NCBI GenBank assembly: GCA_002279765.1
Contig: NCCR01000009.1
Coordinates: forward strand, 1-46,355
Origin: Verrucomicrobia bacterium 12-59-8
Lineage (GTDB): Bacteria; Verrucomicrobiota; Verrucomicrobiae; Verrucomicrobiales; Verrucomicrobiaceae
Length of the DNA stretch: 46,355 nucleotides
Direction of reading: 5' to 3'
Below the pieces are notes generated by a model. The model worked only from the letters and a program-made list of their open reading frames with translations. It made no database searches and was not told the DNA's origin. Positions 1 through 46,355 of this stretch are shown piece by piece. Position 1 is the first letter of the stretch, and each line of letters opens with the position of its first letter. Position numbers and translations under genes: made by a program.

Positions 1-793
1 ACGCATGCTCAAAGAGGCCCACGCCGTTCCAGTCCAGCAGCTTGCCGGAGAAGAGCGGGTTTTCCTCATTGCCACGCGCACCCCCGTGCAGCGCCGCCTG
101 CTCATAGCTCGATGAGTTCTTGATGCTGGCGATCGCCGCATCAGGAATGTACACCATCGGCTTGTAAACAGGCGAGCCGTTCTTGCTCGTCACAATGATG
201 GAGCGCCCGCCGAGGCGGCGCCACTGCGGGATCGCATTGGTGATGCCCGAAGGCGTCAGCGTGTCCAGCGCATTGAGGGAGGCGAGGGTCTTGCGGCCGT
301 TGGGGTAGATGGTGTTGCCCACGCCCTGCAGCTTGAGCGCCATCTTCATGTCATTCATGCGGCGGCGGCCCAGCTTTTCGCGCAGAGCCAGCAGCACGGC
401 GGACTTCACGCCACCGCCACCCGCCATGAACTTGAGCTGCTTCTTGGTAAACTTGAAGGCGTCGCGCCAGAAGTCCACCACGCAGCCGAAGGTCTTGAAG
501 TCCACGCTGGACTCATTGCCGCGCAGAGGCTGCTCGCCACGCGCACCGGGGCCGCGCGGCTGGCTCATGACGGTGAATTTGACCTCGTCACCCGCATGCG
601 CGTTGCTGAGGTCTTTGCGAACGATGAAGGGCTTGCCGCTGCCTTCGCCGCCCTCAAACATCGCAAAGTCATCCACCGAGCGCGCACCCTTGCGGAGCTG
701 CTGGGAATAAACCTTGGCGACGACGGACGGATCAGCCGCCACGGCGGCTGCGAGTGTGGAAACAATGGATTCAGTGTTGTAAGAGGTGTCCAT
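1..793 (-). CDS. Phage major capsid protein, N4-gp56/DUF4043-like (3' end outside window)
   Basis: The reading frame opens at an ATG (complement of 791-793) and runs off the window after about 264 residues without a stop. The N-terminal half has a Gly-rich stretch, then GEQPLRGNES and a following WRDAFKFTKKQLKFMA segment, which match by recall the pattern of N4 gp56-type (DUF4043) capsid proteins: a GDETLEGNE-like motif followed by a segment rich in aromatic and basic residues. The protein would form the icosahedral shell of a tailed phage. The gene upstream in the same direction (898-1947) looks like a scaffold, the usual neighbour of a capsid gene. Shorter frames on both strands inside this stretch are shadows. 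The family assignment comes from remembered motifs, not a search. Confidence 0.65.
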   Translation of the reverse strand, partial: MDTSYNTESIVSTLAAAVAADPSVVAKVYSQQLRKGARSVDDFAMFEGGEGSGKPFIVRKDLSNAHAGDEVKFTVMSQPRGPGARGEQPLRGNESSVDFKTFGCVVDFWRDAFKFTKKQLKFMAGGGGVKSAVLLALREKLGRRRMNDMKMALKLQGVGNTIYPNGRKTLASLNALDTLTPSGITNAIPQWRRLGGRSIIVTSKNGSPVYKPMVYIPDAAIASIKNSSSYEQAALHGGARGNEENPLFSGKLLDWNGVGLFEHA

Positions 794-897
794 AGGAATG
801 TCTCAGATAAGAGATGTGTTTGTCTGTCTTGTATGTTTCTAACGTTGTTGTTTGAAGTGGTAGAAAGTAGCCGGAACTAATATTCAGTGACACGGAT

Positions 898-1947
898 TTA
901 GCGGGCCTGATGGCGTGACTGCCTTGAGGTCAGATGATCCAGACTTTGAATGAAAGCGTCCTGCTGCTCGGGTGTCAGCTTGTCGAGTTCTGCCAGCGCC
1001 GTCTGGGGAGACAGCGATCCGGCGGAGAACCCGGGGCCGACGGGTGAACCGGGGAGCCGCACCGATTGTCTCGGCACGGGCGGTATCTGGGAGTGGCCTC
1101 TCGCGTGACTTGGGCTCTGCGCCGCGCGTCCCGTGAAATACTTGTCCATCACCCGCTGGCCGATCTTCTCGGGCCAGTCAGGCAAAGTTAGGATTGGGTC
1201 GTTTTTGGCCTCTGCAAGTAAAATCTCATCATCGCAGAAAGGCAGGAAGCTCGAGTCCGGATCCGTGATCATGCTGCCGTACTCTTCCATCGCCCGCGCA
1301 TGGCTTTCCGACTGGTCGCTCATCCACGACTGCGCCACCACCGCCTGCTCGCGCCGCGCCTCGCGCAGTTCCATCTTCACATCCGTCATCTCCTCCAGCA
1401 GGTCCGTTGCCGCCGGGTCATACGACTCCTTGGCCTCACGGTACTGCTGCTGCAGATACGCCAGATGGTTTTCCAGATCCGCCACCTGAGGCTGCGCGGA
1501 CGCTTCTTCATCAGGATGATTGTAGGCAGGCTCAGACACCGCCGCCGCCACCGCCGGTGGCAGCGCCGAAATGCCAAACACCTCCGCAAACGCATCCGCC
1601 GGGGCCGTGCCGCCGCGAATGAGATCCAGCGCCTGCACCGTGCGCGCACGGTCCTCCGGCTTCAGCGCCTTGATGGACACGCGGGAGGGGCCGCCCTCGG
1701 GGCCGCCCGTCTGCTTCGTCAGCGCCGCATGCACCCGCTCCGGGTCGCCGCTCTCAAAATCCGCCACCTCCGCATCCGTCATTTTGGTGATGTCCGCGCT
1801 CTCCAGCACCTCGTCTGGCAGCGCGGCCGAGACCGCCCCTTCACCCCGCGCCTCCGCCACAGTGGCCACCGCAGCATCCAGCGCTTCCAGGGTTGCCCCG
1901 GCCGGGACATCGGCAAATCCAGAACTGTCAATCGTGTCATCTGTCAT
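898..1947 (-). CDS. Phage scaffold-like acidic protein
   Basis: This 349-residue protein is acidic and Ala/Glu-rich in its N-terminal half. It has a predicted helical/coiled-coil stretch around residues 150-215 (LENHLAYLQQQYREAKESYD), and a Pro/Ser/Gly-rich linker before a short helical tail (LDKLTPEQQDAFIQSLDHL). No enzyme motif is visible. Acidic, coiled-coil composition directly upstream of a capsid gene is typical of phage scaffolding or capsid-assembly proteins, so that role is inferred from context. The start is the ATG at 1945-1947. About 105 bp separate it from the capsid gene. No portal or terminase gene lies further upstream in the window, so the module appears to end here. Confidence 0.5.
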   Translation of the reverse strand: MTDDTIDSSGFADVPAGATLEALDAAVATVAEARGEGAVSAALPDEVLESADITKMTDAEVADFESGDPERVHAALTKQTGGPEGGPSRVSIKALKPEDRARTVQALDLIRGGTAPADAFAEVFGISALPPAVAAAVSEPAYNHPDEEASAQPQVADLENHLAYLQQQYREAKESYDPAATDLLEEMTDVKMELREARREQAVVAQSWMSDQSESHARAMEEYGSMITDPDSSFLPFCDDEILLAEAKNDPILTLPDWPEKIGQRVMDKYFTGRAAQSPSHARGHSQIPPVPRQSVRLPGSPVGPGFSAGSLSPQTALAELDKLTPEQQDAFIQSLDHLTSRQSRHQAR

Positions 1948-2304
1948 GTTGGTGTGTGGTAGTATATGGTATTTGGAACAAAAATTCAGCCTTCAGGTTT
2001 CAGTGTCCCGGCCTGCATGGCCCCGTCTCCAGGGAAGGTCTGCGGCTCATGTTCCTCATGCAGTGGTCAGGCATCTTGTTAAAGAGACTTGGGTCGTTTT
2101 TTCAGGAGTCAAGCAATGAGACAAACTTTTTTTTCAAAGCAGTTCATAGCAGGGGATGTCACTATCGGGAGTGGCGCATAAAACGGATTTATGCGCTGGG
2201 AGGGATAGCCGCTTTCCTGATCAGAGCGCCTTGGTCGAAAGTGAATGTCATGCTAACTGTCAAGCTTCTGCGGCCTCCCACCCCCATCTTCCAGAAGCAG
2301 GCCG
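1948..2304. other. Intergenic region at the edge of the phage module
   Basis: This 357-bp stretch separates the phage-type genes from the chromosomal YihY gene. I see no convincing gene in it. It is less GC-rich than its surroundings, with poly-T/A runs near 2098-2135, and it contains a perfect 9-bp inverted repeat at 2174-2196. It is a candidate for the prophage boundary, but no second attachment-site copy can be seen in this window. Confidence 0.5.
2174..2196. repeat. Perfect inverted repeat (9-bp arms, 5-nt loop)
   Basis: GCGCATAAA and TTTATGCGC flank the loop ACGGA. No U-run follows on either strand, so a classical intrinsic terminator is unlikely. It could be an operator, a phage attachment or resolution site, or a rho-assisted termination hairpin downstream of the YihY gene. 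Confidence 0.5.
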
Positions 2305-3213
2305 TCAAGGCTTGTGCTGCCGCGAAAGACAGCGACGTTCCACCACCTCAAGGGACTCTCCGTCCACCACAACGCACTGCCAGAGCCAGGTGATCTGGCC
2401 GCCGAAGATGCCGATCATGGACACGACCCATGCCCAGATCACGGCTGCGATGATTCCGCCCAGCGAACCGTAAACAAAATTGTAACGCGCCAGGACCTGG
2501 ACGTAACCTAGGAACACCGGTTTGGCGATGACAAAGGCAAGCGACGCCACGGAGGCACCGACCCACGCCGCGCGCCAGCCAGGACGTTTTGCAGGGACGA
2601 AGCGGTAAGTCAGCAGAAAGCCGAGCAGCAGCAGCAGAGTCGGGGCGACGCCTCGAAGGAGGGCCAGGAGAAACTCGCCGCCCACTGGCAGAATGCCCAC
2701 CGTGGCCTGGATCACCCGGAGCAGTGTGGAGGAGCCGAGTGCCAGGCCGAAGATAACGCCAAGGCTCAGCAGCATGATGAGGCGCACCTTCATCTGCCGC
2801 AGATAACTCCGGTGGTTTGTTCCTTGGAATGCTATGTTGAGCGCTTTGGTCAAAGCTCCAAAGACCAGTGTGCCAGTCCAGATCATGGGCAGGAAAAACA
2901 ACAATCCCACACCGCCGCCTTCCAGTGTTTCCTTGACGACGGCCTCGATTGCCACGCGCCCTTTCGGCAGGAAATCGCCGAGAAGAGCGGTGACTTTCAG
3001 AACAGCCCATTGAGGATCGATGAAGTACGACGCCACAGAACCAGCGGCGAGCAGCAGGGGGAAGATTGAAAGCAAACTGTAATAGGCGATGGCCGCAGCC
3101 CAGGAGGGGCCGTTATTGCGAAGGAATGCGCGGCCGCCAACGGCAAGCAGCCGCGCAAAAAAGAGCCACTGTTCCGGCTTAAACCAATGGAGGAAGGAGT
3201 GTCTTGATCTCAT
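2305..3213 (-). CDS. YihY/BrkB family inner-membrane protein
   Basis: About 302 residues with six hydrophobic segments. The family's recurrent motifs are present: an N-terminal NNGPSWAAAIAYYSLLSIFPLL segment (shown here only as a marker of the family start), a central FLPMIWTGTLVFGAL helix, and a C-terminal YGSLGGIIAAVIWAW followed by FGGQITW. The family is widespread, poorly characterised and once annotated as ribonuclease BN; a transport or envelope role is generally assumed. The frame can start at a TTG at 3217-3219, but the ATG at 3211-3213 is preferred. It is the last gene of the minus-strand series phosphoketolase, DUF2254, PRC-barrel, YihY, with 74 bp to the PRC-barrel gene. No palindrome of the island type lies directly upstream. 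Confidence 0.85.
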   Translation of the reverse strand: MRSRHSFLHWFKPEQWLFFARLLAVGGRAFLRNNGPSWAAAIAYYSLLSIFPLLLAAGSVASYFIDPQWAVLKVTALLGDFLPKGRVAIEAVVKETLEGGGVGLLFFLPMIWTGTLVFGALTKALNIAFQGTNHRSYLRQMKVRLIMLLSLGVIFGLALGSSTLLRVIQATVGILPVGGEFLLALLRGVAPTLLLLLGFLLTYRFVPAKRPGWRAAWVGASVASLAFVIAKPVFLGYVQVLARYNFVYGSLGGIIAAVIWAWVVSMIGIFGGQITWLWQCVVVDGESLEVVERRCLSRQHKP

Positions 3214-3287
3214 CAGCAAATATTAGGGGCGTGTGATGAGTCGTGGGACTGATGGACTTGTGCCCGGCCAGACTGCGGATGGTCATG

Positions 3288-4055
3288 TTATTTGGAGAAG
3301 ACTTTTTCATCTTCGTGCGCCCAGTAGCCGTCGCTTCCGTAATGCCGGAACAGACCGCTCTCGAAGTCGCGCGTGATGAGGGCGTCATCTGTGTACTCGG
3401 GCGAGGCTTTGATGGCGTCGCGCGAGAGTTTGACGAACACCTTCTGCTCACTCCAGCTCACGCGCTCGATCCACATCGGTGATACCAGCACCTTCCTGCC
3501 CGGCCACCAGTTGCGAGTGTCCACAATGAGGTAGCGGATGGCCCAGCTCTGGTCATCGATGATGAAGTCCTCCACATGCCCGATCTCGCCGTCAGTCGCC
3601 TGGATGTGGTGCCCCGTCACTGCGTCCGTGCTGCGCAGATGCGGGTCCCACGATTTTTCGGGTTCCTCCGGCGCTTTCCATTCATCGGGATCACGCACCA
3701 GATAGGGATAGGCGCCCCACATCATCGGACCGCCCCAGTACATGGGCCAGCCATAGTAGCCATGGTAGTCCACCTCAAACTGACGTGAGACAGGCTTGTC
3801 GCTGTCCAGGGACGGACTGTCCTTGATCTGCTGCTGGGTCAGATTGACCGCGATGGCTTTTTCTTCCTTGATGGCTCCGACCAGCCCATACGGCGAGATC
3901 AAAACCTGCCTGCCGGTGAGCCAGCCGCCGGTGTCCGCCACCAGGTAGCGGACTGTCCAGTGCTGGTCATCAAAATAAAATTCACGCACCGCGCCGATAT
4001 CGCCATCGAGGCTGCTCAGCTTGAATCCTTTGAGGGTGTTTGCTTTGAGTAACAT
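3288..4055 (-). CDS. Double PRC-barrel domain stress protein (copy 1)
   Basis: The 255 residues contain two PRC-barrel-like repeats: residues about 1-75 (SLDGDIGAVREFYFDDQHW, then VRYLVADTGGWL) and about 145-215 (ATDGEIGHVEDFIIDDQSWA, then IRYLIVDTRNWWPGRKVLVS). A Tyr/Trp/Gly/Pro-rich linker (HGYYGWPMYWGGP) joins them. PRC-barrels are beta-barrels known from the photosynthetic reaction-centre H subunit and from RNA-processing factors. Stand-alone tandem forms are common in stress islands and have no established activity. A close paralogue with the same architecture lies at 25773-26516. The ATG at 4053-4055 has no clear Shine-Dalgarno site. Confidence 0.85.
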   Translation of the reverse strand: MLLKANTLKGFKLSSLDGDIGAVREFYFDDQHWTVRYLVADTGGWLTGRQVLISPYGLVGAIKEEKAIAVNLTQQQIKDSPSLDSDKPVSRQFEVDYHGYYGWPMYWGGPMMWGAYPYLVRDPDEWKAPEEPEKSWDPHLRSTDAVTGHHIQATDGEIGHVEDFIIDDQSWAIRYLIVDTRNWWPGRKVLVSPMWIERVSWSEQKVFVKLSRDAIKASPEYTDDALITRDFESGLFRHYGSDGYWAHEDEKVFSK

Positions 4056-4344
4056 AAGGGTTGGTAGGTTTGAGGGTTGGAGAAAAGGTGAAGCGCACGC
4101 GCCGTATGGCCTGCTTTCACGCTCTATGGTTAGAACGTGGCACGCGGGCTATTTGACCGTGAGGTTGTTGAAAACTTGAAGCGCCCCGTTTCATAGGCGA
4201 TCTCGGCGGGCTATCCCTGCGGGCGAGCTCACGATCAGCAGGTTCTTCACCTCCAGCACCCCGCGCGTTCCTCCATGGAAAGCAGCGCACTCAAGGATCC
4301 TCCTCGGCATCACCCTGCGTGGCCGTCATCTTCTCCATCCTCGT
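4056..4344 (-). pseudogene. Possible BON-domain gene remnant
   Basis: There is no intact gene in these 289 bp. On the minus strand, around 4190-4285, one frame reads TRGVLEVKNLLIVSSPAG and then stops. This resembles the closing segment of BON domains (a GVxxVKNLLxV motif), which are common in osmotic and envelope stress proteins. Upstream parts fall in other frames and contain stops, so any original gene is eroded. The match is short and made by eye, so this call is tentative. Confidence 0.3.
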
Positions 4345-5676
4345 TCAAGGGCTCAGCCTGGAAAGATTTGTGCGCGCCATGGCGAAGCCGGACAAGGCAT
4401 AGCGTTCGTCAAAGCTCCCGCGCTCATGCTGGGATTGCAGGCTCCGCTCCGCCAGCTCCGCGATGTGCTGCGCCTGCTGGCTGAGCACTCGGCGCTGCGC
4501 TGCGCTGTCGGCAAAACTCCCGATCGTGTGCAGCGCCCCGAGCATCCTCAGCATCATGACCAGGTTGCCGGCCGCACTTTCGCGGATCTGGTCAAAGGAC
4601 TCGGCAACGAGCCCCGCAAACGTCGGCCCGAGGGCCAGCACTCTCAGCTCACCGTCTTCATACCGGAAGGACGAAGGCATGTCCCGCGTCGCCAGCCGTG
4701 AGAGGATCGCCGTCAGGTAGTCCACGCACATCACCGCCGTGGTCGTGTCATTGATCCCGGGCGAAAGCGCCCGCAGCGCCATGTCCACCAGCTGCCGGAT
4801 GCCGAAGCCGCAGTCCTGCTCCACCGTGCGGTGCCGGTCGATGCCAAACGCATTCTGCAGATCGCTGCGGACGATGTCATCCGGCATCACATCCTGGGCG
4901 ATCGACACCAGCGGCGTGCCCTCCACCACAAACGAGCCAATGCCGCGCTCCATCCGCACCACGGTCTTCTGCTCCCGCGCCACACGCAGCAGCGCGCCAT
5001 CGTCCAGGCCCTGGATGTAGCCGCTCCTCGGCGCAGGCAGGGTCTGCCATTTTCGTTCCAGCGCGGCCTCCTCCTGCTCCTGCGGTTTCCCCTCGCTCTC
5101 GCCCAGCTTTTCCGGAAACAGCCGCTCGATGGCCCCCAGCGTCTCCGCAGAAACCGAGGCGATGATGCTCGAAGCCTGGATCGACGTGGCGATGTGATGG
5201 ATGAAAAAAATGAGCACCCCGATGCCGCCGATCGCAAACAACACCGCCATCGTCACCGCGAGGCTCGGCACAAACTCGTTCAAGTCACCGCCGCGAATCG
5301 TCCGCAGCACGACCAGACAATAGGTGAAAATGCCGGCAAACAATCCAAGCACCACCTGGGTGACACGATCCCGCACGAAGTTGCGCAGGATGCGTGAAGT
5401 GTACTGGCTGGAGGCCAGGGTAAGCGTCACCAGAATCATGGAAAAAGTGACTCCCACCACAGTCATCATGGAGCCCGCGATGGTGGAGAGTATCCCTCGC
5501 GCGCCATCCGCACTCGCACCAAAGACGCGAGGCCAACGTGCGAGCACAGTTTCCAGTCCGCTCGAATCAAGCTCGATCAGCGAAATGGCAAGCACCATGC
5601 TGAGAACGACCATCAGCGATGGAAGAAACCAGAAACTATCACGCAGCCTGCTCCAGAATCTCTTCAGTCTGTTCAT
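4345..5676 (-). CDS. DUF2254 family membrane protein
   Basis: About 443 residues. Four hydrophobic segments lie in the first 180 residues (for example FWFLPSLMVVLSMVLAISLIE, MMTVVGVTFSMILVTLTLAS and LAVTMAVLFAIGGIGVLIFF). A soluble C-terminal half follows, containing the family signature ALRALSPGINDTTTAV and the preceding HRTVEQDCGFGIRQLVDMA. DUF2254 proteins are predicted inner-membrane proteins of unknown function. I chose the ATG at 5674-5676 because an AGGTGG Shine-Dalgarno sequence precedes it at good spacing; the longer frame would need a TTG. It follows the phosphoketolase stop by 30 bp and is probably co-transcribed with it. Confidence 0.85.
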   Translation of the reverse strand: MNRLKRFWSRLRDSFWFLPSLMVVLSMVLAISLIELDSSGLETVLARWPRVFGASADGARGILSTIAGSMMTVVGVTFSMILVTLTLASSQYTSRILRNFVRDRVTQVVLGLFAGIFTYCLVVLRTIRGGDLNEFVPSLAVTMAVLFAIGGIGVLIFFIHHIATSIQASSIIASVSAETLGAIERLFPEKLGESEGKPQEQEEAALERKWQTLPAPRSGYIQGLDDGALLRVAREQKTVVRMERGIGSFVVEGTPLVSIAQDVMPDDIVRSDLQNAFGIDRHRTVEQDCGFGIRQLVDMALRALSPGINDTTTAVMCVDYLTAILSRLATRDMPSSFRYEDGELRVLALGPTFAGLVAESFDQIRESAAGNLVMMLRMLGALHTIGSFADSAAQRRVLSQQAQHIAELAERSLQSQHERGSFDERYALSGFAMARTNLSRLSP

Positions 5677-5706
5677 CCATCCACCTTTCACCTGAATACG
5701 CCCCAA

Positions 5707-8076
5707 TCAAGATACAACGCCCCACTTCCAGTCACGGATCTCTGGCATGTCTTCACCGTTGGTGTCGATGTACAGCTTGTGTTCGATGAGCTTGGCCTTG
5801 AGATGCTCCTTCAATGCGAGGCCCTTTTCACCCGTCTGCGGCAGGCGGTCGATGGTGTCCATGACGAGGTGATAGCGATCTAGATCATTGAGCACGGTCA
5901 TGTCGAAGGGCGTCGTGATAGTTCCCTCTTCCTTGTAGCCGCGAACATGAATTTTATCGTGGTTCGTACGGCGGTAGGTCAGCCGGTGAATAAGCCATGG
6001 GTAGGCGTGGAAGGCAAAGATGACATGCTTGTCCTTGGTGAACAGCGCATCAAATGCCTCATCACTCAATCCATGCGGATGCTCGCTCTGCGGCTGCAGT
6101 TTCATGAGATCGACCACATTGACCACGCGGATTTTCAGCTCGGGCAGATTCTCCCGCAGGATGGAGACGGCGGCAAGTGTCTCCAGCGTTGGCACATCTC
6201 CGCAGCAGGCCATGACGACATCAGGCTCCCCACCTGCGTCATTGCTGGCCCAGTGCCAGATGCCGATGCCTTCGGCGCAATGTTTGGCGGCGGCGTCCAT
6301 GCCGAGCCATTGCGGTGCGGGGTGTTTGCCGGCAATGACCACATTGACGTAATGTCGGCTACGCAGGCAGTGATCCATCACTGACAGCAGACAGTTCGCA
6401 TCCGGCGGCAGATAGACGCGCACGACGGAGGCCTTCTTGTTGACGACATGGTCGATGAAGCCGGGGTCCTGATGCGTGAAACCATTGTGATCCTGACGCC
6501 ACACATGCGAGGCCAGCAGGTAGTTCAATGAAGCAATCGGCTTTCGCCATGGTAGCCCCGCCGTGACCTTCAGCCACTTGGCGTGCTGATTGAACATCGA
6601 ATCGACGATGTGAATGAACGCCTCGTAGCAGTTGAAGACACCGTGTCGTCCGGTCAGCAGGTAACCTTCCAGCCAGCCTTCGCACTGGTGCTCGCTCAGC
6701 ATTTCCATCACCCGTCCAGCTGGCGCGAGCCATTGGTCATTGGATTCAGTCGCGGCATCCCACTGACGTTCGGTGGTTTCAAAGAGGGCCTCGCGTCCGT
6801 TCGACAAGGTTTCATCAGGACCAAAGACACGGAAGTTTTTCTGGTCGTCATTAACCTCCGTCAAATCGCGCAGAAAGCGCCCAAGCACATGGGTGTCGCC
6901 AATGCCTTGCACGCCAGGTGATGCCACCTCCACCGCGTAGTCACGGAAGTCCGGCATCTTCAAATCGCGCAGCAGCAGCCCGCCGTTGGCATGAGGGTTC
7001 GCCCCCATGCGACGCGCACCTTTCGGGGCAAGATCGGCGATCTCTGCCTTCAGTTTGCCCTGTTCATCAAAGAGTTCTTCGGGTCGATAGCTGCGCAGCC
7101 AGTCTTCCAATTGTTGTAGCTGCTCAGGATGCCCCGCTGGATGCAGCGGCACCTGATGGGCGCGAAACGTCCCTTCCACTTGCAGCCCGGCCACCCATTT
7201 TGGCCCCGTCCAGCCCTTCGGTGAATTGAGCACGATCATCGGCCAGCGCGGACGTGTCTGACTGCCACGCTCGCGGGCTTCGAGCTGGATGCGTTTGATC
7301 TCCGTTACTACAGCATCAAGCGTCGTCGCCATCATTTGATGCATCGCATCGTTGTCGTCCTGATAATCCACGAAATAGGGCGTCCAGCCATAGCCTCTCA
7401 TCAGTTGATCCAGCTCTTCACGTGTGATGCGGGCGAGCACCGTGGGATTGGAAATTTTGTAGCCATTGAGATGCAGGATCGGCAGCACAGCGCCGTCCCT
7501 CGCTGCATCCAGGAACTTGTTGGAATGCCACGCGGTGGCCAGCGGTCCGGTTTCCGCTTCGCCGTCACCCACCACGCACGCGACAATGAGGTCCGGATTG
7601 TCAAACACCGCGCCAAAGGAATGGCTCAGCGAATAGCCCAGTTCACCGCCTTCATGGATCGAGCCTGGGGTTTCCGGCGATGCATGACTCGGAATGCCGC
7701 CGGGAAACGAGAACTGAAGGAAGAGCTTTTGCAGTCCCGCTTCATCCTGGCTGATGTCTGGATAGACCTCGCTGTAAGTGCCTTCGAGGTAGGTGTTCCC
7801 GACAACCGCCGGGCCTCCATGCCCAGGGCCGGAGACATAGATCATGTCGAGGTCATTCTCTTTGATTACCCGGTTCAGATGCGCATAAATAAAATTCTGC
7901 CCAGGCGTGGTGCCCCAATGTCCCAGCAGCATGTGCTTGATGTCCGCCAGCACGAGCGGACGCTTGAGCAAAGGATTGTCGAACAGAAATATCTGGCCAA
8001 CCGAGAGGTAGTTCGCAGCACGCCAATACGCGTCGATGCGCTGAAGGTGTTCAGTAGAAAGAGTCGTCATTTTCAT
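5707..8076 (-). CDS. xfp: Xylulose-5-phosphate/fructose-6-phosphate phosphoketolase
   Basis: This thiamine-diphosphate enzyme cleaves xylulose 5-phosphate (and often fructose 6-phosphate) with phosphate to acetyl phosphate plus glyceraldehyde 3-phosphate (or erythrose 4-phosphate). From the ATG at 8074-8076 the protein has 789 residues, normal for the family. Visible motifs are GPGHGGPA (83-90), the phosphoketolase signature [10 protein letters not shown] (139-148) and the cofactor-binding [10 protein letters not shown] (170-179). Homology continues to the C-terminus. A TTG at 8116-8118 is an alternative start that adds 14 residues. The palindrome at 8148-8165 lies 71 nt upstream of the ATG (29 nt from the TTG). 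Acetate kinase, the consumer of acetyl phosphate, is encoded at 26608-27774 under another copy of the same motif. Confidence 0.95.
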
Positions 8077-8147
8077 GGGCAGCGTCAGGTCGCCATCTCC
8101 ACACAGGGGATGTGCCAAATGCCTAAAGCCTGCCTATCCCCGTGAAA

Positions 8148-8165
8148 ATGGGGTGTAACCCTACC
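8148..8165 (-). promoter_or_regulatory. Island palindrome, site 1 (phosphoketolase operon)
   Basis: On the plus strand the site is ATGGGGTGTAACCCTACC; read toward the gene it is GGTAGGGTTACACCCCAT. A -10-like TTTAGGCAT follows about 22 nt downstream in the minus direction. It is a member of the 14-copy set with a 5-nt gap between the G4 and C3/C4 blocks. Confidence 0.75.
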
Positions 8166-8181
8166 GGCAGGGCAAGGAGGC

Positions 8182-8199
8182 TTGACGCGATGCCGTCAA
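8182..8199. repeat. Short inverted repeat between Cu-ATPase and phosphoketolase promoter
   Basis: TTGACG and CGTCAA flank CGATGC. The repeat lies just past the Cu-ATPase stop codon and upstream of the phosphoketolase site. No U-run follows, so it is at best a weak or factor-dependent terminator. Confidence 0.35.
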
Positions 8200-8209
8200 A
8201 CCCATGCAA

Positions 8210-10357
8210 TCACAGCTTCACCTTGCGCAATCTCAGGGCGTTCGTGATGACGGAAACCGAACTTAAGCTCATCGCGGCACCGGCGATGACGGGACTGAGC
8301 AGCAGGCCAAAGAACGGATAAAGCACACCCGCCGCGATGGGGATGCCCAGGGCGTTGTAGAGGAATGCGAAAACGAGGTTCTGCCTGATGTTGTTCATTG
8401 TCGCACGGCTGAGGCGGATGGCTTGCGCAATGCCGCGCAGATCCCCTTTCACCAGCGTGATGCCCGCGCTTTGCATCGCCACATCAGTCCCGGTGCCCAT
8501 GGCGATGCCGACCTCCGCTTCGTTGAGAGCAGGCGCATCGTTGATGCCATCACCCGCCATCGCGACGTGCTGGCCTTCATCTCGCAATTTCTTCACGTGA
8601 ACGACTTTTCCGGCGGGATCGATCTCAGCCTCCACCGCATCAAGTCCCAGCTGCTTTGCCACAGCGGCTGCCGTGCGTCGGTTGTCACCCGTGAGCATGA
8701 CGATTTTCAATCCGAGCGCGTGAAGGTCCTTGATGGCTTCTGCCGTGGTGTCTTTGATCGGATCCGCGACGGCGAGAATGCCTGCCGGCTTGCCGTCAAT
8801 GGCGACAAACATCGCTGTCTTGCCGTCCTCCTGGAGTTTCACTGCGGTGGCTACGAGCGAATCAAGATCAGTCACCTTTTCATTCTTCAAGAAGTCAGGT
8901 TTGCCAACCAAGATCGAACGCCCTGCCACAGTGCCGCTGACTCCTCCTGCTGTCACCGAACGAAAGTCCTTCGCGTCTTTCAGCGTGAGTTTCTTATCCT
9001 TCGCCCCCAGCACAATCGCAGCAGCCAGCGGGTGTTCGCTGTTCTGTTCCAGCGAGGCCGCGAGACGCAGAAATTCGTTCTTCTCGAATCCTTCCGCAGG
9101 CAGTACATCCACAAGCCGCAGGTTGCCTTCGGTAAGCGTGCCCGTTTTGTCCACGACAAGCGTGGTCACATGCTCCAGTCGCTCCAGAGCCTCGGCGTTT
9201 TTCACCAGCACACCCAGCTGCGCCCCACGGCCAACGCCAACCATGATGGACATGGGAGTCGCCAGACCAAGCGCGCATGGGCAGGCGATGATGAGGACCG
9301 CAACAGCATTCACAATGGCATGTGCCAGCCTGGGCTCCGGCCCCGCCCACATCCACACAACAAACGTGATCAGCGAAACCGCCAGCACCGCGGGCACAAA
9401 AATCGCCGCTACCTTGTCCGCAAGCCCCTGGATCGGCGCACGGCTGCGCTGCGCCTCTGCCACCATCGTCACGATCTGCCCCAGCAGCGTGTCATTACCC
9501 ACACGTTCGGCCTTCATCACAAAGCTCCCCGACCCATTCACCGTGCCGCCAGTCACTTTGTAACCGACAGCTTTTTCCACCGGCAGCGGTTCGCCAGTGA
9601 TCATGGACTCCTCCACGCTGGAGTGACCATCCACGACTTCGCCATCCACCGGCACCTTGTCACCCGGAACGACGCGCAATTGATCACCAACCTGCACCTG
9701 ATCGAGCGGCACTTCCTCATCGCCGCCTGGAACCACCTTGCGCGCTGTGGGTGGCGCAAGATTCAGCAATGCCTTGATCGCACTGCCGGTGCGACTGCGC
9801 GCTCGAAGTTCCAGCACCTGCCCCAGCAGCACCAGCACCGTCACCATCCCCGCCGCTTCAAAGTAGATGCCGATCTTGCCGCCATGCTGCATCGAATGCG
9901 GGAATAAATCGGGCAGCAGCATCGCCACGGCGCTGAACACATAGGCCGCCCCCACACCAATGGCGATCAGCGTAAACATGTTCAAGTTCATCGACATGAC
10001 CGAACGCCAGCCGCGCTTGAAGAACGGCCAGCCAGCCCACCAGACCACAGGCGTCGTGAGTATGAATTGAATCCAGCGCGAAACATCACCGGTGATCCAC
10101 GGCTGCCGGCCCAGCGCCGGGATCATGTGCGCCATCGCAAGAAAGAACACCGGCAGTGTCAGCACCGCGCCGATCCAGAAGCGCAGCGTCATGTCATCGA
10201 GTTCCGCATTCTCCTCCTCATCGTCAGCCCCTGCAGGCGCATTCATCCGTTCCAGCGCCATGCCACATTTCGGGCACTCACCGGGATGGTCCTGCTGCAC
10301 TTCGGGATGCATCGGGCAGGTGTAGATGGTTTTTCCCTTCGGCTTCTTCTCAGACAT
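8210..10357 (-). CDS. Heavy-metal (Cu-type) P1B ATPase with N-terminal HMBD
   Basis: This ATP-driven exporter acts in the inner membrane, most likely on Cu(I) or Ag(I). From the ATG at 10355-10357 it has 715 residues. It starts with a heavy-metal-binding domain (YTCPMHP at 12-18, CPKCGM at 28-33). The P-ATPase core follows with TGEPLPVEK in the actuator, [12 protein letters not shown] (the CPC metal site), the phosphorylation motif DKTGTLT, a HP-locus in the nucleotide domain (SEHPLAAA) and the hinge [10 protein letters not shown]. There is no CxxC HMA domain. The frame continues upstream into a YHS domain but is broken by an in-frame TAG at 10466-10468 (separate entry), so translation probably reinitiates here. 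It is the last gene of the dodecin-DUF302 operon. Confidence 0.93.
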
Positions 10358-10549
10358 CTCTTTCTTTTGCTTCGTGCAGTCAGACGGGCGCAAAAACTCC
10401 TTCCGGCAATGCTCGCTGCAAAAGTAGAACGTCTTGCCATCGCGTTCCGCGTGGAGCGCCGTCGCCTAGTCCACCGTCATGCCGCAGACGGGGTCTTTTG
10501 TGGTTTTTTTTGTTTCGCTCACGGCGCCACTTTCTCCCTCGTTACCCAT
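10358..10549 (-). pseudogene. YHS-domain 5' portion of the Cu-ATPase, interrupted by TAG
   Basis: Read from the ATG at 10547-10549, the frame of the ATPase gives a basic leader, then DPVCGMTVD, a TAG codon (complement of 10466-10468), then [20 protein letters not shown] before joining the ATPase. DPVCGM and FCSEHC are the two halves of a YHS metal-binding domain, which often precedes the HMBD in this transporter class. The nonsense codon falls between them. A GTG at 10520-10522 is another possible start. The upstream membrane-protein gene ends only 2 bp before the ATG, which supports this as the original start of the gene. TAG also ends ordinary genes in this window (21005 and 25773), so recoding is unlikely. 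Confidence 0.75.
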
Positions 10550-10551
10550 GC

Positions 10552-11370
10552 TTACGTATCATTCGGTCCCTCAGGAACCTCGGAAATAAGCCGCTGCATG
10601 GCCACCACCTTTGAACCGATGAAGAGTACATTCATCAGATCGATCTCTTCACGGGTGGCTCCTGAGGTCCGAATCTTCAAGTCCCCGGAACCACAGCCAA
10701 GGAGCCAGTGGCGAAAAATATCATCGCGATGCTTCTCCAGTCCCATGCCCTGCGCGTTGTAGCTGTTCGAACCGCTGCCGAAAAGCATCTTGTGGGTGAG
10801 CTGTCCAGGCCTGACCTCCCAGTAGCTCAGACGATCAAAGCCAAACACGGTGAGCACCCAAGTGATGAACATCAGTGTGGAGAACCAAAAATAGGCACCC
10901 ATGGTGAGATGAATTGTGAGGTTTTCAAACCACTGGAACACCTCGTCCCACCAGCCGACGTAGGCCAGGATCACCGTAAGAAGCGCACCGCCCATGATGA
11001 CCATTCCCGAGGCCAGACCGCGCACGGAAAAATTCGTGATCATGATGATCAGGAACAGCGTGAGGAAGTAGATCACACCAAGGTTGTTGCCGGGATGGAC
11101 CCACTCCAGGACCTGCCCAGTGGCCTCCAGGTGTTGCGCTTTACCATGCCAGTAGGTGAGCGCAGCCATGACATACCCCACCACCCAGACCGGCCACCAG
11201 AACAGCAGTGAGGAGTGACTGTAGATGCGAATGCTTGATGGAGCATGAGAATGCTGATGTTCGGTTGGCAATGCCGGGCTGGCATCGTCAAGAATCGGAT
11301 GCGAATGGGCCGTGCTGGCCGCCCCGTTATGAGTCGGATCCTGGTCGTCTTGTGGGTTGTGCTCTTTCAT
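10552..11370 (-). CDS. Conserved membrane protein, unknown function
   Basis: About 272 residues from the ATG at 11368-11370. A His/Pro-rich hydrophilic N-terminus of about 55 residues is followed by four hydrophobic segments (LLFWWPVWVVGYVMAALTYW, VIYFLTLFLIIMITNFSV, GMVIMGGALLTVILAYVGWW, AYFWFSTLMFITWVLTVFGF). The soluble C-terminus contains SGSNSYNAQGMGLEKHRDD and ends in a Glu/Asp-rich region. I do not recognise a named family. The N-terminal histidines and the position directly before a Cu-type ATPase (2 bp from its original start) suggest a link to metal handling, which is an inference from context only. Confidence 0.7.
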   Translation of the reverse strand: MKEHNPQDDQDPTHNGAASTAHSHPILDDASPALPTEHQHSHAPSSIRIYSHSSLLFWWPVWVVGYVMAALTYWHGKAQHLEATGQVLEWVHPGNNLGVIYFLTLFLIIMITNFSVRGLASGMVIMGGALLTVILAYVGWWDEVFQWFENLTIHLTMGAYFWFSTLMFITWVLTVFGFDRLSYWEVRPGQLTHKMLFGSGSNSYNAQGMGLEKHRDDIFRHWLLGCGSGDLKIRTSGATREEIDLMNVLFIGSKVVAMQRLISEVPEGPNDT

Positions 11371-11460
11371 GGACGTTTGTTTTTCCTGGAATCTGCCGCC
11401 GCGAGGCATCTGCCAGGAGCAGCATTAAATGCTGTTCTCGAATTCACTGGCTTCTAGACC

Positions 11461-11847
11461 TCACGCTGCCACCGCCTCCGTCATGATCTTGATCAGAGTA
11501 GCCTCCACCTCCCTTGCCACGTCGTTCAGTCGCGGCGTGTTGAACATCCCCAGCAGAATTGTGGGCTTCAAGGTGGCGATGATCGTTTTGCCCTCTTCCT
11601 CATAGACGGAGAGGCGGCATGGCAGCGCTGTGGAGATGCTCATGTTTTCATCCAGCACCTTCCTGGCCTGCTGTGGCTGGCAGACTTCGAAGATCAGGCA
11701 CTCATGAGCAAACTCCACCCCCTTTTTCCACATGGAGTCTTTGAGATCATGCACCTGCATGACGCCGAACTTATTAGCCGGGACGGCAAGCTGCAATGCT
11801 GCCGCCGTCTCTTTCACCGTCTTGTCAGTGGATAGTTGGATTAGCAT
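11461..11847 (-). CDS. DUF302 domain protein
   Basis: This 128-residue protein has the layout of DUF302. It opens MLIQLSTDKTVKETAAALQ, then a helix, then KFGVMQVHDLKDSMWKKG, a central ECLIFEVCQPQQARKVL, and the closing ALPCRLSVYEEEGKTIIATLKPT-type strands (quoted in part). DUF302 proteins are small cytoplasmic proteins of unknown function. They are often found with metal, sulfur or stress genes, and some are fused to or adjacent to copper-resistance genes. Here it lies between the 41-aa membrane peptide and the membrane protein upstream of the Cu-ATPase. The 90-bp gap downstream (11371-11460) holds nothing recognisable. Confidence 0.88.
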   Translation of the reverse strand: MLIQLSTDKTVKETAAALQLAVPANKFGVMQVHDLKDSMWKKGVEFAHECLIFEVCQPQQARKVLDENMSISTALPCRLSVYEEEGKTIIATLKPTILLGMFNTPRLNDVAREVEATLIKIMTEAVAA

Positions 11848-11899
11848 AAATTGACTTGTTTGTTTCTGGACTTGCTTCGCATCGTCGAGGAACGAGGGG

Positions 11900-12025
11900 T
11901 TATTTTTTCGACAGCATCTTGATTGCCAGAAGAAGCACCACCACGAGCAGTGCGCCGGTGATTGACCAGGTCCACATGCCTCCGCCCATCCAGCCGTTCA
12001 TCGATCCAACGGTTTGGTTCATCAT
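11900..12025 (-). CDS. 41-residue Met/Gly/Trp-rich single-pass membrane peptide
   Basis: The frame from the ATG at 12023-12025 to the TAA at 11900-11902 encodes 41 residues. The polar start has the motif MNGWMGGGMWTW, followed by one hydrophobic helix (ITGALLVVVLLLAI) and a KMLSKK tail. Similar tiny proteins with a WMGGGMW head and one membrane helix are often seen in metal and stress clusters of other bacteria (recall, not a search). Spaced methionines could bind Cu(I), an inference supported by the Cu-ATPase in the same operon. A second ATG at 12020-12022 is equally possible. It lies 52 bp upstream of the DUF302 gene and 31 bp after the broken dodecin. Confidence 0.7.
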   Translation of the reverse strand: MMNQTVGSMNGWMGGGMWTWSITGALLVVVLLLAIKMLSKK

Positions 12026-12056
12026 AAGAAAGTTTTCTTCGATTTCATGACAACAT

Positions 12057-12265
12057 TCAGTTCTCCATGAAAGCGTCTGCTTTGAGGTTCACCTGCCAGT
12101 GTTGAATCTTTCCTTGGTCGAATTAGTAGCGCGTTTCGACGATCTGAAACCTGCACAGGCTTCGAGAGTCTTGTGCGAACGCTTGATGGCCTTATCGACG
12201 GCGTCTGCGATGGACGTGGTCGAGGTGCCGGTGAGTTCGAGGGGTTTATGAACGTGGTCTTGCAT
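12057..12265 (-). pseudogene. Dodecin, broken by a frameshift and a nonsense codon
   Basis: From the ATG at 12263-12265 the frame reads MQDHVHKPLELTGTSTTSI then ADAVDKAIKRSHKTLEAC, a clear dodecin N-terminus (HVYKxIELTGTSxxSIEDAV type). Homology then moves to another frame: RFQIVETRY, a TAA, then FDQGKIQHWQVNLKADAF and MEN before the stop. This matches the dodecin end (FEVVETRGxxxxGKxxHWQVxLK). The total is 209 nt where 210 would encode a 69-residue dodecin, so one base has been lost around 12140-12165. The TAA aligns with a normal coding position. Dodecins are dodecameric flavin-binding and storage proteins. The gene would have been the first of its operon, under the palindrome at 12376-12393. 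Confidence 0.85.
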
Positions 12266-12375
12266 ATTTGTGTTTTGGTTGATCGCTTCACCAGTGACTG
12301 CGGAGCCACCACACAGAGCTTTGAAACAGAGGCCAATTAGAGCATCTTATTTACCACCGAAGGCCGGGGTTCACC

Positions 12376-12393
12376 ATGGGGTATAACCCTACC
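12376..12393 (-). promoter_or_regulatory. Island palindrome, site 2 (dodecin / Cu-ATPase operon)
   Basis: The plus strand reads ATGGGGTATAACCCTACC. Toward the minus-strand dodecin it is GGTAGGGTTATACCCCAT, 110 nt from the dodecin ATG. A good -10-like TAAATAA lies about 22 nt past the site. It is arranged back to back with site 3. Confidence 0.75.
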
Positions 12394-12425
12394 GTTGTTT
12401 GCAGCGCTGATGTCAGCGGTTGAGG

Positions 12426-12441
12426 TGGGTGTTCACCCCAT
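12426..12441 (+). promoter_or_regulatory. Island palindrome, site 3 (mla operon)
   Basis: The site is TGGGTGTTCACCCCAT, in the opposite orientation to site 2 and pointing at the plus-strand transporter operon, 61 nt before its TTG start. Thirty-two bp separate the two sites, so this divergent region appears to carry one site for each direction. Confidence 0.7.
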
Positions 12442-12502
12442 GGCAAACCCAGGGACCGCATGGGATGCTGGTTGACCTCCTCATGTATTTAGGTGATCTC
12501 TG

Positions 12503-13648
12503 TTGCTGCGCCACTGGATGACTGCACCTTCTCATCCTCCACCCACCGCCGTCTGGCAGAAAGACGGGGAAGGAGTGATTCTGACCATCGCCGGAGACTG
12601 GCTGCGCCATGGAGCCGCCGTGAGTGTGACGGGCACGGCACCGGATCAAGCCCCCTCACGCTACCAAACGGACGCGCTGGGCACCCATGACTCCACCCTG
12701 CCAGCATTCATTCTGGCACACCTACGCACACTGAAGCCCACACCTGGCGCTCATGAACCAGCACCACTCGAGGGGCTGCCGGATAATCTGCGCAGCTTGT
12801 TGGAGCTGGCTCTTGCTGTGCCTGAAGAGGGTGGCCCCCACTCGGATGAAATACCTGCGTCTAAAATCGAGACGATCGGCATCTTTGCTCAAAACACATG
12901 GCATGGCTGCTTGTCGATGATTGACTTTGTTGGGCAGACGGTACTGTCATTCGGTCGATTATTCAAAGGCCGGGCACGCTTCCGCCGGTCGGATTTTTGG
13001 ATGACGCTGCAGCAGTGCGGCGTTGAGGCTCTGCCCATCGTTTCACTCATCAGCTTCCTCATCGGCCTCATCCTGGCGTTTGTCGGCGGTGTGCAGCTCA
13101 CGAGCTTTGGTGCCAGCCTCTACGTCGCCGATCTCGTTGGCATCTCAATGGTCCGTGAAATGGGCGTGGTCATGACCGGCATCATCATGAGTGGCCGCAC
13201 GGGTGCCGCCTTCGCTGCGCACATTGGCAGCATGAAGGCCAATGAAGAGATCGATGCCCTGCGCACCTTCGGTTTCGATCCCTTTGACTTTCTGGTGCTG
13301 CCACGAATTCTCGCCCTGGTGCTGATGATGCCCTTGCTGACAGTGTATGCCGACATCGTGGGCATCCTGGGCGGCATGCTGGTGGGGGCCTTTGCAGGCA
13401 TCCCGCCCGTGCTGTATTGGACAGAAACGGTGGCCTCGTTGACCATAACCACCGCCTCACTCGGCGTCATGAAGAGCTTCTTCTTCGGCGCAGTCATTGC
13501 CATCAGCGGCTGCATGCAGGGAATGCAGGCAGGCAATTCCTCCGCCGCTGTGGGCGAGGCCACGACGCGCGCGGTGGTCATGGCCATCACGGCTGTGATC
13601 GTTCTCGACTCCGGCTTCGCCGCCATCTTCACCATTCTGGACATCTGA
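12503..13648 (+). CDS. mlaE: MlaE-family ABC permease with N-terminal STAS-like extension
   Basis: This is the permease of a retrograde/anterograde phospholipid transporter between inner and outer membrane. Residues 1-120 form a soluble, STAS-like domain (WQKDGEGVILTIAGDW near the start), an extension common in MlaE proteins outside enterics. The MlaE domain follows with at least five hydrophobic segments and the family motifs SLISFLIGLILAFVGGVQL, GRTGAAFAAHIGSMKANEEI and EIDALRTFGFDP. The TTG at 12503 is preferred because AGGTGA (12491-12496) is well spaced from it; the ATG at 12518 would shorten the protein to 376 residues. It is the first gene of a four-gene operon. Confidence 0.9.
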   Translation: MLRHWMTAPSHPPPTAVWQKDGEGVILTIAGDWLRHGAAVSVTGTAPDQAPSRYQTDALGTHDSTLPAFILAHLRTLKPTPGAHEPAPLEGLPDNLRSLLELALAVPEEGGPHSDEIPASKIETIGIFAQNTWHGCLSMIDFVGQTVLSFGRLFKGRARFRRSDFWMTLQQCGVEALPIVSLISFLIGLILAFVGGVQLTSFGASLYVADLVGISMVREMGVVMTGIIMSGRTGAAFAAHIGSMKANEEIDALRTFGFDPFDFLVLPRILALVLMMPLLTVYADIVGILGGMLVGAFAGIPPVLYWTETVASLTITTASLGVMKSFFFGAVIAISGCMQGMQAGNSSAAVGEATTRAVVMAITAVIVLDSGFAAIFTILDI

Positions 13649-13650
13649 CC

Positions 13651-14418
13651 ATGGCTGCCAAAATAACCGTGCGCGATCTCACCATGGCCTATGGCGACTT
13701 GGTGGTGATGCATGATCTCAATTTCGAAATTCAGGACAATGACATCTTTGTTATCATGGGCGGCAGTGGCTGCGGCAAGAGCACCCTGCTGCGGCACCTC
13801 ATCGGCCTGCGCGAGCCCGCCAAAGGCTCCATTCTTTACGATGGCAAAGACTTCACCGCCACCGATCCTTCGGAGCGCGGCCCCTTCATCCAGCGGTTCG
13901 GCGTCATGTATCAATCAGGCGCGCTGTGGTCATCTCTCACCCTCGCTGAAAACATCGCCATGCCTCTGGAGGAGTCGCAGACCTGCAAGCTCCCGGCCAA
14001 GACCGTGCGCGATCTCGCATGTTACAAGCTCGCGTTGGTCGGCCTCTCGGGCTTTGAAGACTACTACCCGTCTGAGATCAGCGGTGGCATGAAAAAGCGC
14101 GCAGGCATTGCACGCGCCATGGCCTTGGACCCCGACATCCTCTTTCTGGACGAACCCAGCGCTGGCCTCGACCCCCTCAGCGCTCGCCGTTTGGACGATC
14201 TCATTCTCAGCCTTCGCGACAGCCAGGGTTCCACCATCGTCATCGTCACTCACGAACTCGCCAGCATTTTCAGCATCTCCAACAACTCCGTATTTCTCGA
14301 CACTGCCACCCACACCCAGGGCGCTCTGGGCAATCCGTCTGAACTCCGTGATCATTCGGACAATGCAGCCGTGCGTCTGTTTTTGAATCGCGGAGAAACA
14401 CCCGCAACACCACCATGA
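13651..14418 (+). CDS. mlaF: MlaF-type ABC transporter ATPase
   Basis: A 255-residue ATP-binding subunit that powers the MlaE permease. Walker A is GGSGCGKST (37-45), the Q-loop is in VMYQSGAL (86-93), the ABC signature is SEISGGMKKR (141-150, the ISGGM variant typical of Mla/Mce ATPases), Walker B is ILFLDE (163-168), and the D-loop AGLDP and the switch His in VTHEL follow. The ATG at 13651 begins 2 bp after the mlaE stop. A longer frame starting at 13417 is an out-of-frame extension through mlaE and was not used. The last codons overlap mlaD by 4 bp, which indicates translational coupling. Confidence 0.95.
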   Translation: MAAKITVRDLTMAYGDLVVMHDLNFEIQDNDIFVIMGGSGCGKSTLLRHLIGLREPAKGSILYDGKDFTATDPSERGPFIQRFGVMYQSGALWSSLTLAENIAMPLEESQTCKLPAKTVRDLACYKLALVGLSGFEDYYPSEISGGMKKRAGIARAMALDPDILFLDEPSAGLDPLSARRLDDLILSLRDSQGSTIVIVTHELASIFSISNNSVFLDTATHTQGALGNPSELRDHSDNAAVRLFLNRGETPATPP

Positions 14419-15425
14419 GCAAAACCGCCAGCCCAACACTCATCGGCATCTTCACCCTGGTGGGTGTGCTCTTCGCCGCTGCATCACTCATCCTTTTTGG
14501 TGCCAGCAGGTTCTTTGAAAAGACCAGCCGCATCATGCTCTATTTCGATCAAAGCGCCAATGGCCTGCTGGTCGGCTCGGAGGCGCGCTTCGGCGGTGTG
14601 CGCATTGGACGCGTGGCCTCCATCCGTGTGCTGGTCGATTCAAAAAATAACCGCAAGATCATCCCGGTCGTGGTCGAGCTCTCGGAGAAGGACCTCCGTC
14701 ATGTGGGCTCGACCACCGGAGACAAAATTGATTTCACCACCGATGAAGGCGTGAAGTCCGCCGTGGCCGATGGCCTGCGCGGGCGCATGAAGCAGCAAAG
14801 CCTGCTCACAGGCCAGTTGTACATCGAGTTCGACATCGCCCCTGACAATCCGGGTTTCATCTTCAAGCCCGATTACCCGCCGCCCTATCCATCCGTTCCC
14901 ACCATGGGCACGGACCTGGTTGCCATCATCTCCGTCATTTCGGACGGTTTGAAAAAATTCAACGACCTCGACCTCGCCACGGTGATGAAAGAGCTGCGCG
15001 ATGTCCTCACCGCCACCAAGACCCAGATCGCTGCCCTGGATCTCAAAGCGATCAACGACAACATCCTCGGCATCACCTCCGATGTGCGCACGCTCACGGG
15101 CAACAAAAAACTCGCCAAGGCCATCGACACCCTGGATGAGGCGCTCAAAAGTTTTAATGAACTCTCGAAGAAGGCCGACCAGGGCATTGGCCCGCTGTTG
15201 AAAGGATTGGAAAAAGTCATGCAACAGGCCGCGGCGGGGCTGGAAAAAATTCAGGAGGCATCCGCTGACATTTCCAACGTCACCAATCCGCGCGCTCCCG
15301 TGCTGATGCGCCTACAAAATGTGCTGGAGGAGGCTGAGCGGGCATCACGAGCCATCAAAGACCTTGCCAACGAACTGAAACGAAATCCAAACACCCTTCT
15401 GCGCGGGAAAGACCTCAATCCATGA
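14415..15425 (+). CDS. mlaD: MlaD/MCE-domain substrate-binding protein
   Basis: The 336-residue protein starts with one membrane anchor (LIGIFTLVGVLFAAASLILFG, residues about 8-28). An MCE domain follows (YFDQSANGLLVGSEARFGGV, then RIGRVASIRVL). A long helical C-terminal region of about 160 residues (residues 170-330) has weak coiled-coil character, including repeated short helices around LDLKAINDNILGI and KSFNELSKKA. MCE proteins form hexameric rings or tubes that carry lipids across the periplasm; the extended tail here is longer than E. coli MlaD (about 180 residues) and closer to PqiB/YebT-like or beta-proteobacterial forms. It overlaps both neighbours by 4 bp. Confidence 0.92.
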   Translation: MSKTASPTLIGIFTLVGVLFAAASLILFGASRFFEKTSRIMLYFDQSANGLLVGSEARFGGVRIGRVASIRVLVDSKNNRKIIPVVVELSEKDLRHVGSTTGDKIDFTTDEGVKSAVADGLRGRMKQQSLLTGQLYIEFDIAPDNPGFIFKPDYPPPYPSVPTMGTDLVAIISVISDGLKKFNDLDLATVMKELRDVLTATKTQIAALDLKAINDNILGITSDVRTLTGNKKLAKAIDTLDEALKSFNELSKKADQGIGPLLKGLEKVMQQAAAGLEKIQEASADISNVTNPRAPVLMRLQNVLEEAERASRAIKDLANELKRNPNTLLRGKDLNP

Positions 15426-15997
15426 ACCTTCGCCTTCTCCCCTTTGGTCTTCTGCTGGCATTCACCGGCTGCAGTGTTCTCAAGCCCGTCAAGGACACTA
15501 CCGTCCGCCATCTGCTTGAGTCGCTGGTGCCAGACCACACCCTCACGGCTGCGCGGCCTGCCATAGCGGTGAACCGACCCTCTCTTCCCGGCTATTTGGA
15601 CAGCTCGCAGCTCGTCACCCGCTCCGATGGCAGACTCATGGTCAGCAACCGCGACATCTGGGGCGAGCCGCTTGATACAGGCATCTCCCGTGTCATCGCC
15701 AGCAGCCTTAGCCGCCTCACCGGTTCCAAGAACATCCAGCCGGTGGAAAATTTCACCACGCTGGATTACGCCACGCTCCTCGAACTGAGAATTGCCAAGT
15801 TCGAACCCGAAGCTGCGAATCAAATGGTACTGGAAGGCACCTGGAAACTGCAACCCGTGTCAGGCCGCGAAACCAGCACCCACTTCTTTCGCCTGCTCGC
15901 GCCAGTCCTACCCGGTCCCTCATCCATGAGCGCCCGCGTTACGGCCATGAATCAGGCACTGGAACAGCTCGCGCGGCAGATTGTGCGGGGGCGGTGA
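15422..15997 (+). CDS. PqiC-like (ABC-type transport auxiliary) lipoprotein
   Basis: The 191-residue protein has a lipoprotein signal peptide ending in a lipobox (LAFTGC, Cys at residue 17). The mature part matches the PqiC/DUF330 outline: RPAIAVNRPSLPGYLDSSQL, then LVTRSDGRLMVSNRDIWGEPL (quoted in part), a central strand-helix domain and a C-terminal helix LEQLARQIV. PqiC-type lipoproteins anchor MCE systems to the outer membrane. It is the fourth gene of the mla operon, overlapping mlaD by 4 bp. It converges with the glucan phosphorylase gene, whose stop is 1 bp away, so no terminator space exists between the two operons. Confidence 0.85.
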   Translation: MNLRLLPFGLLLAFTGCSVLKPVKDTTVRHLLESLVPDHTLTAARPAIAVNRPSLPGYLDSSQLVTRSDGRLMVSNRDIWGEPLDTGISRVIASSLSRLTGSKNIQPVENFTTLDYATLLELRIAKFEPEAANQMVLEGTWKLQPVSGRETSTHFFRLLAPVLPGPSSMSARVTAMNQALEQLARQIVRGR

Positions 15998-15998
15998 A

Positions 15999-18545
15999 TC
16001 ACCGCTGCCACAGGATGCGCGCATTTTCCAGCGGGACGGCGACCCCGTCATAGCGAGTGATGATGCGTGCCGTGTAATCATCTGAGGAGCGAATGGCAGG
16101 CACCGCCGCATGATAGAGATAGCCGCCAGAGATGCCGGTCAGTGGGTGAACGCACATCATCTCCAGTCGTTCGGCGGCCCGGTCCGCGATGCCGTCGGCG
16201 TAGAGTTCCACGCACACAGCCTTGGGTTCCACCTCATTGAGATACACCTGCACCTCAAAGGCATGCTGCTCATCGCGTGTCTCGATCTTCATTTCACCAA
16301 ACCTGAACGTCCCCCATTTCTCATCCAGCATATGGTGCCAGCTGAGCATCTGCTGGCCTAGCGTGCCCTTGTCATTCTTGCGCTCATTAAAACGAATCGC
16401 GGCAGGCAGGTAATGCAGCTCAGTGTATTCACGCACGGCGCGGTCGGCTGAAAAGCGCGGGGTCAGCTGCGCCATGCTTTCACGCATCCGCTCCACCCAG
16501 GCCGTGGGAATGCCATTTTCATCACGGTCATAAAATTCGGGGACCACCTGGTGTTCGAGTGTGTCGTAGAGCATCTCTGCTTCCACCCTGTTCAGGTCAG
16601 GGTCATTGCCATGCTCCTGACCGTCGCCGATGGCCCATCCCAGATCAGGCGCATAGGCTTCGGCCCACCAGCCGTCCAGTTCCGAGAGATTGATGCCACC
16701 ATTGACGAGCACCTTCATGCCGCTCGTGCCACAGGCCTCCCAGGGCCTCTGGGGTGTGTTCAGCCAAACATCCACACCTTGCACCAGGTGCTCGGTCAGG
16801 TGCATGTCGTAGTCACTGAGAAAGACCACATGAGCGCGGGCCTCCGGGCGCTGGATGAAATGCACCCATTCCTGAATCAGCGCCTGTCCCGCATGATCAG
16901 CCGGATGAGCCTTGCCAGCGAGAATGAGCTGCACCGGTCGCTGCGGATTCGTTAAGAGGCGCAGCAGTCGTTCCGGATCGTGCAGCAGCAGGTTCGGCCT
17001 CTTGTAGGTGGCAAAGCGCCGGGCAAATCCCAGAGTCAGCACGTTGGGATCAAAGAGTTGTTTCGCCGCAGCCACCGCAGCGGGTGATGCACCCGTGCCG
17101 GCCAGTTGTCTGGACAAGCGCTCTCGGGTGAATTCCACCAGTGCCTTGCTGGCGGTGGTGCGGAATTCCCAAAAGCTGGCATCGGAGACATGGCGCATGT
17201 CCTGCTCCAGCGTTTGCGCCATTCCCAGCCAGCGGTCTTTGCCGCATGCCTTCGTCCATAGATCATCCGCCTCCGCCGAGTCCCAGCTCGGCATGTGGAC
17301 CCCATTCGTCACATGCGCCACCGGCACTTCGGCAGCGGGCCACCGTGGAAAAAGAGACGCAAAGAGATGGCGGCTGACCTGCCCATGCAGCCGGCTCACA
17401 CCGTTCACAGCTCCGCTGCCGCGAATGGCTAGAAAGGCCATGTTGAATTTCTCGGATGCATCTTCCGGATTCGTGCGCCCCAGCGCCAGCAGATCGTGGA
17501 GTGAGATATGCAGCTTGTGCTCTGCATACTGGCCGAGGAATTGCTCGATGAGCGCCGGTGCAAAGCGATCAAAGCCGGCAGCCACTGCCGTGTGCGTGGT
17601 GAAGAGGTTCCCCGCACGGGTCACCGCCAGAGCCACTTCAAAGGGCTGTCCGCTCTCCTCCATGAAACTGCGCGCCCGCTCCAGGACCGCAAATGCGGCA
17701 TGGCCTTCATTCAGATGACAGACCTCCGGCTGGATGCCCAGTGCGACGAGCAGCCGCCATCCACCGATGCCGAGCAGCATTTCTTGTTTGAGACGCAGTT
17801 CCGGGCCACCGCCATACAGCTCACTGGTGATCCCGCGATGCGCCGGAAAGTTCGCCGCATCATTGCTGTCCAGCAGATAGAGCTTCACCCGGCCCACTTG
17901 GACCTGCCATGCGCGCAGCCACACCGAATAACCTGGCAGGGCAATCTCCAGCCGCAGCCAGTCACCATTCGGCTGGCGCAAGGGGGTGATCGGCAGTTGT
18001 CCGGGCTCGTTGTACGGATAGAGCTCCTGCTGCACCCCATCCTTGTCAATCTCCTGACGAAAGTAGCCCTGCTGGTAAAGCAGCCCCACGCCGACCACGG
18101 GCACGCCCAAATCGCTGGCAGCTTTGAGCTGGTCACCCGCCACATTGCCGAGCCCTCCAGAGTAAATGGGCAGTGCCTCACTCAGCATGAACTCCATGCT
18201 GAAATAGGCGACGCACGTGAGCGCGGTTTTCGGATGGCTTTGCTGAAACCACGCGGGAGTGTTCTCGGTCTGGTGTTTTTCCTGCAGCAGCATTTCAATC
18301 TTGTCGCGAAAGGCAGGATCGGCCAGCACACGCTCAAGCTGATTCCGCGACACGGTCTGCAGCACCACCCAGGGGTTCTGTGTGAGTGCCCAGAGTGTCG
18401 GATCCAGCAGCCGCCAGACCTCATCGGCACGATGATTCCACGACCAGCGCAGATCCAGAGCCAGCTCCGCGAGGGAATCGAAGCCGTCAACGTCCGTTGG
18501 CAGCAGACTGTAGTTACGGTGATTGGCGAGTGTTGAGCCGCTCAT
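15999..18545 (-). CDS. glgP: Alpha-glucan (glycogen) phosphorylase, GT35
   Basis: The enzyme releases glucose 1-phosphate from glycogen or maltodextrins using phosphate and pyridoxal phosphate. From the ATG at 18543-18545 it has about 848 residues. The N-terminal DUF3417-like segment (LAELALDLRWSWNHRADEVW) marks the long bacterial/archaeal subfamily. YFSMEFMLSEALPIYSGGLG follows, and the pyridoxal-binding region EACGTSGMKVLVNGGINLSE contains the cofactor lysine. The longer frame would need a TTG at 18615 inside rpiB and was rejected. It lies 25 bp after rpiB and is the last of four minus-strand genes. Its product feeds the phosphoketolase/acetate kinase route. Confidence 0.93.
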   Translation of the reverse strand: MSGSTLANHRNYSLLPTDVDGFDSLAELALDLRWSWNHRADEVWRLLDPTLWALTQNPWVVLQTVSRNQLERVLADPAFRDKIEMLLQEKHQTENTPAWFQQSHPKTALTCVAYFSMEFMLSEALPIYSGGLGNVAGDQLKAASDLGVPVVGVGLLYQQGYFRQEIDKDGVQQELYPYNEPGQLPITPLRQPNGDWLRLEIALPGYSVWLRAWQVQVGRVKLYLLDSNDAANFPAHRGITSELYGGGPELRLKQEMLLGIGGWRLLVALGIQPEVCHLNEGHAAFAVLERARSFMEESGQPFEVALAVTRAGNLFTTHTAVAAGFDRFAPALIEQFLGQYAEHKLHISLHDLLALGRTNPEDASEKFNMAFLAIRGSGAVNGVSRLHGQVSRHLFASLFPRWPAAEVPVAHVTNGVHMPSWDSAEADDLWTKACGKDRWLGMAQTLEQDMRHVSDASFWEFRTTASKALVEFTRERLSRQLAGTGASPAAVAAAKQLFDPNVLTLGFARRFATYKRPNLLLHDPERLLRLLTNPQRPVQLILAGKAHPADHAGQALIQEWVHFIQRPEARAHVVFLSDYDMHLTEHLVQGVDVWLNTPQRPWEACGTSGMKVLVNGGINLSELDGWWAEAYAPDLGWAIGDGQEHGNDPDLNRVEAEMLYDTLEHQVVPEFYDRDENGIPTAWVERMRESMAQLTPRFSADRAVREYTELHYLPAAIRFNERKNDKGTLGQQMLSWHHMLDEKWGTFRFGEMKIETRDEQHAFEVQVYLNEVEPKAVCVELYADGIADRAAERLEMMCVHPLTGISGGYLYHAAVPAIRSSDDYTARIITRYDGVAVPLENARILWQR

Positions 18546-18570
18546 AGCAAGAGTGCGTTCATGGCTGGCC

Positions 18571-19146
18571 TCAGTTGGGGTCTCCCTCGTTGCGCCAAGC
18601 ATCCACCGCCTCGCCAACAGTTTGAGCGTGGATGGGGGCGTCCATGGCGTGGAATACCTCCACGGCTTTTTGCTCCAGGCCAGTCACCTTCTCCAGGCGA
18701 CGACGATGACGATCTGCACCACTGAAGCGGGCGGCGAGAAAGGTGCGCACCAAGTCCCAGGCAAGCGCGTGACCCACCACCTGTCCGCCGAGGCAGATCA
18801 TGTTGAGGTCATCGTCCTCCACGCCTTGATGCGCCGAGAAGGTCTCATGGATCAGGCACGCACGCACGCCAGGCACTTTGTTCGCGGCGACTGATGCGCC
18901 CACTCCGCTGCCGCAGATGGCCACGCCACGAGCCACCTCTTCTCCTGCCACTGCATGAGCCAGCGGAACGATGAAATCAGGGTAGTCATCGCCCGCATCT
19001 GGCACACGATCACCGAAGTCGATCAACTCATATCCGGCTTCTCGCAGCATTTTAACCAAGTGCGCCTTCAGCTCATAGCCGCCGTGATCAGCGGCGATGC
19101 CGATGAGCATCGGCTTGTATTGCTGGAGGGTCAGTGGGTCGGGCAT
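18571..19146 (-). CDS. rpiB: RpiB/LacA-type ribose-5-phosphate isomerase
   Basis: It interconverts ribose 5-phosphate and ribulose 5-phosphate. Motifs are IGIAADHGGYELKAHL at the N-terminus, GDDYPDF, the active-site loop GVAICGSGVGASVAANK (catalytic Cys in ICGSG) and LNMICLGGQVVG. From the ATG at 19144-19146 the protein has 191 residues, about 40 longer than typical RpiB. The C-terminal extension (after about residue 150) contains the helix LEKVTGLEQKAVEVFHAM and has no recognised function. An upstream extension of the frame overlaps the flavin reductase gene and was rejected. Pentose phosphate supply links it to phosphoketolase. Confidence 0.92.
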   Translation of the reverse strand: MPDPLTLQQYKPMLIGIAADHGGYELKAHLVKMLREAGYELIDFGDRVPDAGDDYPDFIVPLAHAVAGEEVARGVAICGSGVGASVAANKVPGVRACLIHETFSAHQGVEDDDLNMICLGGQVVGHALAWDLVRTFLAARFSGADRHRRRLEKVTGLEQKAVEVFHAMDAPIHAQTVGEAVDAWRNEGDPN

Positions 19147-19180
19147 AGGGGCAGTTCCTGGGTGTTTTGGTTGATTGAGA

Positions 19181-19726
19181 TCAAGCAAGAGAAGTAATCT
19201 TGGAGGGCAGGTGGAGCATCCGTCCCGCGACCATGAACTCACCCTCTCCATGGTGATGAATCGTCATCGGAACTTTCTTTGAAGTCGCCACCCATGCCTG
19301 GACGACTTCCAAAATGAAAAAATTATATTCAGTGATCAGCTTCCCATCCCAGACCCTGCACTCCAGATTGGCGTAACATTCCTTGATAAGTGGTGCCTTG
19401 ACGCACACGGCAGGCTCGGGTGTAAGTCCGAAGGTTTTAAACTTGTCCACGTTTTTTCCGGAGGTGTTGCCGCAGCCCACCACCGTTTCTGCCAATTCGG
19501 CCGTGGGTATGTTGATGACACATTCGCGTGAGGCTTTGAGGCTAGCAAAGGAGTAGTTCTGGTCGCTGATCACGCAGCCCACCAGCGGTGGCGCGAACTC
19601 CATCACCAGATGCCAGGACATCGTCATAATGTTGACCCGTCCATCACGAACGGTACTGACCAGCACGACAGGTCCCGGTTCAAGCAAGCGATAGACTTCA
19701 GCGAGTGGATAGGCGGCTTTTTCCAT
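19181..19726 (-). CDS. Flavin reductase-like (FMN-binding split barrel) protein
   Basis: This 181-residue protein has the split-barrel pattern: PGPVVLVSTVRDGRVNIMTM (cofactor-binding strand pair), then PPLVGCVISDQNYSFASLKAS, RECVINIP and the C-terminal HHHGEGEFMVAGRM. Members bind FMN and either reduce flavins with NAD(P)H or act as flavoprotein oxidoreductases. The substrate here is unknown. It lies 9 bp downstream of the MDR oxidoreductase gene and 34 bp upstream of rpiB, so it should be in the same transcript. Confidence 0.85.
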   Translation of the reverse strand: MEKAAYPLAEVYRLLEPGPVVLVSTVRDGRVNIMTMSWHLVMEFAPPLVGCVISDQNYSFASLKASRECVINIPTAELAETVVGCGNTSGKNVDKFKTFGLTPEPAVCVKAPLIKECYANLECRVWDGKLITEYNFFILEVVQAWVATSKKVPMTIHHHGEGEFMVAGRMLHLPSKITSLA

Positions 19727-19735
19727 CAGCGGCTT

Positions 19736-20749
19736 TCACGTTTCGGAACCCAGCTTTACCACCATCTTGCCAATGTTTTGACCTGAGAAAAGGCCGATAA
19801 AAGCCACGGCAGCGTTTTCAACACCGCACACCACGGTCTCCTTGTGCTTCAATGTGCCTGCTTTGAAATAACCTCCCACTTCCTTTTCAAACTCGCCCTG
19901 ATGATCCAGCCAGTCGCACACGAGCAGGCCTTTCATCGTAAGCCGCTTGGTGATCATGTTGAAAAGATTGGAGGGGCCGGGTTTCGGCTTCACGTCGTTG
20001 TACCCCGAGATGCCGCCGCAGGCGATGATGCGGCCATGCAGTCGAAGAGAGGAGAGTGCCGCCTCCAATGCCTCGCCGCCAACGTTGTCAAAATACACAT
20101 CAATACCGTCTGGAGACTCAACGTTGAGCTGCTCCGCCACCGGGCCAGTATTGTAGTTGAAGGCCGCATCAAAGCCGCACTCTTCGCGCAGAAAAGCAAC
20201 CTTCTCATTGGACCCGGCGGAGCCGATAACACGACATCCCTTCAGCTTGGCAAGCTGTCCCGCAACACTGCCGACCGCCCCCGCTGCCCCTGAGATGTAG
20301 ATGACATCTCCAGCTTTAACTTCACCCAGTTTCAAGCCCGCCCACGCAGTCATCCCGGTCATGCCGAGCGTGCCAAGATAAATCGAAAGCGGCTGAATGT
20401 CTTTGCTGACTCCATGCAGCTCCTTGGGGGAAGCGATAAAGTACTCCCTCCAGCCATAGTTGGAAGTCACGACATCGCCCACCTTGAATTCGCTGGCACG
20501 CGATTCCACCACTTCGCCCACCGCCCCGCCTTCCATGGCCTTGTTCAATTCAAACGCTGGCACGTAGGACTTCCCTTCGTTCATGCGACCACGCATGTAC
20601 GGATCAACCGACATGAACAGATTCCGTACAAGCACCTGCTGATCCTGCAGCGGCTCCAGTTTGGTTTGCGTGATTTCGAAATCAGAAACTTCAGGCAGTC
20701 GTTTCGGACGGGAGATGAGGTGGACTTCGCGGCTGGTGATTTCGGGCAT
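19736..20749 (-). CDS. NADP-dependent MDR oxidoreductase (LTB4DH/CurA type)
   Basis: About 337 residues of a zinc-free medium-chain reductase. Family motifs are SVDPYMRGRMNEGKSY, GGAVGEVVESRASEFKVGD, GMTGMTAWAGL and the Rossmann motif ISGAAGAVGSVAGQLAKLKG, followed by FDNVGGEALEAAL. These enzymes reduce alkenals, enones and quinone-like substrates with NADPH; detoxification of reactive carbonyls is the usual role. The ATG at 20747-20749 is used; 12 further in-frame residues upstream lack family similarity. It is the first gene of the operon MDR, flavin reductase, rpiB, glgP, with a 210-nt leader back to the palindrome at 20960. Confidence 0.92.
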   Translation of the reverse strand: MPEITSREVHLISRPKRLPEVSDFEITQTKLEPLQDQQVLVRNLFMSVDPYMRGRMNEGKSYVPAFELNKAMEGGAVGEVVESRASEFKVGDVVTSNYGWREYFIASPKELHGVSKDIQPLSIYLGTLGMTGMTAWAGLKLGEVKAGDVIYISGAAGAVGSVAGQLAKLKGCRVIGSAGSNEKVAFLREECGFDAAFNYNTGPVAEQLNVESPDGIDVYFDNVGGEALEAALSSLRLHGRIIACGGISGYNDVKPKPGPSNLFNMITKRLTMKGLLVCDWLDHQGEFEKEVGGYFKAGTLKHKETVVCGVENAAVAFIGLFSGQNIGKMVVKLGSET

Positions 20750-20768
20750 AGGGGTGGGAGTGTTGGAC

Positions 20769-20833
20769 AAAAATGCCGCTGGCACCGGAACGGACTTGCT
20801 GCCGCACGTTGGTAATGTGGCTGCGGCATTTTT
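20769..20833. repeat. Perfect 11-bp inverted repeat in the MDR leader
   Basis: AAAAATGCCGC (20769-20779) and GCGGCATTTTT (20823-20833) could pair around a 43-nt loop, just upstream of the MDR start. It could form a leader hairpin, or act as an attenuator or terminator with a U-run on either strand. The loop also holds a short frame of no recognisable similarity. Confidence 0.5.
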
Positions 20834-20959
20834 AAGCTCAATCGAAGGACAGAGGGTGGGATATTCAGATTAACGATTCAAGCACACGACTGCTGGACTG
20901 GTGGAAGACCAGAGAATTTGAATGCAAGGCTGACTTTGCCTTACCTCTCAACAATCACC

Positions 20960-20976
20960 ATGGGGTGAAACCCGAC
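20960..20976 (-). promoter_or_regulatory. Island palindrome, site 4 (MDR-glgP operon)
   Basis: The plus strand reads ATGGGGTGAAACCCGAC. It is oriented toward the minus-strand MDR operon, 210 nt upstream of its ATG. The next gene on the other side ends at 21005 and points the same way, so the MDR operon is the only target. This is identical over all 17 bases to site 9 (34960). Confidence 0.7.
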
Positions 20977-21004
20977 TCTTAACGGGGGGCTTCTTTGCCA
21001 TTGA

Positions 21005-21616
21005 CTATTTCTCCTGCTCCGGCTCGCCGACCGTGAGGTCCTGATATGCATGGCGGATCTCTTCGACATGCTCCCGGTAGGCTTTGGCATCACCAAAATC
21101 GACGAATTTTTTATAACGGCTGTGCTCGCACTTCACACAGCTAGCGTGCTTGATGGGACACCAGTGCTGCTCGGTGCGCGCGGCCATCTCTGTGAGGTAG
21201 GCTAGGATGCCGTTGGCGTAGGCGCAGTATTCGCAGTTGAGCTTCTCGAAAAAGTTCAGATAAGCCAGATGATGGCGGTCGAAGGCCACGTATTCACGCC
21301 GCCGCACCTTCGGGATGCCATAAATCGGGAAACAGATCGCTTGATAAATGGAGCCCACCAAATCTAAAAGCACGAGAGGGACCAGACACAGCCAGATGAG
21401 CGGTCCGGTGAGCACTACGAGGAAAGTCGAGCTGATCAAGTAGCGGTGAATGCTCAGGCGCAGCTTCCGGTGCTCGGCCTTGGCTGCCGCCGTAAACTCG
21501 ACCCGCTTCTCGTGAATCTGGTAGCAAAATTCGGCTTCCTTTTTTCGGACTTCATCCACCACTTCTTTTTGCAGTTGCCGAATTTGAGCGTGCAACGCGT
21601 CAAGCCGGTCGCTCAT
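21005..21616 (-). CDS. Membrane protein with Cys-rich C-terminal domain, unknown function
   Basis: The 203 residues comprise a helical, probably coiled-coil N-terminus (about 1-50, QLQKEVVDEVRKKEAEFCYQ), two hydrophobic segments (about 58-92) and a cytoplasmic domain. That domain has NCEYCAYANG, WCPIKHASCVKCEH and RYKKFVDFGDAKAYREH. The cysteine pairs could bind a metal or cluster. I recall similar unnamed proteins in proteobacterial stress clusters but cannot name a function. It overlaps the DUF2934-like gene by 4 bp (ATGA). It ends with TAG, showing that TAG is a normal stop in this genome. Confidence 0.75.
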   Translation of the reverse strand: MSDRLDALHAQIRQLQKEVVDEVRKKEAEFCYQIHEKRVEFTAAAKAEHRKLRLSIHRYLISSTFLVVLTGPLIWLCLVPLVLLDLVGSIYQAICFPIYGIPKVRRREYVAFDRHHLAYLNFFEKLNCEYCAYANGILAYLTEMAARTEQHWCPIKHASCVKCEHSRYKKFVDFGDAKAYREHVEEIRHAYQDLTVGEPEQEK

Positions 21617-21894
21617 GACAACCAGCCCGGTGTTATAGCATTCACTTCGGGAGATGGCTGACTCTCGTCCTGCAAATCGCTGTCGGAAGGTGCCTTCGGC
21701 TCCGGTTCCTGATTGGGTTCTCCGATCAATTCATGTTTGGCCGTCTCCCAGTCGGATTTTCCGGCATCCTGAGGGGCACGTCCATCCAGCGCCGCCAGCT
21801 CCACCGCGCGTTCGCGCAATCTCTTGCGCGAGACCTTGTTTGCTATCGCGGGATTGCCAGTCGAGACACCTTCCATCAGTAAATGAGTGTTCAT
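21613..21894 (-). CDS. DUF2934-like small protein
   Basis: From the ATG at 21892-21894 it encodes 93 residues. The centre, RKRLRERAVELAALDGRAP followed by KSDWETAKHEL, fits the DUF2934 pattern (IRxRAYELWExxGxPxGxxxxxWLxAExEL), a short helical domain of unknown function. The C-terminal third is acidic and probably disordered. A second DUF2934 protein is encoded at 42115-42339. The palindrome at 21931 lies 36 nt upstream of the ATG, with ACTATGCG as a possible -10, which would give a leaderless or near-leaderless mRNA. Confidence 0.7.
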   Translation of the reverse strand: MNTHLLMEGVSTGNPAIANKVSRKRLRERAVELAALDGRAPQDAGKSDWETAKHELIGEPNQEPEPKAPSDSDLQDESQPSPEVNAITPGWLS

Positions 21895-21930
21895 GGCTGG
21901 ACGCATAGTCCCCACGGCATCGGGGCCGCC

Positions 21931-21948
21931 ATGGGGTGAAACCCTACC
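21931..21948 (-). promoter_or_regulatory. Island palindrome, site 5 (DUF2934-like / Cys membrane protein)
   Basis: The site is a perfect consensus copy, ATGGGGTGAAACCCTACC on the plus strand, identical to site 11 (36841). It lies 36 nt from the start codon, with a -10-like TATGCG 23-24 nt past its edge. Confidence 0.75.
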
Positions 21949-22028
21949 ATGCCATCACATGCAAATCCGTGCGGCAGGCGCAGCCTCCGATTCGATGGAG
22001 CACCATGGCTTGCATAAAATAAAAGGCG

Positions 22029-23486
22029 TTAAAAGTTGAGACGGCACAGCACGCCCGGCAGCAGGTCTGCCAGATCTTCAGCGATCAATCCCGGGCCAAA
22101 CTCGGTGGCTGCCGCGCCATGCATCCACACCGCAGCGGCGGCTGCTAGGAATGGGTCCATGCCTTGCGCGAGAAGCCCCAGCACGATGCCGCTCAGCACA
22201 TCGCCCGCTCCCGCCGTGGCCAGAGTTGGTGGCGCATTGGTATTGATGATCGAGCGTCCGTCGGGCGCAGTGATCACCGTGTCGCTGCCTTTCAGTACGA
22301 TGATGGCACCACTGCGATGGGCCGCCGCTCGTGTGCGAGTGAGCTTGTCGCCGGCAGTATCGAACAGCCTGCGAAACTCGCCATCATGCGGCGTGAGCAC
22401 ACAGGGTCCCACAATGGCGGCATCAAGTTGTGTGGGCTCATCCTGAAACGCGGTGATGGCATCAGCGTCGATCACCGTCGGCAGACCTGTCGCCAGCATC
22501 TTCCGCGCATGATCTTGTGTTAGCAGGCCAGCACCGCAGCCCGGACCGACGAGGAAAGCCGTGAAGCGATGGTCTTCCAGCAGCAGATCAACGTCTTCCG
22601 GTTTGACCAACGGGTGAACCATGATGCTGGTCAAAGCGCCTGCGTAGATGGGAAAAGCGATCTCCGGCACTGCGATTGTGGTCAGCCCTGCGCCCGCACG
22701 TGACGCAGCGCGCGCCGCCATCCTTGATGCACCCGTTACGGGATAACCGCCGCAGATGAGCGCATGCCCGCGCGTGTATTTGTTCCCCCCATCGCCAAGT
22801 CGTGGCATCTCAGCAAGCCAGAGCGCGGGGTCGTTTTCAAACGTGTTCGGATTGATCACCTCCAAAGTCGATGCCGCGATGCCGATGTCAGCCACGACGA
22901 CTTCGCCACACAGCATCCGGCCTGGCAGCAAAAGGTGTCCGGGCTTCTTGCGGAAGAACGTGACCGTGAAAACCGCCGCCATGGAGCCGAGCACTTCGCC
23001 CGTATCTCCCATCAGGCCGCTGGGAACATCAATCGCAACGATGGGGATCTTCAGGCTCGCCGCAGCAGCCAGCGTGTCAGCTGCAGCTCCCTCCAAGGCA
23101 CGACTCAGGCCAGCGCCAAAGATCGCATCCACCACCAGCTCGGCCTTGTCCAGCACTGCGGCATTCATGGGCTCGATGCTCTCCAGCCATTGCTCCGCAT
23201 GGTAGCGTGCTTCGCCCGTGAGGTGTTCCCGTGTGCCGAGCAGTGCTACACGCACCGGCCAGCCTGCTTCAGCCAGATGCCGGGCCGCAACGAAACCATC
23301 TCCGCCATTGTTGCCTGGACCGCACAGCACACTGACACGGCAGGGCCTGGAGCGTCGTATGATCTCCTGGGCCACAGCACGGCCTGCATTCTCCATCAGC
23401 ACAATTGCGGATGTGCCCGCAGCCACAGTGAGGCTGTCAGATTCGCTCATTTGACTCACGGTGAGGAGTGCGGTGTCAGTATTCAT
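22029..23486 (-). CDS. nnrDE: Bifunctional NAD(P)HX epimerase / ADP-dependent NAD(P)HX dehydratase
   Basis: This repair enzyme converts hydrated, damaged NADH/NADPH back to the active cofactors. The N-terminal half (YjeF_N, about 1-210) has LMENAGRAVA, CGPGNNGGDGFVAARHL and DVPSGLMGDTGEV. The C-terminal half (carbohydrate-kinase-like, about 225-485) has KYTRGHALICGG, VGPGCG, LTPHDGEFRRLF and NTNAPPTLATAGAGDVLSGI with the catalytic Asp in GAGDVLSG. At 485 residues it is the usual fused length. It follows the SDR gene by 6 bp and ends the PRC-barrel, ALDH, SDR, NnrDE operon. Placement with redox genes suggests protection of cofactor pools during stress. Confidence 0.95.
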   Translation of the reverse strand: MNTDTALLTVSQMSESDSLTVAAGTSAIVLMENAGRAVAQEIIRRSRPCRVSVLCGPGNNGGDGFVAARHLAEAGWPVRVALLGTREHLTGEARYHAEQWLESIEPMNAAVLDKAELVVDAIFGAGLSRALEGAAADTLAAAASLKIPIVAIDVPSGLMGDTGEVLGSMAAVFTVTFFRKKPGHLLLPGRMLCGEVVVADIGIAASTLEVINPNTFENDPALWLAEMPRLGDGGNKYTRGHALICGGYPVTGASRMAARAASRAGAGLTTIAVPEIAFPIYAGALTSIMVHPLVKPEDVDLLLEDHRFTAFLVGPGCGAGLLTQDHARKMLATGLPTVIDADAITAFQDEPTQLDAAIVGPCVLTPHDGEFRRLFDTAGDKLTRTRAAAHRSGAIIVLKGSDTVITAPDGRSIINTNAPPTLATAGAGDVLSGIVLGLLAQGMDPFLAAAAAVWMHGAAATEFGPGLIAEDLADLLPGVLCRLNF

Positions 23487-23492
23487 CCTGGC

Positions 23493-24338
23493 TCAGGTTG
23501 ATGGGAAATCTGCACCGCGTGAGACAGCTTCCCATGCGGTGAAATCTGTGCGCAGTTCCTCAAGTTTTGCCATCGCCCCATCATAGGCATCATTTCCCAG
23601 CAGCAGGTGGTGCGGTGGCTTGGCTGAATTGACGGCTTCGACGATTGCCTGTGCGGCGCGAACGGGATCGCCCTTTTGTTTGCCGGAGACCTCCCGAATT
23701 TCACTCCGCCATTCGCCTGCGGTCTGTGCGTAATCGTCGATCTGTATTTTGCTTTCGTTCGCAGAACGCCCGGCCCAGTCCGTGCGGAAGCCGCTCGGTT
23801 CGACCACTGTCACCTTGATCCCGAGTGGCTCCACTTCCTGCCACAGCGCCTCTGACAAGCCTTCGACGGCAAACTTGGTGGCATTGTAGTACCCCAGCGA
23901 AGGAAAGCCGCGCAGACCTCCGATGGACGACAGATTGACGATGTGGCCGCTGCGCCGTTTGCGCATTCCCGGCAGCACCGCATGGATCATGCGGCTGAGG
24001 CCAAAGACGTTGACCTCAAACATGCGGCGTATTTCATCTTCTTCGCTCTCCTCCACCGCAGCGAAGTAGCCGATGCCTGCATTGTTGACGAGCACGTCGA
24101 TTTGTCCGAACTCATCTTCCGCCGCCAGAATGGCGGAATCGAGCTGCTGTTGATCCGTGACATCCAGACTCAGCACCAAGGCGATGCCCTTGCCTCCCAA
24201 ATCGGTGATGTCTGCCGTATGTCGCGCTGTCACCACCACACGGTAGCCGAGATCGAGCAGGTGTTTGGCAAGCTCATGGCCAAATCCCGTTGAGCAGCCG
24301 GTGATGAACCAGACAGGTTTGTCGTTGTTGTTTTTCAT
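23493..24338 (-). CDS. Short-chain dehydrogenase/reductase
   Basis: About 281 residues from the ATG at 24336-24338. Classical SDR motifs are present: the dinucleotide-binding GCSTGFGHELAKHL, NNAGIGYF, the catalytic Ser in IVNLSSIGG, and YYNATKFAVEGLSE with the YxxxK pair. TARHTADI after the second strand leans toward NADP. The substrate is unknown; sequences of this type (GCSTGFG) are usually annotated as oxidoreductases. The 11 upstream in-frame residues overlap nothing but lack similarity. It lies 16 bp after the aldehyde dehydrogenase stop. Confidence 0.9.
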   Translation of the reverse strand: MKNNNDKPVWFITGCSTGFGHELAKHLLDLGYRVVVTARHTADITDLGGKGIALVLSLDVTDQQQLDSAILAAEDEFGQIDVLVNNAGIGYFAAVEESEEDEIRRMFEVNVFGLSRMIHAVLPGMRKRRSGHIVNLSSIGGLRGFPSLGYYNATKFAVEGLSEALWQEVEPLGIKVTVVEPSGFRTDWAGRSANESKIQIDDYAQTAGEWRSEIREVSGKQKGDPVRAAQAIVEAVNSAKPPHHLLLGNDAYDGAMAKLEELRTDFTAWEAVSRGADFPST

Positions 24339-24354
24339 AAGGTCGTTTGTGTAG

Positions 24355-25737
24355 TTAGGCTGCGGCATCAATGGAATCGATTCGGATGAGCTTCTTGTTC
24401 ACAAACTCCTGAATGCCGTGGCTGGAGAGTTCCCGGCCGTAGCCGGAATGGTTGATGCCGCCGAATGGCAGGTCGGGTGTGGTCCAAGTCGGGTGATTAA
24501 TGAAAACCATCCCGGTGTCGATGCAGCTCGCCACACGCCTGCCACGTGCGACATCCTGGGTGAAGACGGAGCCGCCGAGACCAAAGTCGGAGTCATTGGC
24601 GAGCGCGATGGCTTCTTCCTCGTTCCTCACTCGGAAGAAAAGTGCCACGGGGCCAAAAAACTCCTCACGGTATGCCGGGTTGTCCGCCTTGATGTCCAGC
24701 AAGATCGTCGGCTCCATGAAGGAGCCCGGGCGGTCCAGTCTTTGGCCGCCCATCAACAGCTTGGCCCCACGAGAGACAGCTCGTTCGACTTGATCTAGCA
24801 GATGCAGCAAAGCACCTTCCGTCGAAAGCGGGCCAAGCGTGGTCGCCGGGTCCATTGGATCGCCAGGTTTGAGTGCTTGGAGCGCGGCTTGGAACTTGTC
24901 TAGAAAGCGGTCCGCCATCGACTCGACGACGATGAAGCGCTTCGCCGCCACGCAGCACTGGCCCATGTTGTTCATCTTGGCCCACACGGCCCACTTCACC
25001 GTCTTGTCGAGATCAGCGTCTTCCAGCACAATGAAAGCATCGCTGCCGCCGAGTTCCATCGTCGTTTTTTTGACGTTCTGACCCGCCCGTGCGGCGACTT
25101 CTTTGGCGGCAGCCATGCCTCCGGTTAATGCCACACCTTGGATGCGCGGATCGTCAATGACCTGATTCACCTGATCGTGTGTGATCAGCAGATTCGTGTA
25201 GGCACCCACGGGTGCGCCAGCATCCAGCCACAGCTTCTCAAACGCGATGGCGCACTGTGGAACACAGCCCGCGTGTTTCACCACGACGACGTTGCCGGCC
25301 ATCAGATTCGGCGCGGCAAATCGTGCGAGCTGGTAATATGGAAAGTTCCACGGCTGGACGCCGAAGATGACACCCAACGGAGCGCTTTCGATCACAGCCT
25401 CGCCAGAGCCCGGATTGAGATGCTCAGGAGCTAGGAACCGTTCTGCATTCTTGGCGTAGTAGGCAATGATGGCGGCACTCAGCGTCACTTCACCGCGAGA
25501 TTCAGCAATGAGCTTGCCCATTTCCAGCGTTACCGGCCGGGCGTATTCCTCCGTCTGCTGGCTCATGATCTGCGCTGCTCTTCCCACCACGGCTGCTCGC
25601 TCTGCGAAAGAGGTGTGACGCCATTTTTCAAAGCAGCTCTGTGCAGTGGTGATAGCTGATGAAAGCTGCGCGTCGCTGAATGTGTCGAAGCTCTTGATGA
25701 CTTCGCCGTTGTATGGATTGATGCTCTGGTAGGACAT
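24355..25737 (-). CDS. NAD(P)-dependent aldehyde dehydrogenase (succinate-semialdehyde type)
   Basis: The 460-residue enzyme oxidises an aldehyde to its acid. It shows the Sad/GabD-like start SINPYNGEVI, GVQPWNFPYYQLARF (cofactor and substrate tunnel), TMELGGSDAFIVLEDADLD (general-base Glu in ELGG) and NMGQCCVAAKRFIV with the nucleophilic Cys after GQ. EEFFGPV and FGGINHSGYGREL close the domain. The short 460-residue form without the N-terminal extension fits the succinate-semialdehyde/aldehyde subfamily. The real substrate cannot be told from sequence. It follows the PRC-barrel gene by 35 bp and belongs to that operon. Confidence 0.92.
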   Translation of the reverse strand: MSYQSINPYNGEVIKSFDTFSDAQLSSAITTAQSCFEKWRHTSFAERAAVVGRAAQIMSQQTEEYARPVTLEMGKLIAESRGEVTLSAAIIAYYAKNAERFLAPEHLNPGSGEAVIESAPLGVIFGVQPWNFPYYQLARFAAPNLMAGNVVVVKHAGCVPQCAIAFEKLWLDAGAPVGAYTNLLITHDQVNQVIDDPRIQGVALTGGMAAAKEVAARAGQNVKKTTMELGGSDAFIVLEDADLDKTVKWAVWAKMNNMGQCCVAAKRFIVVESMADRFLDKFQAALQALKPGDPMDPATTLGPLSTEGALLHLLDQVERAVSRGAKLLMGGQRLDRPGSFMEPTILLDIKADNPAYREEFFGPVALFFRVRNEEEAIALANDSDFGLGGSVFTQDVARGRRVASCIDTGMVFINHPTWTTPDLPFGGINHSGYGRELSSHGIQEFVNKKLIRIDSIDAAA

Positions 25738-25772
25738 GATTTTGCGGGCTCCGGTTGGGGTATTGATTGGCG

Positions 25773-26516
25773 CTAAACAGACCAGTGCCCGGGGCGGTTA
25801 TAGTGCTCATGCAGACTGATCTCATAGGATCGTGTCAGCTGGGAATCTCCGTTGTATTCGGGGGAATGTTTGACTTCCTCGCGGGTAAGATTGATCGAGA
25901 TGTTGGACTCGCCCCAGTTCACGCTTTCGATCCACTTGGGGGAGATGAGAAACCTTTTTCCGGGAAGCCAGTAGCGGGTTGTAATAACGACATACCGGAT
26001 GGCCCAGGTCGCATCATCAATGATGAAATCCTCCACATGGCCTATCTCGCCGTCCGTGGCCTCAATGTCGTAGTCAGAGACCTCATGCGTGCTGCGCAGG
26101 TTTGGATCCCACTCCCGCTTGTCATTGACAGCGGAGCCCCACTGATCGCGATCCCGCATAATCTGGGGGAAATTTCCCCAGGCGTCTGCGCCGCTCCAAT
26201 AATTTGGCCAGCCATAGTAGCCGTAGTAATCTTCTTCATATTGGTGGGAAACAGGTTTGTCGGTGTCCAGAGATGGACTCTCCTGGATCTGCTTCTTGGT
26301 CAGGTTGACCGCGATTTGCTGCTTGTCAGGCATGACGCCGACGAGCGCATAGGGGGAGATTAAAACCTGACTTCCTGTCAGCCAGCCACCGGTGTCCGCC
26401 ACCAGATAGCGCACGGTCCAGTGCCGATCATCAAAGTAGAATTCGCGGGCTTTCCCCATCTCGCCGTCCAGGCCTTCCAGTTTGTAACCCTTGAGTGATG
26501 TGGCGGAAATGAGCAT
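25773..26516 (-). CDS. Double PRC-barrel domain stress protein (copy 2)
   Basis: At 247 residues it is a close paralogue of the protein at 3288-4055. The two repeats are SLKGYKLEGLDGEMGKAREF with VRYLVADTGGWL, and ATDGEIGHVEDFIIDDATWA with IRYVVITTRYWLPGKRFLIS. The linker keeps the same Tyr/Gly/Trp composition (DYYGYYGWPNYW) and the DPNLRSTHEV box. It differs in lacking the short C-terminal extension of copy 1. It is the first gene of its operon; the palindrome at 26582 lies 65 nt upstream of its ATG. The stop codon is TAG. Confidence 0.85.
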   Translation of the reverse strand: MLISATSLKGYKLEGLDGEMGKAREFYFDDRHWTVRYLVADTGGWLTGSQVLISPYALVGVMPDKQQIAVNLTKKQIQESPSLDTDKPVSHQYEEDYYGYYGWPNYWSGADAWGNFPQIMRDRDQWGSAVNDKREWDPNLRSTHEVSDYDIEATDGEIGHVEDFIIDDATWAIRYVVITTRYWLPGKRFLISPKWIESVNWGESNISINLTREEVKHSPEYNGDSQLTRSYEISLHEHYNRPGHWSV

Positions 26517-26581
26517 GGTCTTGTGTTCCTGAAGTGAGTACTGAAAACAACCGACCCTGCCTTGACCGCAGCCGTTCCGAT

Positions 26582-26598
26582 ATGGGGTGTATCCCCAC
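26582..26598 (-). promoter_or_regulatory. Island palindrome, site 6 (PRC-barrel / ALDH operon)
   Basis: ATGGGGTGTATCCCCAC has a nearly symmetric G4-N5-C4 core and lies 65 nt upstream of the PRC-barrel ATG. It sits only 9 bp beyond the acetate kinase stop, in the narrow gap between the two operons. I see no strong -10 hexamer at the position favoured by other sites. Confidence 0.65.
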
Positions 26599-26607
26599 TT
26601 AGCGGAT

Positions 26608-27774
26608 TCACGGCGCCGCCATCCGCAGGACCAGACGTGCGATCATGACTTCTTCATCCGTGTGGATGACACGGACATGCACCCGACCTGAAGCGCTGGA
26701 GATGACCTCTTCATGGTTCTCATTGCGCTGCGCATTGATCTCGATGCCCAGAAACTCCAGACCCGCACAGATGCGTGCGCGAACAGAGGCGCTGTTTTCA
26801 CCCATGCCACCGGCAAAGACGAGAGTGTCGATGCCGCCGAGAATAGCGGCAAAGGAGCCGATCCACTTTTTGGCCTGATAGCAAAACAGCGCCACCGCTT
26901 CAGCAGCACGCACATCCGTATCCTCCAGCGTCAGCAGATCCCGCATGTCAGAGCTGGTTTCAGAGACGCCCAGCAGGCCGGACTCATGATTCGCGAGATG
27001 CTGAAACTGCGTGGCTCTCATGCCTTCCGTGCGGGACAAAAAACTGACCAGTCCGGGATCAAGATCACCACAGCGCGTGCTCATCACCAGACCCGAGGTC
27101 GGAGTGAAGCCCATGCTCGTGTCCATCCCCTGCCCTTCACACACGGCAGCCATGCTGGCCCCGTTTCCCAGATGCGCCAAAATCACACGCCCACTTGTCG
27201 CGGCGTGATCCCCGAGACGTACGAGCTCCTCCATCAGATACGCATAGGACAAACCGTGAAAGCCATAGCGCTGCACGCCCTTGGCTTCATACCGGCGCGG
27301 GATCGCCATCATCTTGGCCACGCGCGGCATGGACTGGTGGAAGGCGGTGTCAAAACAAGCCGTCTGCGCGAGCTGCGGGTGCCGCTTTTGAATCGCCTCA
27401 ATCAGCTCAATCTCACGCGGCAGATGCTCCGGGTCATAAAAGCGGATGCTGCGCAGTTCTTCCAGCAATGCCTCGGTGATCCGTTCCGGTGCGGTGTGGT
27501 GCATGCCATGCACGATGCGATGCCCCACGGCGGTCACCCGTTTAAACACAGGCTGAAGCTCCACCCAGTTCAGCAGAAACTCCGTCGCGGCAGTTCCCTC
27601 GGGCACCACGAGACTTCCGTCAGCGTCTCCCGCTTCCTTGAAGGTTAATGTCGCATCTGGGGAGCCGATGCGGTCCACCTTGCCGTGGAGCTGTTTCTCC
27701 AGCGTCCCACCCGCCTGATAAAAAGCAAAGCGGATGCTGGAAGACCCCGCATTGATCGTGAGGATGGATTGCAT
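26608..27774 (-). CDS. ackA: Acetate kinase
   Basis: It transfers the phosphate of acetyl phosphate to ADP, making ATP and acetate (reversible). The 388-residue protein has the ASKHA-fold motifs: LTINAGSSSIRFAFYQ at the N-terminus (acetate kinase signature 1 with Ser in place of Lys in SSxK), GHRIVHGMHHT, FDTAFHQSMP, YGFHGLSYAY (signature 2), AHLGNGASMAAVCEGQGMDT and the C-terminal FAGGMGENSASVRARIC. No phosphotransacetylase gene is in the window. Phosphoketolase at 5707-8076 makes acetyl phosphate directly, so AckA can work without it. It lies 17 bp downstream of a small hypothetical gene that carries the operon's palindrome. Confidence 0.95.
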   Translation of the reverse strand: MQSILTINAGSSSIRFAFYQAGGTLEKQLHGKVDRIGSPDATLTFKEAGDADGSLVVPEGTAATEFLLNWVELQPVFKRVTAVGHRIVHGMHHTAPERITEALLEELRSIRFYDPEHLPREIELIEAIQKRHPQLAQTACFDTAFHQSMPRVAKMMAIPRRYEAKGVQRYGFHGLSYAYLMEELVRLGDHAATSGRVILAHLGNGASMAAVCEGQGMDTSMGFTPTSGLVMSTRCGDLDPGLVSFLSRTEGMRATQFQHLANHESGLLGVSETSSDMRDLLTLEDTDVRAAEAVALFCYQAKKWIGSFAAILGGIDTLVFAGGMGENSASVRARICAGLEFLGIEINAQRNENHEEVISSASGRVHVRVIHTDEEVMIARLVLRMAAP

Positions 27775-27791
27775 CGTATTGGCAGTCGCGT

Positions 27792-28091
27792 TCAGCGTTG
27801 TTCACCCTTCGGCTTGTTGAGATTCGCGGACAGGCGCTGCTCCAGGCCAGCTTCGTCGTTGCCTGCATCGACCAGTTGCTCCGCAATGGTCTCGTCGTTT
27901 TCAGCGGGCTTAATTGCGACGCGATGACTTCCAGCGTCAGCCGTTTCATTCCACGCTATGATGTTAGCTGTTCCAGGAATGGTTTCCGGTGCCTGAAGCG
28001 CTTTGTTTTCATGGGCTGCGTCCTCCAGCACCTTCTCATTGAGATCGTCGATATCCGAAAGTTCCTGCGTCGTCTTGATCGTGGGTTTCAT
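27792..28091 (-). CDS. Small acidic hypothetical protein
   Basis: The 99-residue, acidic and hydrophilic product (MKPTIKTTQELSDIDDLNEK at the start, ANLNKPKGEQR at the end) has no hydrophobic segment and no motif I recognise; it is probably largely helical or disordered. Support for it being a real gene comes from its clean ATG, the palindrome 38 nt upstream, and the 17-bp gap to ackA on the same strand. Its role is unknown. Confidence 0.65.
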   Translation of the reverse strand: MKPTIKTTQELSDIDDLNEKVLEDAAHENKALQAPETIPGTANIIAWNETADAGSHRVAIKPAENDETIAEQLVDAGNDEAGLEQRLSANLNKPKGEQR

Positions 28092-28129
28092 AATGGCACA
28101 TACCCTTCATGCCATGGGTGCATGCATCC

Positions 28130-28146
28130 ATGGGGTCTTCACCCCA
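28130..28146 (-). promoter_or_regulatory. Island palindrome, site 7 (small protein-ackA operon)
   Basis: ATGGGGTCTTCACCCCA is one of the most symmetric copies: TGGGGT and ACCCCA around CTTC, with a 6-nt gap between G4 and C4. It lies 38 nt upstream of the ATG at 28089-28091. Possible -10 elements are CATGAA and TATGTG, 19-33 nt past its edge. Confidence 0.75.
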
Positions 28147-28272
28147 AACAGGGAAAGCATGAAAGTAGCCTTGTTCCTGCGGAACAACGAACCCGCTCCG
28201 CCTCGCCCACATCTCACGTCAGTCCATGCCGACTCCAATTGCGGTGCCCTCCCTTGTTGCACAGCAACAAGG
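28147..28272. other. Gap between histidine kinase end and site 7
   Basis: These 126 bp hold no gene. They contain an inexact repeat of GTAGCCTTGTTCCTGCGG and GTTGCACAGCAACAAGGCTA around 28164-28275. The TAGCCTTGTT / AACAAGGCTA pair is inverted, so the region may fold into a long stem downstream of the kinase gene and act as a terminator. Confidence 0.4.
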
Positions 28273-30405
28273 CTACTTTTTTGCCACCTTCCCCTTCTTG
28301 CCTCTCTTCGCCCGGCTCACGGTCTTCCCCACCGGGATCACCGCACGGATCGTCGTTCCCTTGCCGCTCGCGGACACAATGCTGAACACGCCATTCACCA
28401 TCTCCACGCGTTCGCGCATTCCTGTGAGTCCGAGGCGCTGGCTCCACTTGGGGGAGGAGAGAAGTTCCACGTCGAATGCCTTGCCATCATCCGTGATCTC
28501 CAGGCACACACCACCCCGCGCCAGACGCAGGCTCACTCGCACATTCTTCGCCTTCGCATGCTTGCCCACATTCACGAGTGCTTCCTGCGCCACGCGGTAA
28601 AGCACGGTGCGCTTGTCGTTGTCCAGGGTCTCAACTCTGGGAGAAGCGGTGAAGTCAATCTTGTGGCCTTTGCGTTTGGGAATTTCTTCGATGTAGGTGC
28701 GCAGCGTCGGTATCAGGCCCAGCTGGTCCAGCATCGCCGGCCGCAGCTCACGCGCGTAGTCGTGGACGATTTTCACGGACTTTTCCACCAGTTCACGCAC
28801 CGGTGCCATGGCGCGCTCATCCACCCCCGCCGTGCGGGTGAAAACCGCCAGCCGCACATTGATGCCGATCAGCACTTGGCTGATTTTATCATGCAGTTCA
28901 TGGCTGATCTCCTTGCGCTGATCCTCCAGGGCAAGAAGGTTCTGGTGGGACGACTCACGCAGCTTTTTCTGCAGCAGTCGCGATTGATTCAGCAGATCCT
29001 GCGCATGCTGCTCGCTCATCTTGAGGGCGGCCTCCATGGCCTCACGGCGGATGATCTCCTGCTTGAGCTTGGCATTGGAGGCGGCCAGCACCTCGACGCG
29101 TCGCTGGGCTTCCTCCGCACGCTTGCGCTCGGTGATGTCATTGAAAAAGCAGACCACGCGATGATCTCCAGATGGCAGCGTGACCCGCTGGATCTGCCAT
29201 TCATAGGCTTCCGTCACCCGCGTGTCATTGCGCCTTTGCACAAACTCGGGCGACTGGTATGGCTCTCCGGTCTTCAGCGTGTGCCGGAAACGCTTCTCCA
29301 CTGCATCCGCCACCCGCTTCGGCCAGAGGATGTGGGTCACTTCCGCAAAGTTGCGTCCGATCAGCGGCTCGATGTTGTTGAACGAAGGCATCGCCTTGGG
29401 ATTGACCTGGACGATGCGCATCTGCTCATCAATGACATAGACGCCAAAGGGAGCCTGGTTCAGCAGTGCCGCAAACAGCGCCTCGTTGCGGCGCAGGATG
29501 TCCTCCACCTGTTTGCGCTTGGAGATGTCCCGCACCGTTTTGGACACGCCCAAAATTTCGCCGCGTGAATCTTTAATGGGGGATACCGTGACCGAGACAT
29601 CGATGAGCTTCCCGCTCTTCATCAGCCGCTGCGCTTCAAAGTGCTGAACAAAGTCACCCCCTTTGATTTTCTCCAGGTTGAGCTTCTCCTCCTTCTGCCT
29701 CTCAGGCGGAATCAGCCGCATGATGGACGTCCCCACCATTTCCTTGGAGGAGTAGCCGAAGATCTTCGTCGCCCCCATGTTCCAGCTGGTGATGATGGAG
29801 TCTAGATTCTTGCCAATGATGGCATCATCCGAAGATTCGATGATCGCCGCCAGCCGCGCGGAGGCCAGCTCCGCCTCCTTGCGCACGGTGATGTCCATCA
29901 CCACCGCATGGCACTCCTGCTCATTGATCCGGCGCCTGGCCGCGACGTTGACGATGAGCGCAGGCTGGTCATGGCGCTGCAGCACGAAGTCGCCTGACTG
30001 CCGCGCATCATCGGCAAAGACCCGGGCCAGAAAGTCACTGAAGCTCCGGCGTTCCCTGCTCTCCAGCAGCATGCCAAAGCGCTGCCCCAGCAGCGTGGAG
30101 CGCTGCATTCCCACCATGGTGGTGCCGGTGAGATTGACCTGCTGGATCGTGCCGTCGTTGGTGAGGGTGAAATAACCGACCGGGGCGAAGTCGTAGAGTT
30201 CGGTGAACTTCTCCAACCCTTCATCCACCTCGGCCTTGGTGAGCTTGAGCTCTTCGTTTTGCAGTTCCAGCTCGATCTGGTGGATCTGCAGTTCCTGCAG
30301 CGTGCGCTGCGCGTCCGCGTGGTCTGCCACGGTCAGCGTTTTCGCCGGCTGCTCGCGCATCTGGCGTTCCGCACGGCGGCGTAAATCTAGGGTGGCTGCT
30401 TTCAT
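28273..30405 (-). CDS. PAS-containing HisKA_3 sensor histidine kinase
   Basis: A 710-residue soluble kinase without membrane segments. A helical N-terminus (LQELQIHQIELELQNEELKL) is followed by three PAS domains (about 65-175, 185-305 and 315-430; boundaries marked by MDITVRKEAEL, VRDISKRKQVE and FNDITERKRAE). A HisKA_3 dimerisation domain carries the phospho-acceptor in EISHELHDKISQVL, and a HATPase has RVAQEALVNVGKHA, ITDDGKAFDV and GLTGMRERVEMV. Kinases of this class phosphorylate NarL/FixJ regulators. It is coupled to the CheB-CheR gene by a 4-bp overlap. Its ligand is unknown; PAS domains may bind haem, flavin or small molecules, but no diagnostic residue can be assigned by eye. Confidence 0.92.
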   Translation of the reverse strand: MKAATLDLRRRAERQMREQPAKTLTVADHADAQRTLQELQIHQIELELQNEELKLTKAEVDEGLEKFTELYDFAPVGYFTLTNDGTIQQVNLTGTTMVGMQRSTLLGQRFGMLLESRERRSFSDFLARVFADDARQSGDFVLQRHDQPALIVNVAARRRINEQECHAVVMDITVRKEAELASARLAAIIESSDDAIIGKNLDSIITSWNMGATKIFGYSSKEMVGTSIMRLIPPERQKEEKLNLEKIKGGDFVQHFEAQRLMKSGKLIDVSVTVSPIKDSRGEILGVSKTVRDISKRKQVEDILRRNEALFAALLNQAPFGVYVIDEQMRIVQVNPKAMPSFNNIEPLIGRNFAEVTHILWPKRVADAVEKRFRHTLKTGEPYQSPEFVQRRNDTRVTEAYEWQIQRVTLPSGDHRVVCFFNDITERKRAEEAQRRVEVLAASNAKLKQEIIRREAMEAALKMSEQHAQDLLNQSRLLQKKLRESSHQNLLALEDQRKEISHELHDKISQVLIGINVRLAVFTRTAGVDERAMAPVRELVEKSVKIVHDYARELRPAMLDQLGLIPTLRTYIEEIPKRKGHKIDFTASPRVETLDNDKRTVLYRVAQEALVNVGKHAKAKNVRVSLRLARGGVCLEITDDGKAFDVELLSSPKWSQRLGLTGMRERVEMVNGVFSIVSASGKGTTIRAVIPVGKTVSRAKRGKKGKVAKK

Positions 30406-33122
30406 GGTTTGGATTTCCGTGGAGGTGCAGCCCCGCTGCGGCGTTTGGATTTGCCCAGGGCATTGTCCAGCGCGCGGTTCTGCTCTTCGGCGTGCTGGGT
30501 CATCTTGCGGTGCTGTTCCCGCAGCTCGGCCTCGATTTTCTTCGACGCAGTGATGTCGGCAAAGGTGATGACCACGCCATCGATGCGGTTGTCCACCGTG
30601 CGGTAGGGCATGATGCGCACCGTGAACCAGCGGCCGTTCTGCGTGGCGATGGAGCGCTCGCTGAAAACAAGCGTGCGCAGCACCTCGTGCGCGTCCTTGA
30701 CCAGTTCAGGGTAGAGCAGGTCGGAGGCGAGGTCGGTGATGGGGCGGCCCACATCCGTGGCGATGAATTTGATGATCGTCTTCGCCTGCAGCGTGAAGCG
30801 GCGCACATGCAGGTCGTTGTCCAGAAACACGGTGGCGATGTCCGTGCTGTTGAGCAGGTTCTTCATGTCATTGTTCGTGCCGGAGAGCTCGTCCAGCTTG
30901 GCCTGCAGTTCGGCATTCACGGTTTGCAGCTCTTCATTGAGCGACTGCATCTCCTCCTTGGAGGTCATGAGCTCCTCGTTGGTGGACTGCAGTTCCTCAT
31001 TGGTGGATTGCAGCTCCTCGTTCATGGACTTCAGCTCCTCCTGCGAAGTCTGCATCTCCTCGCGCCCTGCCTGCACTTCATCGCGGGCATGCTTGAGTTC
31101 ATTTTGCAGCTCGCGCTGCATGGCCCCGTGGCTGGCCGTGGCCTTGCCTTTCGCAGGAGCAGGCAGGCTCTCGGCAGGGATGACCGTTTCAGTAAACACG
31201 ATGAGGATCATGCCAAACAGCTCCTTCGGCTCCTCAATGGCCTGCACCATGATGTCCACGGCACGTGTGTCGGACGGGGGCCCGAGTTTGATGCCATGGG
31301 CGGTGACCGTGCCTTTCTTCCGGATGACTTTCTGCAACGCGCTGGAGAGCTCGTTGCGCAGTCCGTCATGCGCCATGGCGATGACATTCCAGTTCGCCTT
31401 GCCGGCGGCGGGCTCCAGAAATTTGCCGGTTCTCCCGCTGATGTAGAGGATGTCCCCGTGCTCGTTCACCAGCACGGCGGGCGGTGCGTAGCGCTGCTGC
31501 AGCATCTGATCGGCCAGGGATTGCAGGCTGGGAGACGGAGCACGCGCTGATGTTTGCGATTCCTGGCGGTTCGTCTGGGTCGGCACATACACGGCGGGGA
31601 AGTCCAGGTGACTGCCCTGCATGGCGGTTTCGTTGCGCTGAAAAATGCGCTCCTTCAGCGCCAGCGCAGTGAACAGGTGCGTGAAGTTGCCAATGCTCTC
31701 CGCACTGCCAAGAAACAGCACCCCGCCGGGGTTCAGGCTGTAATGGAACAGCGGAAACAGCTTCTTCTGCAACTCCGGGGTGAGATAAATAAGCAGGTTC
31801 CGACAGCTCAGGATGTCCAGCTTGGTGAACGGCGGGTCCATGATGAGATTCTGCGGTGCAAAGATCACCATGGAGCGGATCTCCTTGTTCACCCGGTAGC
31901 CGCCTTCCTCCTTGATGAAAAAGCGCGTCAGCCGCGCAGGCGAAACATCCGCCACGATGTTCTCGGGAAAGAGCCCCAGGCGTGCTTTGTCGATGGCGTC
32001 TTTGTCCAGATCCGTGGCATAGATTTGCAGGGAGAAATTGTCCGTGGACTTGAGGGTCTTCAGCGTCTCCTTGAAGATCATGGCCAGCGAGTACGCCTCC
32101 TCACCGGAGGAGCAGCCCGCCACCCAGGCGCGCAGGGTGCTGCCTGGGGGCCGGTCCTTGAGCAGCAGCGGCAGCGCCTTGCTGGCCATCTGCTCCCAGG
32201 AGGCCTTGTCGCGGAAGAAATTCGTCACGCCGATGAGCAGCTCCTTGAAGAGGATGCCCAGCTCCTGCGGATTTTCCTGCAGATAGCGCACGTAGCCGCT
32301 GATCCTGCCCACCTGATGGATGCCCATGCGGCGCTCCACCCGCCGGTACAAAGTGCTGCGGCGGTACAGCGTGAAATCATGGCCGCTGTGCGCACGCAGC
32401 AGGATGACGATCTTCTCCAGCGCACTCTGCATTTTTTCATCCAGATGCAGTTCGGTCCTGGCAAGATGGGGCAGATGCCGCCGGTAGGCGATGAGTTTGT
32501 CCGGCAGTTCTTCAGCCGAAGCCACGATGTCCGCCAGCCCTGCGTCAATGACACTGCGCGGCATGGCATTGAACTTGGCCGTGGCCGGGTCCTGCACCAG
32601 CACGATGCCTGCTTTCTCCTTGATGGCGCGCAGTCCCAGCGTGCCATCACTCCCCATGCCCGAGAGGATGATGCCCACGCTCTGCTCACACTGATCCTGC
32701 GCGAGCGAGCGAAAGAAAAAGTCGATCGGCAGCCGCAGCCCGCGCGATTCCACGGGGGCCAGCAGATGCAGCACACCGCGCAGGATGGACATGTCGCTGT
32801 TCGGCGGGATCACATAGACGCAGTTCGGCTCCACCTTGGTGCGGTCCGTCACCTGCATCACCTTCAGCTTCGTGGCGCGTTGCAGCAGCTCGGGCATCAT
32901 GCCTTTCTGCGTGGGGTCCAGATGCTGCACGATGACATACGCCATGCCGCTGTCCTTGGGCACATGCGCAAGAAACTGCACCAGCGCCTCCAAACCTCCC
33001 GCTGAAGCACCGATGCCGACGATGGGAAACGCAGGGGCTTTTTTCGGCTGGACTTTCCCTGGCACAGGGGCGGCCGTTTTGGCCCTGTGTTTCGGCGCTG
33101 GAGATGATGCTGACTTTTTCAT
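30402..33122 (-). CDS. CheB-CheR-PAS fusion signalling protein
   Basis: The 906-residue protein combines a CheB methylesterase domain (about 32-220; active Ser in GIGASAGGLEAL, His in VQHLDPTQKG, Asp in LSGMGSDGTLG) and a CheR methyltransferase domain (about 235-490; RRVERRMGIHQ, AGCSSGEEAYSLAM, DILSCRNLLIYL). A PAS-like segment and a long coiled coil of repeated NEELQSTNEELQ units (about 650-735) precede a terminal PAS domain ending VVITFADITASKKIEAEL. No MCP, CheA or CheW is encoded nearby, so it is more likely an atypical sensory transducer acting with the coupled histidine kinase than part of chemotaxis. It lacks the receiver domain of classical CheB. Confidence 0.93.
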   Translation of the reverse strand: MKKSASSPAPKHRAKTAAPVPGKVQPKKAPAFPIVGIGASAGGLEALVQFLAHVPKDSGMAYVIVQHLDPTQKGMMPELLQRATKLKVMQVTDRTKVEPNCVYVIPPNSDMSILRGVLHLLAPVESRGLRLPIDFFFRSLAQDQCEQSVGIILSGMGSDGTLGLRAIKEKAGIVLVQDPATAKFNAMPRSVIDAGLADIVASAEELPDKLIAYRRHLPHLARTELHLDEKMQSALEKIVILLRAHSGHDFTLYRRSTLYRRVERRMGIHQVGRISGYVRYLQENPQELGILFKELLIGVTNFFRDKASWEQMASKALPLLLKDRPPGSTLRAWVAGCSSGEEAYSLAMIFKETLKTLKSTDNFSLQIYATDLDKDAIDKARLGLFPENIVADVSPARLTRFFIKEEGGYRVNKEIRSMVIFAPQNLIMDPPFTKLDILSCRNLLIYLTPELQKKLFPLFHYSLNPGGVLFLGSAESIGNFTHLFTALALKERIFQRNETAMQGSHLDFPAVYVPTQTNRQESQTSARAPSPSLQSLADQMLQQRYAPPAVLVNEHGDILYISGRTGKFLEPAAGKANWNVIAMAHDGLRNELSSALQKVIRKKGTVTAHGIKLGPPSDTRAVDIMVQAIEEPKELFGMILIVFTETVIPAESLPAPAKGKATASHGAMQRELQNELKHARDEVQAGREEMQTSQEELKSMNEELQSTNEELQSTNEELMTSKEEMQSLNEELQTVNAELQAKLDELSGTNNDMKNLLNSTDIATVFLDNDLHVRRFTLQAKTIIKFIATDVGRPITDLASDLLYPELVKDAHEVLRTLVFSERSIATQNGRWFTVRIMPYRTVDNRIDGVVITFADITASKKIEAELREQHRKMTQHAEEQNRALDNALGKSKRRSGAAPPRKSKP

Positions 33123-33222
33123 GAATCGATCACGAGCCCCGCCTTTTTGCCTCGGTAGCGACTGTGCCCTCAGCAGACTGCACGATCAGCCTTTTGTCGA
33201 GCGCGGTCAGCAGCGCTTCCTG

Positions 33223-33239
33223 TGGGGGAAACACCCCAT
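33223..33239. promoter_or_regulatory. Island palindrome, site 8 (between CheB-CheR and lipoprotein genes)
   Basis: TGGGGGAAACACCCCAT lies in the divergent region. It is 35 nt upstream of the plus-strand glycine-zipper lipoprotein (ACCCCAT half nearest the gene, CTAGCT as possible -10) and 100 nt upstream of the minus-strand CheB-CheR gene. It is nearly symmetric and could serve both. Confidence 0.7.
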
Positions 33240-33274
33240 GGCGATTGAGAAGAGTGTACGGCTAGCTGTCCGCC

Positions 33275-33496
33275 ATGAAAACACTCTACCTCGCAATGCT
33301 GCTCTCCTCCGTTTCCCTGGTCTCCTGCACGAATGGACCCGGCGCCCGCAATGGCACCGTCATCGGTGCTGTCGGCGGCGCTGCTGTCGGCGGTATTGCC
33401 ACCAGAAGCCTTGGCGGTGCCGCTGTCGGTGCCGGAGTTGGCGCGCTGGCTGGCAACTACATCGGCGGTCGCCGTGACCGCCGCCGCTACTATTAA
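33275..33496 (+). CDS. Glycine-zipper lipoprotein
   Basis: The 73-residue product has a signal peptide with a lipobox (SLVSC, Cys at residue 18). The mature part is a glycine zipper (GTVIGAVGGAAVGGIATRSL, then GGAAVGAGVGALAGNYIGG) ending in a basic RRDRRRYY tail. Glycine-zipper lipoproteins of the YMGG/Rcn-like type insert in the outer membrane or associate with it and are often induced by envelope stress. Its ATG is 35 nt from the palindrome, consistent with an mRNA starting close to the AUG. Confidence 0.8.
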   Translation: MKTLYLAMLLSSVSLVSCTNGPGARNGTVIGAVGGAAVGGIATRSLGGAAVGAGVGALAGNYIGGRRDRRRYY

Positions 33497-33523
33497 TTCT
33501 GTACACCCCTCCACGTCACGCAC

Positions 33524-33718
33524 ATGAGCTGCCATGCCAGCATTCATCATCTCACCACCGGGCGTTTCCTGATGGATTGCCTGGTCGAGGGAAGAGATTT
33601 GCACGAGGCGGAAAAAGAAGCCATTGCCAGAGCGGCGCTCAAATCACGGGCGCTGCCGCGTGAGATGGACGTTCGGCACCTCCATCAGTGCATGGAACGC
33701 CGGAATCCGGCGGGTTGA
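33524..33718 (+). CDS. Small hypothetical protein
   Basis: A possible 64-residue product, rich in charged residues (RDLHEAEKEAIARAALKSRA), with no signal peptide or known motif. It lies 27 bp downstream of the lipoprotein gene on the same strand and could be its operon partner. Shadow frames are present on the other strand. Support is moderate: the ATG is plausible but no Shine-Dalgarno site or homologue is recognised. Confidence 0.4.
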   Translation: MSCHASIHHLTTGRFLMDCLVEGRDLHEAEKEAIARAALKSRALPREMDVRHLHQCMERRNPAG

Positions 33719-33743
33719 TTACCGCACCACGCGTAGAGCACAA

Positions 33744-34187
33744 TCATTGCCCACTGTCACGCCGCTGCTGCAGGTCGATGAGATGGGCAGAAAGGATGGG
33801 CAGCAAAGTTCGCTTGATGGTGGCCTTGGCCGCTGCGGAAATGTCCGCATTGGCCAGGGCGTTTTCATACTGGCTGATACCCAGCTCTTCGCCAGCCTGT
33901 AGGATTTTCAGCACCGGAGATTCGCCGTGCAGCGTGTCCGCCTCCAGCAGTGCCTGTTCAAAGCCGCTCCAGGTCCCGCAGTCCGTGGCTGGTTCCGCAT
34001 GGCCGTCAGAGATAAACTTGTGCAGTTCAAAGACATTCTCCTGATGATCGGCACGAATACGCTCCAGCGCTGTGTCGGCGGCCGCAGGGTCAAATTTGTC
34101 GATCACCCGACTGTAAGTTTCAACGGCGGCGATCTCTCGGATCAGCAACGCGTTGCAGGTGTCGAGGGTCTGGTCAGTGGCGGTCAT
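33744..34187 (-). CDS. DUF2383/ferritin-like four-helix protein
   Basis: The 147-residue all-helical protein opens with LDTCNALLIREIAAVETYSR and continues ALERIRADHQENVFELHKFI, GTWSGFEQALLEADTLHGES and ALKTILQAGEELG-type helices. The Glu and His spacing (E..ETY, DHQENVxxL, EExG) resembles ferritin-like proteins of the DUF2383 (PA2169) group, whose function is unknown. It may bind a diiron site. No full palindrome precedes it; only a half-site-like stretch (CTGAACACCCCCAAG, minus strand, about 34205-34219) lies about 20-30 nt upstream. Confidence 0.75.
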   Translation of the reverse strand: MTATDQTLDTCNALLIREIAAVETYSRVIDKFDPAAADTALERIRADHQENVFELHKFISDGHAEPATDCGTWSGFEQALLEADTLHGESPVLKILQAGEELGISQYENALANADISAAAKATIKRTLLPILSAHLIDLQQRRDSGQ

Positions 34188-34230
34188 GGAAGGGCAGGGG
34201 GGGCTTGGGGGTGTTCAGGCGCAGTTCCTC

Positions 34231-34279
34231 AAAAAAGGAGCTGTGACAGTTGGGCGGGGGTGCCTCAACTGCCACAGCT
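34231..34279 (-). terminator. Intrinsic terminator downstream of the DUF4142 gene
   Basis: The arms 34239-34252 (AGCTGTGACAGTTG) and 34266-34279 (CAACTGCCACAGCT) pair over 14 positions with one mismatch. On the minus strand the stem is followed by CC and a run of six T (complement of 34231-34236). This is a textbook rho-independent terminator for the minus-strand DUF4142 transcript, just before the DUF2383 gene. Confidence 0.85.
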
Positions 34280-34350
34280 TGATGCGGTGAGAGGCGCGTC
34301 AGAGAATTAGGCGAACGAATTCGCCAGCTTCCCTGCTTCTCTCGCGCAAA

Positions 34351-34878
34351 TTACTTGGCGGCAAGTTCCGTGGCTTTGGCCAGATGTGCCTTGAGCGATG
34401 GGAGCATTTTATCCGCCCACATTTTCACGTCGCTGTTTTTCGCGTCTTTGGCAGCTGCCTCGAACTTGCTGACGCACTTCTTGTGGTCGCTGATCATGTC
34501 GGCCAGGAATTCCTTGTCGAAATCCGCCTTGCCAGCCTTTTCCAGCTTCTGGAATTCTGCGGCGTGTTTCGGGTCGATCACGGCGGACACATCCACACCC
34601 TTCTCGACAGCCAGAGCATTGAGCTCCTTGTTCGCCTGGGTATGGTCGGTGACCAGCATCTCGGCGAAAGCCTTGACGTCAGCCCTTTCGGCTTTTTGCA
34701 CGCCGAGTTCGGCGAGTTTCAGCTCGGCAGAACCGGCGGCGGATTCGGTTTTGACGAATTTGACGTCAGCCGCGTCGAGGGTGTCCTTCGGCGCTGCGTT
34801 GCTGTGTGAGGCGAGCATCATCATGCCGCACAAGGCGAGCGTGGTGGAGGTCAGGCGGGAGATGGTTTGGGTTTTCAT
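34351..34878 (-). CDS. DUF4142 (ferritin-like) secreted protein
   Basis: The 175-residue product has a signal peptide (TTLALCGMMMLASHSNAA, cleavage near residue 28) and a DUF4142 four-helix bundle: DVKFVKTESAAGSAELKLAE, VQKAERADVKAFAEMLVTDH, then HAAEFQKLEKAGKADFDKEF and MISDHKKCVSKFEAAA. The VxxxAxxMVxDHxxxN and MxxDHxxxV boxes carry the conserved DH pairs. DUF4142 proteins are periplasmic, widespread in stress-resistant bacteria, and without known activity. The ATG at 34876-34878 is the start, 81 nt from the palindrome at 34960. A strong terminator follows it. Confidence 0.88.
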   Translation of the reverse strand: MKTQTISRLTSTTLALCGMMMLASHSNAAPKDTLDAADVKFVKTESAAGSAELKLAELGVQKAERADVKAFAEMLVTDHTQANKELNALAVEKGVDVSAVIDPKHAAEFQKLEKAGKADFDKEFLADMISDHKKCVSKFEAAAKDAKNSDVKMWADKMLPSLKAHLAKATELAAK

Positions 34879-34959
34879 GGGTGTGTCTGGTTTGTTGTTC
34901 TGTGAGGTTATGGTTGGTTTCACAGGTCACATGGATCGTTGGCCCACGGTGCTTTCACC

Positions 34960-34976
34960 ATGGGGTGAAACCCGAC
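34960..34976 (-). promoter_or_regulatory. Island palindrome, site 9 (DUF4142 gene)
   Basis: ATGGGGTGAAACCCGAC, identical to site 4, oriented to the minus-strand DUF4142 gene 81 nt away. Between it and the next gene's stop at 35039 there are 62 bp; on the minus strand these read AAVILFVIGKVFRKQGRK after a stop, which may be a hydrophobic remnant but has no start codon. Confidence 0.7.
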
Positions 34977-35038
34977 TTGCGGCCCTGTTTGCGAAATACT
35001 TTGCCGATGACGAAAAGGATCACGGCGGCGCAGGGTGC

Positions 35039-35617
35039 TTACCGGGTGCCAGCGTCTTTCAGTGCAGTCGTGATCGGGTAGATGAGGATCTCCGTGACAC
35101 GCTCGTCATCCGCCACAGCCGCTTCTTCCGTAGTGCAGTTGTCCCGTGCTTCTGCTTGCGTAAAGATGACCTCCGCCTGCGCGATTTCTGCGGCGTTCCC
35201 GGTGTGTACGGAGATGAGGAAGTCTCCATCCCGAGGTTTGTCCTCATGACGTTGGGCATCGAATTTAGGGAAGCCCAGTCCGATCAATCCCCCCGCCATG
35301 CTGCCCACCGCAGCCCCCATCGCCACACCGCTGAGCACGGCCAGGATGGGGCTGGCGTCCATGAAAGGCCCGAATCCCGGAATGACGAGAACTCCGATGC
35401 CAGCAATCCAGCCCAAGGCACCGCCGATGCCTACACCCACAATGGCTCCTTCAGGTGCCTTGGTGTGCTTTACCTGCGCAAAGTGGCGGCTCGTAGGGTG
35501 GTCGGCAAACAGCGCGGAGATGTCGTTGCTGGAAAAGCTCGCGGCTTTGAGCTGATCGACGATTTGACCGGCCTGGGTGCGGGAGGTGGCGAAGCAGAAG
35601 ACAGATTTTTGAGGCAT
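35039..35617 (-). CDS. General stress protein 17M/YflT-like membrane-associated protein
   Basis: About 192 residues from the ATG at 35615-35617. The N-terminal alpha/beta part (VFCFATSRTQAGQIVDQLKA, ISALFADH) is the pattern of GSP17M/low-temperature-induced proteins. A Gly/Ala-rich hydrophobic centre follows (IVGVGIGGALGWIAGIGVLV, GVAMGAAVGSMAGGLIGLG), a typical glycine-zipper double segment, then a soluble tail with DGDFLISVHTG. The family is induced by general stress in several bacteria; biochemical function is unknown. A leader of about 200 nt separates it from the palindrome at 35827, which also faces the plus-strand gene at 35878. Confidence 0.75.
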   Translation of the reverse strand: MPQKSVFCFATSRTQAGQIVDQLKAASFSSNDISALFADHPTSRHFAQVKHTKAPEGAIVGVGIGGALGWIAGIGVLVIPGFGPFMDASPILAVLSGVAMGAAVGSMAGGLIGLGFPKFDAQRHEDKPRDGDFLISVHTGNAAEIAQAEVIFTQAEARDNCTTEEAAVADDERVTEILIYPITTALKDAGTR

Positions 35618-35663
35618 GGTGGTTGTGGTTTTAAGATTTGATTGCTTGAATGGGTGGCTGCCC

Positions 35664-35756
35664 TCATTGCGGCTGCGCATGAGTTTTGTCCTCGGACTGC
35701 GCCGCAAACGTCAGTATCAGGACGACGCTGAAGTTGAGTGCAGGGTGCCGTTTCAT
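35664..35756 (-). CDS. Possible 30-residue leader peptide
   Basis: An ATG at 35754-35756 opens a 30-codon frame (MKRHPALNFSVVLILTFAAQ then SEDKTHAQPQ) that looks like a signal peptide with a short polar tail. It lies in the long leader of the GSP17M-like gene and ends 46 bp before it. There is no Shine-Dalgarno sequence and no homologue I recognise, so this may be a chance frame. Confidence 0.2.
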   Translation of the reverse strand: MKRHPALNFSVVLILTFAAQSEDKTHAQPQ

Positions 35757-35826
35757 GAAGTTCAATGAGGCCCAGTGCCGACGGTTCGTAACGCCACACC
35801 ATGAGCGGCAGCACGCAGATTCACCA

Positions 35827-35843
35827 TGGAGTGTTCACCCCAT
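35827..35843. promoter_or_regulatory. Island palindrome, site 10 (divergent region)
   Basis: TGGAGTGTTCACCCCAT has one deviation in its left arm. The ACCCCAT half faces the plus-strand gene at 35878 (34 nt away), with TAGTCT as -10 candidate 22-27 nt past the edge. On the other side the GSP17M-like gene starts 209 nt away and has no other site. Confidence 0.65.
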
Positions 35844-35877
35844 TGGCGGCCGCAGCGGAAGCGCTAGTCTTGCACCC

Positions 35878-36129
35878 ATGAGTTCTCCCATTTCTCGACG
35901 ATTCAGATCCACCGGCTGCCTCTTGACGCTGCTGCAACTGCTGGCGGTTTATCTGCTGAGCCACGGTCCGGTCATGGCCTTGTATTCGAGCCAGCGCATT
36001 CATGGCTCCGTTCCCAACGCTGTCACCGCCTTCTATCAGCCCCTGCACTGGCTTTACGAGCAGACCCCTCTCGGCAGGCCGATGACCGCCTACGATGCCT
36101 GGTGGAAGCATCTGCTGCAGCAGTCCTGA
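35878..36129 (+). CDS. Small single-pass membrane protein, unknown function
   Basis: The 83-residue product has an Arg-rich start, one hydrophobic segment (CLLTLLQLLAVYLLSHGPVM, about residues 14-33) and an aromatic-rich tail (YQPLHWLYEQTPLGRPM, AYDAWWKHLLQQ). I do not know a family for it. The tail may lie on the membrane surface or in the periplasm. The start is chosen because the palindrome is 34 nt upstream and a -10-like element is correctly placed; longer upstream extension of the frame crosses the site. Confidence 0.6.
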   Translation: MSSPISRRFRSTGCLLTLLQLLAVYLLSHGPVMALYSSQRIHGSVPNAVTAFYQPLHWLYEQTPLGRPMTAYDAWWKHLLQQS

Positions 36130-36153
36130 GCCTCGCCAGGGCAACCTGCCAAC

Positions 36154-36185
36154 AAAAAGGAGGAAGCGGTTGCCCGCTTCCTCCT
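36154..36185 (-). terminator. Intrinsic terminator of the beta-barrel protein gene
   Basis: AGGAGGAAGCGG (36158-36169) and CCGCTTCCTCCT (36174-36185) form a perfect 12-bp stem with a 4-nt loop. On the minus strand it is followed directly by TTTTTG, so it ends the transcript of the gene at 36213-36743. The stem alone may also slow plus-strand transcription from the gene at 35878. Confidence 0.85.
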
Positions 36186-36212
36186 GGAGGTGATTGAAAT
36201 CTGCTGTCGATG

Positions 36213-36743
36213 TTAGAAGCGGAACTTCACGCCCAGACGTGCCACGGTGAAATCCGCGTTGTTGCCGGAGGCAAAGTAGTAGTTGCCGTCAACGAACACG
36301 CCCATGCAGTCGAGACTGGCAAAGCGGGCTTCGAGACCGCCGCCCACATGGAAGTCACCACGTGTCACCGCATTCGTGCCGACACCGCCGCCCAGCATGA
36401 CGTATGGGGCGATGCAGAGACTCTTGATGGGGGCGCGCAGAACGATGCTGCCATCCATCTGATGATGCTCACTGTTGGTGGCATAGACGCCGTAGCTGCC
36501 CTGAAATCCCAGGTACTCGCTGACAAAATATTCCGCCAGCACGCCACCGCCGCCCACACCGGAGCCACCATGGTTGGGCATGAAGGCACCACCAAAGGCA
36601 CCCAGGGCGAAACCGGGGGCAAAGCAGTCACAGCCTTGTGGAGGAGCAATGGTGGACTGCACGGCTTTGGAGTTGTCGGCGGTGCCAGCGAGGGCGCTGG
36701 ATGCCAAGGAGAGAGAGAGGAGGAGGGAGGCGATTTTTTTCAT
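36213..36743 (-). CDS. Outer-membrane beta-barrel-like secreted protein
   Basis: The 176-residue protein has a cleavable signal peptide (MKKIASLLLSLSLASSALAG, cleavage after ALA). The mature chain shows alternating amphipathic strands: GFALGAFGGAFMPNHGG, VLAEYFVSEYLGFQGSYGVY, APYVMLGGGVGT, FHVGGGLEARFA, GVFVDGNYYFASG and a last strand FTVARLGVKFRF ending in Phe. That ending is the outer-membrane insertion signal. An eight-strand barrel of the OmpA/OmpW size class is inferred. Two Cys (CDC) lie near the N-terminus of the mature part. The ATG is 97 nt from the palindrome, and an intrinsic terminator follows. Confidence 0.75.
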   Translation of the reverse strand: MKKIASLLLSLSLASSALAGTADNSKAVQSTIAPPQGCDCFAPGFALGAFGGAFMPNHGGSGVGGGGVLAEYFVSEYLGFQGSYGVYATNSEHHQMDGSIVLRAPIKSLCIAPYVMLGGGVGTNAVTRGDFHVGGGLEARFASLDCMGVFVDGNYYFASGNNADFTVARLGVKFRF

Positions 36744-36840
36744 GGGATGCGTTGTGTTTGTTGATGGCGTATGTGCTTGCTGCCCCTGGAGGAGAAGTCC
36801 AAAAGCGGCACATCTTTAAGTGGCTGCGACAGTTTCCACT

Positions 36841-36858
36841 ATGGGGTGAAACCCTACC
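36841..36858 (-). promoter_or_regulatory. Island palindrome, site 11 (beta-barrel gene)
   Basis: Consensus copy ATGGGGTGAAACCCTACC on the plus strand, oriented toward the minus-strand beta-barrel gene. A good -10-like TTAAAGAT lies 22-29 nt past the proximal edge. The start codon is 97 nt away, giving a leader of about 60 nt. Confidence 0.75.
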
Positions 36859-36977
36859 CTGCTGGCCAGGCGGGGCTGTCGTGCATCCTTGCATCCCGCC
36901 AGTTCATGAATCCGCCACCGCACCAGAGCAGCAAGGCCGCGCGGAACAGGAGTCGGGAAGCTGTGTGAATGCCGGCT

Positions 36978-36995
36978 GGTAGGGTTTCACCCCAT
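36978..36995 (+). promoter_or_regulatory. Island palindrome, site 12 (kinase/regulator operon)
   Basis: GGTAGGGTTTCACCCCAT, an exact reverse complement of site 11, faces the plus-strand kinase operon that starts at 37093 (97 nt away). GATAGCTG lies 23-30 nt past its edge as a -10 candidate. Sites 11 and 12 form a divergent pair 119 bp apart. Confidence 0.75.
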
Positions 36996-37092
36996 GGCTT
37001 GTCAGCCGCCGCTGGTCGATAGCTGACTCTGAACAGCCGCACCACCACGGATCGATTCTCGATGCCCAGCCTGCGGGCCTTCCTTAACAAGC

Positions 37093-37815
37093 ATGAGTGA
37101 ATCCCAGTTGAGCCATCTTTCAGACCGCTATCTGACGGCTTTGCGCATCCATTTGGAACAGGGCCGCCAGGCGAGCCTGCTGCCAGCCCATGAGTTGGGC
37201 ACCGAGGCGGTGAACCTCGGCCTGGAAACGCTGGATCTGGCCAAGGTTCACCATCAAGCCCTGGAGCTGCTAATCCTGCCAGACTGCTCACCGGTAACAC
37301 GCGATGAGATGACCCTGCGTGCAGAGGTGTTTTTCACCGAAGCCATCGTCCCTATCGAAAAGACGCACCGCTTCGCCTTGGAAGCCCATGCCGACTTACA
37401 GCAGTTGCAGGAACGGTTGGGGCAGCGCACGATGGATTTGGCGGATTCCAATCGTGACCTCCAACAAGGCATCACGGAGCGCATGACCGCCGAGGCGGCC
37501 CTGGAGCACAGCGAACGGGTCTCCAGTCAGCTACTGCAGGAATCCCGCGTGCTGGAGCAGCAGCTCAAAGGCATGGCGCGTCACATCATGGCGGCAGATG
37601 AAGTGGAGCGGAAGATGATGAGTCTGCAACTTCATGACGACATCGGTCAGACCTTGCTGGGCATCCATGTGCGGCTGCTGACTCTGAAGGCAGAGGCGAC
37701 CGCAAAGGACGGGGTACTCAACCAGGAAATCGCCATCACGCAGCGGCTGTTGGAAGAGTCCGTCAAAACCATCAACCAGTTCGCCCACGAGTTCGGCATT
37801 CCCCATGAAATATAA
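37093..37815 (+). CDS. HisKA_3-containing protein lacking a kinase ATPase domain
   Basis: The 240 residues comprise an N-terminal helical domain (1-95; LLPAHELGTEAVNLGLETLD and FFTEAIVPIEKTHR), a coiled coil (about 95-160) and a HisKA_3 dimerisation domain with the potential phospho-acceptor His181 (MSLQLHDDIGQTLLGIHVRL). The frame ends soon after the second helix (ESVKTINQFAHEFGI), so no HATPase domain exists. The first 95 residues are closely related to those of the next kinase (37805). It could act as a phosphotransfer or dimerisation partner, or be a truncated kinase. It overlaps the next gene by 11 bp. Confidence 0.85.
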   Translation: MSESQLSHLSDRYLTALRIHLEQGRQASLLPAHELGTEAVNLGLETLDLAKVHHQALELLILPDCSPVTRDEMTLRAEVFFTEAIVPIEKTHRFALEAHADLQQLQERLGQRTMDLADSNRDLQQGITERMTAEAALEHSERVSSQLLQESRVLEQQLKGMARHIMAADEVERKMMSLQLHDDIGQTLLGIHVRLLTLKAEATAKDGVLNQEIAITQRLLEESVKTINQFAHEFGIPHEI

Positions 37816-38986
37816 ACGCACGAATCTTTCGCGGCTCTATCATGCGGCGTTGCGGCACTTCTTGAAGGAAGGCCCTGCCGCAAGCATGGTGCCAGCGCAT
37901 GAGCTGGGGCATCAGGCCATCGCCCTCGGTCTTGAGACACTGGATCTGGCGCGCATGCACGAGGTGGCCCTGGTTTCGCTGGTGCTTCCCGGCTACTCCT
38001 CCAGCACGAATGATGGTTTGATGGGGCGGGCAGGTTTGTTCTTTGCCGAAGCCATCACCCCGCTTGAGGAAACCCACCGCGGTGCGCGTGAGGCCAACGT
38101 CCACCTGAATCAAATGGTCCAGGCGCTGAGCCAGCGTACCGAGGAACTGGCAGCCTCGGTGGAGGAGCTGAAACAGGAGGTCGTGCAACGCAGGGCCATG
38201 GAGGAGTCCCTCCGCATCAGCCAGCAGACCTCCAGCGATTTGCTGAAGAAGTCGCGCGAATTGCAGGAGGATCTGCGGCAGCTCTCACGCCAGCTCTTGT
38301 CCGCGCAGGAGGAGGAGCGCAAAAAGATCAGCCGTGAGCTGCACGATGTCATCGCCCAGACGCTGACGGGCATCAATGTGCGGCTGGCGGCCTTGAACAT
38401 TGGGTCCATGGTCAGCAGCAAGGAACTCCAGAACAAGATCACCAGCACGCAGCAGATGGTGGAAAAATCGGTGGACATCGTACACCGCTTCGCGCGCGAA
38501 CTGCGCCCTTCGATGCTGGATGATCTGGGACTGATCCCGGCGCTGCAGTCCTACATGACCGGCTACATGGCGGACACCGGTATCCGCGTGACGTTGAAGG
38601 CCTTCGCCGGCATTGAACAGGCGGACGGCAACACGCGCACCGTCCTCTACCGCATCGCCCAGGAGGCGCTGACCAATGTAGCTCGCCATGCAAAGGCCAG
38701 CCAGGCAGACCTGAGTATCCAGAATCCTGACGGCGGCATCTGCATGGAAATCACCGACAACGGCTGTGGCTTTGCCGTGGAGGGAAAAGGCAGCGCGAAG
38801 AAGAACAACCGCCTCGGACTGCTAGGCATGCGCGAGCGCGTCGAGATGATCGGCGGCACCTTCTGCGTGGAGTCCTCCCCCGGCATTGGCACCACCATCC
38901 GTGTGGAGATCCCGTCAGCGAGGGAGAGCGCCCAGCACCCAAGGCATAAACCGTCCTGCGACTCAACCACCCTGGAATGCCCATGA
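37805..38986 (+). CDS. HisKA_3 sensor histidine kinase with helical input domain
   Basis: A 393-residue soluble kinase with the N-terminal helical domain shared with its upstream neighbour (MVPAHELGHQAIALGLETLD, FFAEAITPLEETHR), a coiled-coil linker (about 98-165), and HisKA_3 with His180 (KKISRELHDVIAQTLTGINV). The HATPase domain carries the N-box RIAQEALTNVARHA (283-296), DNGCGF (318-323) and the GLLGMRERVEMIGG lid. There is no PAS domain, so the helical domain is the presumed sensor. Such helical domains resemble the RsbU-type N-terminal region (tentative). It overlaps the next kinase gene by 4 bp (ATGA). Confidence 0.92.
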   Translation: MKYKRTNLSRLYHAALRHFLKEGPAASMVPAHELGHQAIALGLETLDLARMHEVALVSLVLPGYSSSTNDGLMGRAGLFFAEAITPLEETHRGAREANVHLNQMVQALSQRTEELAASVEELKQEVVQRRAMEESLRISQQTSSDLLKKSRELQEDLRQLSRQLLSAQEEERKKISRELHDVIAQTLTGINVRLAALNIGSMVSSKELQNKITSTQQMVEKSVDIVHRFARELRPSMLDDLGLIPALQSYMTGYMADTGIRVTLKAFAGIEQADGNTRTVLYRIAQEALTNVARHAKASQADLSIQNPDGGICMEITDNGCGFAVEGKGSAKKNNRLGLLGMRERVEMIGGTFCVESSPGIGTTIRVEIPSARESAQHPRHKPSCDSTTLECP

Positions 38987-40728
38987 ACACGATTGCCAAG
39001 TCACCAGCTAAAGACCCAACCGTGGCCGATGGCCTGCGAAAGCTGTGCATCCACGACGGCGCACCGCCGCAAATTCATCAGGTCATTGCCCTGGCCGGAG
39101 AGGCCTTGCGTGCCAGTGAAGCCCGCTACCACGCCCTGTTTGAGCTGGGACCGATGGCCGTGTATTGCTGTGATGCGGAGGGCGTGATTAAAGAATACAA
39201 CCGCCGTGCAGTGGAACTGTGGGGCCGCGAACCCGCACCAGGAGATGCAGATCAAACGTTTTTCGGGACGCTCAAGCTGCTGCGCTCGGATGGCAGTTAC
39301 ATACCTCATGATCGGACCCCCATGGCCGACGTGTTGAGGGGCGCATTGCCAGCGGTGTGTGACGCTGAGGTGGTCCTCGAGCGGCCCTGCGGCAAACAAG
39401 TGACGGTGATCGTGAACATTCGGCCGCAGAAAAACGAACGCGCAGAAATCACGGGCGTCATCAACTGCTTTTACGACATCACTGAACGCAGGCAGACAAT
39501 GGAATCCTTGCGTCTGGCGAATGCGGCCATGAAAGCTGCCGGGAACGCCATCTTCATCACGGATCGTGACGGCTTCATTGAATACATCAACCCGGCCTTC
39601 ACCTCGCTGACCGGTTATGAAGCCGCTGAAGCCATTGGACAAAAGGCGAGTTTGGTTCGGTCAGACACCCATGGGCAGGCTTTTTATCATGACCTCTGGC
39701 AGACGGTTCTCGCCGGCAAGATCTGGCGTGGCAAGATCACCAACCGTCACAGAAAAGGAACCATGTATGTTTCCGATCAAACCATCGCACCCGTGAAGGA
39801 TCACAACGGTGAAATCATCCACTTTGTCAGTGTCCAGGAGGACATCACCGAGCGCATGCAGGTGGAGGAGGCTCAGCATCGTGCCGAGGTGCTGGCCGCT
39901 TCCAACAGGAAGCTGGAGCTGGAAATTCTCCATCGCAAAACCGTGGAGGAGGCCCTGCGGACCAGTCAGGCAACTTCCAACGAGCTGCTGGAAAACTCAC
40001 GGCAGATGCAGGAGCAACTGCGGCAGTTGTCCCACCAGGCGTTGCTGGCGCAGGAAGAGGAGCGCAAGCGCATCAGCCGCGAGCTGCATGACGTCATCGC
40101 CCAAACCTTGACAGGCATCAATCTGCGCTTGGCGCTGCTGCAAAAAGAGACCTGCGCCAGCACTCAGGAACTCCATGAAAAAATCGCGCAGACACAGCAG
40201 CTCGTCGCAGATTCCGTGGACACGGTGCATCGCTTCGCCCGTGATCTGCGTCCGGCCATGCTGGATGATCTGGGTTTGATCCCGGCACTTGAGGCCTATT
40301 TAAAAGATTTCACTCAGCAGACGGGCCTTCAGGTCAATCTCAAGACAGATGCCGGCGTCGAAGAACTCGGCAGCACCGGTCGCACCGTGCTCTACCGCGT
40401 CGCTCAGGAGGCGCTCACCAATGTGGTCCGTCATGCCAGGGCCACCCGCGTGGATGTGAGCCTCCAGAAAACCAACGGCATCCACTGCATGGTCATCACT
40501 GACAACGGCCAAGGGTTTGCTTGGGACGACTCCCTCATGGCCAAAAACTCCAAACGGCTGGGAATGCTCGGCATGCGCGAGCGCGTCGAGATCATAGGCG
40601 GCAGGTTCCGCGTGGCTTCCGTGCCCGGCCAGCACACCACCATCCTCGTCGAGATTCCCGCTGACACAAATAACGCCAGAAATATTTCCTCTCCATATCA
40701 TGAGCCCCATTACCATCCTGCTGGCTGA
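38983..40728 (+). CDS. PAS-PAS HisKA_3 sensor histidine kinase
   Basis: From the ATG at 38983 it has 581 residues. A PAS domain spans about 45-170 (ends FYDITERRQTME), a second about 178-292 (FITDRDGFIEYINPAFTSLT, ends VQEDITERMQVE). A coiled coil leads to HisKA_3 with His369 (KRISRELHDVIAQTLTGINL), then HATPase (RVAQEALTNVVRHA, TDNGQGFAW, GMLGMRERVEIIGG). Kinase cores of this and the 37805 protein are very similar, indicating tandem duplication. Cys66 and Cys67 in AVYCCDAEG of the first PAS core could be redox-active. Its 3' end overlaps the truncated regulator gene by 29 bp. Confidence 0.93.
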   Translation: MNTIAKSPAKDPTVADGLRKLCIHDGAPPQIHQVIALAGEALRASEARYHALFELGPMAVYCCDAEGVIKEYNRRAVELWGREPAPGDADQTFFGTLKLLRSDGSYIPHDRTPMADVLRGALPAVCDAEVVLERPCGKQVTVIVNIRPQKNERAEITGVINCFYDITERRQTMESLRLANAAMKAAGNAIFITDRDGFIEYINPAFTSLTGYEAAEAIGQKASLVRSDTHGQAFYHDLWQTVLAGKIWRGKITNRHRKGTMYVSDQTIAPVKDHNGEIIHFVSVQEDITERMQVEEAQHRAEVLAASNRKLELEILHRKTVEEALRTSQATSNELLENSRQMQEQLRQLSHQALLAQEEERKRISRELHDVIAQTLTGINLRLALLQKETCASTQELHEKIAQTQQLVADSVDTVHRFARDLRPAMLDDLGLIPALEAYLKDFTQQTGLQVNLKTDAGVEELGSTGRTVLYRVAQEALTNVVRHARATRVDVSLQKTNGIHCMVITDNGQGFAWDDSLMAKNSKRLGMLGMRERVEIIGGRFRVASVPGQHTTILVEIPADTNNARNISSPYHEPHYHPAG

Positions 40729-40954
40729 AGACCACCGCCTCATCCCCGAAGGTCTGCGCGACCTGCTGCAGATAGAAGCAAACATCCGGGTCATCGGTGA
40801 AGCCGAGAACGGTCGCCAGACCGTGGCTTACGGCGCATCGGGCTACCTCGTCAAACAAACCGACACGCTCCTGCTGCCTTCTGCGATTCGCGGGGCACAT
40901 CACGGCTCCCCCTTCATCTGCCCCAGCAAACTCACCAGCACGACATGTCCATGA
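40700..40954 (+). pseudogene. NarL-type response regulator with internal deletion
   Basis: The 84-residue frame starts like the regulator at 41367 (SPITILLAEDHRLIPEGLRD, then AENGRQTV) and then jumps straight to AYGASGYLVKQTDTLLLPSA. Aligned with that paralogue about 54 residues are missing, including the phospho-acceptor Asp, and the frame is kept. After AIRGAHHG it ends without a helix-turn-helix. The product cannot form a receiver fold, so it is probably a remnant kept in frame by translational coupling (29-bp overlap with the kinase before, 10-bp overlap with the next regulator). Confidence 0.8.
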
Positions 40955-41370
40955 AGCCCATCACCGTCCTGATCGCGGATGACCACACCATCGTCCGTGA
41001 AGGACTGCGTGCCCTGCTCTCCCTCGAGACTGACATGGAAGTCGTCGGAGAGGCCGCAAACGGGCATCAGGCCGTCGCCTTCGCCAACAAGCTCGCCCCG
41101 GATGTCGTCGTCATGGATCTCTCCATGCCGCTGCTAAGCGGTCTGGACGCCATATCACGGATTCGGGAATGCACGCCAGCCTCCACCAAGATACTGGTAC
41201 TTTCATCTTACGACGAGCACGACTACGTTCAGCAAGCCAGATCGCTGGGGGCCTCGGGATATTTGGTCAAGCAAAGCGACGCGCACGCGCTCGCCACTGC
41301 GATCCGCGAAATTCATCAAGGCCACGTTTACTTCAAGCCCATTCAACCCGCCACCCTGCAACACCCATGA
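40945..41370 (+). CDS. NarL-type receiver domain without DNA-binding domain
   Basis: The 141 residues form a complete receiver: acidic pocket ADDH (11-14), phospho-acceptor Asp58 (VVVMDLSMPLLSG), the Thr/Ser switch in LVLSSYDEHDY, and conserved Lys109 (GYLVKQ). It ends FKPIQPATLQHP just where a LuxR-type helix-turn-helix would follow. By sequence it is a NarL/FixJ receiver that lost its output domain. It may serve as a phosphate sink or a competing partner for the kinases upstream. It overlaps the full regulator gene by 4 bp. Confidence 0.88.
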   Translation: MSMKPITVLIADDHTIVREGLRALLSLETDMEVVGEAANGHQAVAFANKLAPDVVVMDLSMPLLSGLDAISRIRECTPASTKILVLSSYDEHDYVQQARSLGASGYLVKQSDAHALATAIREIHQGHVYFKPIQPATLQHP

Positions 41371-42044
41371 GTTCCATCACCGTCATGCTCGCTGAAGACC
41401 ACCAGATCGTCCGCGAAGGACTACGGGCCATGTTAAATCTGGAAACTGACATCAAGGTCATCAGCGAAGTTGAGAATGGCCGGCAGGCCGTGGAACTCGT
41501 CGCCAAAGCGCGACCCGACGTTGTGGTCATGGACATCGCCATGCCGCTGCTCAACGGCATGGAGGCCACGCGGCAGATCCTCCAGGCTTTTCCCGGCACC
41601 AAGGTGCTGATTCTCTCCGCCCACAGCGATGATGCCTACGTCGCCATGGTCATGGCCATCGGTGCTTCGGGCTATCTCATCAAACAAACCGCCGCACACG
41701 TGCTGCCTGAGGCGATTCGTGCCGTCCATCAAGGGAAGACCTATTTCAGCCCCATCATTGCCAAACGCCGCAATCACCAAAAGCAGAAGGAACGTGACCA
41801 GGGCGAACTGCCGGGCAAGGCCGCGCCCACTCTCAGCGCACGGGAGATGGAGGTGCTCCAGCTCATTGCGGAAGGTAAGGCCAACAAGGAAACGGCGGAT
41901 GTGCTGCATATCAGCGTCAAGACGGTCGAAAAGCACCGCCAGAGCCTGATGGACAAGCTCAACATCCACGACACCGCTGGCCTTACCCGCTACGCCATTT
42001 CCACGGGCATCATTGAGAACAGCGTGCAGGTCACGATTGTCTGA
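41367..42044 (+). CDS. NarL/FixJ response regulator with LuxR-type helix-turn-helix
   Basis: The 225-residue protein is the only complete DNA-binding regulator in the window. Receiver: acidic AEDH (9-12), phospho-acceptor Asp56 (VVVMDIAMPLLNG), Lys106 (GYLIKQ). A basic linker (about 133-152, RRNHQKQKERDQ) precedes the LuxR-type HTH (156-212; LSAREMEVLQLIAEGKANKE, VKTVEKHRQSLMDKLNI). HisKA_3 kinases are the known partners of this class, and three such genes lie directly upstream in the same operon. The operon carries the island palindrome (36978), so the protein is the leading candidate to bind all 14 copies and to control its own synthesis (inference). Confidence 0.95.
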   Translation: MSSITVMLAEDHQIVREGLRAMLNLETDIKVISEVENGRQAVELVAKARPDVVVMDIAMPLLNGMEATRQILQAFPGTKVLILSAHSDDAYVAMVMAIGASGYLIKQTAAHVLPEAIRAVHQGKTYFSPIIAKRRNHQKQKERDQGELPGKAAPTLSAREMEVLQLIAEGKANKETADVLHISVKTVEKHRQSLMDKLNIHDTAGLTRYAISTGIIENSVQVTIV

Positions 42045-42059
42045 ACCCGCGGAGGTTTC

Positions 42060-42076
42060 TTGGGGTGAAGACCCCA
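42060..42076 (+). promoter_or_regulatory. Island palindrome, site 13 (DUF2934-CheB operon)
   Basis: TGGGGTGAAGACCCCAT is a near-perfect palindrome (TGGGGT, 4-nt spacer, ACCCCA). It begins 15 bp after the regulator's stop and lies 38 nt before the ATG at 42115. TATCCG, 12-17 nt past the edge, is the closest -10-like sequence and is nearer than at other sites. Confidence 0.75.
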
Positions 42077-42114
42077 TGGTGAACTCTGTATCCGCATTGG
42101 ATGCTGGAGGTCCC

Positions 42115-42339
42115 ATGACACATAGCCTAGCATCCGAAGCGCGTCATCCTCCAGCCGCAGGTCACGACTCCGTGACGACACGATTGCCGCAGGAAGCCTT
42201 TGTTCCTGCCGCAGATGCGGTGGCACGCCGGGCCTACCTCTACTTTGAAAACCACGGCGTTGCCAACGGCCGTGATTTGCAGGACTGGCTCCAGGCCGAG
42301 GCAGAACTGACCGCAGAGTGGAAGATCGCCGGCAAGTGA
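42115..42339 (+). CDS. DUF2934 domain protein
   Basis: From the ATG at 42115 it encodes 74 residues. A GGAGGT Shine-Dalgarno sequence (42106-42111) supports this start over the longer frame. Residues about 30-68 match DUF2934 well: VARRAYLYFENHGVANGRDL then QDWLQAEAELTAEW. This short helical domain often occurs in small proteins of environmental bacteria and has no known function. It is followed by a stand-alone CheB gene 20 bp downstream. Confidence 0.85.
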   Translation: MTHSLASEARHPPAAGHDSVTTRLPQEAFVPAADAVARRAYLYFENHGVANGRDLQDWLQAEAELTAEWKIAGK

Positions 42340-42359
42340 GCACCGGAACCATATGCTAC

Positions 42360-42962
42360 ATGAATGCCCCTCCCTGTGAACCGGCCCAGAGCGTCATTGC
42401 CATGGCCGCCTCAGCCGGCGGCTTGAAGGCTTTATCCGTCATTCTGGGCGGCCTGCCGGCAGGTTTCCCGGCCGCCATCGCCATCGTGATGCATCTTTCG
42501 CCCGTCCACAAAAGCCTCCTGGCAGAGATTTTAAGCAGCCGCTCGCTGTTGAAAGTTCAGCAGGCGCAGACCGGCGATATCCTGTGTCATTCGAATGTGT
42601 TTGTCGCCCCACCCAATCAGCACATGTCCGTCGTCAAAAGCGGTCGCATTAAGCTCTCCTCCCCAGATGCGGCAAAAGTTCATTTTGCCCGTCCGTCCGC
42701 CGAGCCGTTGTTTGCCTCCGTGGCGGCCGTTTATCAAACGCATGCCGTTGCGGTGGTTCTCACTGGAGGCGATGGTGATGGCTCATTCGGAGTGCAGATC
42801 ATAAAAGCAAACGGCGGAAAGGTCATCGCTCAGGACCGGCCCACGTCGCGGGATTTCAGCATGCCGCAGACTTCGATCGCCACCGGCGATGTCGATTTCA
42901 TCCTTCCGCTGAACGAGATTGCCCCGATGCTGATCGAGTTGATTCTTCCAGGTCAGGCGTGA
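42360..42962 (+). CDS. Stand-alone CheB-type methylesterase domain
   Basis: The 200-residue protein consists of a CheB catalytic domain only. Ser in MAASAGGLKALS, His in IVMHLSPVHKSLL and Asp in VVLTGGDGDGSFGVQIIKA correspond to the catalytic triad; VFVAPPNQHMSV is the conserved loop. LTGGDGDG replaces the usual LTGMGxDG. It has no receiver domain and no partner receptor genes nearby, so a chemotaxis role is unlikely. Together with the CheB-CheR fusion at 30402 it suggests protein-methylation control of an unknown transducer. The ATG is at 42360. Confidence 0.88.
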   Translation: MNAPPCEPAQSVIAMAASAGGLKALSVILGGLPAGFPAAIAIVMHLSPVHKSLLAEILSSRSLLKVQQAQTGDILCHSNVFVAPPNQHMSVVKSGRIKLSSPDAAKVHFARPSAEPLFASVAAVYQTHAVAVVLTGGDGDGSFGVQIIKANGGKVIAQDRPTSRDFSMPQTSIATGDVDFILPLNEIAPMLIELILPGQA

Positions 42963-42991
42963 AGCCTTGGAAGGCCGCACCTGTGTGTGAA

Positions 42992-43008
42992 TGGGTAGTA
43001 CACCCCAT
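42992..43008 (+). promoter_or_regulatory. Island palindrome, site 14 (kinase 43045 operon)
   Basis: TGGGTAGTACACCCCAT faces the kinase gene, whose ATG is 36 nt away. The left arm is TGGGT, a weaker half-site. No clear TA-rich -10 is seen at the usual place (CAGACACC). Confidence 0.65.
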
Positions 43009-43044
43009 GGCTCTTGCGCACAGAGCAGACACCTTGCGTCCTCC

Positions 43045-44223
43045 ATGACTTCCAAGGAAGATTTATCCGCGCAGTTCCCCGAGCCAGATGCCGCGCTACG
43101 TGTTTCTGAGCTCAGCTACCGGCGGCTGTTTGAAGCGGCGCGCGATGGCATTCTGATCCTGGAAATTGATGAGGGACGAATCACGGACGTGAACCCGTTT
43201 CTGACCGAGTTGCTGGGATTTTCACACGCTGAGATGGTCGGCCAAACCGTCGGCGAACTCAGCCCCTTCAGGGACATCGAGTCTAATCAAATCATGCTGA
43301 AGCGGCTTCAGAATCATGGCTATGTCCGGTATGAAAACCTGCCGCTGGAAACCTGTGATGGCCGCCATATTGCGGTGGAGTTTGTCAGCAACGTTTATCA
43401 GGCCGGCGACCACAAGGTGATTCAGTGCAACATCCGTGACATCACAGCGCGCAAGCACGCGGAGGATGAAATTCGCCGGCTCAATGCGGAGCTAGAGCAG
43501 CGCGTCACGGAACGCACCGCGCAGTTGCAGGCTGCCAACCGGGAGCTGGAGGCTTTCAGCTACTCGGTCTCCCACGATCTGCGTGCGCCGCTCCGCCATA
43601 TCATGGGTTTTGTGGAACTGCTGCAGCAAGACGCCGGGCCGACTCTGTCTGAAAGCAGCCTGCGCCACCTCAGCACGGTGTCCCAGGCGGCGAAACGCAT
43701 GGGCGCTTTGATCGATGACCTGCTGGCCTTCTCCCGCATCGGACAGGCCGGAATGGAAAAGCAGGAATGCAGTCTCGATGAACTGGTGCGCGAAACGATG
43801 GGTGACTTTCACAAGGAGACCACCAAACGCAACATTGACTGGCGGATCCATCCTCTGCCGCCGGTGTGGGGAAACCCCGCCCTGCTGCGCATGGCGCTGG
43901 TTAATCTGATCTCCAATGCCGTGAAGTTCACCAGCGAACGCGCTGAAACCCACATCGAGATCGGTGGCTCCCGTGTCGGTGAGGATGAAATCGTCGTCTT
44001 CGTACGCGACAATGGCGCGGGATTTGATCCGCGTTACGCCGACAAGCTCTTCGGCGTGTTTCAGCGCCTGCACAGTCAGGACAAATTCGAAGGCACGGGC
44101 ATTGGCCTGGCCAACGTTCAGCGCATCATTCACCGGCACGGCGGCCGGGTGTGGGCGGATGGCGTGGAGGACGGCGGCGCAACTTTTTACTTCTCCATTC
44201 CCACTCAACCCATCCCGGCATGA
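43045..44223 (+). CDS. PAS-HisKA sensor histidine kinase (phytochrome-type kinase core)
   Basis: The 392 residues contain one PAS domain (about 20-145; RRLFEAARDGILILEIDEGR, ending CNIRDITARKHAE), a coiled coil (RLNAELEQRVTERTAQLQAA), a HisKA domain with the acceptor His in FSYSVSHDLRAPLRHIMGF, and a HATPase (LVNLISNAVKFTSE, VRDNGAGFDPRY, GTGIGLANVQRIIHRHGG). The kinase core belongs to the family linked with small Rcp1-like receivers, unlike the HisKA_3 kinases upstream. It overlaps the Rcp-like receiver gene that follows by 4 bp, giving a plausible cognate pair. Confidence 0.93.
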   Translation: MTSKEDLSAQFPEPDAALRVSELSYRRLFEAARDGILILEIDEGRITDVNPFLTELLGFSHAEMVGQTVGELSPFRDIESNQIMLKRLQNHGYVRYENLPLETCDGRHIAVEFVSNVYQAGDHKVIQCNIRDITARKHAEDEIRRLNAELEQRVTERTAQLQAANRELEAFSYSVSHDLRAPLRHIMGFVELLQQDAGPTLSESSLRHLSTVSQAAKRMGALIDDLLAFSRIGQAGMEKQECSLDELVRETMGDFHKETTKRNIDWRIHPLPPVWGNPALLRMALVNLISNAVKFTSERAETHIEIGGSRVGEDEIVVFVRDNGAGFDPRYADKLFGVFQRLHSQDKFEGTGIGLANVQRIIHRHGGRVWADGVEDGGATFYFSIPTQPIPA

Positions 44224-44687
44224 TGACTGAACCTGAAACACTCAAGAGCATTCTGCTGGTGGAAGACGACCTACAGGATGTGCAGCTCATGCTGGCGGCG
44301 CTGGAACAGCACCATCTGGCGGATCAGGTGTTCGTGGTTCACGACGGCGCCGAAGCTCTGGATTATTTGTACTATCGGGGTGAGTTCGAGCACCGCATCC
44401 GCAGCTGTCCAGTTCTGGTCCTGCTGGATCTCAAAATGCCGAAGATCAACGGGCTGGAAGTCCTGAAGATCATCAAGGCCGACGAGCTGCTCAAGGCCAT
44501 CCCCGTCGTAGTACTGTCTTCCTCACGCGAAACCGCCGATGTGACCGAATGCTACCGCCACGGGGTGAATGGCTACGTCGTGAAGGCCGTGGATTACCAG
44601 GGATTCATGACCTCCGTCCGGCAGATCGGCGCCTTCTGGGGAAAGCTTAATGAGCCATCGCCATCCTTACGAGCAGAGCACCCATGA
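44220..44687 (+). CDS. Rcp1-like single-domain response regulator
   Basis: The 155-residue receiver starts ILLVEDDLQDVQLMLAALEQ. It has the Rcp-type motif VVHDGAEALDYLYYRGEF, phospho-acceptor Asp in VLLDLKMPKINGLEVL, the switch Ser in VVVLSSSRETADV, and GVNGYVVKAVDYQGF with the conserved Lys. Such receivers lack an output domain and receive phosphate from phytochrome-like or PAS-HisKA kinases. The ATG at 44220 overlaps the kinase stop. A close paralogue with a nonsense codon lies at 45011. Confidence 0.93.
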   Translation: MMTEPETLKSILLVEDDLQDVQLMLAALEQHHLADQVFVVHDGAEALDYLYYRGEFEHRIRSCPVLVLLDLKMPKINGLEVLKIIKADELLKAIPVVVLSSSRETADVTECYRHGVNGYVVKAVDYQGFMTSVRQIGAFWGKLNEPSPSLRAEHP

Positions 44688-45010
44688 CATCCGTATCAGG
44701 GAGTGGCTGCGTCAAGTCCAGCTTGGATTGCACATCTAAGGCGATACTTATGTGATTTATGTGTCTATTGTCATAGAACGCCCGCAGGCTCTCTAAGTAT
44801 GCTACAACCATGAATACCCAAGAGTCTTCCAACCACCGCCAAGAACTCACTTCATATCCTAATCGGTAATGTCAGCGCGGCGGCAGAGCAGCCTGATGCT
44901 AATGAGCATTTGCAAAGTGGTCCGTGGTTCTTTGTCTCTCGACAGGCCCGCGTTGGTGTGCCGTGAAGTGCATCATCCATTGACTCATCCTTAAACCCAA
45001 CGGAGACCTC
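44688..45010. other. Intergenic region before the second receiver gene
   Basis: These 323 bp hold no gene I can support. The centre (about 44740-44830) is AT-rich for this genome and includes TTATGTGATTTATGTG, so a promoter for the downstream unit could lie here. No island palindrome is present. A short 19-codon frame at 44810 and an antisense frame have no recognisable content. Confidence 0.5.
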
Positions 45011-45523
45011 ATGGCCCCTGAACCCACCACCATTAAAAACATCCTTCTCGTCGAGGACGATCCCCGCGATGTGGAACTGACTCTGGCCGCGCTGGAAGAG
45101 CACCATCTGGCCAACAAAGTTTTCGTCGTCTAGGACGGTGCCGAGGCGCTGGACTATCTGTTCCGCCGGGGGAAATTCCAGGACCGCGTCGGTGGGGATC
45201 CCATTTTCGTGCTGCTCGACAACAAGACGCCGAAGGTCAGCGGACTTGAAGTGCTGAAAGTCATGAAGGCCGACGCACGTTTGAAGAAGGTTCCCGTCGT
45301 GGCGCTCACCTCCTCGGGTGAAACGCCGGACCTCCATGAGTTCTACCAGCAAGGCGTCAATTCCTATGTGGTAAAGCCTGTGGATTTCACCGAGTTCATG
45401 AAGGTAGTCAGGCGGCTCGGCGTCTTCTGGGCGGCGGTCAATGAACCACCACCGCCAGAGAAAAACCCGGCGATGTCAGGCAATGAAACCATCAGCCTCG
45501 GAAAGAAAGAGGCGAAAAAATGA
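45011..45523 (+). pseudogene. Rcp1-like response regulator interrupted by TAG
   Basis: Full length would be 170 residues. It starts KNILLVEDDPRDVELTLAAL, and after KVFVV a TAG (45131-45133, codon 41) replaces the residue that is His in the paralogue at 44220 (VVHDGAEALDYL). The frame then continues with DGAEALDYLFRRGKF, VLLDNKTPKVSGLEVL (acceptor Asp kept, but DNKT in place of DLKM), SSGETPDLHEF and VNSYVVKPVDFTEF. The rest is intact, so the lesion is recent or a sequencing error. The distal part overlaps the next gene by 4 bp. Confidence 0.8.
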
Positions 45524-46355
45524 ATTCACCTCTTCGCATCCTGCACCTTGAAGACAACGCCGCTGATGCCGCGCTCATTCTCTACACGCTGAAAGCAGGA
45601 GGCATCGCTTGTGCGATCACCTGCGTGCATAACCACGCTGAGTTTGTGCGGCACTCGAACGCGGCGGCCTTGATCTCATCCTCTCGGATTACACGCTTCC
45701 TGCCTTCGATGGCCTCTCCGCCATCGCCGCCGTGCGTGCGCAATGGCCTGACCTGCCGGTCATTCTGGTGTCTGGCACTGTGGGCGAAGATTTCGCCATC
45801 GATTCTCTCAAAAGTGGCGCGACAGGTTATGTCCTGAAGTCTCGGCTCTCCCGGCTCGTTCCAGCGGTGCGCCGTGCCATGCAGGAGGTCGAGGAGCGGA
45901 CCGAACGCCGACGGCTGGAGGCGCAGTTCATCGAGGCGCAAAAAATGGAGGTCATCGGCCAGCTTGCCGCTGGTGTGGCGCATGACTTTAACAACATCCT
46001 CGGCGTCATCATGGGCTACAGCGACATCATGCTGATGAAGCTCCCTCCTGCAGACCCCCTGCGCAATTATGTCGGAGAAATTCGGCGGGCATCAGAACGT
46101 GCCACCGGGCTGACTCTGCAGCTCCTCGTGTTTGGCCGCAAACAGATGGTTCAGCCTGCCGTCATTGATCTCAATATCGTGCTGCGGGATCTCGAACAAA
46201 TGCTGGAGCGGCTCATCGACGAAAACATCGAGCTGACGATCCTTCCTTGCACTCACCCTGGCCGCATCATAGCCGAGCCGGCTACATCGGGCAGGTGCTG
46301 ATGAATCTGGTCGTCAACGCCCGCGATGCCATGTCGGACGGCGGCAAGCTAACCA
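45520..46355 (+). pseudogene. Receiver-histidine kinase hybrid, two apparent frameshifts (3' end outside window)
   Basis: The start (LRILHLEDNAADAALILYTL) is a receiver. After AEFVR at about 45650 homology moves to another frame, which reads ALERGGLDLILSDYTLPAFD and continues through VSGTVGEDFAIDSLKSGATG and YVLKSRLSRLVPAVRRAM. A HisKA domain follows (KMEVIGQLAAGVAHDFNNIL). Near 46276-46280 a second shift is needed to reach YIGQVLMNLVVNARDAMSDG, the N-box of the ATPase domain. Each break is explained by loss of one G in a short G run (GTGCGG-GCAC and GAGCCG-GGC). The intact protein would be a receiver-led hybrid kinase of the AHDFNN class. Confidence 0.8.

Follow-up and report, generated by a model that had tools for sequence, protein, structure and literature searches.

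The window, a 46,355-bp stretch of Verrucomicrobia bacterium 12-59-8 (contig NCCR01000009.1), contains 14 palindromes that are very likely operators built into promoters and bound by the response regulator encoded at 41367–42044, which would activate transcription as in class II promoters. The repeated words very probably act as shared switches that let one two-component regulator turn on stress and energy genes, and the sequence data suggest a conserved, autoregulated two-component stress regulon reaching beyond this genomic island. Shared regulation by this NarL/FixJ-type regulator, as proposed in the original prediction, is strongly supported computationally (binding and activation are predicted), because the sites are intergenic, oriented and, in relatives, at a fixed distance from a −10-like element, and because site and regulator co-occur across the phylum, are linked, and the site is kept in front of the regulator operon. 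The picture of one regulon across the island therefore holds for shared regulation and falls short in extent, as the regulon extends outside the island.

Palindromic Sites in the Window

A 20-bp matrix built from the 14 sites matches, at ≥18 bits, exactly the 14 known places in the window, and no match occurs in 30 dinucleotide-model shuffles of it. In leave-one-out scans, every omitted site is recovered among the 14 best-ranking places. Every one of the 14 coordinates originally given is correct, and independent gene calls place all 14 between genes, as had been claimed. The sites are as follows, with the strand being that of the gene served:

Site 1, 8146..8165 (−), upstream of the phosphoketolase/DUF2254 unit 4345–8076
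Site 2, 12374..12393 (−), facing the P-type ATPase unit 8210–11847; divergent pair with site 3
Site 3, 12424..12443 (+), upstream of the mla-type transporter unit 12575–15997
Site 4, 20958..20977 (−), upstream of the oxidoreductase/flavin reductase/ribose isomerase/phosphorylase unit 15999–20749
Site 5, 21929..21948 (−), 36 bp from the start of 21613–21894 (candidate leaderless)
Site 6, 26580..26599 (−), upstream of the aldehyde dehydrogenase, SDR and YjeF-type unit 22029–26516
Site 7, 28128..28147 (−), near-symmetric, 38 bp from the start of the acetate kinase unit 26608–28091
Site 8, 33222..33241 (+), 35 bp from the start of the small lipoprotein gene 33275–33496
Site 9, 34958..34977 (−), upstream of the DUF4142 gene 34351–34878
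Site 10, 35826..35845 (+), near-symmetric, 34 bp from the small ORF 35878–36129 (start assigned by eye)
Site 11, 36839..36858 (−), upstream of the beta-barrel-like gene 36213–36743
Site 12, 36978..36997 (+), upstream of the kinase/response-regulator operon 37093–42044; predicted to be autoregulatory
Site 13, 42060..42079 (+), near-symmetric, directly past the regulator gene and upstream of DUF2934 42184–42339 and CheB 42318–42962
Site 14, 42991..43010 (+), 36 bp from the start of the PAS-HisKA kinase 43045–44223/receiver 44223–44687

All 14 sites have the same orientation, reading GGTAGGGTTTCACCCCATGG toward the downstream gene, and ATGGGGT is invariant in all of them while the opposite half is variable. 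The single universal consensus first proposed was rejected in favor of two classes of site, one near-symmetric (ATGGGGTGWWCACCCCAT) and one asymmetric (ATGGGGTGWAACCCTACC).

Orientation also revises several of the targets first assigned. The site at 33223 faces the lipoprotein gene at 33275 (its product is glycine-zipper-like, under the NCBIfam cut-off) and not the CheB/CheR-kinase unit 28273–33065, which thus has only the back face of the palindrome. Likewise, the site at 35827 faces the small ORF at 35878, so that the 35039–35680 gene is left with the back face only. The proposed Cu-ATPase target stands insofar as the site at 12376 faces the P-type ATPase unit, although it lies 528 bp from the first called gene. 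The site at 42060 is followed first by the small DUF2934 gene 42184–42339 and then by the CheB gene. A PRC-barrel gene had also been listed as a target; the gene at 3288–4055 is without a site even when the threshold is lowered to 9 bits, while the first gene of the unit behind site 6 (25773–26516) was judged PRC-barrel-like by visual comparison with 3288–4055. Tandem repeats in the window amount to one array, in two rows, within the CheB/CheR gene.

Short, G/C-rich imperfect palindromes recurring between genes could also be a mobile or structural REP-like repeat, or an RNA hairpin or terminator, with no regulatory role. Flanking sequences of 50 bp around the 14 sites are dissimilar (mean ungapped identity of 26–28%, 44% in the top pair) and thus do not belong to a larger repeated unit, so the sites are not the REP-like repeat that the original prediction had set against the operator reading. 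Together with these flanks, the single orientation and the fixed −10 spacing in relatives led us to reject such a repeat. An Rfam search returned nothing at gathering scores, the site lies upstream of the predicted transcription start, and its presence follows one regulator gene, all of which make a repeat or RNA origin extremely improbable.

The Response Regulator and Its Operon

The proposed regulator is encoded in an operon with histidine kinase-type proteins:

37093..37815 (+), HisKA_3 protein, first gene of the operon
37805..38986 (+), HisKA_3-HATPase kinase
38983..40728 (+), PAS-PAS-HisKA_3-HATPase kinase
40951..41370 (+), receiver-only response regulator
41367..42044 (+), NarL/FixJ-type response regulator (Response_reg + GerE), the proposed site-binding activator

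The regulator has a Response_reg domain (2.4e-27) followed by a GerE domain (4.4e-19), which is the NarL/FixJ layout, and Pfam scans of 40 window proteins recognised a DNA-binding domain in this one alone. Among the best 25 of 102 matching NCBIfam models none reaches its cut-off, the best being MctR (188.9 bits, cut-off 300). Its recognition helix follows KT[VI][ED][KR]HR in all 80 loci containing a relative. The first protein of the operon resembles RsbU_N weakly (24.8 bits, below the 25.5 cut-off) and lacks a recognised ATPase domain. Neither an oxygen- nor a light-sensing domain could be established. The window region 36995–42100 had no match in a plasmid collection (near mode).

The site lies immediately upstream of the first gene of the regulator operon in 25 of 32 loci. 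A count made without the matrix agrees with this, as the commonest 9-mers upstream of these first genes are fragments of the site, the top one occurring in 12 of the 32 loci compared to at most 4 in shuffles.

Sites and Regulator in Related Genomes

In a comparison set of 80 loci anchored on relatives of the regulator, the matrix gives 235 matches at ≥18 bits, of which 231 are intergenic, spread over 67 loci, compared to a mean of 0.4 matches for ten column-shuffled matrices; 11 of the 80 loci are without any match at 16 bits. Of the intergenic matches, 124 face a gene solely on the expected side and 76 have genes facing from both sides, with the remainder facing a gene solely on the wrong side (15), on neither side (8), or lying at edges (8). 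An exact pattern, which is strict and fits just 6 of the 14 sites in the window itself, is present in 29 of 32 genomes chosen from these loci, with 217 oriented matches and none for the mirror-pattern control. When nine related genomes, chosen by hand, were scanned in full with the oriented exact pattern, all 74 matches were intergenic, 67 of them facing the next gene, and the equal frequency inside genes that would speak against the motif was thus absent. On sequence evidence, the regulon appears to be present in many Verrucomicrobiota as well, and more sparsely in two further sampled phyla.

The co-occurrence of the exact site and the regulator (match at 1e-60) was examined in 288 genomes of the phylum: 26 have both, 6 only the site, 16 only the regulator, and 240 neither. 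The association is very strong (odds ratio 65, p = 1.5e-20, uncorrected for kinship and genome size, in genomes of unstated completeness), while Crp, the one other family compared, shows no association with the site (odds ratio 1.5, p = 0.34). In at least 14 of the 26 genomes with both, a site lies within 10 kb of the regulator gene, compared to approximately 0.7 expected. The 6 site-only genomes comprise one (G287) with a partial regulator match beside its sites (residues 117–224, 62% identical), two (G306 and G156) with only more distant relatives, and three in which the regulator was not found even at 1e-25. With one mismatch allowed, 14 of the 16 genomes with the regulator and no exact site gain matches (50 in total), although the mirror control also gives 9 in these genomes.

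The sites may instead serve another regulator, either an unlinked transcription factor or an alternative sigma factor, with the response regulator being merely one of the targets. The site in front of its own operon does make it look like a target, and there are the 6 site-bearing genomes without a clear regulator and the 16 of the opposite kind. Against these stand the co-occurrence, the lack of association for Crp, and the absence of a second DNA-binding domain among the scanned window proteins. Moreover, a G-rich dyad is a usual site shape of NarL/FixJ-type dimers, and a dyad approximately 43 bp upstream in addition to an ordinary TANNNT is more than a sigma factor would require. We consider a different regulator unlikely and the response regulator at 41367–42044 the better candidate.

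Promoter Geometry and Proposed Mechanism

At 69 of 194 gene-facing sites in relatives, TANNNT begins 20 nt (52 sites) or 21 nt (17 sites) past the site, compared to 0–6 sites at the other offsets listed, and 76 of the 194 carry strict TANNNT within +19 to +22. In the nine whole genomes, TANNNT is found at +19 to +22 in 60 of the 74 exact matches. The −10 elements of the window itself are weak, with 8 of the 14 sites having NANNNT at +19 to +21 and one having strict TANNNT there. The spacing in relatives would place the dyad at about −43.5 relative to the predicted start, with the end of the site on the −35 position. In class II activator-dependent promoters, the site is centred near −41.5 over a poor −35 element and the −10 spacing is fixed. 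The predicted centre of −43.5 in relatives would lie near this position, and the −10 elements of the window are weak. ATG start codons are most frequent 33–34 nt past the site, a position that would fit a subset of transcripts beginning directly at the start codon; by a crude pattern, a Shine-Dalgarno sequence occurs in 10 of 40 candidate leaderless genes and 7 of 33 other genes.

A site covering the predicted −35 position is also where a repressor could bind, and the same regulator might act by blocking this region. However, no separate −35 consensus is kept, the end of the site occupies that place, and a fixed distance to the −10 element is needed by an activator and not by a repressor. The target genes are, moreover, of a stress type that is probably induced. 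We therefore infer activation rather than repression, the latter being very unlikely.

In the proposed activation mechanism, the HisKA_3 kinases of the regulator's own operon would feed the regulator, and its phosphorylated dimer would bind each site, centred approximately 43 bp upstream of the predicted transcription start. In this arrangement, the promoter-proximal half of the site, which is the conserved one (ACCCCAT-RG), would abut and partly replace the −35 element, so that RNA polymerase may be recruited in the manner of class II activator promoters, with the −10 hexamer following at its fixed distance. The putative targets comprise energy-reserve, fermentation, envelope, and general-stress genes, and the site carried by the regulator operon itself may provide feedback.

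Verrucomicrobiota are frequent inhabitants of soil, lakes, and guts, and little is known, to our knowledge, about how they regulate their genes. We found no description of this operator or regulon in the full-text literature (titles and abstract openings, with most subscription journals outside), and six core strings of the site gave a single match there, an unrelated paper on a fimbrial subunit. A short word with its −10 spacing could predict promoters, probable starts, and targets of one regulator in many uncultured genomes, and the site may offer a direct route to the functions of unclear stress genes (BON, PRC-barrel, CsbD, DUF2934, DUF4142, and others). More tentatively, the system could be a general stress or energy-limitation response of Verrucomicrobiota, in the role played elsewhere by RpoS, SigB, or EcfG, with partly leaderless transcripts and an RsbU_N-like kinase input.

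Comparison With Known Systems

The systems compared here are described in passages of PMC9104464, PMC6127331, PMC9733578, PMC2275270, and PMC5999986. According to such passages, the low-oxygen-activated (lxa) locus of Burkholderia cenocepacia holds 50 genes induced together at low oxygen and resembles the island, by description and not by sequence, in combining metabolism, stress, and regulatory genes in one locus. It is described with six universal stress proteins, whereas the scan of 40 window proteins recognised none, and the passages on lxa describe no operator.

The DosR/DevR dormancy regulon of Mycobacterium tuberculosis comprises about 50 hypoxia-induced genes, with the box consensus TTSGGGACTWWAGTCCCSAA (PMC2275270). 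Both regulators are of the NarL type (the window regulator matches the DevR structure 3c3w, E 5.7e-25) and both sites are G-rich dyads of 18–20 bp; for the near-symmetric class, a hand count puts GGG equally far from the centre in both. In contrast, the half-site is GGGAC in DosR and GGGGTG here, and the box as given there differs from both ATGGGGTGWWCACCCCAT and ATGGGGTGWAACCCTACC. The DNA-contact residues K179, K182, and N183 of the DosR recognition helix, as named in PMC5999986, align with K/E/K of the window regulator in the alignment to 3c3w. As Glu and Lys take the places of DosR K182 and N183 in the window regulator, the comparison with DosR made in the original prediction applies to layout and not to recognition, and DosR-type recognition was rejected to the extent that these residues define it. 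The kinases of the present system combine HisKA_3 with PAS or weak RsbU_N-like domains, and the host belongs to Verrucomicrobiota rather than Actinomycetota. With its receiver and GerE domains, the window regulator also resembles VraR, DesR, NarL, and FixJ, and VraR is its nearest solved structure (E 1.6e-42).

Sites in the Window and Their Genes

The palindrome word was found at all 14 of the listed positions (8148 to 42992), and separately called genes confirm that every copy lies between genes. An alignment of the strong halves shows ATGGGGT without variation (14/14 sites) and C at position -2 in all but two; the other half is looser. A 20-bp matrix built from the 14 sites reached at least 18 bits in the window at precisely those places (0 matches in 30 shuffles), and every site omitted in leave-one-out still ranked within the top 14. 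Orientation is uniform: each site faces a gene with the same end, and this also holds for the two divergent pairs (12376/12426 and 36841/36978). Some gene assignments of the original prediction (33223, 35827, and 42060) were altered:

33223: site serving the lipoprotein gene at 33275
35827: site serving a small ORF at 35878 (start read by eye)
42060: site for which the DUF2934 gene at 42184 is the first gene met

Site 12376 is 528 bp (11848-12375) away from where the called genes of the P-type ATPase unit begin; this gap could contain an extended leader, a small RNA, or a small gene that was missed.

Conservation of the Site in Relatives

A contig search with the NarL/FixJ-type response regulator (RR; 41367-42044, + strand) provided the best 80 of 537 loci, by title mainly Verrucomicrobiota MAGs with a few carrying the label Lentisphaerae, Kiritimatiellae, Phycisphaerae, or Omnitrophica. 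The window matrix identified 235 places at ≥18 bits in 67 of these loci, 231 of them intergenic, compared with a mean of 0.4 matches for column-shuffled matrices (n = 10); 11 of the 80 loci, several of them short, had no match at 16 bits. For the intergenic places, a facing gene was located solely on the expected side (124), on both sides (76), solely on the wrong side (15), or on neither (8), with 8 at edges. The site occurs in a near-symmetric form, ATGGGGTGWWCACCCCAT, and an asymmetric form, ATGGGGTGWAACCCTACC, and the gene-proximal half is the conserved half (194 sites pooled). In several genomes, a near-symmetric site is located directly 3' of the RR gene (42060 in the window; L001:10692, L003:10704, L009:10696, and L018:5553 in the relatives' loci).

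Genomes were scanned with the exact pattern GGKKWWCACCCCATRG, which is strict and matches just 6 of the 14 window sites. It was present in 29 of 32 RR-bearing genomes that we chose from the 80 loci, with 217 oriented matches (palindromes counted twice) and none for the mirror-image control. The surroundings of each exact match were retrieved from nine related genomes (60 stretches; DNA 29.5% noncoding): all 74 oriented matches were intergenic and 67 face the next gene. Site clusters spanning approximately 33-46 kb in other genomes (G016:C64, G031:C15, G531:C14, and G133:C24) indicate that such islands recur. In a draw from the phylum, the exact site occurred in 32 of 288 genomes (mirror control in one), and draws from the phyla of two remoter matches gave 9/149 (control 2), which is weak evidence for the site in that phylum, and 6/97 (control 0).

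Association With the Response Regulator

The RR was detected (E 1e-60 or better) in 42 of the 288 phylum genomes. Both site and RR occurred in 26 genomes, the site only in 6, the RR only in 16, and neither in 240 (odds ratio 65, p 1.5e-20, uncorrected for kinship and genome size, in genomes of unstated completeness), whereas a Crp-family control was unassociated with the site (16/32 vs 102/256, p 0.34). A listed site lay within 10 kb of an RR match in 14 of the 26 genomes with both, against about 0.7 expected, and 25 of the 80 loci have a site within 300 bp of the RR gene. Among the six genomes with the site alone, a partial match (residues 117-224, 62% identical) lies beside the sites of G287; G306 and G156 have solely more distant relatives, and three lack any at 1e-25. 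With one mismatch allowed, 14 of the 16 RR-only genomes match (50 matches vs 9 for the mirror control), and in five of them (G142, G064, G024, G298, and G218) such sites lie 29-163 bp from the RR gene. In 25 of the 32 loci compared, a site is located directly upstream of the first gene of the RR operon (37093-42044 in the window). When 9-mers in front of these first genes were counted without supervision, pieces of the site emerged (best 12/32; shuffles ≤4). Co-occurrence, proximity, and the site before the RR operon support the earlier proposal of shared regulation by the 41367-42044 regulator, and the best explanation of the sites is a regulon under the control of this two-component system.

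The nearest RR relatives include proteins from Verrucomicrobia MAGs (93% identical) and proteins labelled Prosthecobacter sp. in the sources (94% identical). The recognition helix core KT[VI][ED][KR]HR is kept in 80 of 80 regulators, and the RR alone has a DNA-binding domain among the 40 window proteins scanned with Pfam. Of the NCBIfam models, 25 were shown for the RR, each scoring below its cut-off. The operon opens with a gene (37093-37815) that encodes HisKA_3 and a weak RsbU_N-like match (24.8 bits vs cut-off 25.5), a domain known from SigB control; no ATPase domain was recognised, and the product may act in phosphotransfer or as a dimer partner instead of being a full kinase.

Promoter Geometry

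Downstream positions were tallied for 194 sites that face a gene, 13 of them in the window and the others in RR-anchored loci. Counting from the end of the site, 71% have A at +21 and 68% have T at +25. The hexamer TANNNT begins at +20 in 52 sites and at +21 in 17, with 0-6 at the other downstream offsets listed; in the nine genomes, 60 of the 74 matches have TANNNT at +19 to +22 and 70 have NANNNT. Taking TANNNT as the -10 would place the dyad centre at about -43.5 and, given a 17-bp spacer, the terminal T-R-G of the site would coincide with positions 1 to 3 of a -35 hexamer. This predicted site-to-hexamer layout, with inferred start sites, would correspond to class II activator geometry. The -10 is poor in the window (NANNNT at +19 to +21 in 8/14, strict TANNNT in 1/14), which counts against this reading. 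Using a gene caller that favours ATG, 40 of the 194 sites have a called ATG 29-38 nt past the site, with a sharp peak at 33 nt (14) and 34 nt (12), so their transcripts would be leaderless or nearly leaderless. Five window sites (21931, 28130, 33223, 35827, and 42992) lie 34-38 bp from the ATG, a spacing that likewise implies putative leaderless or nearly leaderless transcripts. The operator and promoter layout is real and conserved.

Predicted Target Genes

From 149 candidate locus targets (≥60 aa, 18-bit sites; kinase cluster limited to 12), 126 genes were scanned; the 23 omitted comprised cluster-mates, some short genes, and two that were very long. Among the 25 of 96 Pfam families shown, with close relatives counted separately, were BON (9), PRC-barrel (8), HisKA_3 and RsbU_N (5 each), CheB, ferritin-like, CsbD, and DUF2934 (4 each), CheR, fasciclin, and dodecin (3 each), and OsmC and DUF892 (2 each). 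The 59 targets in the nine genomes include BON (6), receiver (4), and ice-binding-like (3) domains (25 of 49 families shown), with single occurrences of phosphoketolase, Hsp70, P-type ATPase, ferritin-like, OsmC, CsbD, and DUF892. Window targets add phosphoketolase, carbohydrate phosphorylase, ribose/galactose isomerase, aldehyde dehydrogenase, MlaE, acetate kinase, CheB/CheR, DUF2934, heavy-metal P-type ATPase, and DUF4142. The predicted target set resembles general-stress and low-energy responses, and any signal named for it would be a guess. Within the CheB/CheR-PAS gene there is a 21-bp/84-bp tandem repeat (30899-31062).

Comparison With Known Systems

The RR family is known, with related solved structures including VraR, DesR, DevR/DosR, and NarL. 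A full-text literature search found no account of this operator, and this member appears to be undescribed in the literature searched. The suggested likeness to DosR, the dormancy regulator of Mycobacterium tuberculosis, holds for the layout, which is common to both; however, the DosR box and contact residues differ from those of the site and the RR, and identity with DosR was rejected. No operator was found in the passages on the low-oxygen-activated (lxa) locus of Burkholderia cenocepacia, which, as those passages describe it, has a similar kind of gene content.
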